Shown: piece by piece, positions 1 through 31,403 of the stretch
Layout of the letters: every line of letters starts with the position of its first letter
Numbering within the stretch: position 1 is the stretch's first letter
Made by a program: the position numbers and the translations under genes
IMG/VR virus record: IMGVR_UViG_3300032288_002674
Span: 1-31,403 of that record
From: a virus
Reading direction: 5' to 3' (one strand)
Length of the DNA stretch: 31,403 bases
The notes under the pieces: model-generated
Database searches by the model: none
The model's input: only the letters and a program-made list of their open reading frames with translations
Told to the model about the DNA's origin: nothing

Positions 1-3000
1 AACTGGAGTGAAGAACACTTTTGCGTTGTTGAACCAGCCACTGCTGCCGGCGGATTCAAGTTTCATCACGTAGAAGGCCAACTTGATCAACTCAATTCAG
101 ACTTGCTCAAACGCGGGAAAATTCTTTTTGCCACAGGCAAAATTGCACAAGGTTCAGATCTGCTGACCACAAGAGATTATGAAGAAAACACAGATTTGAT
201 TCAATCTCTCAATGATGAACAAGTTATTTTTGCTGATCTAAAAATTCGCAAATATGATCATGTATTTTTCTTCAACTCTAAAACAAGATTCAATGACCTC
301 ATCATAGATCATGTCACTGGTCAGCGGTTGGATTATATTGGCATTGTTGGACGTAGAACTCGTGGATGGAACGGGCGTTATCAGGCCAATGGTGTATTGC
401 CTACATTTACTGGTCTGCTACCAGGATTTGATGCGCTGGTCAATGACATTGTTGAAACTCGCAGACCTGAGAAATCACAATTTGACAACTTCCTAGGCAG
501 ACTGTCTAAATCAAACGTTGTGCCAGTAAAAACCACTGTGCTCAGTGAAGTTATTCCTGATGCGGGTGTTGAATTTTTATTCAGACAGGGTCTACAAAGT
601 GCTTCGGGCACCAACTTGGCCATCACAGCATTTTTCCGAAATGCCAATATTGATATTCCTGGTCGTAGTCAAGACATCAACGTCAACGAACAATGGTTGT
701 TTGCCAGCGGAGAGTTTGGCAAACTAGGCAACAGAAAAATCTGGGAAATTGAACTCAGAAAAGAAGATTTGGTCAATGATCGTCAAGTGATTAGATTCCT
801 TGAAGGAAGAACAGATGTTGACCTACGCAGTGACAACATCATTGATATTATTGGCCCTAGAGATCCTCGCTGGATCAATCGTGATAGTTTTGATATACGT
901 TTTGAAAAAGTAGCCCGTGCTGACATAGAGCAACAAAAACTTGCCACTATACAAAAGTGGTTGCCCAGTGCTGGTGTTGCCAACATTGATCAAACTGATC
1001 TTAAGGCCAGAGATTTAAATCAACTGTCCAATGGCCTAGCGTTGGACGATGAAAAAGTTCAACATCTACTGTCAATTCTAAGTTTCAGCAAGTTCAGAAA
1101 CTATGAGCCAGAAGATCTTGTTTGGAACGAAGGCGCTCTTTATAAGTGTGTGACAAAAGTCCAAGGCGGAGAAAATACCGCTTGGGATCCTGAACAGTGG
1201 ACAATCTACAATGTAGAAGCAACATCGTTGCCTCCAAACATTTGGGTCAGCGATTACAATTTCAAAAACCCGTTCTCAGAAACAACTCCTCCCGGAGATG
1301 CTGACGTTGTAGGATGGAATGTGCTACAGTTGGTAGGACCCACTTATGTTGAAGAATGCTGTCCAAATGCTATTCAGACAGGGTTAAATGAAAGTAAAGT
1401 TACTTTTGGTAGCCCGCATCGTTTGACCACAGGAGATGTATTCCTAATGGTAGGAGCCAATGACGGCAACTACGACAAGTTCCACACAGTCAAAGATCGT
1501 GTTGATGACTATAACGTATTGATCGAAGGTCGTAGCACCAGCAATACACCTATTTTTAACCTAGTGGTATTCAAACTAACTTCAATGAAGTTTGGTTCTG
1601 TTGAAAGTCTACAGGCACAGTTAAATGGCGTTGAAGGTCTTAAAGAAGGCATGAAAGCCTTTGTAGAACCTGACGGAAGTCCTGACGGTGAATACATTGT
1701 TTACAAGTATACCAATCAAGGTAGCGTGTTCTCGTGGCAACGTGACGAAACTTATACCACTGTTGCTGCCGCAATGGTCAATACACAAACCATTGAAAGT
1801 GTAACATTGTTGGATGCTGACAATGAAAATATGTTGGCCACAGTTGAAGTATTTGATCCTTACAAGGGTCTTACCATTGACGAAGTGGCAAGATTCATTG
1901 ACTACAGAGACGGTGTTGATCCTGCAATCTACAACACAGATGACCTGGGTTTACCTGATCCAGATGCTGTCAACGTATGGAACAATCAACACTTGGGTAG
2001 AATTTGGTGGGATACCAGTCGTGTTCGTTACTTTGAATACGAACAAGGCGACATCAATTATCGTGCCCGTAATTGGGGACAACAGTTTGACGGCAGTGAA
2101 GTGATAGTATATGAGTGGGTTCGTTCTGAACAATTGCCCACAACAGATGATGAACCAATGGCAAGACAAGACACCAGTAGTGGTGTTGGTGTTGTCAGAT
2201 ACAATGCCGTAGAAGAAATTGAAACCACTGGTGCCACTCGCATATATTATTACTATTGGAAAAAGAATGTTTCTGAGTTGCCGGCCAACAGCAGTAGACG
2301 CTACAGCGCCATTCAAATACAAACAGTATTAGACAATCCAGACGTTGCTGGTGTAACCTGGATGAGCCCCATTGACAGTAATGCGCTGATTATTTCAAAT
2401 ATTAGACAATACCTTACTACGCGAAACAGCGTGATATTACGCATTGAACAAAAAGACACACCAGAACAACAGCACGAAACAGGCATTTTGGTCAGCGAAG
2501 GCTTTACTGGTGACGTTGTTCCTGAGTATCTGTTCCGTAGACTTCGTGTAAGCCTGACAGGCCGAGACAATTTTAGAAAGTCATACCCGCTCAACACATG
2601 GCGTGAGAACACCGCCTATGAAGTTGGTGCTTATGTAATCAAGCAAGACTTCCCAGCAGAAGTTTCTGTGTATGACAGTTACAGCACACTGGAGTTGGCC
2701 ATCAATGGCAATTACGGTGGCAGAGATATTCCCATTATTCAAGTGTTTGATGATGGTAGAGAAGAAGTCAAGAATGTGTTGCGTCCAAAGTTAACCGGAG
2801 ATGATTTATCTCCCATTGATGAAAAACTGCATCGTGTGTTTTATGTGGCCAACAGAACAGTTAATCCTGCCAATGACATTGAGTCTCTTTGGAGAGTAGT
2901 GGCCAACGTCAACGGTGATCGCTTGGTTGTTGACTTGTATTCAGAAAACGAAGAAACAGCCAAACTACAAGTGTTGGCCAACAATCCAACAGCATCAATT

Positions 3001-4032
3001 GTTGAGGTCAACGGACTTTACATTTCTTCCACAGACTTTAGGCAAGACTACGTTGATGAAAAAATTGTGGTAAGTGCCACTAGTGCAATTATTCGAGGAG
3101 TTTTGGAAAGCAACGAATATCGTGCTGTGATCAATGCCAGCCGTCGTGTGCCAGATCCAAGGTTACATCCTCTACGTCGTTACGGCAACAACTACACAGT
3201 CATTCCACAAACATGGTTCAAGCACATTCGTGAGTCTCGCAGAAACTTTGTGAGAAGTGCCAATGCATACCTGCTAAAGATCAATGCAGTTGGCAAAGAT
3301 CATTGGAATGCACACTTACTGACTTATAAACCTTTGTTTGGTCCATATATCAAGGACCTAACACCATACTGGAGATATGTTGATTATTTGGCCAATGGCT
3401 ACCAGTATAACACAGAACAGTTTGTTATCAGAGACATTTCAGAAATGACAGTTGATGGCATTTATGGCATTGCAGACAGTCGTGGCGTCATTGACAAGTC
3501 CTTTGTCAAAACAGGCAACGACATTGCCTTGGTATATCAACGCAACGGCACCATTCAATTCAATGATGCAATCTGGGATGGTAGCCTAGGCGACGCTTGG
3601 GACATGGCTCGTTGGGATCAGTATGCCTGGGACGAAGACAACAGCGAAGTGGTAAGAAGTCTAATTACCGCATTGCGTGAAGACCTTTTTGTGGAAGATG
3701 ATCTGGGCTACTTTAATCTATTCTTCTTTGACATGGTCAAAGAAAGCCTGAGACAAATCCCCAACGCAAATTGGGTGTCAAAAACCACCTATTTGAACAT
3801 CAGTCAAGTGTCAACCAATGATCTAACACCTGTGGGTGTTTACTTTGATCGCAGAGATGTGTTTGTTAAAAACTACATTAACGAAGTTAAACCTTACCAC
3901 AGTAAGATTGTTGACATTAACCAAAGTCTAAGTAGCAACGAAAACATCACAGTCAACATTGAAGAAACGCTGGTATTGTCCATTGAAGAAAATGGCACAA
4001 CAACTGCTCAAACCCTGGCCGAAGGCGGCTGA
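1..4032 (+). CDS. Large virion structural protein, 5' end outside window
   Basis: The frame is open from base 1, so the gene starts upstream and at least 1343 codons are present. An in-frame TTG at 103 is not a convincing start. The product is acidic, rich in Asn, Asp, Val and aromatic residues, without signal peptide or membrane segments, as in phage baseplate or tail structural proteins. Around bases 1100-1215 is a Trp/Tyr-rich stretch (VWNEGALYKC then WDPEQW) resembling small carbohydrate-binding modules of the CBM5/12 type. A similar NTWRENTAYEVGAYV segment lies near base 2600. Near the C-terminus, before residue 1300, is NEVKPYHSKI, a pattern I associate with structural proteins of T4-like marine phages. 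The gene is followed after 37 bases by another structural gene. The virion role is inferred from size, composition and neighbours; the exact position in the particle is unknown. Confidence 0.75.
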   Translation, partial: NWSEEHFCVVEPATAAGGFKFHHVEGQLDQLNSDLLKRGKILFATGKIAQGSDLLTTRDYEENTDLIQSLNDEQVIFADLKIRKYDHVFFFNSKTRFNDLIIDHVTGQRLDYIGIVGRRTRGWNGRYQANGVLPTFTGLLPGFDALVNDIVETRRPEKSQFDNFLGRLSKSNVVPVKTTVLSEVIPDAGVEFLFRQGLQSASGTNLAITAFFRNANIDIPGRSQDINVNEQWLFASGEFGKLGNRKIWEIELRKEDLVNDRQVIRFLEGRTDVDLRSDNIIDIIGPRDPRWINRDSFDIRFEKVARADIEQQKLATIQKWLPSAGVANIDQTDLKARDLNQLSNGLALDDEKVQHLLSILSFSKFRNYEPEDLVWNEGALYKCVTKVQGGENTAWDPEQWTIYNVEATSLPPNIWVSDYNFKNPFSETTPPGDADVVGWNVLQLVGPTYVEECCPNAIQTGLNESKVTFGSPHRLTTGDVFLMVGANDGNYDKFHTVKDRVDDYNVLIEGRSTSNTPIFNLVVFKLTSMKFGSVESLQAQLNGVEGLKEGMKAFVEPDGSPDGEYIVYKYTNQGSVFSWQRDETYTTVAAAMVNTQTIESVTLLDADNENMLATVEVFDPYKGLTIDEVARFIDYRDGVDPAIYNTDDLGLPDPDAVNVWNNQHLGRIWWDTSRVRYFEYEQGDINYRARNWGQQFDGSEVIVYEWVRSEQLPTTDDEPMARQDTSSGVGVVRYNAVEEIETTGATRIYYYYWKKNVSELPANSSRRYSAIQIQTVLDNPDVAGVTWMSPIDSNALIISNIRQYLTTRNSVILRIEQKDTPEQQHETGILVSEGFTGDVVPEYLFRRLRVSLTGRDNFRKSYPLNTWRENTAYEVGAYVIKQDFPAEVSVYDSYSTLELAINGNYGGRDIPIIQVFDDGREEVKNVLRPKLTGDDLSPIDEKLHRVFYVANRTVNPANDIESLWRVVANVNGDRLVVDLYSENEETAKLQVLANNPTASIVEVNGLYISSTDFRQDYVDEKIVVSATSAIIRGVLESNEYRAVINASRRVPDPRLHPLRRYGNNYTVIPQTWFKHIRESRRNFVRSANAYLLKINAVGKDHWNAHLLTYKPLFGPYIKDLTPYWRYVDYLANGYQYNTEQFVIRDISEMTVDGIYGIADSRGVIDKSFVKTGNDIALVYQRNGTIQFNDAIWDGSLGDAWDMARWDQYAWDEDNSEVVRSLITALREDLFVEDDLGYFNLFFFDMVKESLRQIPNANWVSKTTYLNISQVSTNDLTPVGVYFDRRDVFVKNYINEVKPYHSKIVDINQSLSSNENITVNIEETLVLSIEENGTTTAQTLAEGG

Positions 4033-4056
4033 TAAAATGGGTTATAATTTAAGCCG

Positions 4057-4063
4057 CTAAATA
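4057..4063 (+). promoter_or_regulatory. Late promoter motif CTAAATA, six bases before a start codon
   Basis: CTAAATA sits in the 37-base gap between two structural genes and is followed by TCCACT and the ATG at 4070. It is the variant of the T4 late -10 element (TATAAATA) seen in T4-like phages. T4 late transcripts begin about six bases after the element, so this transcript would start at or next to the ATG. No Shine-Dalgarno sequence is visible. Confidence 0.6.
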
Positions 4064-4069
4064 TCCACT

Positions 4070-4687
4070 ATGAACAGAATTGACTTACCAGTTAGCATTG
4101 AAGGATTTGTCAAGATTATAGATCTTGACACTCAGCAAGTATTACTTGAAGGACGCAATGCTATCCACAAGGAAAATATGAGTGTGGCCATTAGCCAAGC
4201 ATTGACCAATGGAAATGTTGTCAGTGAAATACACTTTGGCAACGGTGCTACAATTACAGCAGTAGATGGGTCAATTTCTTATCGCCCTGCTAATATTTTT
4301 GGTGTGGATGCAGATCTTTACCGCCCAATTTATTATCGTGTTGTTGATCCACTGGATTTTGACAACGGCGATCCACAAAACAACAACGTGCGTGTGCAAC
4401 ACATCAACGGACTTGCTTACTCAGACATAGTGGTTACAACCACACTTGACTATGCAGACCCTGGTGTTAACGGCACTGGCGGTGGATTCATTAAGAGTTC
4501 ATCAACTGCACCGTTGGATCAACAGGCCACCAACGGTGCCATGCGCTTTGACGAAATTGGCCTTAAAAGTCGAGGAACCACAGGGCTTGATTCTGGTAAA
4601 CTGTTGACACATTTTAGGTTTCACCCGGTGCAAAAGACTGCTGAACAGAGGATTCAGATTGTCTACACTCTAAGGGTAAGGGCGTAA
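4070..4687 (+). CDS. Virion structural protein (probable tail or baseplate), 205 aa
   Basis: A 205-residue soluble protein without signal peptide or membrane segment. The N-terminus (LPVSIEGFVKIIDLDTQQVL) and the later pattern of short beta strands, Gly/Asn turns and a final strand (RIQIVYTLRVRA) suggest an all-beta fold. It lies between two genes with structural features, and the late motif at 4057 points to late expression. The ATG at 4070 is the only start near the upstream motif; the next in-frame ATG would cut off about 36 residues. No enzyme motif is visible. The role as a tail, baseplate or fibre-attachment protein is inferred from position and composition. Confidence 0.6.
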   Translation: MNRIDLPVSIEGFVKIIDLDTQQVLLEGRNAIHKENMSVAISQALTNGNVVSEIHFGNGATITAVDGSISYRPANIFGVDADLYRPIYYRVVDPLDFDNGDPQNNNVRVQHINGLAYSDIVVTTTLDYADPGVNGTGGGFIKSSSTAPLDQQATNGAMRFDEIGLKSRGTTGLDSGKLLTHFRFHPVQKTAEQRIQIVYTLRVRA

Positions 4688-4701
4688 CCATGGGCCTAAA
4701 A

Positions 4702-4708
4702 CTAAATA
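4702..4708 (+). promoter_or_regulatory. Late promoter motif CTAAATA
   Basis: CTAAATA lies in the 57-base gap before the fibre-like gene. Predicted initiation about six bases downstream gives a leader of roughly 30 bases that carries AAAGGA about eight bases before the ATG at 4745. A short GAGC/GCTC inverted repeat sits in that leader. Confidence 0.6.
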
Positions 4709-4744
4709 GCGGAATCGAGCAAATCGCTCTAAAAGGACACTAAA

Positions 4745-5842
4745 ATGGCATATGAAGTTAATAAAACCGATGGTTCAATTTTGCTCAACATTCAAGAGGG
4801 CGAAGTTGATACCACTTATGGTTTAAACTTACTGGGTAAAAACTACCTAGGCTACGGCGAACTGATCGCTGAAAATTTTGTAAAATTGTTGGAAAACTTT
4901 TCCAGCACTGACGAACCCAACAATCCAATTCCAGGACAACTGTGGTTTAGTCTTCCTACCACTGCTGGCCAACCCAAGCAACTTAAAGTTTTCCACGGCA
5001 GCGGTGTATGGAAACCACTGGGACATGTATTTGTAGGCAGTGAGCCCAGCCTTGCTAATCGTAGCAAAGGCGACATGTGGTTTGATACTGCCAACCAGTC
5101 ATTGTTGATTTGGAGCGGTTCACGTTGGATTCACTTGAGCAACCTATGGGGTCCACCAGGCCAAGAAACAGGCATGATTGTCAATGAGCCCATCAAGTGT
5201 GTCAACGGCAATCTTCATCGTGCCATCAAGTTTAAAGTAAATGGTGTGCTTACAGCAGTATTCAGTTCAGATGCCGCCTATACACCTGCACCTGCTGGTG
5301 AGCAAATTGACGGCTACGACTACACAGAATTCTGTGGTGGTGGCGATGCTGAAGGCGACGAAGGCGACTACAACGACACAGGCAAAATTGGCAAAGGTGT
5401 TAACCTTAATTCCAGCAGTGACTTTAAGATCCGCGGCGTGGCCATTGAAGCAGAGTTTGCTGACGTTGCTGAGATCTATGTTGGTGATGCCGCCTACGAA
5501 CCTGGCACACTAGTTGGCCTAGGTGGCGCACAAGAAATTACTTCAACCAAGCGTGATGCTGATACCAGCATCTTTGGTGTAGTGTCAACTCGTCCTGCTT
5601 ACCTGTTGAATGCCAGAAAGAAATATGTAAAGAACGCACTACCAATTGCTGTGGCAGGTCGTATTCCTGTCAAGGTGCAGGGTTCAGTGCGTAAAGGTGA
5701 TCGCTTAGTAGCCAGTGCAACACCTGGTGTTGCAAGATCTGCTACGGAAGCAGATCCAATTTGGAGTGTGATTGGCCGTAGCCTACAAGATTGGGCCGGC
5801 GAAGGCATAGGCAAAGTAGAGGCCACGGTAGGAGTTCGTTAA
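4745..5842 (+). CDS. Fibre-like virion structural protein with peptidase-G2-like C-terminal region, 365 aa
   Basis: Residues 60-135 hold repeats of the form GQLWF..., KVFHGSGVWKPLG, GDMWFDTANQSLLIWSGSRW, a Trp-rich beta pattern common in marine T4-like phage tail proteins. Residues 195-215 are an acidic Gly-rich linker. Residues 235-335 (ADVAEIYVGDAAYEPGTLV, then FGVVSTRPAYLLNA, IAVAGRIPVKV, RKGDRLV) match the C-terminal domain found at the end of many phage fibre proteins and related to self-cleaving or chaperone-type domains (Peptidase_G2-like). Whether it cleaves itself cannot be told from the sequence. AAAGGA precedes the ATG at a good distance. The next gene begins one base after the stop, so both are probably translated from one mRNA. 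Confidence 0.75.
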   Translation: MAYEVNKTDGSILLNIQEGEVDTTYGLNLLGKNYLGYGELIAENFVKLLENFSSTDEPNNPIPGQLWFSLPTTAGQPKQLKVFHGSGVWKPLGHVFVGSEPSLANRSKGDMWFDTANQSLLIWSGSRWIHLSNLWGPPGQETGMIVNEPIKCVNGNLHRAIKFKVNGVLTAVFSSDAAYTPAPAGEQIDGYDYTEFCGGGDAEGDEGDYNDTGKIGKGVNLNSSSDFKIRGVAIEAEFADVAEIYVGDAAYEPGTLVGLGGAQEITSTKRDADTSIFGVVSTRPAYLLNARKKYVKNALPIAVAGRIPVKVQGSVRKGDRLVASATPGVARSATEADPIWSVIGRSLQDWAGEGIGKVEATVGVR

Positions 5843-5843
5843 C

Positions 5844-8378
5844 ATGGCCAGCGTTACAAGGTCTGTTAACTGGGCCCCGGCAAACGGCGATTTCACCGCT
5901 TACGTTGTAAGCGGGCAGTTTATTGGCTGGATTGGAGGAGTTAACCCGTCTGAATTTCAAATTTCTGAATCAGAGAAAGCCTTGTTTCCATCAAATACGG
6001 CAATTCAACAAAAGGTCAATGACCTTTTAAATTTTGTAAGAACAATTTACCCAGCGTTGCCTTCGTCTGCAGATGCTGAGTTTAGAAATGTAATGTATAA
6101 TGAAGTGCTCAATGAGTTTGTTGCCGAGTTAAACCTTCAAATTGAATCGCGTTACGGAAATACACAGGCTTTAATTTTTACACCTGGTTATCCGCCAATT
6201 GCATCAGATAGAGCGTTAACATTTACACAAGGGAATACAGAATTTGTCAGAGGAACTCCAAGAAAATCCTCTATTCAATTTAGAATAACACGCGAACCAT
6301 ACAACGGACTCATTGAAAGTTGGCTTGATAGAGGACTAGCAGATTTAGAAAACGCATTTGTTCCAATCATTGGAAGACCTATAACTGCGTCAGAGATATC
6401 TCAACTACGAACTATACTTGACAGTTTAATTGATGTTGTTTTTTTATGGTTATACCCTATTTCAGATCTAGTTGATTTATATGATTTTACAGAACAAGAC
6501 CTAACACCATCATATGCATTAACGGCTTCTACTAACTCAGTTACTGAAGGAAATCAGTTTACAGTTGATTTTACAACTAATCAAGCAGGCACATTTCCTT
6601 ACCTGATCACTGGAACTGTAAATTCAGCAGATTTAAGCGGTGCGCCAATGTCTGGGTCTTTGGCCAATGGCGATAGATTAACATTCACAGTAGCCGCAGA
6701 CTCTGTCAGCGAAGGCAACGAAACTTTTACAATCAAACTTCGCAACATCGTGCCTGAAGTAAGTGCTACTGTAACTATCACAGACACATCAACAGGTCCA
6801 GCGCCATACTACTACTTTGAACGTTCTACACCCACAGTTTTTGAAGGTGGCATCTTCACTCTGACATTTAGAACCAATCAGTCTGGCTACTTCAACTACC
6901 AACTAAGCGGAGTGCAAAGCAGTGATCTTGTCAGTGGTGCGTTCCTTGGTAGTGTGGCCAACAATGAAGTATTGACATTCAATGTTTCACCAACAGTGGC
7001 ATTTCCAGGAAGTAGTCAAAGCAAAACTTTTAGAATTGACTTGACCAATGGTGCCGCATCATCATCTGTGCAGATTCAAAATAGCCTACTACCATCTGGA
7101 ACACTGATTAGAACGGAATGCCGAGGATTTGACAAGTATGGCATTTACGCTGATGGTCTAGGTGGTGAATACGATCAAATGATTGAGAACAACAGCGCCG
7201 AGTGTGGCTATGTTGGTCCTCCTTCAGTGATTACTATTGTAAGCCGCGGTCAAAAGATTCAAGACGAAGTATTCAATGGTGTATTGTTATCAACTAATGA
7301 GTTGTTTGGTGATACTCATGCAGGTGAGGGCCCAAGTGCTGTGCCGGCTGTGCAGAACAATATTCGTTGGGGCTGGGGCGGCGAAAACATGCCCTTGGTA
7401 GAACGCGGTGAGAAAATCACAGCAGATTTGACCAATGAACTGGTAAACCGAATCAACATCAGCACACTACGCACAGCCAGTTCTGATCAAGAACTTGTTG
7501 TTGTGGCTCGAGGTGAAAAAATCACTGCTGAGTTCCTTAATACTGCATCAACATTGTTGACAGGTGCAAGAGAACTTCGCAACACAGTTGATCCTGCTTT
7601 TACAGAGTTGTCAACACTGGGCACATATCCTTCAGATACCGAATGGCAAAATAAACTGGAAATTGTGTTGGAATATGCCTTTGGAGATTTTGGCACCTAT
7701 GAAAGTGCTAGACACTTTTTCAATGCTGGTGGAGATCTAAGATTTGCACTGGGATTGGCCAATGGTTACGGCAACGGGTATCATACTTGGCGTTGTATTT
7801 TCCAAGACATGGGCACCGTTCGTTTTAACATTGAAACTGCCAACAGTTTGAACACTCGCGGTGTCAGTCAAACTGTAGGATTCAGCGAACTAACCACAGA
7901 AGAACAATTGCTTTATACTAGCCCAAGTGGATCTGGTGGTGGTGGCTATGGTGGTTATGGCGGCTATGGCGGTTACGGAGGCTACGGTGGCTATGGTGGC
8001 TACGGTGGCTACGGTGGCTATTGTGGATACGGTGGCTATGGAGGCTATGGCGGATATGGAGGCTATGGTGGCTATGGTGGCTACGGCGGCTATGGTGGTT
8101 ATGGTGGCTATGGTGGTTATGGTGGCTACGGCGGCTACGGCGGCTATGGTGGTTATGGTGGCTACGCATCAAGCCGAGCCAAACTCTACGGTTACATTGA
8201 CGGAGAAAAACTAATTCTTCGTTGGCTCTTGGACAACAGCGGCCTAAATATTCCTGTGCGCGGTGACCTATCATTGATCACATCCATGGTGCATCCAACC
8301 ACAGTCACAGAAGGTTCAGTGGCTCTATCAATTCCTGAACCATTGGTTAGTATTAAAACCAACTGGCAAGAAATTTAA
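5844..8378 (+). CDS. Virion structural protein with Calx-beta-like repeats and a long Gly-Gly-Tyr tract, 844 aa
   Basis: Starts one base after the upstream stop, with GGAG about ten bases before the ATG. Residues 1-210 are unrecognised. Residues about 225-315 and 320-415 are two related beta-sandwich repeats with the pattern TVTEG..FTVDFTTNQ.G.F.Y.I.G, as in Calx-beta or similar adhesive domains. Three copies of V.RG.KI lie near residues 465, 519 and 554. Bases 7935-8165 encode four Gly followed by about 25 Tyr-Gly-Gly units, one with Gly changed to Cys (TGT at 8022). The last 70 residues return to ordinary composition (LYGYIDGEKLILRWLLDNSG). Such a protein is probably on the virion surface, for example as a fibre or adhesin, with the Gly-Tyr tract as a flexible or sticky linker; this role is inferred. 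Confidence 0.75.
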   Translation: MASVTRSVNWAPANGDFTAYVVSGQFIGWIGGVNPSEFQISESEKALFPSNTAIQQKVNDLLNFVRTIYPALPSSADAEFRNVMYNEVLNEFVAELNLQIESRYGNTQALIFTPGYPPIASDRALTFTQGNTEFVRGTPRKSSIQFRITREPYNGLIESWLDRGLADLENAFVPIIGRPITASEISQLRTILDSLIDVVFLWLYPISDLVDLYDFTEQDLTPSYALTASTNSVTEGNQFTVDFTTNQAGTFPYLITGTVNSADLSGAPMSGSLANGDRLTFTVAADSVSEGNETFTIKLRNIVPEVSATVTITDTSTGPAPYYYFERSTPTVFEGGIFTLTFRTNQSGYFNYQLSGVQSSDLVSGAFLGSVANNEVLTFNVSPTVAFPGSSQSKTFRIDLTNGAASSSVQIQNSLLPSGTLIRTECRGFDKYGIYADGLGGEYDQMIENNSAECGYVGPPSVITIVSRGQKIQDEVFNGVLLSTNELFGDTHAGEGPSAVPAVQNNIRWGWGGENMPLVERGEKITADLTNELVNRINISTLRTASSDQELVVVARGEKITAEFLNTASTLLTGARELRNTVDPAFTELSTLGTYPSDTEWQNKLEIVLEYAFGDFGTYESARHFFNAGGDLRFALGLANGYGNGYHTWRCIFQDMGTVRFNIETANSLNTRGVSQTVGFSELTTEEQLLYTSPSGSGGGGYGGYGGYGGYGGYGGYGGYGGYGGYCGYGGYGGYGGYGGYGGYGGYGGYGGYGGYGGYGGYGGYGGYGGYGGYASSRAKLYGYIDGEKLILRWLLDNSGLNIPVRGDLSLITSMVHPTTVTEGSVALSIPEPLVSIKTNWQEI
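7935..8165 (+). repeat. 9-bp tandem repeat encoding (Gly-Gly-Tyr)n
   Basis: A 231-base tract of the unit GGN GGN TAY lies in frame inside the 844-residue structural gene, with about 25 tyrosines. Codons vary between copies (GGT, GGC, GGA, GGG absent or rare; TAT and TAC mixed). The repeat is therefore kept at protein level and is not a recent pure DNA slippage product. One unit carries TGT (Cys) instead of GGT. Confidence 0.95.
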
Positions 8379-8395
8379 CATCATCTAAGGTTTGC

Positions 8396-8444
8396 AATCC
8401 TAGTCCTGCGGGCTATAAATAACCGCGTATATAATTCTAGGATT
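8396..8444 (+). promoter_or_regulatory. Inverted repeat around a late promoter that could hide the ribosome binding site in read-through RNA
   Basis: AATCCTAG at 8396-8403 is the exact complement of CTAGGATT at 8437-8444. An inner pair, TGCGG at 8407-8411 with CCGCG at 8423-8427, could extend the fold. The right arm contains AGGA, the best Shine-Dalgarno for the ATG at 8450. RNA reading through from upstream would fold both arms together, while RNA started at the enclosed TATAAATA would lack the left arm. The same arrangement is known for T4 genes e, soc and 49; its action here is inferred. Confidence 0.45.
8414..8421 (+). promoter_or_regulatory. Late promoter TATAAATA for the accessory operon
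   Basis: This is an exact match to the T4 late -10 element, in the 71-base gap before the gene at 8450. Expected initiation near 8427 gives a leader of about 22 bases including AGGA eight bases before the ATG. It is the only good promoter seen upstream of the fifteen closely packed plus-strand genes that follow, so it probably serves all of them. Confidence 0.7.
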
Positions 8445-8449
8445 TCTAC

Positions 8450-8797
8450 ATGGATCAACGACTTAATGATGCCTTGGCGTTTGCTAACTATCGCTTGACG
8501 CTACAGATACAGCGCCAAAACATCATGGCCAGGGTTGAAGCGGCCCTGCTTGTATCACACCAAAATTCAATTTTTCGTGCGTCACCAGAACTCATTGGGT
8601 TTGTTGATGCACACTCCCGCTTGTCCAAAGAACCATTGATTGTCAACGATCAAAGCGACAATGCCATTATAATTGCAAATCCACAGGAATTCATTGAGCA
8701 ATTGATCAAGGCCTACGATTCAGCAATGGTTCTAAAAAATCAAGAACAACAGCGACTAAAGACAGCCAGAAATCCTGCTAAAATTGTGGGGTTGTAA
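8450..8797 (+). CDS. Conserved-type small phage protein, 115 aa, function unknown
   Basis: A 115-residue, mainly helical protein beginning MDQRLNDALAFANYRLTLQI and ending in a charged helix (LKNQEQQRLKTARNPAKIVGL, split here by no obvious domain). The pattern resembles an uncharacterised protein found near the structural genes in T4-like marine phages, recalled from family knowledge and not checked. No signal peptide, membrane segment or catalytic motif is visible. It is the first gene behind the late promoter at 8414, and its stop codon directly abuts the next start. A small assembly or scaffold role is possible but unproven. Confidence 0.65.
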   Translation: MDQRLNDALAFANYRLTLQIQRQNIMARVEAALLVSHQNSIFRASPELIGFVDAHSRLSKEPLIVNDQSDNAIIIANPQEFIEQLIKAYDSAMVLKNQEQQRLKTARNPAKIVGL

Positions 8798-9676
8798 ATG
8801 AGCAGTCGCGGATTCATGATGTTTGCCTACAACAACGAACAGTTGGATTATACCCAATTGGCCATTGTTGCGGCCTACGCAGTTAAAAAATACATGCCCG
8901 GCATGCCAGTGGTGTTGGTCACTAACCAAATGAGCGTGGACCAGTGCCGCGAACGCCACGGCGAAGAAATCATGCGAGCCGCTTGGGACGACATTGTCAT
9001 GACCAATCCTGACTATCAGCAGAACATTCGTCTACATCACGACGGTGCCTACAACAGTTTCAATGCACAGTTTACCAACACCAACAAGCACGATATCTAC
9101 AATCTTTCGCCCTTTGACGAAACCATCCTTATTGACACAGATTACTTGTGTGGCAATGACAATCTAGCCAAACTGTTTGGTGGACAGCACTCGGTGGCCA
9201 TGTATCGAGACGCTATAAATCTACGCTGTGAAGAACCCTATACCACAGAACGTTGGCTACACTATGCAGGTATTCGCATGTGGTGGTCAACTGTGGTCTA
9301 CTGGCGCAAGAGTGAAGAAGCACAACATTTCTTTAACGTTTGGTCCAGTGTAAAACAACACTGGGAATACTATCGTTATCTCTACAAGTTTCCAGGCAGT
9401 CTCTATAGAACTGACTATGCGGCTTCAATTGCCGCACATCTCTGTGATGGCTGGCAAGATGGCGGATTCATTGGCAGGATTCCTTTGCCCATGCGCTATC
9501 AAGACCAGCGTGACGATGTGGTCAAAATCCTAGGCCCCAACCATTGGGTCATGCTCAGCAATTTGCCCGAAGAATGGAAAAACGTTGCAGTGGAAATCCG
9601 CGGCGAAGATGTTCACATGATGAACAAGAAAAGCATCTTACGCAACTATGACACTATCATGGAGCAGTTGGCATGA
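8798..9676 (+). CDS. GT-A-type glycosyltransferase-like protein, 292 aa
   Basis: The N-terminus (GFMMFAYNNEQLDYTQLAIV, then MPVVLVTNQ) has the strand-helix-strand pattern of nucleotide-sugar transferases. Near residue 111 is DETILIDTDYLCGNDN, with DTD as the candidate metal- and sugar-nucleotide-binding DxD motif. Trp- and Tyr-rich segments follow (WLHYAGIRMWWSTVVYWRK), as in acceptor-binding regions. The length of 292 residues is normal for a single-domain GT-A enzyme, and there is no membrane anchor. The gene abuts the one before (TAA directly followed by ATG) and overlaps the next by four bases. A likely role is sugar transfer in the cytoplasm to a lipid, protein or DNA acceptor; donor and acceptor are unknown. 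Confidence 0.6.
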   Translation: MSSRGFMMFAYNNEQLDYTQLAIVAAYAVKKYMPGMPVVLVTNQMSVDQCRERHGEEIMRAAWDDIVMTNPDYQQNIRLHHDGAYNSFNAQFTNTNKHDIYNLSPFDETILIDTDYLCGNDNLAKLFGGQHSVAMYRDAINLRCEEPYTTERWLHYAGIRMWWSTVVYWRKSEEAQHFFNVWSSVKQHWEYYRYLYKFPGSLYRTDYAASIAAHLCDGWQDGGFIGRIPLPMRYQDQRDDVVKILGPNHWVMLSNLPEEWKNVAVEIRGEDVHMMNKKSILRNYDTIMEQLA

Positions 9677-10377
9677 CTGTATATGTTATTGACAATGCCA
9701 ACAATCCAAGATTATTTGATGTCACGCAAGCAGACATCAAATTCCACAATCCGCATCTAGGAGCAGAACGTTTGCCGGCCTACAGTGATCCTGCAGAACA
9801 GTTAAAATGTCTGCAGAATTTGCCACTGGATGCTGGTGATATTATTTGTTTTGCTGGTATTGCTCTCAGACGACATACTTGGCTCATGAAAGACATTGCT
9901 GTAGAACGCAGTTGGAATCTCATGCCGGGTCAGACAGTTGATCATAGACTAGTGCCCATCGAAGCAGGAAAGACTTTTAAGCGGCGACCACAAGACATGA
10001 ACAAACATGTAGGATCACCATATGTAATGATCATTGGCAATCCATTGACAGCCGTAGAGTCTTGGTCAATGATACAGAATTTTGCACCTGAAGATGTTTG
10101 GCCACAATACCTACCAGAACAGCCAACCATACATCATTGGCTCAGTGCCACTGCGGCTTTGTGCCCAGGCTGGTTGACTCCAGATTGGTTTCCAGTTGTT
10201 GACACCAGTGTTAGAGATTTAGAAATTGCACCAGTGATGTATGCCAGCAATCATTGGACAGATTGGATTGCCTTTTATCCAGCCAACGGAAACTTTAAAC
10301 TGGAAAACCACAGCCAACTTTATCCTGTGTGGTTAGACGAAACAGAAAAACCATTGGAGTATTGGCACAATGAGTGA
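9673..10377 (+). CDS. Unrecognised protein, 234 aa
   Basis: A soluble protein of 234 residues without motifs I recognise. The sequence alternates strands and helices (MTVYVIDNANNPRLFDVTQA; DIICFAGIALRRHTWLMKDI), is rich in Trp, Pro and His, and ends in an acidic tail with EYWHNE. It shares ATGA with the gene before and eight bases with the gene after, so it is almost certainly co-translated with the glycosyltransferase-like protein at 8798. GGAG lies about nine bases before the start. It could be a partner of that enzyme, but nothing in the sequence proves it. Confidence 0.55.
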   Translation: MTVYVIDNANNPRLFDVTQADIKFHNPHLGAERLPAYSDPAEQLKCLQNLPLDAGDIICFAGIALRRHTWLMKDIAVERSWNLMPGQTVDHRLVPIEAGKTFKRRPQDMNKHVGSPYVMIIGNPLTAVESWSMIQNFAPEDVWPQYLPEQPTIHHWLSATAALCPGWLTPDWFPVVDTSVRDLEIAPVMYASNHWTDWIAFYPANGNFKLENHSQLYPVWLDETEKPLEYWHNE

Positions 10378-11353
10378 AATTATTGATGATGGCATTCAGT
10401 TTGAACTTAGAAAACGCAAGAAAACTGGCCAAGACTTTTGGACAATTTACTATAACACCACCAACGGAACCATTTTAAACATTGAACCAGGTCAAATGCA
10501 ATCTCCAGAAACCCTGGTAATCAGTTATGTTAGAGTTAAAAAAATTCTGTCAGGTCAGGAAAATCAAAACAACTATCGCATAGACTACAATGAAAAACTT
10601 GGAGCACTAGATTTAATTGATCTTAGAAAACCTCAGGAATACAAAAAGAAAAAGCAAAATTGGCAAGTTTGGCTTAGCCAATCAGAATTCAGCGGAGATG
10701 CGTTTGCAGATCTACGAGCCACCCTGTTCCAAGAAAATGGAATGCTACGCATTGAAGCCAGTAGAGATTGGGGACAACAAACCAAAGAAAATCCCAACAG
10801 ACTCAAAGACTTTGAGATTTACTTGTCAGACGTTGAAGATCCTCATCTGGTGTTTGGCTTTAACAATATTCCTACTCAAGAAATCATTGAAAAGGGATTT
10901 TGGGAGTGTAGACTTTGGAGTTTTATGGATCACGGTCTAGTGCAAAATATCTTGTATCACAATCAAAACATCAGACTAAATCTTCCCCCTGTTGCTCGAT
11001 CAGTTTCATTTAAAAGATCCAAACAATACTTTCCTTTCAGCGGTATCATTGATGATCAGACACTCATGAGTCATCCAGGGCCTGGACAACACATCAGCAT
11101 TTTTGTTAAAAACAACTCTGTCTGGGCGCAGAGTCATTATGAAAAAGGTTCAAGTCTTGACAACATAATTGGAAACCTTCGTGCAGGACTGATCTGGCGC
11201 GACGACCCAGATAACTTTCTTGGTTGGGTTGAGTTTCCTGCTTTGATGTTGAGACAACCTCAACCATTTGAATTGATCAGTGATTGGAACGATCCACACC
11301 CACCAAATCTATTATATAAAGCAAACAACATAGACATTGGAGTCTTACAATGA
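10370..11353 (+). CDS. Unrecognised protein, 327 aa
   Basis: A 327-residue soluble protein, Lys- and Asp-rich in its first half (FELRKRKKTGQDFWTIYYN) and beta-rich overall, with no signal peptide, membrane segment or known catalytic motif. It contains a basic patch near residue 88 (PQEYKKKKQNW) and a Pro/His-rich C-terminus. It overlaps the gene upstream by eight bases and shares ATGA with the first of three DxD-type paralogues downstream. GGAG is present before the start. Its place inside the operon suggests a role with the sugar-transfer genes or with the virion, but neither is supported by motifs. Confidence 0.55.
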   Translation: MSEIIDDGIQFELRKRKKTGQDFWTIYYNTTNGTILNIEPGQMQSPETLVISYVRVKKILSGQENQNNYRIDYNEKLGALDLIDLRKPQEYKKKKQNWQVWLSQSEFSGDAFADLRATLFQENGMLRIEASRDWGQQTKENPNRLKDFEIYLSDVEDPHLVFGFNNIPTQEIIEKGFWECRLWSFMDHGLVQNILYHNQNIRLNLPPVARSVSFKRSKQYFPFSGIIDDQTLMSHPGPGQHISIFVKNNSVWAQSHYEKGSSLDNIIGNLRAGLIWRDDPDNFLGWVEFPALMLRQPQPFELISDWNDPHPPNLLYKANNIDIGVLQ

Positions 11354-12321
11354 AAACCCCTATCAGTGAATTTGATGTAGTGTTCATCAGTTACGATGAA
11401 CCTAATGCCGACGAGAACTGGGCAGACTTATTAGAGAAGTGCCCGTGGGCCAAACGCAGTCATGGCGTGTTTGGTAGTGATGCTTGCCATAAAGCCGCTG
11501 CCAAAATGGCAGAAACAGAACGATTTATCAGCATTGATGCTGACAACAAAGTGCGTCCTGACTTTTTTGAATTAGAACTTGATTTACACAAGTTTGATCG
11601 CAGTGATGTATTGTCTTGGTCAGGTAAAAATGTCATCAATGGCCTAGTCTACGGCAACGGCGGTGTTAAACTTTGGCCCAAGAAAGTTGTAGAGCAAATG
11701 AGAACACACGAAGCAGTGGATTCAGGCGCCGGTGCTGTTGATTTTTGTTGGGATATTCACTATCATCAACTCAACAACATCTACAGCGATGTCTACAATA
11801 ACTCAACACCATACCAGGCCTATCGTGCAGGATTTCGTGAAGGGGTGAAACTTGCACTACACGACGGTCGTCCAATGGATTGGCGCCAAATCAAAGACAA
11901 GAATCACTACAAGAATCATCGTAGACTCTTGGTGTGGATGAGTGTTGGTGCCGACGTTGACAATGGTCTTTGGGCCATGTATGGTGCTAGATTGGGCTGT
12001 TATCTAACCAACCTACATCGCGGCTGGGACTATACCCTAGTCAGAGATTTTGAATGGCACACTCAGTATTGGAACGAAGATGTAGCACCAAGATTTGCCG
12101 GCGGCAATGAACGTTGTGTGCGTAGCAATTACACCTGGGACAGAGAAAAACTTCAATCAGAAATTGTCAAACTTGGTCGCGCACTCAGACAAGATCTAGG
12201 ACTTGACATTGCCGAACTTGACGACGCCGGCAGCAAGTTTTTTAAAGCCAGTTACTTTAATCCTCATAGACTTGGTCCACTAGTCAAAGAATCTGATGTT
12301 GAACAGTTTATTCTGGAATGA
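11350..12321 (+). CDS. Glycosyltransferase-like paralogue 1 of 3 (DEPNAD family), 323 aa
   Basis: The protein opens with a beta strand and FISYDEPNADENW (residues 13-24), then SDACHKAA (44-50) and the strand FISIDADNKV (59-68) with DAD as a candidate DxD metal site. Further conserved blocks are NGLVYGNGGVKLW, MRTHEA, VDFCWD, PYQAYRAGFREGVKL and WAMYGARLG. These blocks recur in the next two genes. The order of motifs fits a GT-A-like nucleotide-sugar-binding fold; similar proteins occur in T4-like marine phages, recalled and not checked. GGAG lies eight bases before the ATG, which overlaps the previous stop. Substrate is unknown. Confidence 0.6.
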   Translation: MKTPISEFDVVFISYDEPNADENWADLLEKCPWAKRSHGVFGSDACHKAAAKMAETERFISIDADNKVRPDFFELELDLHKFDRSDVLSWSGKNVINGLVYGNGGVKLWPKKVVEQMRTHEAVDSGAGAVDFCWDIHYHQLNNIYSDVYNNSTPYQAYRAGFREGVKLALHDGRPMDWRQIKDKNHYKNHRRLLVWMSVGADVDNGLWAMYGARLGCYLTNLHRGWDYTLVRDFEWHTQYWNEDVAPRFAGGNERCVRSNYTWDREKLQSEIVKLGRALRQDLGLDIAELDDAGSKFFKASYFNPHRLGPLVKESDVEQFILE

Positions 12322-12324
12322 TCA

Positions 12325-13200
12325 ATGCTAGATGTCTTTTTTATTTCCATAGGTGAGGCCAATGCCGAAGATAACTGGAAAAAGTTAACACAGTTACGGC
12401 CAGATGCCAAGCGTGTGCAAGACGTCAAAGGCATCTATGAAGTTCATAAGACTTGTGCAAAAATCAGCACCACAGAAAATTTTTGGGTAGTTGATGCGGA
12501 TGCTTGGGTTCTCAATGACTTTGATTTTGCTTGGGAGCCAGATACCAATGTTCGTCACTGGAACGTGCCTGAACCCGAGTGTGTGTTAATTTGGCGCAGT
12601 CGCAATCCAGTCAACGACCTTGAATACGGATACGGCGGAGTCAAAATGTTTCCAAGACAACCGTTTATGGAAGATCGTGCCTGGCACATTGATCTATCAA
12701 CAACCATTGGATCTGTCACAGTAATCAAAGATCAACTCAGTTGTGAAACGCGATTCAATGCCACGCCTGAAAGTGCTTGGATTGGTGGATTTAGAGAGTG
12801 TGCTAAACTAGCATCATTGACTTCGGTGTGCGGTCGTATTCAACGTAAAAATTACAGCATGATGGAAGAATTAGAAGAACTAGAACGTTACATTGCCACG
12901 CAAGACTGGACAGCAGAACAACGCACAGCCTATCGCAAAGGTAAAAAGGCTGTTATCATTGACAGTTACAAATACGAAACAAACATCTACAATTACTTTG
13001 GCGACATAGAAACAGCCGCTGATCGTTATAGTGCTTGGTCACGTTACGGTTGGCATAGATACAACGGGCAGTATGCAGTATTAGGTGCTCAAGCAGGAGT
13101 CAAGTATGGATTAAAGAATGCCAGCAACCTGCAGGCAATGAACCAAATCAATGATTGGAATTGGTTACGACAGGAGTTCAAAAAACATGTCAATGTTTAA
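12325..13200 (+). CDS. Glycosyltransferase-like paralogue 2 of 3, most diverged, 291 aa
   Basis: The motif order matches its two neighbours but the residues have drifted: ISIGEANAEDNWKKL replaces SYDEPNADENW, GIYEVHKTCAK replaces SDACHKAAAK, and FWVVDADAWV keeps the DAD motif. LEYGYGGVKMF matches the YGNGG block, and WIGGFRECAKLAS matches GFREGVKL. A charged helix (MMEELEELERYIATQD) is inserted in the middle. The start at 12325 lies three bases after the previous stop. The divergence suggests a changed acceptor or donor rather than decay, because the frame is intact and the DAD motif is kept. Function is inferred from the family resemblance only. Confidence 0.6.
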   Translation: MLDVFFISIGEANAEDNWKKLTQLRPDAKRVQDVKGIYEVHKTCAKISTTENFWVVDADAWVLNDFDFAWEPDTNVRHWNVPEPECVLIWRSRNPVNDLEYGYGGVKMFPRQPFMEDRAWHIDLSTTIGSVTVIKDQLSCETRFNATPESAWIGGFRECAKLASLTSVCGRIQRKNYSMMEELEELERYIATQDWTAEQRTAYRKGKKAVIIDSYKYETNIYNYFGDIETAADRYSAWSRYGWHRYNGQYAVLGAQAGVKYGLKNASNLQAMNQINDWNWLRQEFKKHVNV

Positions 13201-14164
13201 AGTTAAACCAACTGCTCAGAGTTTCAAACCCAGCAATAGAATGATTCGAGACATCCCTGTGGTGTTTTTAAGTTTTGATGAGCCCAACGCAGATCATCAC
13301 TGGGAATTGTTGCAAAAAGTAGTGCCACATTCCAACATTGCCCGAGTGCATGGAGTCAAAGGATTTGATGCCTGCCACAAAGCCGCTGGCAATGCATTTC
13401 CTTGGAGCGACTATGTTATCACTGTAGACGCTGACAATCAAATTGATCCTGAGTTCTTTAACAAAACTGCGCCACAGCAGATCACGTTAGGCATGACTTT
13501 TACCTGGGGCGGCCGCCAATTTACCAATGGCTTGATGTATGGCAACGGTGGACTCAAAATGTGGAATCGAGATCACTTGTTGAACATGCGTAGTCACGAA
13601 GCATCTGACAACGAAAGAGATGCTGTTGACTTTTGCTGGGACTTTCAACAATACAAAGAAGTTCCAGGTTGTTATTCAACTGTTTATACCAACGGCAGTC
13701 CTTATCAAGCATTTCGTGTGGGCTTCAGAGAAGGTGTAAAATTGTCAATGGAACAAGGACAGGTCATTGATCCGGAACGAATCAGCAAAGACATGCATGC
13801 CGCTAACTTTCAACGATTGCTGACTTGGATGACTGTGGGTCGAGATGTAGAACACGGTGCCTGGAGCATGTATGGCGCCAGACTAGCGGCCAAGATGTTG
13901 TATTTTGATGATTTTGATTTTACTTTGATCAGAGATTACGATTGGTTCATTGACTTTTTTGAACAACACAAAAACAAAGAAATTATCACTGAACTTACCA
14001 CACTGAGTGTAAAATTGCAAGACGTGTATGGATTCAGACTTCCTGGGTTTACCGCTGATGAAAGTCGCATGCTCAAAATGCTACAACTGCATCCTGAAAA
14101 ACCTTTGACCTATGAAGATGTGCGTTGGAGAACCAACTTGGGCATGTTTGGATGGTTCAAATGA
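13187..14164 (+). CDS. Glycosyltransferase-like paralogue 3 of 3, 325 aa
   Basis: Close to paralogue 1: FLSFDEPNADHHW, GFDACHKAAG, ITVDADNQI with DAD, NGLMYGNGGLKMW, MRSHEA, VDFCWD, PYQAFRVGFREGVKL, WSMYGARLA. It has about 20 extra N-terminal residues before the conserved core. An in-frame ATG at 13151 would overlap the gene before by 50 bases; ATG at 13187 has AGGAG about ten bases upstream and gives a 14-base overlap, so I chose it. The stop TGA shares bases with the next start. Probably the result of tandem duplication with paralogue 1. Confidence 0.6.
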   Translation: MSMFKVKPTAQSFKPSNRMIRDIPVVFLSFDEPNADHHWELLQKVVPHSNIARVHGVKGFDACHKAAGNAFPWSDYVITVDADNQIDPEFFNKTAPQQITLGMTFTWGGRQFTNGLMYGNGGLKMWNRDHLLNMRSHEASDNERDAVDFCWDFQQYKEVPGCYSTVYTNGSPYQAFRVGFREGVKLSMEQGQVIDPERISKDMHAANFQRLLTWMTVGRDVEHGAWSMYGARLAAKMLYFDDFDFTLIRDYDWFIDFFEQHKNKEIITELTTLSVKLQDVYGFRLPGFTADESRMLKMLQLHPEKPLTYEDVRWRTNLGMFGWFK

Positions 14165-15387
14165 CAGAAGAACAAATCTTAGAAGCCAAGATTGCCATCC
14201 TCTATTTCATTGAAGAAGCCTGCGGCTATCGTCACAGTCTGCATTGGCTTAGACGCTGGATGGAAAGTGGTCAACAAAGCGACCTAGAACATCTCATTAT
14301 TGAAATTGGTCGAGAAAATTTCTACGACTTCAAGCGGTTAATTCAAGCAACGCAGGGCGACAATGATGCTCGTTGGGAGATGATGTCAATTTTGACTCAA
14401 CGTGGTATCATAGTTCCTGATGAATGGAAGCCAGTGCGCGAAGAAGAAGGCTCGTTACTAGAGCAGGATATAGTGTTGACCTCAGCACCAGAAGCAATGA
14501 TTCACAGTATGCAGTTTGGTGAGCAGGATTTTAATACTGCTATCGGCAACACATGGAACGTGTTTAATTGGATTCAAGAAAACAAAAAAAATTATCCTGA
14601 ACTAGATCCCATTGGGATCTTGGCCTATGCGATGGAAAAACTTTACAACAGTCAAAGCAATGTCTATGAAGTGTGTTACTTTATTAGAATGCTGTTGGGC
14701 AAAGGCACACTGATAGAAAATACCATCAATGAAGACCTAGAACTTTTTGCCAAAAACGTTGGCAATTATTTTGCTGACCAAGAATGGGTAACCAAAAATC
14801 TCATGTTGGCTATTCAAAATGGTCCAGAAGAAAACTGGAAGGATGCGCTCAGTAGAAACCAAGTTAAAAGTAAAATTTGGTTGCTGGACAAACTCGAAAG
14901 CACTGGCTGGTTTACACAAAAGCCAACAGTGACCAAAGAAAATCCCACAATGGTTTTGGTTGGGGGTTGGGTTGGATTACTGCCTTTTATTGCGGCAGTT
15001 CGCAATCAAAAACTAGGTGCAGTGATCAATGTTGACATAGACGAATCAACACATTTGCCAGCCAAGGTTTTAAATGGTCAGCACTACACTGAATTTAGAA
15101 ATCTAGCCAAAGACATAAGAACACTTGACTTCAACAAGTTTAAAAACTTTGTCATAGTTGACACCATTGTTGAACATTTTGAAAATCATGCAGAATGGAT
15201 ACAAAGTCTGCCCGCAGGAACCAAACTTATATTGCAAGGCAACGACATGTTTGATGTGCCAGACCATGTAAACTGTCATCATAACTTGGATGAGTTTGTT
15301 GACACCTGCGGCCTAGCCAAAGTTATTTGGCAAGGTGAACTTACTTTGCCAGGTTGCACAAGATTTATGGTAATTGGCACAACATGA
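14161..15387 (+). CDS. Two-part protein with methyltransferase-like C-terminal domain, 408 aa
   Basis: The first 250 residues are helical and acidic, without recognised domain. From about residue 270 the chain has a Rossmann-like pattern: MVLVGGWVGLLPFIAAVR as a glycine-rich first strand and helix, AVINVDIDES as the second strand with acidic residues for a cofactor ribose, then FVIVDTIVEHF and a last strand CTRFMVIG. This resembles class I S-adenosylmethionine methyltransferases, although the first motif is GGWVG rather than the usual GxGxG. The ATG at 14161 overlaps the previous stop; an earlier in-frame ATG at 14125 would overlap 40 bases and has no advantage. A similar architecture is known to me only as uncharacterised phage proteins. 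Confidence 0.5.
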   Translation: MTEEQILEAKIAILYFIEEACGYRHSLHWLRRWMESGQQSDLEHLIIEIGRENFYDFKRLIQATQGDNDARWEMMSILTQRGIIVPDEWKPVREEEGSLLEQDIVLTSAPEAMIHSMQFGEQDFNTAIGNTWNVFNWIQENKKNYPELDPIGILAYAMEKLYNSQSNVYEVCYFIRMLLGKGTLIENTINEDLELFAKNVGNYFADQEWVTKNLMLAIQNGPEENWKDALSRNQVKSKIWLLDKLESTGWFTQKPTVTKENPTMVLVGGWVGLLPFIAAVRNQKLGAVINVDIDESTHLPAKVLNGQHYTEFRNLAKDIRTLDFNKFKNFVIVDTIVEHFENHAEWIQSLPAGTKLILQGNDMFDVPDHVNCHHNLDEFVDTCGLAKVIWQGELTLPGCTRFMVIGTT

Positions 15388-15902
15388 GCAAATTAAGATA
15401 TTATAGAACAGATGCCAAAATAGATCTAGAACGTCTGCTGGTAGAAGCCAATGCCTTGGCCTGGGACGATACAATCAAGCAGTATCGTCCTCAAACTGCT
15501 GTGCAAAATGCCGACGGCAACGAAGACTACCTCGAAGGCACAGGATCAAAACCTGGTCAAACAGACGACAAGTGGGCCAATCTACGAAGCGATTTATCAA
15601 ACACTTGGTGGGAAACATTTTTTGCCAGTTTGCCTTGGCGTGTGTATAGAACCAGAATCATGATAATGCCGCCGCGTAGTTGCTACAGCATACACAGCGA
15701 TACCAGCCCCAGGTTGCACATTGCGTTAAAAACGCATCCGCAGGCCAAGTTCATTTTTACCAATCCACCAGAACTAGTTCATGTTCCTGCTGACGGATAT
15801 GTTTGGTGGGTTGATACTCGTGAGGAGCACACAGCCATCAATGCCAGTCTGGAACCACGTTGGCACCTGCTATTAAGCCTGGTAAACACACCAGACCATT
15901 AA
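15384..15902 (+). CDS. Iron/2-oxoglutarate oxygenase-like protein (aspartyl/asparaginyl hydroxylase type), 172 aa
   Basis: Residues 100-170 give a cupin-like core: CYSIHSDTSPRLHIAL with H104 and D106 as candidate iron ligands, a Pro-rich turn, YVWWVDTREEHTAIN with H149 as the third ligand, and PRWHLLLSLV with R159 as the candidate 2-oxoglutarate anchor. This H-x-D...H...R order is that of the aspartyl/asparaginyl beta-hydroxylase superfamily. The ATG at 15384 overlaps the previous stop by four bases; an in-frame ATG at 15354 is less likely. Substrate could be a peptide, a lipid or a small molecule made by the same cassette. Confidence 0.6.
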   Translation: MSKLRYYRTDAKIDLERLLVEANALAWDDTIKQYRPQTAVQNADGNEDYLEGTGSKPGQTDDKWANLRSDLSNTWWETFFASLPWRVYRTRIMIMPPRSCYSIHSDTSPRLHIALKTHPQAKFIFTNPPELVHVPADGYVWWVDTREEHTAINASLEPRWHLLLSLVNTPDH

Positions 15903-15918
15903 ACGGCTACATAATGAC

Positions 15919-16563
15919 ATGTCACTATATGTAGAAATTTCCAATGCTGAAACCTTTGATCGCCATTTACCGGCCTACGAAACCTTTTTGCGTCGAATTG
16001 CCACTGAATCCGGAGAAGAAAACAAAGTATTGGTCAACATGGGTTGGGAACCACCCAGTGGTCTATTGTATCTGATTCAACCAGAGCGAGATCGATATCG
16101 TCGATGGACACAAGGACAGGGCGAAATTGCATTGCTCTACGATAAACTCACTGGCGGTATTGTTGGCATCAGCGCAGTAGAGCATAGTCCACTCAGCGAC
16201 AACATCAGTTCAGGTGGAAATCGTTGCTGGCTACAACGCGAATATAGACTCAACAACGAAGTTTCAAAACATCTGTTGGCCAGCAACTTTGTTTGGACAC
16301 AACGACAAAACAAAATTGGCATGATGCTGACATTCAATCAGTATAACAAAGGCATCTACGACATTATTGTTCATAGAACACAAGGTAAAAAGGTCTCCAT
16401 TGGCAAAGTATGGAGCAATTGGTGGGACGACTGTGTGCCTATACAAAAGAAAATTTTATTACACAATGTTCCACAGTGGGCAGTTATAAAACCCAATGCA
16501 GACCGGAGTATGATCCACGACGAGGTCCAAGAACTAACAGAACTATATGGTGTTGACGAATGA
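15919..16563 (+). CDS. Possible GNAT-type acyltransferase, 214 aa
   Basis: The central part (GEIALLYDKLTGGIVGISAV, later FVWTQRQNKIGMMLTF) has the strand order and turn of GNAT N-acyltransferases, but I cannot point to a clear acetyl-CoA-binding Q/RxxGxG/A loop, so the call is tentative. The C-terminal 60 residues contain SNWWDDCVPIQ and an acidic helix. It is separated from the oxygenase-like gene by 16 bases without a clear Shine-Dalgarno, and shares four bases with the PP-loop gene that follows. The position between these two suggests the three act in one pathway. Confidence 0.4.
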   Translation: MSLYVEISNAETFDRHLPAYETFLRRIATESGEENKVLVNMGWEPPSGLLYLIQPERDRYRRWTQGQGEIALLYDKLTGGIVGISAVEHSPLSDNISSGGNRCWLQREYRLNNEVSKHLLASNFVWTQRQNKIGMMLTFNQYNKGIYDIIVHRTQGKKVSIGKVWSNWWDDCVPIQKKILLHNVPQWAVIKPNADRSMIHDEVQELTELYGVDE

Positions 16564-17510
16564 TACAAAACACACTTAACAATCATTTGACTTATTGGTA
16601 TAATGATGATGAAAACCAACGTTGGCGCAAAGACCCCAACGACTATACATCAATGCGTGTTGGTGGCTGTAGCAGAGCACCCTTTTCTGCAAAAATTGAA
16701 TGGACTAGAATTGCACGGCTACTGATTGATCAATATCCTGATCTCACAATTTTTATGAGCGGCGGCCTTGACAGTGAAATTGCACTTCGCTGTTTTTTGG
16801 CCGCAGGCATTAAACCAAAACTTGCAACCATACGTTTCCCTAATGATAAGAATGCTTATGATATTGCTCCCATGATTGATATGGTCCAGCGAGAATGGGG
16901 GTTAGATGTTTCTGTCATTGACTTTGATCCTGAAGAGTTTTGCCTGAGCGGAGAGTATCTAGCAATTGCCGAAAAGTATCAGGCCTATACATTTTACCAA
17001 CAGATTTTGCTCAAGGTTGCCGAAGACTATTCTGCGCCAATGATCACTGTTGATGAAGTTGAGTTGGAAAAACTGCCAGCAGTCAACTACGACACTGGCG
17101 AGGTCATGTGGCATTGGACATTTTTAAAGAAAGAAGACCAAGACGGTGTCTGGAGAAGATTTGCTGACAAAACAGGAATACCAGCGTTGAACAATTTTTA
17201 TACCTACACACCAGAAAGCATGTTGGCATTCCTTAGGCTACCTACCACAGCCGCCCTGATTCGAGATCAGATCCCGTTCAAGTTGAGTTGGACTAGTAGC
17301 AAAATGAAAATTTATTCAGAGGCCGGGTTTAAATTTAGAATGCGACCCAAATGGCACGGAATGGAAAACTACATGCACTTGTGGGACTTTGTGAAGTCAA
17401 ACCAACCCACTAGTCTATTAGGATATGGCCCTCAATCTTATACAATTCCAGCACTGGAGTTGGAAGAAAATTTAGCAAAAGGAAGAATCAGCCAATGCAG
17501 TATTCTATAA
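16560..17510 (+). CDS. PP-loop ATPase, asparagine-synthase-like without glutaminase domain, 316 aa
   Basis: The strand LTIFMSGGLDSEIALRCFL (residues 62-80) holds the PP-loop SGGLDSE that binds pyrophosphate in ATP pyrophosphatases such as asparagine synthetase B, NAD synthetase and tRNA modification enzymes. A second strand follows (KLATIRFP), as does an acidic segment (WGLDVSVIDFDPEEF). The chain has only about 60 residues before the loop, so there is no N-terminal Cys glutaminase domain and ammonia or an amine must come from elsewhere. The enzyme probably adenylates a carboxyl group. It overlaps both neighbours. The acceptor is unknown. Confidence 0.65.
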   Translation: MIQNTLNNHLTYWYNDDENQRWRKDPNDYTSMRVGGCSRAPFSAKIEWTRIARLLIDQYPDLTIFMSGGLDSEIALRCFLAAGIKPKLATIRFPNDKNAYDIAPMIDMVQREWGLDVSVIDFDPEEFCLSGEYLAIAEKYQAYTFYQQILLKVAEDYSAPMITVDEVELEKLPAVNYDTGEVMWHWTFLKKEDQDGVWRRFADKTGIPALNNFYTYTPESMLAFLRLPTTAALIRDQIPFKLSWTSSKMKIYSEAGFKFRMRPKWHGMENYMHLWDFVKSNQPTSLLGYGPQSYTIPALELEENLAKGRISQCSIL

Positions 17511-18142
17511 AACCATTAGATCACGACCAAATTGGCGCGGTAACCAAACTAGCCAATGAAATTTATAACGGACTAGATGAAGACAAGTATCCTGACTTTA
17601 GAGTAGGCTACGATATCAATGCTGAAGAAAATCGAGAAAAATATTTTACTATGTTCATGCTTCCTTCGCACTTTGTTGGCTTTAATCAGCGAAGAGCCTA
17701 TGGCGTGTTTGACGATAATGATAGGTTAATTTCAGCCGTTGGTGTTAGGCGCTACGATCATTTTCCATGCTGGAGTCTAAGTTGGTTGTTGAGTCCAAAG
17801 ATTGGTGCTAGGTTTATTCCATTGTTTAGATTCATCGTTGACGAACTTTGCAAAATACATGAAACCGCAGGATTCAATGAATTGTTGGTCACTTATCCCA
17901 GTTCCAGAGAAGAAGCCTACAGTAGAATCATGTTGTTCATGCGTGAACGTTATTTTACATTTGTAGAAACCACTATTCCTGCAAAAACAGTCAGTGCTTT
18001 TGGATTTATTCACGAACTGTCTGGAAAAACGTTACACCCGCACGATATCAATCTGAGAAGATACATACTGCGTAGAGAAGATATGACCCCCGCTAGTGAA
18101 GGCGGACAAGCAAAAAGAAAAATAAAACAAGACAATGATTGA
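17495..18142 (+). CDS. Possible GNAT-type acyltransferase, 215 aa
   Basis: The N-terminus MQYSIKPLDHDQIGAVTKLA and the strands RAYGVFDDNDRLISAVGVRR then SLSWLLSPKIG follow the GNAT pattern of two to three antiparallel strands after two helices. FNELLVTYPSSREEAY and FMRERYFTFVETTIP could be the later helix and strand. A canonical cofactor loop is not obvious. The tail is Lys-rich. GGAAG precedes the ATG, and the gene overlaps the PP-loop gene by 16 bases and the desaturase by eight. If the call is right, it would transfer an acyl group to an amine or hydroxyl, but it could be a different fold. Confidence 0.4.
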   Translation: MQYSIKPLDHDQIGAVTKLANEIYNGLDEDKYPDFRVGYDINAEENREKYFTMFMLPSHFVGFNQRRAYGVFDDNDRLISAVGVRRYDHFPCWSLSWLLSPKIGARFIPLFRFIVDELCKIHETAGFNELLVTYPSSREEAYSRIMLFMRERYFTFVETTIPAKTVSAFGFIHELSGKTLHPHDINLRRYILRREDMTPASEGGQAKRKIKQDND

Positions 18143-19046
18143 TACTACTGTAAAAACCTGGTTTGCTGACCAGTGGGATTTATATGCCAAAACTCGGCAA
18201 ATTCCTTACATTGTTGCACTATGGCTTCCATATCATATTCTTGGCATTGGTGCTATTTTATTTGCATTGGCCACTGAATGGAGTTGGTGGTATCCAGTAT
18301 GGGCTGTTTGCGGCTGGATTCTGCTGGACGGCGTAGGCAACAACCTAACACTACACAGATTCCTAAGTCACCGCAGTTGGGAACCCCGCAAGTGGATGGA
18401 ACCTTTTTTACTTTGGGCGGCAACAATGACTGCCGAGGGCTCACCAATTTGGTGGGCGGCACTACATCGCGGTCATCACCATAGAGTCAGCGATCAAGAA
18501 GGCAAAGATATCCACACACCTGTGGGCAATGGATGGTGGCACAGTTACATGGGTTGGCAGTTTAGCATCAAGCAAGACTCAGTGAGTTTCCGCCATGCAG
18601 TAGATCTATTGCGTGATCGTAGGCTGGTGTTTATTCACGAAAACTACAACAAGATCATCTACGGAACTTTGCTGTTGAGTTGGTTGCTGTTTGGTTTGAC
18701 TTTTACCATTTGGTTCTTTATTGTTGGCGCACTGATGAGTCTACACGCTGACGGATTGGTAAACACATTTGGACATGTGCCTGGTGCTGGTTACAAGAAC
18801 TTTGAAAACCGTGATGCCAGCACCAATGTATGGTGGATTGGTTATTTTCATTGGGGCTCAGGTTGGCACAACAACCATCACAGAGAGCCCAGCAGTTTTG
18901 ATTTTGGTTCAACAGTCAGTGGTAGAAAGTTTGAGTTTGATCCTTGTTTCTTGATAGTATGGCCATTTGCTTCTACAACGGAATTAAAGAGGTTGTGGAG
19001 CAATCGTAAAAATGCTATACTCAAGAGACAAGGAACATCAGCATGA
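18135..19046 (+). CDS. Membrane fatty acid desaturase (delta-9 acyl type), 303 aa
   Basis: All three histidine boxes of membrane di-iron desaturases are present: HRFLSH (residues 74-79), HRGHHH (111-116) and HNNHH (245-249), with an extra HADGLVNTFGH at 204-214. Hydrophobic stretches near residues 25-47, 50-66, 88-105 and 175-203 are the expected membrane passes. The length of 303 residues fits bacterial acyl-lipid or acyl-CoA desaturases. The enzyme introduces a double bond into a fatty acyl chain at the cytoplasmic membrane, using oxygen and electrons from a host carrier. Phage copies of this family are known in marine phages. It shares four bases with thyX and follows the possible acyltransferase, so it is late-expressed. 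Confidence 0.85.
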   Translation: MIDTTVKTWFADQWDLYAKTRQIPYIVALWLPYHILGIGAILFALATEWSWWYPVWAVCGWILLDGVGNNLTLHRFLSHRSWEPRKWMEPFLLWAATMTAEGSPIWWAALHRGHHHRVSDQEGKDIHTPVGNGWWHSYMGWQFSIKQDSVSFRHAVDLLRDRRLVFIHENYNKIIYGTLLLSWLLFGLTFTIWFFIVGALMSLHADGLVNTFGHVPGAGYKNFENRDASTNVWWIGYFHWGSGWHNNHHREPSSFDFGSTVSGRKFEFDPCFLIVWPFASTTELKRLWSNRKNAILKRQGTSA

Positions 19047-19924
19047 CTTTACGAACAGAGATTGATTTTGAGCAAGACAAAACTTACCTTCCAGTCCTGG
19101 ATCACGGATTTGTTGGTTTAGTTGATCACATGGGATCTGATGCGGCTATCGTGCAGGCCGCTAGAGTCAGTTATGGAGCCGGCACCAAACAAGTGCAGGA
19201 TGACCGTAACCTAATTCGTTATCTAATGCGGCACGAGCATACTACGCCATTCGAAATGTGCGAAGTCAAGTTTCACCTCAAGTTACCCATCTTTGTGATG
19301 CGACAACTTGTTAGACACAGGACAGCCAGCCTAAATGAATATTCCGCTAGATATTCTGTTATCACAGATGAATTCTACATACCTGATGCCAAAAACCTCA
19401 AGCCGCAGAGTTCAACCAATAAGCAGGGTCGAGAAGGAGAACTCGACAGTATCGCATCAAACCACACCATCTACGATATGCGACAAGCATGGGATAGTAA
19501 CTACGAACTCTATGAACGCTTTATCAACGACTTTGGCCTGGCGAGAGAAACTGCTAGACAGATCTTACCGGTGGGTGGATACACCGAGTGTTATTGGAAA
19601 GCAAATCTAAAGAACTTTCTGCATATGGCACGACTTCGTATGGATAGTCATGCACAATGGGAGATACAAGAATTTGCCAGAGCCATGTATGCATTGGCTC
19701 AACCATTGTTTCCTGAAGCCTGTCAAGCATTTGAAGATTATCAACAAAATGCTGTCAAATTCAGCGTTCAAGACCTAGCATTACTCAAACGTATAATCAA
19801 CAGAGAACGTTGGTTTGATTTGGAACAAGATTTTCGTGACGACAAAGGCATCGCCAAATCTTTTGGCATGAGTCAGCGAGAAGTCGTTGAGTTCAAACGA
19901 AAGTTAAACTTGGATGCTCTATAA
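19043..19924 (+). CDS. thyX: Flavin-dependent thymidylate synthase ThyX
   Basis: The signature RHRTASLNEYSARY at residues 91-104 matches the ThyX motif RHRx(7)S with the Asn-Glu and Arg-Tyr that follow. The segment IVQAARVSYG at the start and HTTPFEMCEVKF before the signature are also typical. ThyX makes dTMP from dUMP using FAD, NADPH and methylenetetrahydrofolate, in the cytoplasm, and supplies thymidine nucleotides for phage replication. The length of 293 residues is a little above many bacterial forms. It begins within the desaturase stop codon (ATGA) and overlaps the oxygenase-like gene that follows by eleven bases. A replication gene in a late-promoter operon is unusual. Confidence 0.93.
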   Translation: MTLRTEIDFEQDKTYLPVLDHGFVGLVDHMGSDAAIVQAARVSYGAGTKQVQDDRNLIRYLMRHEHTTPFEMCEVKFHLKLPIFVMRQLVRHRTASLNEYSARYSVITDEFYIPDAKNLKPQSSTNKQGREGELDSIASNHTIYDMRQAWDSNYELYERFINDFGLARETARQILPVGGYTECYWKANLKNFLHMARLRMDSHAQWEIQEFARAMYALAQPLFPEACQAFEDYQQNAVKFSVQDLALLKRIINRERWFDLEQDFRDDKGIAKSFGMSQREVVEFKRKLNLDAL

Positions 19925-20795
19925 GATCAGCGATCAACCTTTTTTGAGATTTGACCAGCATCTAGATATTCCTGGATTGCTGGATCTCAAAGAAGAACTT
20001 TGTCATGCTTTCACTGAGGCTTGGTTAGGGCTTGGCAAAGGAAACCAAGCATTGCCATCAGTGGCAGGCCATCCAGCCAATTGGCCAAATAGCAACAACA
20101 ATGTTGAGGAAGTGTATCTTCCTTACTATGAGGGACAGGAACTGGCAGGAGCACTACATCAGACTCTCAAAGACCAGTCTGCTCCCGGGCATGCTCGTGT
20201 TAAATCTTTTGTAGAAAATGGTCACCCCAGTTACGCATACATGTTTTTAAAATTGTTGGGCAATAATCAAGGCATTGGCTATCAAATGTTTATCAGACAG
20301 CCAACAACCAGCAATTATGCAGAAAAGCATCTTGCAGACAAAACCAAAGATTCATTGTATTATGACAGGTTTATTTTTTTCCTAGATTGGGTTAAAAAGC
20401 AAAAAATATTTTCTGAGATTGGTCGCGTGGTCGTCTTCTTCAATGACCAACATCAGTTTTGCCTAGTGCATAGAGATCACAATCAATTCAATGTAGTAGA
20501 AAATCCTGATGAGTTTGTTTGGTTCAATGTATTTCCGGATCGCAAACGTTTTTATGTGCTAGATGGTGAAACCGGAGAAAAGCACTACTTTGACAACCAT
20601 GCAATTTGGTTTGACACAGCAAACTGGCACGGCAGTGATCCTTGTGCGTTTGCGGCATTTACAATTCGTGTTGACGGAGTCTTTACCAAGACTTGGCGTA
20701 AGAAGATTGGATACAAACCAAAGGTCACAGAAGAAAAGAAGGTTCCTAAGAAACCTTCTAAGTCTAACAACATGTGGAGCCAGGCTAAGGATTAA
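19914..20795 (+). CDS. Iron/2-oxoglutarate oxygenase-like protein, 293 aa
   Basis: Residues 171-255 form a candidate cupin core: VVVFFNDQHQFCLVHRDHN with H186 and D188 as metal ligands, FVWFNVFPDRKRFYVLD as core strands, IWFDTANWHGSDP with H239 as third ligand, and FTIRVDGVF with R252 as possible 2-oxoglutarate anchor. This is the same motif order as in the proteins at 15384 and 22524 (minus strand). The first 170 residues are specific to this gene. The last 35 residues are Lys/Pro-rich and may be disordered. The ATG overlaps thyX. Last gene of the plus operon; its 3' end overlaps the convergent minus gene by eleven bases. Confidence 0.55.
   Translation: MLYKISDQPFLRFDQHLDIPGLLDLKEELCHAFTEAWLGLGKGNQALPSVAGHPANWPNSNNNVEEVYLPYYEGQELAGALHQTLKDQSAPGHARVKSFVENGHPSYAYMFLKLLGNNQGIGYQMFIRQPTTSNYAEKHLADKTKDSLYYDRFIFFLDWVKKQKIFSEIGRVVVFFNDQHQFCLVHRDHNQFNVVENPDEFVWFNVFPDRKRFYVLDGETGEKHYFDNHAIWFDTANWHGSDPCAFAAFTIRVDGVFTKTWRKKIGYKPKVTEEKKVPKKPSKSNNMWSQAKD
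20731..20758 (-). terminator. Possible terminator of the minus-strand operon
   Basis: GAAGGTT (20738-20744) and AACCTTC (20752-20758) can pair around a seven-base loop. On the minus strand the stem is followed by TTTTCTT, a weak U-rich run. It lies just past the stop of the minus gene ending at 20785, inside the coding sequence of the convergent plus gene. Support is moderate. Confidence 0.35.
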
Positions 20796-21849
20796 GTTCT
20801 TTAGTGGCAGTTAAAACACCCTGCTCGTTTTCCCACAAGAATCCCCAGGCATTGTTGTATCTGGTAATGGTAGGCAAACTAGGCCACTTGGTTTTGTGTA
20901 GCAGGTAGTTTTGATTGGGCCAAATATCATAGATCAGTTTCTTTGCTGGTAGTTTGTAACTGGCCCAGGTATCTCCTAACTTGGGTTCTTTGGTATATAG
21001 AGCCCAGCGTTGAAATTCTTCTGTATCAAAAAAGTTCACAACCTGACGAGCCATTGCCACGGCCTGTTCCGCAGTAGGAGCATGCATGCTCATACGATAC
21101 TTCACAGCCTGCCACTTCATGGTAAAGTTTAACCACCATAGAAAGTCGTGATTGGAATCTAAAGTTATAGGACAGGCATTGACTAAATTGTAAAGCATTT
21201 GTTCACGTTCATCTCTGTGCTCTTTGACTTTGTCTAAGAGCCAAACTAGACTGCCAGTTGCCCAAGGATTATGGATGTCATTGTAGTTTAGTGTAGAGTC
21301 CATGTAACTCTTCAGAGTCAAACTACCAAACAAGTTATCAGCACATTCACCGGTGACACACAGATAGCGAGGATTTGACACAATATCATAAAATCTGTTG
21401 CTGTTGATCAAGCAATGGCCAAAGTTTGGCAAGATAACCTGTTTAAAAAATTCAGGGTTTTCAATCTGACTATCTTCGTTGAATGCCAACAGCACACGGT
21501 CTTTGACATCGTCCCAGTAAGGGCTGGAAATTAGTAAGCAAACAATTAGCGTGGAATCAATGCCGCCCGAATACATGATCACTAGTTTTTCGAGATCGCT
21601 GTATTTGAAGTTGTCAATGATTTCATTCATGCGCTGATTAGCACAGGCTTCAAATGACATAGCCAACCCTGGTGCAGGCATTGGACTGTTGTTGTGTATT
21701 TCAATTCCTGGCACATTTAGTGTGCCAGTCCTATCACTTAAACTGATCCAAGGATTAAACATTCGTAAGAAACTGATTTCTGGTGGATCAATTTCTTGTG
21801 CAATGTTGCTGTTGATCAAACGGTGTGGAATATAATAGAGTAAATTCAT
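20785..21849 (-). CDS. Asparagine-synthase-like PP-loop protein without glutaminase domain, 354 aa
   Basis: LVIMYSGGIDSTLIVCLLIS (residues 89-108) carries the PP-loop SGGIDST, and VTGECADNLFGSL (165-177) matches the S/TGxGGDELFGG-type motif of asparagine synthetase B, which supports this subfamily more strongly than the PP-loop alone. The first 88 residues contain no N-terminal Cys nucleophile, so the glutaminase half is missing. ATG at 21849 overlaps the stop of the upstream gene (TAATG); an open extension to 21927 would overlap that gene by 79 bases and is unlikely. Probably activates a carboxylate as an adenylate for amide formation. It is the second such enzyme in the window, on the opposite strand. 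Confidence 0.7.
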   Translation of the reverse strand: MNLLYYIPHRLINSNIAQEIDPPEISFLRMFNPWISLSDRTGTLNVPGIEIHNNSPMPAPGLAMSFEACANQRMNEIIDNFKYSDLEKLVIMYSGGIDSTLIVCLLISSPYWDDVKDRVLLAFNEDSQIENPEFFKQVILPNFGHCLINSNRFYDIVSNPRYLCVTGECADNLFGSLTLKSYMDSTLNYNDIHNPWATGSLVWLLDKVKEHRDEREQMLYNLVNACPITLDSNHDFLWWLNFTMKWQAVKYRMSMHAPTAEQAVAMARQVVNFFDTEEFQRWALYTKEPKLGDTWASYKLPAKKLIYDIWPNQNYLLHKTKWPSLPTITRYNNAWGFLWENEQGVLTATKELNP

Positions 21850-22475
21850 TACATTAACATACTCAAAAATGCATCTTCGTCCATAGCGGCTCTTGCCTGG
21901 GCAAATTCTATTTTGTTTGAGGCACAACGAATAGCCTCTTGATGCTTGATACGCAGGTATTCAAGTTTTCTAATCATGTCTTGTTGATTCATTGATTTGA
22001 CTGTGATCATTCTGGCAGCAACTTCTAAGTCAAGTCCTGCGGCATCAGCATAGTCTTGAATGAATCCAATACTTTCAGGATCACGAATACCTCCCAGCAC
22101 AGACCAGGCCTGTTGTGTTTTGTATTGATAGGCTTCTTGTTGCCACGGCACCACATCAGTGAATCGTTTGTAACCGTGAGCAATACGCTGATGAAGTTCA
22201 CCAACTAAACTTACTCTGGCTCGTAAGATCAGACTGAGTTCTTCAACCTCTGTGGGTTTCTTGGCACCAATCAATGATGTGTTTCTGGGCCCAGAAAATT
22301 TAATTTTAAAGTCAACATTGTTGTTTTTGAGTTGCTGGTATTCAACATCGTCGACACCATAAATTCTACAGATGGCTCTAAATTCGCTACCGCAGGCACT
22401 TTCCAACAAAGACAAACTTTCGTGCCAGGCTAAAACGTAGTTGTCGGCCGTGCAGGCCAATGCTATCCAATTCAT
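21849..22475 (-). CDS. Unrecognised helical protein, 208 aa
   Basis: A 208-residue protein, largely helical by composition, with no membrane segment or catalytic motif I recognise. The start region MNWIALACTADNYVLAWHES includes a short strand, and the rest is rich in Ala, Gln, Glu and Arg, ending in FAQARAAMDEDAFLSMLM. AAGGTGA lies about five bases before the ATG. It is the middle gene of a three-gene minus-strand set and is translationally coupled to the asparagine-synthase-like gene by TAATG. It may be a partner or a carrier for that enzyme, but nothing in the sequence shows this. Confidence 0.55.
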   Translation of the reverse strand: MNWIALACTADNYVLAWHESLSLLESACGSEFRAICRIYGVDDVEYQQLKNNNVDFKIKFSGPRNTSLIGAKKPTEVEELSLILRARVSLVGELHQRIAHGYKRFTDVVPWQQEAYQYKTQQAWSVLGGIRDPESIGFIQDYADAAGLDLEVAARMITVKSMNQQDMIRKLEYLRIKHQEAIRCASNKIEFAQARAAMDEDAFLSMLM

Positions 22476-22523
22476 TTATTCACCTTAGTTGTGAAATATA
22501 TAGTCAATGTTATTTGACATATT

Positions 22524-23057
22524 TTACCGACCAAATATATCTGGAGTGAATCTAGCACTCAACATCAATCGGCGGTGCTCGCGAGATTGATTGATCACTT
22601 GGTGTGGTATATCAACGCGGACTACAGTAGGACGATCTACTATAACGGATTCAATGACTCTGGGTTCTTCTTGCCAGTTCAGTTTTAGATACTTTAGTCC
22701 TTGTCCATTGGCAGTTTCGTCAAGATTAAATTTGCCACCATACCAAAGCATTTCACCGACTTCGGTGATTGGCAAATTCAAGGCCCAATTGCTGGCCCCA
22801 ATTCTTTGAGCAGTGAAACCATCAACGTGGAGTTCTTGAATATTTTCAGGCGACTGTGCAAACACAATGGCACTTTTGATTTCATGATCGTGGCCTGTGA
22901 TTTTCTTGACCTGATTGCAAAGCATAGAACCAACCCAAGCCAACTCTTCGTTTTTGAGAATATAAGATTTTTGGCCATCAACGTCCGGCATCAAGTGCTG
23001 GAAACGAACTTTGATCATGGGCCAGGTTACAATGTCAACGTGTTTGTATAAAAGCAT
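22524..23057 (-). CDS. Iron/2-oxoglutarate oxygenase-like protein, 177 aa
   Basis: ELHVDGFTA (H77, D79), the strands WALNLPI and EMLWYGGKF, DIPHQVIN (H152) and HRRLMLSARF (R162 or R163) give the H-x-D...H...R order of the aspartyl/asparaginyl hydroxylase superfamily. Length is typical for a minimal cupin core. Two starts compete: ATG at 23057, five bases after a CTAAATA late motif, and ATG at 23018 (MIKVRFQHL), which would have a 38-base leader but no clear Shine-Dalgarno. I chose the longer form because the motif-to-ATG spacing repeats elsewhere in the window, with low certainty on the start. Confidence 0.55.
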   Translation of the reverse strand: MLLYKHVDIVTWPMIKVRFQHLMPDVDGQKSYILKNEELAWVGSMLCNQVKKITGHDHEIKSAIVFAQSPENIQELHVDGFTAQRIGASNWALNLPITEVGEMLWYGGKFNLDETANGQGLKYLKLNWQEEPRVIESVIVDRPTVVRVDIPHQVINQSREHRRLMLSARFTPDIFGR

Positions 23058-23062
23058 GTTTT

Positions 23063-23069
23063 TATTTAG
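23063..23069 (-). promoter_or_regulatory. Late promoter motif CTAAATA (minus strand)
   Basis: On the minus strand CTAAATA is followed by AAAAC and the ATG at 23057. It is divergent from the TATAAATA at 23097 on the plus strand, and the two motifs lie 27 bases apart, making a compact two-way late promoter region for the oxygenase-like gene set and the hydroxylase-type gene. Confidence 0.55.
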
Positions 23070-23096
23070 TCGTGGTCAACAATCATATTATGAGCA

Positions 23097-23104
23097 TATA
23101 AATA
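23097..23104 (+). promoter_or_regulatory. Late promoter TATAAATA
   Basis: This is an exact T4 late element. Expected initiation is near 23110, leaving a leader of about 12 bases that contains GGAGAG six to ten bases before the ATG at 23122. This supports the short start of the downstream gene over the open frame from 23011, which would run across both late motifs. Confidence 0.7.
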
Positions 23105-23121
23105 CCTGGATGGAGAGTTTA

Positions 23122-23580
23122 ATGGAACATATCGTAGTCTTTTTTGCATGGACACTTTATCTATATGTCATACACAGAGCGATTCACGCAGTTGGAGTAA
23201 AATATTTTCCAATAGCGTTCCAGGCGCATGCAGACCATCATAGATACATCAACACACATGCTAAAACCACCTGGCATTGGAACAATTTGTTTTTGTTCAA
23301 TGATACCTGGATGAGCACACTTGACTTATGGATTACTGAAGTAATACCCACCTTGATCTTTAGTTGGATAACTGGCTACTGGTGGGTCAGCGTATTCTAC
23401 TACTTCTGGGCGGCATTTGTTCAAGAGATAATTGAACACAATCCAGACTTTGACATGTATCCTGTGCTTACAAGTGGAAAGTGGCATCTGGTTCATCACC
23501 GAGATACCACTGTCAACTTTGGCCTGTTTGTTCCACTATGGGATAGGCTATTTGGAACCTATCGCCGTCATGTTGGTTGA
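23122..23580 (+). CDS. Small fatty acid hydroxylase / sterol desaturase superfamily protein, 152 aa
   Basis: Histidine boxes HRAIH (residues 18-22), HADHH (36-40) with a further H46, and HLVHH (122-126) match the di-iron membrane hydroxylase superfamily (also carotene hydroxylases). Hydrophobic segments near residues 2-17, 63-82 and 86-103 fit membrane passes. The length of 152 residues is short for the family but the boxes are complete, as in beta-carotene-hydroxylase-like forms. The start at 23122 has GGAGAG and lies just after a late promoter. Likely substrate is a host membrane lipid acyl chain or an isoprenoid. It ends convergently with the ATP-grasp-like gene, overlapping by 13 bases. 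Confidence 0.75.
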   Translation: MEHIVVFFAWTLYLYVIHRAIHAVGVKYFPIAFQAHADHHRYINTHAKTTWHWNNLFLFNDTWMSTLDLWITEVIPTLIFSWITGYWWVSVFYYFWAAFVQEIIEHNPDFDMYPVLTSGKWHLVHHRDTTVNFGLFVPLWDRLFGTYRRHVG

Positions 23581-24293
23581 GTTTCAAACCTTTTAGAACT
23601 TCCTGAGCGTTCAACCCAATCGTAAAAACTGTTGATTGATTTCTTGGGATTATCTATTTCGTGCTCAATGACAACAGGCCAAATTTCAAACCAATGTCGA
23701 GTCACTAGACCTTTGCTGGCGCCATATGCGGCATTGGTTGGATGAAATTTTAGTTTAATGATGTTGCCAGGCATCACGTAACTTTGGCTGGGTCCATTGA
23801 TAACACCGTGTGCATCTAAGTTTGCCCATGCATGCTCAATGGCATTGATAAACTCTGGCACTTTGAACTCTTGGAACAACTTCCATTGACCGCCAATGTA
23901 TTTCCAAACACTCATAACAACGTGTCTGCCTTTGTAACTTAAAGTATCAATGAAGATAGTGTCTTCTTCCACTGGCAAGTTTAGGTAAGAACTTTTGCGT
24001 TTATCAATGTATCCAGGTATGTTGACATTACATAGTGCAATCTGGTCATTGATAGATTCTAAAAATTTGTGGCCTTCTTGATCCCACGCCACAGCAGACA
24101 TAATTTTTAAACTGCGGTCCCACTCTTCTTTGGCCAAATCAATGATTCTAACATTTGAAAGATCTGCTGGAACTGTGCCGGATTCTAATGTTTGTCCATT
24201 GGTCAACAGCACAGCAACTTCAGAGTTTTTGACTTTAAATGCAGGAATAATTCTAGTGGCTATTTCTGATGGATTGATAAAAAGAATTTTCAC
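23568..24293 (-). CDS. ATP-grasp-like protein lacking the central ATP-binding region, 241 aa
   Basis: The N-terminus (MKILFINPSEIATRIIPAFK, then EVAVLLTNG) looks like the pre-ATP-grasp domain of the carboxylate-amine ligase type. Residues 111-132 (IFIDTLSYKGRHVVMSVWKY) and 163-184 (GVINGPSQSYVM, IIKLKFHPTNAAYG) look like the late part of the ATP-grasp domain (VDTVS.DG.H.V..IW.Y and NGP.H.E.M...LIE...R.GG). The stretch that normally lies between them, with the lysines and loop that hold ATP, is missing, so the chain is about 150 residues shorter than usual. Two typical catalytic acidic/Arg positions are changed. Start is GTG with weak AAGAG. It follows the gene ending... at 24298 with a four-base gap. 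Activity is doubtful. Confidence 0.5.
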   Translation of the reverse strand: MKILFINPSEIATRIIPAFKVKNSEVAVLLTNGQTLESGTVPADLSNVRIIDLAKEEWDRSLKIMSAVAWDQEGHKFLESINDQIALCNVNIPGYIDKRKSSYLNLPVEEDTIFIDTLSYKGRHVVMSVWKYIGGQWKLFQEFKVPEFINAIEHAWANLDAHGVINGPSQSYVMPGNIIKLKFHPTNAAYGASKGLVTRHWFEIWPVVIEHEIDNPKKSINSFYDWVERSGSSKRFETQPT

Positions 24294-24297
24294 AATT

Positions 24298-24600
24298 TTA
24301 CTCTTGATTAAAATGTGTGGCTAACAAGGCACCTACGAATCTCGTAACTCTGGTTTTGATAAGTTCGCTGTTCATCATTACTTCAAAATCAACGATGCGA
24401 TCTAGGTATTGTTCTAACTGCTTAATGCCCAATACTTCCTTGCTGGTTTTAATTTCACTTAACTCTGCTTGCTTAAACATAAGTTCCGTTCCGTCGTCTA
24501 GATAAACTTTGATCCAATCAATGTATTCTACCGGCACTTCCTCTACATGGATTTCTCTCAGCATATCTTCAAAACTACGATCCTTTTTTCTAATACTCAT
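24298..24600 (-). CDS. Small phage protein, 100 aa, function unknown
   Basis: A 100-residue protein beginning MSIRKKDRSFEDMLREIHVE, with an IKVYLDDGTELMF strand pair and a final helix (VTRFVGALLATHFN). The pattern 'short basic start, then acidic strand with DGTE' resembles an unnamed family of T4-like marine phages, recalled and not checked. ATG at 24600 has GGAG nine bases upstream; an extension by four codons would start at TTG and consume that ribosome site. It lies just after a terminator-like structure and four bases before the GTG of the ATP-grasp-like gene. No catalytic motif. Confidence 0.6.
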   Translation of the reverse strand: MSIRKKDRSFEDMLREIHVEEVPVEYIDWIKVYLDDGTELMFKQAELSEIKTSKEVLGIKQLEQYLDRIVDFEVMMNSELIKTRVTRFVGALLATHFNQE

Positions 24601-24610
24601 CCTTTGCTCC

Positions 24611-24655
24611 AAAAAGACCGCAACCTAGAACTCCATCGTTCTATTAGGCCGCGGT
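24611..24655 (-). terminator. Factor-independent terminator between two minus genes
   Basis: On the minus strand ACCGC (24651-24655) pairs with GCGGT (24617-24621), and inside it AGAAC pairs with GTTCT with further CCTA/TAGG pairing. The fold is followed by TTTTT (24611-24615). The stop codon of the upstream gene lies within the left arm, so transcription of that gene ends directly after its stop. Confidence 0.55.
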
Positions 24656-25243
24656 TGTCACTTTTGATGGTCTCCCGCGGCCGCGCTTTGCGGGTTCGTC
24701 GGGGACCGTTACCAAGTTTGGGACTGCTTGGTCCTTTGGGTCAAGTTTCTCTGCCTCCTCACGCAGACGTTTGGCTTCGGCTTCAAATGTTCGCGCCTGA
24801 GACCTAAACTTGTCAGCAATTTGCTTGTCAGACAACACACCTGGTGGGTTTTTGCTTTCAGCAAGAGCCTGTGCTTCTTTTGGTGCTTGGTTGATTAAAC
24901 GCAATTGTGAATTTAATTCAGCCAGGTTAATTGAAACACTGGGTTGCGGAGTCATCATAACTGATTTAGTTGTGACTTTTACCAGCCAACCATTTTGATG
25001 TAGTGTGTTCAGCATGTTGGTGCCGTCTTTGAACTTTTGTCTAAACAAAAACTCACTGACTTCTGTGCTTTCTTGAGCGGTTGTGCTTTCAATAGCGGCT
25101 ATGAGGTCGTCGTGGAATTGTGTTGGTAATGCTTCGGTCAAGACGATCAATGCATTTTCAGCGTCGCCTGGAACTTCTCGAAAAACCACAATACACTTCT
25201 TACCTTTGCCATCAACACCAACGTGTTTAATAAATTTTGGCAT
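24644..25243 (-). CDS. Conserved-type phage protein with C-terminal AT-hook, 199 aa
   Basis: The N-terminus MPKFIKHVGVDGKGKKCIVV and the block ALPTQFHDDLIAAIES are of a type found in T4-like marine phages as an unnamed protein (recalled, unchecked). Residues about 100-165 form a helical, Gln/Glu/Lys-rich region with a likely coiled coil (ARTFEAEAKRLREEAEKL). Near the C-terminus is KRGRGRPSK, an AT-hook that binds the minor groove of AT-rich DNA. AAGGAGG is an ideal ribosome site nine bases before the ATG, so expression is expected to be strong. A DNA-binding or nucleoid role is a reasonable inference; the target is unknown. Confidence 0.65.
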   Translation of the reverse strand: MPKFIKHVGVDGKGKKCIVVFREVPGDAENALIVLTEALPTQFHDDLIAAIESTTAQESTEVSEFLFRQKFKDGTNMLNTLHQNGWLVKVTTKSVMMTPQPSVSINLAELNSQLRLINQAPKEAQALAESKNPPGVLSDKQIADKFRSQARTFEAEAKRLREEAEKLDPKDQAVPNLVTVPDEPAKRGRGRPSKVTTAA

Positions 25244-25258
25244 AATGCCTCCTTATGT

Positions 25259-25498
25259 TTAGTTTGTGCCGTCAACAGGTGTTGTATCGCCGGGTTCGGT
25301 AACTTCTGCACCCTCGACACCTTCGGTAGTTTCGTCGGCGGCAGGTGCTGGGGGTTCTGCACTCTTGATAAAGGTAGTCAACTTGTCGTAGACATCACCA
25401 ATGATCTTCATCTCATTGGCACGAAAAGCGCCGCGCTGGGCGCCAAGTTCGATAGCGCCTGCGGCTACCTTAAGATCTTGAAGGACTAGTCCTTGCAT
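25259..25498 (-). CDS. Small acidic phage protein, 79 aa
   Basis: Begins MQGLVLQDLKVAAGAIELGA, with a helix-rich first 50 residues and a Pro/Glu/Thr-rich acidic tail ending in VDGTN. ATG at 25498 has AGGAG eight bases upstream; the frame is open to 25591, but those extra codons cover a promoter-like element and a hairpin, so the shorter form is chosen. The N-terminal half resembles an unnamed small protein of T4-like marine phages, recalled only. It lies 15 bases before the AT-hook protein and is probably co-transcribed with it. Confidence 0.6.
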   Translation of the reverse strand: MQGLVLQDLKVAAGAIELGAQRGAFRANEMKIIGDVYDKLTTFIKSAEPPAPAADETTEGVEGAEVTEPGDTTPVDGTN

Positions 25499-25522
25499 TT
25501 TAGTTCTCCTGTTTTGGATTAT

Positions 25523-25540
25523 GGACATGTCACTATGTCC
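25523..25540 (-). promoter_or_regulatory. Hairpin in the leader of the small acidic protein
   Basis: GGACAT and ATGTCC are perfect inverted repeats around GTCACT. The element lies between the candidate late motif TATAAGTA and the ribosome site of the gene starting at 25498. It could be an mRNA stabilising hairpin or a protein-binding site. Confidence 0.35.
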
Positions 25541-25547
25541 TCGGAGA

Positions 25548-25555
25548 TACTTATA
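25548..25555 (-). promoter_or_regulatory. Candidate late promoter TATAAGTA
   Basis: TATAAGTA differs by one base from the T4 late element. It lies 49 bases upstream of the ATG at 25498 on the minus strand, just after a strong terminator, so some promoter is needed here. No -35 sequence was recognised. Confidence 0.4.
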
Positions 25556-25592
25556 GTCGCAAAGACTCGGGGTGTTGGCCATTGCGGCCAAA

Positions 25593-25619
25593 AATAAAGC
25601 GCACCTGGTGCGCTTTATT
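25593..25619 (-). terminator. Strong intrinsic terminator, perfect 13-bp stem
   Basis: AATAAAGCGCACC and GGTGCGCTTTATT form a perfect 13-base inverted repeat with one central base. On the minus strand the stem is followed by TTTTGG after its own TTTATT end. The stop codon of the SH3b gene (25615-25617) is part of the stem. The A-rich and T-rich flanks mean it could also work for plus-strand transcripts. Confidence 0.8.
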
Positions 25620-26085
25620 CTACCAAGTTACTCCAAACCCATCCTGTAGTGGATTCGTCATCTGGTGATCCTTTTTGTATTATTTGTATATGGTGCCACC
25701 CGTCTCGTGTTTCAAGTATCTCAACTGTAGATCCTTCATACAGCACAGACATGATTGGGTAACCCATTCCTGGACCAGTGCGTAGATTTGAATCTACAGA
25801 AATTTTACCAACTGCGGTATACTCGCGTTCTGTGGGTTTAACCATCGATTCAATTTGTGCTGGTGTTGGTGTTGTTGCCATCGTCACAGATTTGACAACT
25901 TTTAATTCAATGGGCTCAACATCTTTCTTGACAGGAAGAGGTCTATGATTCTGGCAAGTGCTGATTCCGGGTTTATAAAACCAAACACAATTGTAAAAAA
26001 AGGAACCAACGTGGATGGAAGTCAGTAGCACAAATGCAAATGTCAAACAGGTGACAAAAAAAGGACTGTGCCCAAAACTAAGCAT
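25615..26085 (-). CDS. Membrane-anchored SH3b-domain protein, 156 aa
   Basis: Residues 8-29 (FFVTCLTFAFVLLTSIHVGS) are a hydrophobic N-terminal anchor or signal sequence. Residues about 92-156 form a bacterial SH3 domain: VDSNLRTGPGMGYPIMSVL, STVEILETRDGWHHIQI, TGWVWSNLVE. Such domains bind cell-wall peptides. The middle region is Pro/Lys/Thr-rich and probably extended. There is no catalytic domain, so it is not a complete endolysin. It may be a periplasmic or wall-binding factor, for example in lysis control or superinfection exclusion. ATG at 26085 overlaps the stop of the 55-residue gene upstream (TGATG), so translation is coupled. A terminator follows. Confidence 0.7.
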   Translation of the reverse strand: MLSFGHSPFFVTCLTFAFVLLTSIHVGSFFYNCVWFYKPGISTCQNHRPLPVKKDVEPIELKVVKSVTMATTPTPAQIESMVKPTEREYTAVGKISVDSNLRTGPGMGYPIMSVLYEGSTVEILETRDGWHHIQIIQKGSPDDESTTGWVWSNLVE

Positions 26086-26252
26086 CAATGTGCAACCATT
26101 TTTGGTAGATAAGGAACGGAACGAACTCCGTGTAGTTGTTGCAGGAGTTCACGAGCCTGCTGGGCAGATTCGGCCATGACTCTGACTGTTTTTTCTTCTC
26201 CACCCGGTCCAGATTGTCGGACTGTGGTTTCAAACATTTTTAAGTTTTTCAT
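26085..26252 (-). CDS. Very small protein, 55 aa, coupled to the SH3b gene
   Basis: An intact 55-codon frame beginning MKNLKMFETTVRQSG and ending VPYLPKMVAH, with a central helix AESAQQARELLQQLHG. The middle reads like a short strand-helix module (VRVMAESAQQARELLQ), as in small proteins with a ferredoxin-like half. The stop shares one base with the SH3b start, which supports a real gene. No Shine-Dalgarno is visible; TATGAT lies nine bases before the ATG, so the transcript may start at the gene itself. ATG at 26237 is an alternative start. Function unknown. Confidence 0.55.
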   Translation of the reverse strand: MKNLKMFETTVRQSGPGGEEKTVRVMAESAQQARELLQQLHGVRSVPYLPKMVAH

Positions 26253-26259
26253 TCTAGTA

Positions 26260-26472
26260 TCATAATAAAGTGCTCTGCGAACCCCGGTGGTAATTATACC
26301 GCATCAAGCGCCAGGAACCCCCAACACCATCACGCACGGCCTCCACCCACTCCTCGACGGGTTCCGTTATCGCATTGCCAGCGGCCTTTCGGTTCAAAGA
26401 CTACCACCCGTGGCTGTCACACCACTTCTCATCCTGCGGGTCACAGTATCCGGAGACACCCGGAACGTTCAT
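26260..26472 (-). other. Coding-like frame split by one in-frame TAG
   Basis: From ATG at 26472 the frame reads MNVPGVSGYCDPQDEKWCD and then meets TAG at 26401-26403; without a shift it continues from TTG at 26397 through EPVEEWVEAVRDGVGGSWRL and NYHRGSQSTLL to TGA at 26260. The second part, 45 residues if started at TTG, has protein-like composition. The region could be two tiny genes, one gene with an amber codon (decay, sequencing error or read-through), or chance. It is GC-richer than its surroundings and fills the gap between the VWA gene and the 55-residue gene. Confidence 0.3.
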
Positions 26473-26482
26473 TGCCAACTAG

Positions 26483-27685
26483 TTACCTACGATTGGCAGG
26501 CACATAATTGGCAGTAATGCCAAACGGTGCAGTGATATCTCTGCTACCATGCACAACAAACAGGGTATCGCAGTAGTCTGGGTCACCCCAACTACCACAA
26601 GGATAGCCGTCTGTGAACATCACCAACTGGTGCGGATGGACTTCATTGTCCTTCATCCACTGCCATACACATTCAAATGCAGTTCCACCACCGCCTTGGA
26701 TATTGTATTCGCCCATGTCACGACCATCATCGCTGGTGAATTCGTCTTCGTTGTAGACACTGGTATCAAAGGTAATGATACGAACCTTGTAAGACGTAAA
26801 CTGATCCAGAGAGCCTTGCACCATACCCAAGAAGTCTGACAGCATGTCCTCGCCAATAGATCCAGAAGCGTCTAATGCAACAACAATGTCAAGTTCCTCG
26901 CCAGGCAGTTGACCGGGCAGGACTGCACCAGTATGCCAGGCCTTACGATTGGGACGCATCCAGGTGTAGTCGCTCTTGAGCGAACCACTGAACTGAATAC
27001 GAAGCAGATCCTTCAAGTCCATTACAGGTGCAGTAATGTCTTTGACCAAACGCTGGATATCGCCTGGCACATTGCCAGCACCTGCATTCTTTGCGGCCTG
27101 AAGCACAGCCTCACGCCATTCGTCACGCAAGGCCTTCTTTTCCTCTTCAGTCAAAGGCTTCATCTTAGGACGACCCTTGCCATCCTTGCTGTCATCTTCG
27201 CCCTCACCCTCACCGTCACCGTCACCATCAGGGTCCATGTGCATGTCCAGGGTCATCTTAATTTCTACAGCATTGGACATGAGTTCGTCATAGACTTCGT
27301 CTGCAGTCTTGCCAGTGTATTTAGAGTCCAACAAGATTGGCACCGCTTGAATAGCACGGCCAATGCCTTCGCGAACCAACATGCCATTGATCACATAGTC
27401 GCCAGCCATGTTCCAGACCTGCGGATTACGATCACCGCGACGTGACATGTGATCAAAAATAATGTGACCAAGTTCGTGACCAAAACCAAAAATTAGTTCT
27501 TGCTCGTCAAGTTTTTGGATGAAGTCGGGATTGTAGTAAAAAGACCTGCCGTCAGTGGCCAATGTAGGACACCAATCGCATTCTTCCAGTTTGAGTCGGG
27601 CGGCCAAAGGACCCCAAAAAGGATACTTCAGTAGCATAGCGACACGAGTCTTAATCAACTTATCGCGGGCGGACATCTTTGACAT
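26483..27685 (-). CDS. VWA-like protein with N-terminal HExxH metallopeptidase-like domain, 400 aa
   Basis: Residues 66-80 hold GFGHELGHIIFDHM, a zinc-peptidase HExxH motif with a third His. Residues 100-200 contain an acidic Asp/Gly/Glu linker (near 151-165). The C-terminal part is a von Willebrand factor A-like domain: LDASGS (271-276) as the DxSxS metal site, T335 in GGGGTAF, and D359 in MFTDG. This arrangement matches the paired metallopeptidase/VWA-like families (DUF2201 type) that sit next to MoxR ATPases. ATG at 27685 has AGGAG and follows a consensus promoter; the frame is open to 27865, but that would cross the promoter. Likely works with the AAA+ protein encoded at 28041. Confidence 0.8.
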   Translation of the reverse strand: MSKMSARDKLIKTRVAMLLKYPFWGPLAARLKLEECDWCPTLATDGRSFYYNPDFIQKLDEQELIFGFGHELGHIIFDHMSRRGDRNPQVWNMAGDYVINGMLVREGIGRAIQAVPILLDSKYTGKTADEVYDELMSNAVEIKMTLDMHMDPDGDGDGEGEGEDDSKDGKGRPKMKPLTEEEKKALRDEWREAVLQAAKNAGAGNVPGDIQRLVKDITAPVMDLKDLLRIQFSGSLKSDYTWMRPNRKAWHTGAVLPGQLPGEELDIVVALDASGSIGEDMLSDFLGMVQGSLDQFTSYKVRIITFDTSVYNEDEFTSDDGRDMGEYNIQGGGGTAFECVWQWMKDNEVHPHQLVMFTDGYPCGSWGDPDYCDTLFVVHGSRDITAPFGITANYVPANRR

Positions 27686-27716
27686 GGTGGCTCCTATGTT
27701 TTCAGCGTATGTATCT

Positions 27717-27745
27717 ATTATAGTGCAATTTTGGACTAAGGTCAA
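27717..27745 (-). promoter_or_regulatory. Sigma70-type promoter, TTGACC-17 bp-TATAAT
   Basis: On the minus strand TTGACC (27740-27745), a 17-base spacer and TATAAT (27717-27722) lead to a leader of about 25 bases with AGGAG before the ATG at 27685. The elements overlap no gene except that they sit directly after the stop of the 95-residue gene at 27751, so the VWA gene can be expressed separately from the ATPase. Confidence 0.85.
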
Positions 27746-27750
27746 CCATT

Positions 27751-28038
27751 TTATTTTGGCCCACACAAGTCCCAAAGCATGGCAACTTCGGGGTCTCTGA
27801 ACCAAATGGTTTTGCGTGGCACATAGTCCCAATCCAATCTTTTTAGGCCTTGATTTCTGGCCCACTCGGTAACTTCACGGATCGCTTGGCTCTGCCATGG
27901 GCGGGCAGACCAGCCCTTCCTTTGTTCGCGGAGCCACTCGCTGACATCGGATGGTGTTGGAGGCCGGTCTGCCCACTGACTGTGAACGTCTGGCCCATAC
28001 AATTGCTCTACTATGGGCCATGGGCGTTCTCTATGCAT
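27751..28038 (-). CDS. Small Trp-rich protein between ATPase and VWA genes, 95 aa
   Basis: A 95-residue protein with eight or more Trp (EWLREQRKGWSARPW, EVTEWARNQGLKRLDWD), basic and helical, without membrane segment. It starts two bases after the stop of the ATPase gene and has no strong Shine-Dalgarno, so it is probably translated by coupling. Its position inside the MoxR/VWA set suggests an accessory part of that complex. The downstream promoter at 27717 lies just past its stop codon. I do not recognise the family. Confidence 0.6.
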   Translation of the reverse strand: MHRERPWPIVEQLYGPDVHSQWADRPPTPSDVSEWLREQRKGWSARPWQSQAIREVTEWARNQGLKRLDWDYVPRKTIWFRDPEVAMLWDLCGPK

Positions 28039-28040
28039 AC

Positions 28041-29144
28041 TTACTCATCTGTAAGCAGGTTGGCATACCGCTTGAAGAAATCAGGGAAGTTCTTCATCTT
28101 CTTGCGATCAAACACAACCTTGTAGTTCTTGAGCACGGTGTGAGCACCCATAATAACCATTTCGGGTTCAAAGTTCGCCATCATAAAGCCCAGCCAGTTA
28201 TCGGCACTTTCATTGAAAGTGTCAATCTTGCCAGAACGTTTGGCGTCTTCGTAACGGCTACGAAGTTCGTAGCACAGGCTAGTGACCAGAGCGTAGCCAG
28301 CGGACACTTCCTTGGCACGGAACTCCTTGACCTTACCATTGAGCACATCTGCTGGGTCAGGCAAGTCTGCGGCGTGCTTACGATGCGCCATGAACTTGAT
28401 GGCCATACCTTCGCCAACCAAGCCAGCCACCATGTCAGTGTTGGCAGAGTCAGGCAGGTTGTCATCCAGCATGTCAGACACGAAACTCCAAGTGCGCGGA
28501 GTAGCAAAGGCGCGGTCGTGTTGCACCGGATCAAAATTGTAGAGGTCGCCCTTGAACTGCTTCAGGAAGCCCACCACATGCGGATGGATCTCATGGCCAA
28601 GAGCCCAGTGCTCCCAGTCTTCAAAGTCCACACGGATTTCCAAGTGCATGAACCGGTTAGCCAGTGGGCTAGGCATACGATAGGTAACACCCTTATCGCC
28701 CATGCGGTTACCTGCGGCAATGATCACTACATTGTTGGGCAAAGTATATTGGCCCACCTTGCGGTTGAGCACCAACTGATAGGCCGCGGCCTGAACAGCC
28801 GGCGGAGCAGAGTTAAGTTCGTCAAGGAACAGGAACACAATGTCGTGTTCTTGTGCAAATTCCTTGCTGGGCAATTCTGAAGGGGTAGCCCACTTCATGG
28901 TATTGTCGCCTTGACTGTAGTAAGGGACACCTTTAATGTCGGTAGGATCCATAAGGGCCATACGCAAGTCAATTACAGTAGAGTTAGGAAACTCACTGGC
29001 AACCTGGTTCACCATGTCGGACTTGCCAACACCGGGAGGACCCCAAACAAATACCGGGCGGCGTTTTGCAACGGCACGGCGAAGAATTGGCTTGCACTCG
29101 CTGATCTTAACGGTGCGGGTTTCAACTTGACTACGATTTCCCAT
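28041..29144 (-). CDS. MoxR-type AAA+ ATPase, 367 aa
   Basis: Walker A is GPPGVGKS (residues 35-42), Walker B VFLFLDE (103-109), the sensor-1 Asn lies in IIAAGNRMGD (N146), and PSPLANRF (158-165) contains R164 as the candidate arginine finger. The early region VIDLRMALMDPTDIKGVPYY is typical of MoxR relatives that work with VWA proteins. The ATPase probably forms a ring that remodels a target together with the VWA partner at 26483. AGGAG precedes ATG, and the promoter upstream is a perfect consensus. T4-like marine phages carry related pairs; the target is unknown. Confidence 0.88.
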   Translation of the reverse strand: MGNRSQVETRTVKISECKPILRRAVAKRRPVFVWGPPGVGKSDMVNQVASEFPNSTVIDLRMALMDPTDIKGVPYYSQGDNTMKWATPSELPSKEFAQEHDIVFLFLDELNSAPPAVQAAAYQLVLNRKVGQYTLPNNVVIIAAGNRMGDKGVTYRMPSPLANRFMHLEIRVDFEDWEHWALGHEIHPHVVGFLKQFKGDLYNFDPVQHDRAFATPRTWSFVSDMLDDNLPDSANTDMVAGLVGEGMAIKFMAHRKHAADLPDPADVLNGKVKEFRAKEVSAGYALVTSLCYELRSRYEDAKRSGKIDTFNESADNWLGFMMANFEPEMVIMGAHTVLKNYKVVFDRKKMKNFPDFFKRYANLLTDE

Positions 29145-29176
29145 GGTGGCTCCTTCAGGGGGTTGATGATGTTTAT

Positions 29177-29205
29177 ATTATAGCAAGGCAGGGTAGAAGT
29201 GTCAA
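29177..29205 (-). promoter_or_regulatory. Perfect consensus sigma70 promoter, TTGACA-17 bp-TATAAT
   Basis: On the minus strand TTGACA (29200-29205) and TATAAT (29177-29182) are separated by exactly 17 bases. The leader of about 25 bases ends in AGGAGCCACC before the ATPase ATG at 29144; the same AGGAGCCACC precedes the VWA gene. Such a perfect match implies very strong early transcription by host polymerase unless repressed. Confidence 0.92.
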
Positions 29206-29214
29206 CCTCTACCC
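29191..29214. promoter_or_regulatory. Inverted repeat around the -35 element, candidate operator
   Basis: GGGTAGA (29191-29197) and TCTACCC (29208-29214) are perfect inverted repeats with a ten-base spacer that contains the TTGACA -35 element of the ATPase promoter. A dimeric regulator bound here would cover the promoter. It could also form an RNA hairpin behind the upstream gene, but no U-run follows on the minus strand. Confidence 0.4.
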
Positions 29215-29227
29215 GCTCCTGCTACAA

Positions 29228-29506
29228 TTAAGAGGCTGTGGCTTCCTTAGCGCCAGCAGGCTGGACCTGAGCAACAAACTCAGATGCGTCAATCTCAGCC
29301 TTAGTCATAGGCTTGGGCAGTTCCACAAACTTGACGTCAGTGCAACCTGCGCGAACAAGAGTGCGGGTTCGACGCTTGTCGTTGGTATAACGCAGAGCGC
29401 CACGACCCTTCTTGTCTACGGCATAGCCGACAAAGGCAAAGGTCTCGCCAGCGGCAACAGCCTCAACAGCGGCTTCGATGGACTTAGCAGAAACGGGCTT
29501 GGACAT
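29228..29506 (-). CDS. Small basic-centre protein, 92 aa, function unknown
   Basis: Starts MSKPVSAKSIEAAVEAVAAG, continues FAFVGYAVDKKGRGALRYTN and a basic stretch (DKRRTRTLVRAG), and ends in an Ala-rich tail. The basic middle with Gly-Arg-Gly could touch nucleic acid. AGGAG lies about nine bases before the ATG, and a sigma70-type promoter with a 5' hairpin lies upstream, so strong early expression is expected. A similar unnamed small protein is recalled from T4-like marine phages, unchecked. It ends before the ATPase promoter. Confidence 0.6.
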   Translation of the reverse strand: MSKPVSAKSIEAAVEAVAAGETFAFVGYAVDKKGRGALRYTNDKRRTRTLVRAGCTDVKFVELPKPMTKAEIDASEFVAQVQPAGAKEATAS

Positions 29507-29534
29507 AATGTAAACTCCTGTGAGTGTGTAAAAT

Positions 29535-29555
29535 GTAGCAGAACCATTCCGCTAC
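29535..29555 (-). promoter_or_regulatory. 5' leader hairpin
   Basis: On the minus strand GTAGCGGAA pairs with TTCTGCTAC (one G-U pair) around TGG, giving a nine-pair stem. It lies between the promoter -10 element (29563-29568) and the ribosome site of the gene starting at 29506, so it is at the 5' end of that mRNA and may stabilise it. Confidence 0.45.
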
Positions 29556-29562
29556 AATATCT

Positions 29563-29591
29563 ACTATACTACAGACCCAGATCCTTGTCAA
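29563..29591 (-). promoter_or_regulatory. Sigma70-type promoter, TTGACA-17 bp-TATAGT, inside the 3' end of the upstream gene
   Basis: On the minus strand TTGACA (29586-29591), 17 bases and TATAGT (29563-29568). The -35 element encodes Val-Asp-Lys codons near the end of the 54-residue gene, and the -10 overlaps its TAG stop. It drives the gene starting at 29506. Confidence 0.85.
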
Positions 29592-29733
29592 CCTCTTTTT
29601 GGTTCTTGGGTTTGCGCTTATAAGCCTTACGGCTAGCCTCAACCCTACCACGGAACGGGCTATCCGCATCGTAGAGTTCTACGGCACGGCGCTTGATCCT
29701 AGGAAGTTTGACAGTGATTGTGGTCCGCTTCAT
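29569..29733 (-). CDS. Very small basic protein, 54 aa
   Basis: A complete 54-codon frame, MKRTTITVKLPRIKRRAVEL through a helix EASRKAYKRKPKNQK to KDLGL and TAG. It is strongly basic (about 17 Lys/Arg), so nucleic-acid or ribosome binding is possible. It has its own sigma70-type promoter, with the -10 element only nine bases before the ATG, and no Shine-Dalgarno, so its mRNA is expected to have a leader of about three bases. Its last codons double as the promoter of the following gene. No family recognised. Confidence 0.55.
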   Translation of the reverse strand: MKRTTITVKLPRIKRRAVELYDADSPFRGRVEASRKAYKRKPKNQKEVDKDLGL

Positions 29734-29742
29734 AGTGTGTGT

Positions 29743-29771
29743 ATTATGCCCTATTTTGACTCAAAGGTCAA
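29743..29771 (-). promoter_or_regulatory. Sigma70-type promoter, TTGACC-17 bp-CATAAT
   Basis: On the minus strand TTGACC (29766-29771), 17 bases and CATAAT (29743-29748). The ATG of the 54-residue gene follows nine bases after the -10 element. The fourth promoter with this spacing in 2 kb. Confidence 0.75.
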
Positions 29772-29783
29772 CCCCTAAATGCC

Positions 29784-29810
29784 AAAAAAAGTGTTGTATT
29801 TTTGCAACAC
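29784..29810 (-). terminator. Intrinsic terminator after the 144-residue gene
   Basis: On the minus strand GTGTTG (29805-29810) pairs with CAACAC (29791-29796) around CAAAAATA, followed by seven T (29784-29790). It lies downstream of the gene ending at 29904 and upstream of the sigma70 promoter at 29743, so it separates the late from the early minus-strand genes. Confidence 0.75.
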
Positions 29811-29878
29811 GCTAAGTCATTGATTTTTAAGGGTTTTTTGCTTAATCTGCTAAGTTGTTGATTTTTAAGGGTTTTTTT
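29811..29878. repeat. Two direct repeats of about 30 bases, AT-rich
   Basis: GCTAAGTCATTGATTTTTAA (29811-29830) continues with GGGTTTTTTG; a second copy starts at 29849 as GCTAAGTTGTTGATTTTTAA and continues with GGGTTTTTTTG. The copies differ by two substitutions and one T, with a start-to-start spacing of 38 bases. The 170-base gap between genes holds these repeats, a terminator and a promoter, and no coding frame. Role unknown: transcription termination, a protein-binding site or an origin-like element are possible. Confidence 0.8.
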
Positions 29879-29903
29879 GTTGTAAAAATGCCACAATTTC
29901 TGC

Positions 29904-30338
29904 TTATTTTTTGTGCAAATGTAGGTCACGGACTTGACGTAGCACATGGCTCATAGTAGTAAAATGCTCGCTAACCAACTCTAAGGTTGTGTCAATTGGT
30001 CTAGTGGCCACGCTGGCCATGCCAAATGCAATGGAGCCCATGTCTTTGAAATAGTTGGGCGAGGGCCAGCGCCGTTGTTTGAACTCCCAAGCATCAATGA
30101 ACAAGCATTCTTCTCCTACATTACGAAGTTCTATGCGCTTGGTTAGGCCAGGTTTGGTTTGTGCCGTCATCATTTTGATTGCAATTGGTTCTTCCCACAC
30201 ATCTGTTCGATCTATGGTTCTTGCAATAGTATGCACAAGGAACGCTTCAACATCTGGAACCAAATAGGTCTTACTAGCACCTTGTGCTTCCATGACCATT
30301 TCCCAACCGGCACGAACATATGGTTCCCAATGCTTCAT
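29904..30338 (-). CDS. Conserved-type phage protein, 144 aa, function unknown
   Basis: Starts MKHWEPYVRAGWEMVMEAQG, with VEAFLVHTIARTIDRTDVW as a helical block and a later strand region (IELRNVGEECLFIDAWEF). It ends in a His-rich helix, HVLRQVRDLHLHKK. This pattern resembles an uncharacterised protein present in many T4-like marine phages, recalled and not checked. No catalytic motif is clear. The ATG lies five bases after the late motif AATAAATA and has no Shine-Dalgarno, so the mRNA is probably near-leaderless. A terminator follows the stop. Confidence 0.65.
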   Translation of the reverse strand: MKHWEPYVRAGWEMVMEAQGASKTYLVPDVEAFLVHTIARTIDRTDVWEEPIAIKMMTAQTKPGLTKRIELRNVGEECLFIDAWEFKQRRWPSPNYFKDMGSIAFGMASVATRPIDTTLELVSEHFTTMSHVLRQVRDLHLHKK

Positions 30339-30343
30339 GCGGA

Positions 30344-30351
30344 TATTTATT
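30344..30351 (-). promoter_or_regulatory. Late promoter AATAAATA (minus strand)
   Basis: On the minus strand AATAAATA is followed by TCCGC and the ATG at 30338. The 16 bases from the motif through ATG are identical to those before the radical SAM gene at 31230. It overlaps the stop region of the radical SAM gene upstream. Confidence 0.6.
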
Positions 30352-31230
30352 CTAGGTGGTAATAATCCTGATCTTATCGCGGTCTTGTTGACTGCGGCAT
30401 TGATTCATAACACAGGCAAAATGACTGGCGGGCGGTTGCCAGTCTGGGTCAAATACATTCCTAGGTTCGCTCCTGCCACCACACTGGCTGTAAGACACAA
30501 ACCCTCGAGCATTGATCTGCATCCAGTCAACACCAGCATAACATGGCTTTCCTGTGTAGATAGGATCTGTTGAATTGACCGTTGCCAGGCTCACATAGTT
30601 GGGATCTGCTTGACCTGGTAGCAAGGGTTCTGTGTTGTCCTGCCATATATCAGGACGGCCATAGATACGATTAACATCAACAAGATCGTATTCTCTGTGT
30701 GGTTCACCGTCTACACCACGCAACATCTGCTCTTGACATTGATAGCCAAGACTACGGAAACGTTGAACATGTTCTCTTGACTCTGTGATTGCACCAGGAG
30801 CCAATGGCACAGTGATGGCTATTTGTATATCTCGGTCTTGACTTTCTTCAAATATAAAATCAAACACCTCGTTGTTTTGCCAAGGATGGTAGGTCAGTTC
30901 CAAACGATCAATTAAACCCAGTATTGGATAGATTCCAAACCAAGTGTCATCGCCACTGGTTTCAAGACAGATGCTGGCAGGGCGAGACTTTATCTTTTTT
31001 AGTAAAGTGCTGAGATGAGGATAGTGTAAAGGTTCGCCCCCTCCCAGTGTCCAGTGTATCTTGTTATGATGTTGATAGTGTGCCTGTTGTATTTTTTCAA
31101 TAACTGTTAGATATTGCTCGACTGTTTTATCTAACGCACCATTTTTAAACGCTGAAGGGCAATAACTACACTGAAATGTGCAGTAGCCATTGATAGTCCA
31201 AGCAACTTCTGAATGTGCCAACTCAATCAT
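30352..31230 (-). CDS. Radical SAM enzyme with extra C-terminal cysteines, 292 aa
   Basis: GYCTFQCSYCPSAF holds the CxxxCxxC motif (C17, C21, C24) that binds the 4Fe-4S cluster, and TLGGGEPLHYP (61-71) is the SAM-binding GGE motif. The C-terminal third contains C230, C250, C273 and C278 (PCYAG; YSQCGGRS; FACVMNQC), which may bind a second cluster as in SPASM/Twitch enzymes. It has the length of such maturases. The enzyme acts by a 5'-deoxyadenosyl radical on an unknown substrate, perhaps a peptide or a nucleoside. The ATG lies five bases after a late motif with no Shine-Dalgarno. No precursor peptide gene is obvious next to it. Confidence 0.82.
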   Translation of the reverse strand: MIELAHSEVAWTINGYCTFQCSYCPSAFKNGALDKTVEQYLTVIEKIQQAHYQHHNKIHWTLGGGEPLHYPHLSTLLKKIKSRPASICLETSGDDTWFGIYPILGLIDRLELTYHPWQNNEVFDFIFEESQDRDIQIAITVPLAPGAITESREHVQRFRSLGYQCQEQMLRGVDGEPHREYDLVDVNRIYGRPDIWQDNTEPLLPGQADPNYVSLATVNSTDPIYTGKPCYAGVDWMQINARGFVSYSQCGGRSEPRNVFDPDWQPPASHFACVMNQCRSQQDRDKIRIITT

Positions 31231-31235
31231 GCGGA

Positions 31236-31243
31236 TATTTATT
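31236..31243 (-). promoter_or_regulatory. Late promoter AATAAATA (minus strand)
   Basis: AATAAATA, then TCCGC, then ATG at 31230 on the minus strand, the same block as at 30344. It lies seven bases after the stop codon of the partial gene at the window edge. Confidence 0.6.
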
Positions 31244-31250
31244 GAGTGGT

Positions 31251-31403
31251 TTAAATTTTACCTTGCGCTCTGCGGCTTAAGCCGTCAAGCCAAAGAACAA
31301 CGTCATCGTTGACTAGTCGTATTTCCATGGCATCCTGCTCGCCAAATACACGGAAATAGCCATTGCCAAAATAGTAAGGCCAATCTAAATGATCTTGCAA
31401 GCC
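31251..31403 (-). CDS. Partial protein, C-terminal 50 residues
   Basis: An open minus-strand frame enters from the right edge and ends at TAA (31251-31253). Visible residues include DHLDWPYYFGNGYFRVFGEQ and VVLWLDGLSRRAQGKI. It is too short for a functional call; the Trp/Tyr/Phe-rich start suggests a soluble beta-rich domain. The start lies outside the window. Confidence 0.6.
   Translation of the reverse strand, partial: GLQDHLDWPYYFGNGYFRVFGEQDAMEIRLVNDDVVLWLDGLSRRAQGKI

Follow-up and report, generated by a model that had tools for sequence, protein, structure and literature searches.

The window, meaning the whole stretch of 31,403 nucleotides analysed here, begins among virion-type genes and carries behind them an enzyme-rich cassette that runs from g1 to m19. 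Its features are as follows.

A, 1..4032, + strand: C-terminal 1343 aa of a large tail/baseplate-type virion protein; the contig begins within A
B, 4070..4687, + strand: structural protein, 205 aa
C, 4745..5842, + strand: virion-type protein
D, 5844..8378, + strand: tail-fibre-like from its position and Calx-beta-like repeats seen by eye, with a Gly/Tyr tract
(GGY)n tract inside D, 7926..8174, + strand: 24 GGY counted in D
TATAAATA, 8414..8421, + strand: late-promoter-like site ahead of E
E, 8450..8797, + strand: 115 aa; opens the late operon and is followed by g1
g1, 8798..9676, + strand: GT-A-like by DTD motif only; median identity 81.5%
g2, 9673..10377, + strand: no assigned family; same slot as a g1 paralogue of distant phages
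g3, 10370..11353, + strand: beta-rich; weakly predicted FN3/Ig-like fold
g4, 11350..12321, + strand: DxD GT-A/GT2-like protein; median identity 84.5%
g5, 12325..13200, + strand: DxD paralogue, 32% identical to g4
g6, 13187..14164, + strand: DxD paralogue, 40% identical to g4
g7, 14161..15387, + strand: methyltransferase-like by GGWVG/DTIVEHF motifs only
g8, 15387..15902, + strand: 2OG/Fe oxygenase, Cpz10-like Asp_Arg_Hydrox
g9, 15919..16563, + strand: acyltransferase-like, GNAT via a distant homologue
g10, 16560..17510, + strand: PP-loop protein without a glutaminase domain
g11, 17495..18142, + strand: conserved protein
g12, 18135..19046, + strand: fatty acid desaturase, PF00487
g13, 19043..19924, + strand: ThyX, nucleotide metabolism
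g14, 19914..20795, + strand: 2OG-like, HxD...H...R motif
m15, 20785..21849, - strand: PP-loop protein
m16, 21849..22475, - strand: no assigned family
m17, 22524..23057, - strand: 2OG-like by HxD...H...R motif; head of the minus-strand run
g18, 23122..23580, + strand: fatty acid hydroxylase-type, PF04116, behind TATAAATA at 23097; likely start 23122
m19, 23568..24293, - strand: conserved protein

The open reading frames lie where the preliminary description of this DNA had placed them; g2, g3, g13 and m16 had been overlooked there. Its statement that most genes are joined by four-base overlaps holds for the overlaps, present at 11 of the 13 junctions from g1 to g14, but not for their length, which is exactly four bases at five. 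Upstream, A shares ~27% identity with proteins of PA5oct and SCTP-2 (tblastn), the PA5oct homologue being annotated as a virion structural protein by ESI-MS/MS, and the C-terminus of C has a weak Phage_cement-like match below the Pfam cut-off (0.0033). D drew no match in the Pfam search. Gp23 capsid protein was found in 7 of the 13 larger records searched.

Among the enzymes, the three DxD paralogues g4–g6 stand as originally described. Both aspartates of their motif, D63 and D65, are invariant in 26 aligned sequences, and a GT-A fold is well supported for the g4 structure model: Foldseek comparison with the PDB gave a best E of 1.2e-4 and 34 rows at or below 1e-3 (probability 0.91–1.0), at low TM-scores of 0.2–0.4 for the GT-A matches, and VIA returned Z up to 10.8 with an rmsd of 3.0 across 141 residues. 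PDB profile searches of g1, g4–g6, g7, g9, g14 and m17 yielded nothing significant, and a PHROG scan of g1–g10 nothing useful (best 0.018). The paralogue g6 was not detected between g5 and g7 in three relatives (L007, L048 and L053). A GT-A-like identity for g1 is plausible from its DTD motif; a single sequence family of g1 and g4–g6 was rejected (hhalign 0.4%), as was the view of g2 as a g1 paralogue that has diverged (hhalign 0.5%).

The product of g3 is perhaps a virion-type protein. Its structure model has low overall confidence (pTM 0.48), and the nearest viral-structure matches are proteins without known function. In distant phages, the N-terminal part of the protein encoded in the slot before the DxD gene is a homologue of the N-terminal region of g3 (hhalign 98%, E 2.3e-13); the one such protein tested was CBM_5_12-like below the cut-off (0.0093). 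For g7, the motifs make the methyltransferase-like label plausible, but a family score is absent: neither a Pfam match nor a significant PDB match was obtained, and a distant homologue likewise had no Pfam match.

Three of the remaining enzymes have family matches above the Pfam cut-offs. The desaturase g12, with His boxes read in translation, scores 57.6 bits against a cut-off of 29.7 (FA_desaturase, 2.2e-15), and the hydroxylase-type g18 scores 48.8 against 31 (FA_hydroxylase, 1.2e-12), so both labels are confirmed. The oxygenase g8 matches Asp_Arg_Hydrox (3e-5, 24.4 bits against 22.6) and aligns over 130 residues, the HxD region included, with the 'Beta-hydroxylase' Cpz10 (PDB 7v4f, E 3.7e-24). 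The other two of the three proposed iron/2-oxoglutarate oxygenases, g14 and m17, are plausible from their conserved HxD...H...R motif, with no significant Pfam, PHROG or PDB match; g14 is present at 18 of 42 m15 loci. Of the two proposed acyltransferases, g9 is plausible through a relative: its best evidence is a match (1.6e-9) to a protein from another phage contig, and that protein passes the Pfam cut-off for GNAT (1e-4), while none of the 18 g9 family members matches Pfam directly. The acyltransferase label of g11 is unsupported and was set aside, none of 16 family members matching such a Pfam model.

Two PP-loop enzymes had likewise been proposed, and the SGGxDS P-loop is indeed invariant in both families (17 sequences for g10, 11 for m15). 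Pfam returned no match for g10, although a distant homologue passes the QueC cut-off (2.6e-6), and a sub-threshold Asn_synthase match for m15 (13.9 bits against 21); comparison with PDB profiles gave marginal matches only. The TGECADNLFG segment of m15 is what we take to be an AsnB-like motif. The ATP-grasp label of m19 was dropped for want of any Pfam or PHROG match; m19 itself went undetected in L099 and L100. The overlooked g13 is a clear ThyX (Pfam, 2.5e-55), retained where module II (g9–g12 and m15–m19) is absent, and probably lies outside the pathway.

The cassette is conserved as a unit. Over some 80 IMG/VR contigs, g1–g2 adjoin in 59/59 cases and g3–g4 in 78/78, m16 adjoins both m15 and m17 in 40/40, and g18 has the opposite orientation in 10 of 39 relatives. 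When the scan was repeated with a divergent g4, mostly the same contigs came back. Median omega of 0.02–0.12 across the genes tested (D and g18 were left out, and pairs were few for m17 (1), g14 (2) and g6 (3)) indicates purifying selection, and order and selection together exceed chance. The flanking genes m20–m22 are equally syntenic, so that within the lineage order by itself shows little. In two lineages g9–g12 and m15–m19 are jointly absent from both sides of ThyX; these lineages most simply lost both halves of module II together and kept the gene between them. Conserved order and this joint absence disfavour scattered auxiliary genes, in agreement with the initial view and opposite to the scatter of single homologues that would have spoken against it.

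Late expression, also proposed at the outset, is backed by promoter conservation. The core TAAATA lies upstream of the structural genes B (18/18 distinct relatives) and C (18/18) and of the cassette heads E (28/31) and m17 (10/11), and the cassette interior is almost without it: no relative has it ahead of g1–g7, g9–g11, g13, g14, m15 or m16, and it precedes g8 in 20/36 and g12 in 6/24. The conserved part is this core alone, exact TATAAATA standing ahead of E in just 5/53. A single promoter for the whole cassette, as once proposed, was rejected: the + strand holds two TATAAATA sites (8414 and 23097), and m15–m17 and m19 lie on the - strand.

Beyond the lineage, distant viral contigs share a core of tail fibre C/D, E, g1, one gene, g3 and DxD. 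Of the 65 whose sequence extends over 5 kb ahead of the DxD gene, 64 have E and g1 side by side and 61 have C or D upstream. Immediately past the core, the window lineage and the distant set carry different genes. The distant loci reach at most 10 kb past their DxD gene, whereas in a distant 335 kb phage contig 16–22 kb separate the first DxD from the genes of g9, desaturase and g10 type; the comparison thus does not tell whether module II is confined to the lineage. The corresponding locus of that contig has a similar gene set in similar order, and its UDP-sugar dehydrogenase and DegT aminotransferase genes point to a glycan. The 2OG labels assigned there and to cellular loci rest on a permissive pattern that flags unrelated proteins too, and one protein so labelled in the 335 kb contig had no Pfam match. 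At least 597 viral-contig stretches encode a relative of a distant DxD query. When 50,697 isolate records were searched by tblastn, no match appeared for DxD or g1 proteins, whether from the window lineage or from the distant set, nor for g10 and E (E limit 1e-3 or 1e-2 for g1, g4, g10 and E); megablast against isolates gave nothing useful. The core recurs in scores of other uncultured phage contigs and went undetected among the isolated phages searched. Cellular DxD homologues adjoin glycosyltransferase genes (by Pfam in L182, by eye in others), and the Halobacteriovoraceae MAG contig L182 holds DxD, g7-type, PP-loop, Asp_Arg_Hydrox-like and radical-SAM genes together. MAG titles such as TaraRedSea hint at a marine source.

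The tract in D may be tied to module II. At least five GGY occur in 31 of the 33 contigs that reach g9 or beyond with a readable D, and in none of three without module II, near-copies being kept in the count and contigs that end before g9, or whose D has no readable in-frame stretch (L002, L027, L045, L060 and L061), left out. The link is post hoc and phylogenetically thin, since L072, sister to L074/L080, has a short Gly/Tyr loop in place of the tract and yet retains module II; L076, with another fibre gene between C and E, is hardly informative here.

Taken together, these observations lead us to favour tentatively, at a probability of about 0.45, a late, tail-fibre-linked glycan or modification island of a T4-like jumbo phage lineage that decorates the virion. 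Its fixed set of about a dozen enzymes probably assembles or trims an uncommon sugar decoration in the late phase of infection. The core would comprise C/D, E, the GT-A-like g1, a variable gene (g2 in the window, a g1 paralogue in the distant contigs), g3 and one or more DxD GT2-like enzymes, and would be transcribed late together with the tail-fibre genes. Soluble glycosyltransferases would then move sugars from nucleotide-sugar pools onto a virion protein, for which D, perhaps through tyrosines within its GGY tract, and g3 are the best candidates. Subsequently, g7 and the 2OG oxygenases, PP-loop amide-forming enzymes, GNAT, desaturase and hydroxylase of module II may trim the glycan or its acyl or aminoacyl groups. 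Sugar transfer, the virion as target and this sequence of steps are what we infer; the Pfam matches of the 31,403-nt window include no flippase, polymerase or oligosaccharyltransferase. The earlier idea that the genes act together gains from their order, the 335 kb contig, the joint absence around ThyX and the L182 neighbourhood, and the product itself stays conjectural. If the virion is the target, the island would stand for a widespread class of self-decorating systems in phages, with possible effects on adsorption and recognition.

A close rival, which we consider somewhat less probable, has the host envelope as the late target: the island would change its LPS/O-chain, glycolipid or membrane lipid, for instance blocking superinfection or keeping progeny from re-adsorbing to debris. 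The glycosyltransferases would extend a surface glycan, and the desaturase, the hydroxylase and the Cpz10-like oxygenase would change its lipid part. As typical lipid enzymes, g12 and g18 fit an envelope glycolipid better than a virion target; the cellular DxD homologues beside glycosyltransferase genes and the PP-loop, Asp_Arg_Hydrox-like and radical-SAM company in L182 agree with this, and a change of the host O-chain is the view published for similar pelagimyophage regions in the portion of PMC7029224 drawn on here. Host remodelling accounts less well for the rigid placement behind tail-fibre genes, interleaved with g3, that the window lineage shares with the distant set, for the late signal common to island and structural genes, or for window Pfam matches devoid of any lipid-carrier, flippase or ligase gene. 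Were the host the target, the cassette would be a fixed envelope-remodelling set.

Rather unlikely, in our estimate, is a maturation pathway of a tail-fibre protein run like that of a ribosomal natural product, in which glycosyltransferases, oxygenases, PP-loop ligases and acyl/lipid enzymes would furnish the Gly-Tyr tract of D, or g3, with a heavily modified and perhaps lipid-bearing glycan as an adhesive or protective fibre coat; if true, the core would be the signature of a broad class of uncultured phages that decorate themselves. Less probable again are unrelated auxiliary genes that share a permissive locus behind the tail module, their synteny merely lineage-wide. The equal synteny of m20–m22, the embedded ThyX, the sporadic g14, the flipping g18 and the divergence of the distant set directly downstream of the core all suit such genes, but the 335 kb contig, the joint losses across ThyX in two lineages and the DxD, g7-type, PP-loop and Asp_Arg_Hydrox-like cluster of L182 do not. 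The preliminary description had also called the pathway natural-product-like, a fair term for g8 with the caprazamycin enzyme Cpz10 as its closest solved structure, but the sugar genes of the 335 kb contig indicate a glycan. A diffusible small molecule or nucleoside- or peptide-like product made during infection draws on this likeness of g8 and on the mix of PP-loop, GNAT, 2OG-like and radical-SAM genes; a glycosyltransferase-rich set tied to tail-fibre genes, and window Pfam matches that include neither a carrier protein nor an NRPS or exporter, make it improbable. DNA hypermodification pathways include glycosyltransferases and 2OG enzymes, which counts for phage DNA as the substrate. DNA glucosylation is described in the part of PMC12619734 used here, but the late promoter, the tail-fibre position and window Pfam matches without a C5-methyltransferase, hydroxymethylase or base kinase render this very improbable.

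A literature search found no account of this cassette. The nearest parallel, in the sections of PMC7029224 consulted, is the host recognition cluster (HRC) of pelagimyophages and cyanomyophages, a variable, non-syntenic island between VrlC and gp14 that is likewise a large, enzyme-rich part of the structural region of T4-like phages, with tail fibres, glycosyltransferases and some radical-SAM cassettes. The window cassette is equally enzyme-rich and accompanied by tail-fibre genes in a T4-like structural region; its order is fixed within the lineage whereas the HRC is hypervariable, so we regard it as HRC-like and do not class it as an HRC. In those sections, pelagimyophages are said to have an aspartyl/asparaginyl beta-hydroxylase among their core genes, and freshwater representatives a stearoyl-CoA desaturase and a 2OG protein; none of the three is placed within the HRC, and neither the PP-loop pair nor the fatty acid hydroxylase seen here is mentioned (PMC7029224). 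Pelagibacter phage Mosig EXVC030M (MT647606) is annotated on its tail-fibre side with two Asp_Arg_Hydrox proteins, FA_desaturase, N-acetyltransferase, methylase and dioxygenase; window queries matched its g7-type gene and desaturase, and no DxD, PP-loop or g1 relative was detected in the 28.5 kb stretch, which has annotated nitroreductases, carbamoyltransferase and MoaA-type genes instead. In mycobacteriophages, glycans on capsid and tail-tube proteins are reported from chemistry (Freeman 2023, as cited in the part of PMC12619734 consulted), whereas here they are deduced from genes, with many more tailoring genes. The protein g8 is alike in sequence to the caprazamycin beta-hydroxylase Cpz10, whose nucleoside-antibiotic substrate context, in the excerpt of PMC9814697 used (PDB 7v4f), is unrelated.

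The E–g1–x–g3–DxD core offers a concrete handle, with five genes and two candidate substrates. WbpG, PseA and WbtH are PP-loop enzymes of O-antigen and flagellin glycans that perform ATP-dependent amidation, and the PP-loop proteins of the window may be comparable to these members of glycan clusters. In the tail/baseplate region of phage Cygsa01, two m15-like PP-loop genes lie directly downstream of a Gly-rich protein.

The island products would decorate the tail-fibre region of the virion late, and the decoration would be a glycan bearing unusual trimmings. We give this tentative reading a probability of roughly 0.45; its close rival, remodelling of the host envelope, is a possibility to which we attach lesser odds. 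The window is the entire IMG/VR record (31,403 bases), and its left end lies inside a gene, so that it represents a fragment, organized as follows:

A–E, left end: tail/baseplate-type virion genes, including D (tail-fibre-like protein) and E (first gene of the late operon)
g1–g14, right of A–E: plus-strand run, including the GT-A/GT2-like DxD paralogues g4–g6
m17–m16–m15, right of g14: minus-strand trio
g18, 23122–23580, plus strand, beyond the trio: fatty acid hydroxylase gene
m19–m28, right end: includes a VWA/metallopeptidase-like (DUF2201) and MoxR-type AAA pair (26483–29144) and the radical-SAM gene m28 (30352–31230)

Protein A shares ~27% identity with its matches among the virion proteins of jumbo myophages, including PA5oct and SCTP-2, and a T4-type Gp23 capsid occurs in 7 of the 13 larger relatives searched, relatives reaching up to 285 kb. 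In relatives and, by eye, in a distant 335 kb phage contig, the VWA/MoxR pair stands at the end of the locus away from the tail-type genes. Several relatives have a homologue of m28 closer in, between m22 and m24; in the distant set of viral contigs and in Bdellovibrionota, m28-like proteins occur alongside DxD.

Gene order in the window lineage was counted in 80 of 184 relatives found with g4, by taking for each gene the nearest following member of 33 query families on the contig; genes of other families are invisible to this count. E is followed by g1 (56/56), g1 by g2 (59/59), g3 by g4 (78/78), g5 by g6 (72/75), g7 by g8 (57/59), g8 by g9 (53/54), and g9 by g10 (47/47); among 42 m15 loci, which overlap this set in contigs, the pairs m15–m16 (40/40), m16–m17 (40/40), and m17–g18 (39/39) are kept. 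Median identities are 84.5% (g4), 81.5% (g1), 74–79% (g12 and g18), 62–66% (g6, g10, and m15), and 39–56% (g2, g3, g5, g7–g9, and g11), the last comparable to A–D (42–57%). Median omega is 0.02–0.12 across the 20 families tested, with its minimum in g1 and g4. Of 39 relatives, 10 have g18 in the opposite orientation, and g14 is present in every one of these 10. Among published concepts, the host recognition cluster of pelagimyophages, described as non-syntenic (PMC7029224), comes closest; because that feature is absent from the window island, the island is a fixed variant resembling such a cluster, and not a member. A report on a different lineage of aquatic jumbo phages, whose core genes include several glycosyltransferases, cites virion glycosylation (PMC12619734).

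Since the flanking m20–m22 are as syntenic as the cassette, comparisons with distant contigs weigh more. One genome-collection scan with a DxD profile returned 53 loci, several of them phage contigs in MAG bins with the order C/D–E–g1–g1′ (a g1 paralogue)–...–DxD. Contigs with tail-type genes and the locus (L161, L162, L165–L167, L184, L188, L191, and L198) are binned into bacterial MAGs titled Gammaproteobacteria, Neomarinimicrobiota, Rickettsiales, Rhodobacteraceae, and Betaproteobacteria. The locus borders of the 335 kb contig appear, by eye, the same as in the window, with tail-type C, D, and E on one side and m21, m22, VWA, and MoxR on the other. Between them stand two DxD, g7-type, radical-SAM, 2OG-like, g9-type, desaturase, and g10-type PP-loop genes, in an order similar to that of the window but with the PP-loop gene behind the desaturase instead of ahead, together with UDP-sugar dehydrogenase and DegT genes. 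Its DxD in turn retrieved at least 597 relatives. Among the best 80 of these, 65 contigs have >5 kb upstream, of which 64 place E next to g1 and 61 have C or D upstream; in the 52 with >8 kb downstream, a CxxxCxxC protein (a loose motif) is universal (52/52), and fewer show a second DxD (29) or g7-type (22), m28-type (20), m17-type (3), and g10-type (1) proteins. Within ≤10 kb downstream, g8-, g9-, g11-, g12-, g14-, m15-, and g18-type genes occur in 0/52, and these could lie farther on. The slot between g1′ and DxD is occupied in 70 loci, and its proteins (alignment of ≤30 non-redundant sequences) match the N-terminal half of g3 (hhalign 98%, E 2.3e-13). DxD and g1 of both the window lineage and the distant set found no match in the isolate records searched.

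The late-promoter core TAAATA was sought within 75 bases upstream in distinct sequences. It precedes B (18/18), C (18/18), E (28/31), and m17 (10/11), against 1.8–3.0 when shuffled, which ties the E-headed and m17-headed runs to a predicted late, structural-type expression; it is absent within that distance of g1–g7, g9–g11, g13, g14, m15, and m16. Ahead of g8 (20/36) and g12 (6/24) the site falls inside the preceding gene, and that within the g7 frame (14161–15387) might be a late promoter internal to the run, where module II, the tailoring genes around ThyX (g13), begins. The capsid gene offers no positive control, TAAATA being absent from the 90 bases inspected upstream of gp23 (two of four readable). 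In some relatives an inverted repeat holds the core ahead of E (8400–8449 in the window) in its loop (7/28 exact; shuffled 2.2%).

Cellular DxD homologues occur in Bdellovibrionota, Roseibium/Tateyamaria, Photorhabdus, and actinobacterial contigs, in several of which other glycosyltransferase-like genes lie nearby (by eye). In a Halobacteriovoraceae MAG contig (L182), the neighbours are three radical-SAM proteins, a g7-type protein, a GT2, an Asp_Arg_Hydrox-like protein (9.5e-4, below cut-off), and a PP-loop protein above the QueC cut-off. This recurrence supports a functional unit, and it suits an envelope glycan, as host-envelope remodelling would have it, too. In an Oligoflexia MAG (L202, 8804–10708), a single 635 aa frame encodes both the DxD domain and a CxxxCxxC part; a g7-type gene and three further CxxxCxxC proteins adjoin it.

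Three contigs carry a shortened island: L074 (g7–ThyX gap of 7 bases and ThyX–m20 gap of 34, stop codons counted as coding), L076 (g8, ThyX, m20), and L080 (g7, ThyX, contig end). A g4-only tree joins L074 and L080 with L072, which retains module II (starred support 95/92), places L076 separately at an unresolved fork, and leaves the window and other module-II contigs outside the former group, with long outgroup branches. The joint absence of g9–g12 and m15–m19 in two lineages is most simply two losses, and therefore suggests that these genes work together and that g1–g7 can do without them. ThyX itself occurs in two types, that of the window (19043–19924; also L073, L074, L077, and L080) versus a shorter one in most relatives, ~29% identical and at the same spot between the halves of module II.

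The family labels of g12 (desaturase), g13 (ThyX), and g18 (hydroxylase) are solid, as is that of g8, a 2OG oxygenase close to the caprazamycin enzyme Cpz10 (PMC9814697). The predicted GT-A fold of g4 is likewise solid (pLDDT 84; Foldseek E 1.2e-4, TM-scores low; VIA Z up to 10.8, residues 1–167). With moderate confidence, g10 and m15 are probable PP-loop proteins, SGGxDS being invariant in both and TGECADNLFG present in m15. The labels of g1, g7, g14, and m17 are putative and come from motifs only. The preliminary description had listed two possible acyltransferases, of which g9 stands with moderate confidence as a probable GNAT via a distant homologue; the same label for g11, and that of ATP-grasp for m19, found no support. 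The g3 model (pLDDT 83, pTM 0.48) has weak PDB matches, mostly FN3/complement-type beta sandwiches; among viral structures, the proteins that match it best (the top three) have no known function, and weak matches to minor-tail and FN3 proteins rank below them.

For decoration of the tail-fibre region, a candidate substrate lies just upstream in D, whose C-terminal domain bears a Gly/Tyr loop and, in the window, a GGY tract (24 GGY in D). At least five GGY occur in 31 of the 33 contigs that reach g9 or later with D readable (near-copies included), the exceptions being L066 (4) and L072 (2), and in 0 of L074, L076, and L080. A link between this putative substrate and module II is a lead only, because of the L072 exception and shared ancestry. 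In Pseudomonas phage Cygsa01 (L131, 12721–14870), a Gly-rich protein is directly followed by two m15-like PP-loop genes, annotated as MnmA, with a 90 aa gene between them.

Follow-up and report, generated by a model that had tools for sequence, protein, structure and literature searches.

The window analysed here, IMG/VR virus record IMGVR_UViG_3300032288_002674 (31,403 nt, 31.4 kb), carries three adjacent homologous genes, G1, G2 and G3, which very probably encode glycosyltransferases of a predicted GT-A (GT2-like) class, and G1 is also the last gene of a five-gene block with near-fixed order directly 3' of a tail-fibre-like gene. These results suggested that the block and the G genes may act together in a large T4-like phage, in a single pathway that glycosylates a protein of the virion, a reading to which we assign a probability of about 45%. 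The genes concerned are the following.

5844..8378, + strand: tail-fibre-like protein, 844 aa, directly 5' of the block; named from its position and Gly-rich repeat, no Pfam match
8450..8797, + strand: 115-aa protein, first gene of the block; iterated profile with 125 loci (alignment A9), no Pfam match
8798..9676, + strand: GT8a, GT8-like with a DTD motif; A7 profile matches glycogenin-1/-2, 82% median clade identity
9673..10377, + strand: GT8b, a second, more diverged GT8-like protein; assigned from where it lies and from profile matches in other phages, weak alone, no Pfam match
10370..11353, + strand: beta-rich conserved protein just before G1; iterated profile with 153 loci and gene order, beta-rich by eye
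11350..12321, + strand: G1, predicted GT-A glycosyltransferase, type A; DAD at residues 63-65
12325..13200, + strand: G2, predicted GT-A glycosyltransferase, type B; DAD at residues 57-59
13187..14164, + strand: G3, predicted GT-A glycosyltransferase, type A, of an old clade apart from G1; listed open reading frame 13151-14164
14161..15387, + strand: putative class I methyltransferase-like protein, often found together with G2-type genes; assigned by eye, no Pfam match

Identity by BLASTP was 44% over 243 aa between G1 and G3 (E 5e-71), 36% over 169 aa between G1 and G2 (E 1e-23), and 27% between G2 and G3 (E 5e-11). Such similarity is far above chance, and judged by sequence the trio, whose genes are the sole family members in the whole window, is homologous. 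The first-pass annotation had described three adjacent homologous genes sharing ordered blocks, the outer two being closer to each other than to the middle one, and our comparison agreed with it on both points. The blocks DEPNAD..W, CHKAA, DADN, YGNGG, VDFCWD and GFREGVKL all occurred in this order in G1 and G3, and the G2 versions were EANAED, VHKTC, DADA, YGYGG, a block lacking VDFCWD, and GFRECAKL. G2 had rightly been said to keep DAD with the other blocks changed, but the description as a diverged copy was misleading, since these changes are the norm in its subfamily. A decayed copy was rejected as well, because the residues of G2 are conserved within its own large subfamily, of which the altered blocks are the standard sequence (type B alignment A6). 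For G3, the start at 13151 proved too early; M-S-[MLI]-F is conserved among relatives at position 13187 (MSMF...) and many of them have a stop codon just 5', both of which point to a start at 13187, and the overlap of G2 and G3 is therefore 14 bp. A search for promoters and terminators showed no excess of use.

In the phylogenetic tree, the deepest split separated type A (G1, G3) from type B (G2) with a support of 100. G1 grouped with the G1 of other phages and G3 with the G3 of phages L189/L191, each with a support of 100/99. A constraint to local duplication of G1 and G3 was rejected by the AU test (p = 4.4e-6); an earlier AU test that included G1 as only one row did not reach significance (p = 0.117). 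The deep A/B split, the cross-phage clades and the AU test at p 4.4e-6 together ruled out a recent local tandem triplication. The three genes were not sister sequences, and the earlier proposal of a tandem triplication with one diverged copy had to be abandoned, each gene having orthologues elsewhere among phages, within an ancient subfamily of its own. As far as alignments and tree can tell, the trio represents three separate, long-diverged lineages within an uncharacterised family of sugar transferases.

The AlphaFold2 models of G1 (pLDDT 85.7, pTM 0.86) and G2 (pLDDT 93.9, pTM 0.87) were confident. Foldseek against the PDB returned mainly GT-A enzymes, namely RmlT, TarP, TarS and BcsA for G1, and TarS, SunS/ThuS, WrtF, hyaluronan synthase, GalNAc-T1 and B4GALNT1 for G2, together with some nucleotidyltransferases of related fold. 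The top matches had high probability and best E values of about 1e-4 and 1e-3, with a TM-score of ~0.3, and the claim for G1-G3 is therefore limited to the fold class, with neither subclass nor donor named. The Pfam model PF00535 (Glycos_transf_2) was matched by the G3 orthologue in locus L014 at 28.2 bits (cut-off 23.3); the window G3 scored weakly, below the cut-off, other relatives were also weak, and the window G1 and G2 gave no match. Models, fold matches and this one Pfam score support the glycosyltransferase reading of the first-pass annotation, with GT-A fold and DxD, and the trio does lie in a phage operon, among other transferase genes. In a 47-sequence alignment, E17, H47, D63, D65, N97, Y101, G102, G104, K107, D131, R163, E164 and K167 (G1 numbering) were invariant. 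Because these columns, which hold E, H, DxD, N, YGxG, K, D and FRE, were invariant across types A and B, the middle gene G2 keeps the same core, and in a 38-row type B set the second Asp of DxD was invariant and the first nearly so. Hydropathy analysis showed no membrane-spanning stretch in G1, G2 or G3.

G1 alone gave no match against Pfam, PHROGs, NCBIfam or the PDB sequences, and no convincing model of the G1-G3 family was found in PHROGs, NCBIfam or Pfam. With the GT2 GT-A enzymes (TarP/TarS, SunS/ThuS, PF00535) the family shares the predicted fold, the DxD after the central strand, the top Foldseek matches and the one Pfam match above cut-off; it differs from them in being too remote for a PDB sequence search, in its own blocks DEPNAD, YGNGG and GFREGVKL, and in a long C-terminal helical part.

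One scan recovered 80 loci of the window's phage group, and G1-G2-G3 was syntenic in nearly all of the sufficiently long ones, G3 not being found in L009, L050 and L055. Three family members, no more and no fewer, were present on each of six large contigs of this group (75 to 285 kb), as was a T4-type gene for the capsid protein gp23. A wider search found the family in at least 600 viral stretches and at 17 loci of bacterial genomes, mostly Bdellovibrionota MAGs, the other carriers being Photorhabdus and MAGs of Rhodobacter, Rickettsiales and Neomarinimicrobiota; it was also present on Streptomyces and Rhodobacter plasmids. The Streptomyces plasmid homologues adjoin GT1/GT2 genes, the Photorhabdus homologue lies near GT1/GT2 genes (neighbours read by eye), and a Bdellovibrionia protein has the family domain fused to a GT2-like domain (by eye). 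This bacterial context likewise speaks for the glycosyltransferase reading. In 50,697 records of cultured phages, from which ones very near the window may have been left out, tblastn with six queries (G1, G3, a distant type B relative, two versions of GT8a and one radical SAM protein) gave no match.

The block consists of the genes for the 115-aa protein, GT8a, GT8b, the beta-rich protein and G1. Iterated profiles found this order in 120 loci, which do not equal independent lineages because some overlap, share a contig or are near-identical phages. Departures from it were seen in 5 other loci that carry the 115-aa gene together with GT8a; the beta-rich gene was undetected in four of them (L135, L136, L146 and L169, a Bdellovibrionales MAG) and split in the fifth (L014). 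Usually 3' of the block were radical SAM genes, a type B gene and a methyltransferase-like gene. Homologues of the last adjoin type B genes in phages and Bdellovibrionota, and the family occurs together with radical SAM and methyltransferase-like genes in Bdellovibrionota as well.

Median identities were computed among the six large contigs. The values were 87.1% for gp23, 84.8% for G1 and 82.2% for GT8a, followed by G3 (61.5%), the PP-loop gene (61.3%), the 115-aa protein (55.7%), G2 (55.5%), the hydroxylase (53.0%), the beta-rich protein (52.4%), GT8b (45.6%) and the methyltransferase-like protein (41.7%). G1 and GT8a are held almost as tightly as the capsid protein; the rest lie at 42-61%. 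That these two track the capsid protein suggests that the acceptor is constant and encoded by the phage, and is not a host surface, which varies. A surface-diversifying function, as proposed earlier, fits G1 poorly for this reason, but G2, G3 and the later operon genes do diversify.

The A7 profile, built from GT8a and GT8b, matched only glycogenin-1/-2 among PDB sequences (E 3.6e-6 to 7e-5), and the match covered the N-terminal, DxD-containing half, about half the protein. The GT8a sequence alone had no match, and Pfam GT8 did not match the GT8-like genes. Glycogenin is a tyrosine glucosyltransferase and is over-represented among solved GT8 structures. The likeness concerns the donor-binding half with DxD, and neither tyrosine transfer nor self-glucosylation is claimed for GT8a and GT8b. 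By similarity GT8a appears to be a GT8-like protein with DxD, and a tyrosine target would be circumstantial, drawn from the GGY repeats encoded 5'. Comparison of the GT8-like and type B profiles by hhalign gave no significant match, so the two families are not taken as related.

The position of the tail-fibre-like gene and its Gly-rich repeat suggest its identity. The gene contains a GGY repeat with 25 Tyr at 7938-8165, which recurs in the same gene of most clade loci, and GY/YSG variants occur in several other block-bearing phages. Among near-identical phages the Tyr count varied (22, 17 and 18 in L005, L006 and L007). Scans of IMG/VR for Tyr repeats were made without reference to the block, counting loci with enough flank. 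The block lay just 3' in 56/60 (GGY)6 loci and in 11/50 (GY)7 loci, being absent in the other 39, and the distant block-bearing phages (L130-L168) were without Tyr repeats. The link of GGY and block is therefore a lead and not proof, because the (GGY)n loci are mostly of one clade and the distant block phages are without repeats; for the same phages and the 39 (GY)7 loci without the block, Tyr repeats cannot be the sole acceptor. Gly-rich repeats of phage adhesins can also be purely structural, as in the polyglycine domain of gp38 (PMC12892980, citing Dunne 2018). The T2-type gp38 adhesin resembles the present protein in having Gly-rich repeats in a T4-like tail-fibre protein; compared by repeats only, the one here differs in that its GGY repeat is strict, varies in length and is encoded beside glycosyltransferase genes.

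We favour the virion as target because the block directly follows the tail-fibre-like gene in an order kept in 120 loci with 5 exceptions, G1 and GT8a follow the conservation of the capsid, the GT8-like profile matches only glycogenin, most (GGY)6 loci have the block just 3', and G1-G3 are without a membrane span. In the pathway that we infer, from catalysis and donor sugars to step order and acceptor, GT8a would start a glycan on a virion protein, for which the neighbouring tail-fibre-like gene most likely codes, and G1 would next add a conserved sugar. G2, G3 and downstream tailoring genes (methyltransferase-like, hydroxylase, acetyltransferase-like, PP-loop and radical SAM) would then extend or decorate it. 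The stepwise addition of different sugars that the first-pass annotation suggested is conceivable. A more specific version of the pathway is rather doubtful, namely that a glycogenin-like enzyme glycosylates the Tyr in the Gly-Tyr repeats of the tail fibre and enzymes of the DEPNAD family lengthen the glycan, in a system widespread in aquatic T4-like phages and unseen in cultured ones on the searches made.

The main rival to virion glycosylation, which we consider somewhat unlikely, is that the enzymes alter the host surface polysaccharide (LPS/O-chain) during infection and thereby exclude competing phages. The Gtr serotype-conversion system consists of a membrane-anchored GtrB, a GtrA flippase and a multi-span Gtr, and serotype-conversion genes track host variation. 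No membrane partner of GtrA/GtrB type was recognised here; by hydropathy, G1-G3, GT8a and GT8b as well as the beta-rich protein are free of membrane spans, the other operon genes being judged by Pfam only. A host target is also at odds with the near capsid-level conservation of G1 and GT8a and with a gene order that hardly changes across diverse phages. It is favoured by the diversification of G2, G3 and the tailoring genes, by bacterial homologues in loci resembling surface-glycan or export clusters (by eye), and by the report in PMC7029224 of glycosyltransferases (mostly GT8) beside tail fibres, for which O-chain modification is proposed.

It is improbable that the G proteins are no longer catalytic and instead form part of the virion, where they would have a structural role or bind sugar. 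The block does lie inside the tail region, and related phages carry degenerate G-family copies without DxD, plus large proteins repeating the DxD-to-YGYGGVKLFP half-domain many times (L134, L144, L142, L194, L195), but G1, G2 and G3 keep DxD and the other residues invariant across the family, which argues for retained catalysis. The T4 alpha/beta-GT glycosylate phage DNA, which resists restriction. Glycosylation of phage DNA (hypermodified bases) against restriction is the least probable here, for although phage-encoded glycosyltransferases often act on DNA (discussed in PMC12619734) and the same operon holds a ThyX gene and 2OG-type hydroxylases (some by eye), the homologues in bacteria, chromosomal or plasmid-borne, lie among genes for cell glycans, no ThyA/dCMP-hydroxymethylase family member was found in the six large contigs (the control worked), and the block is associated with tail genes and not with those for replication.

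Virion glycosylation, the reading we prefer, would take place in a setting partly known from other aquatic T4-like phages. Glycosyltransferases and radical SAM cassettes lie beside tail fibres in the host-recognition cluster of pelagimyophages and cyanomyophages (PMC7029224), and moraphages have four core glycosyltransferase orthogroups (PMC12619734); the clusters resemble the present one in this arrangement, and the five-gene order and the G family are not described in the available parts of either paper. The larger discovery is the setting of the block, beyond the trio itself. To our knowledge, few systems that glycosylate phage virions have been described, and a near-fixed glycosyltransferase block by the tail genes of many uncultured aquatic phages would point to a general, undescribed modification of the virion or the host.

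Three type B proteins, that is, members of the G2 subfamily (L134, 4879-5916, +; L144, 2677-4005, +; L157, 4906-5988, +), carry an extra degenerate domain copy at the N-terminus, from which the DxD motif seems to have been lost. In giant phage proteins of 686-1365 aa (L194, 3102-6173, +; L195, 3719-7813, -; L142, 3374-5431, +), the type B domain lies at the C-terminal end, and many degenerate DxD...GGxxLxP half-domain repeats are found N-terminal to it. Bdellovibrionota encode a 1244-aa fusion of a type B domain with domains read by eye as GT2-like (L180, 5932-9663, +) and a 654-aa fusion of radical SAM and type B domains (L183, 4747-6708, +). A type VI secretion gene cluster on a Rhodobacter sp. 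CZR27 plasmid encloses a homologue (L188, 7980-8906, +).

In the tail-fibre-like gene of the window, the GGY copy number (7938-8165) differs among near-identical phages.

Other genes of the window were as follows.

26483-29144: MoxR-type AAA ATPase adjoining a DUF2201 metallopeptidase/VWA protein
15354-20795: Asp/Asn hydroxylase family member, PP-loop, acetyltransferase-like, fatty acid desaturase and ThyX genes, in the same operon as the glycosyltransferase-like genes G1-G3
30352-31230: radical SAM gene, farther along the same operon

The combination of hydroxylase, PP-loop, acetyltransferase-like, desaturase, ThyX and radical SAM genes represents an unusual set of tailoring enzymes.
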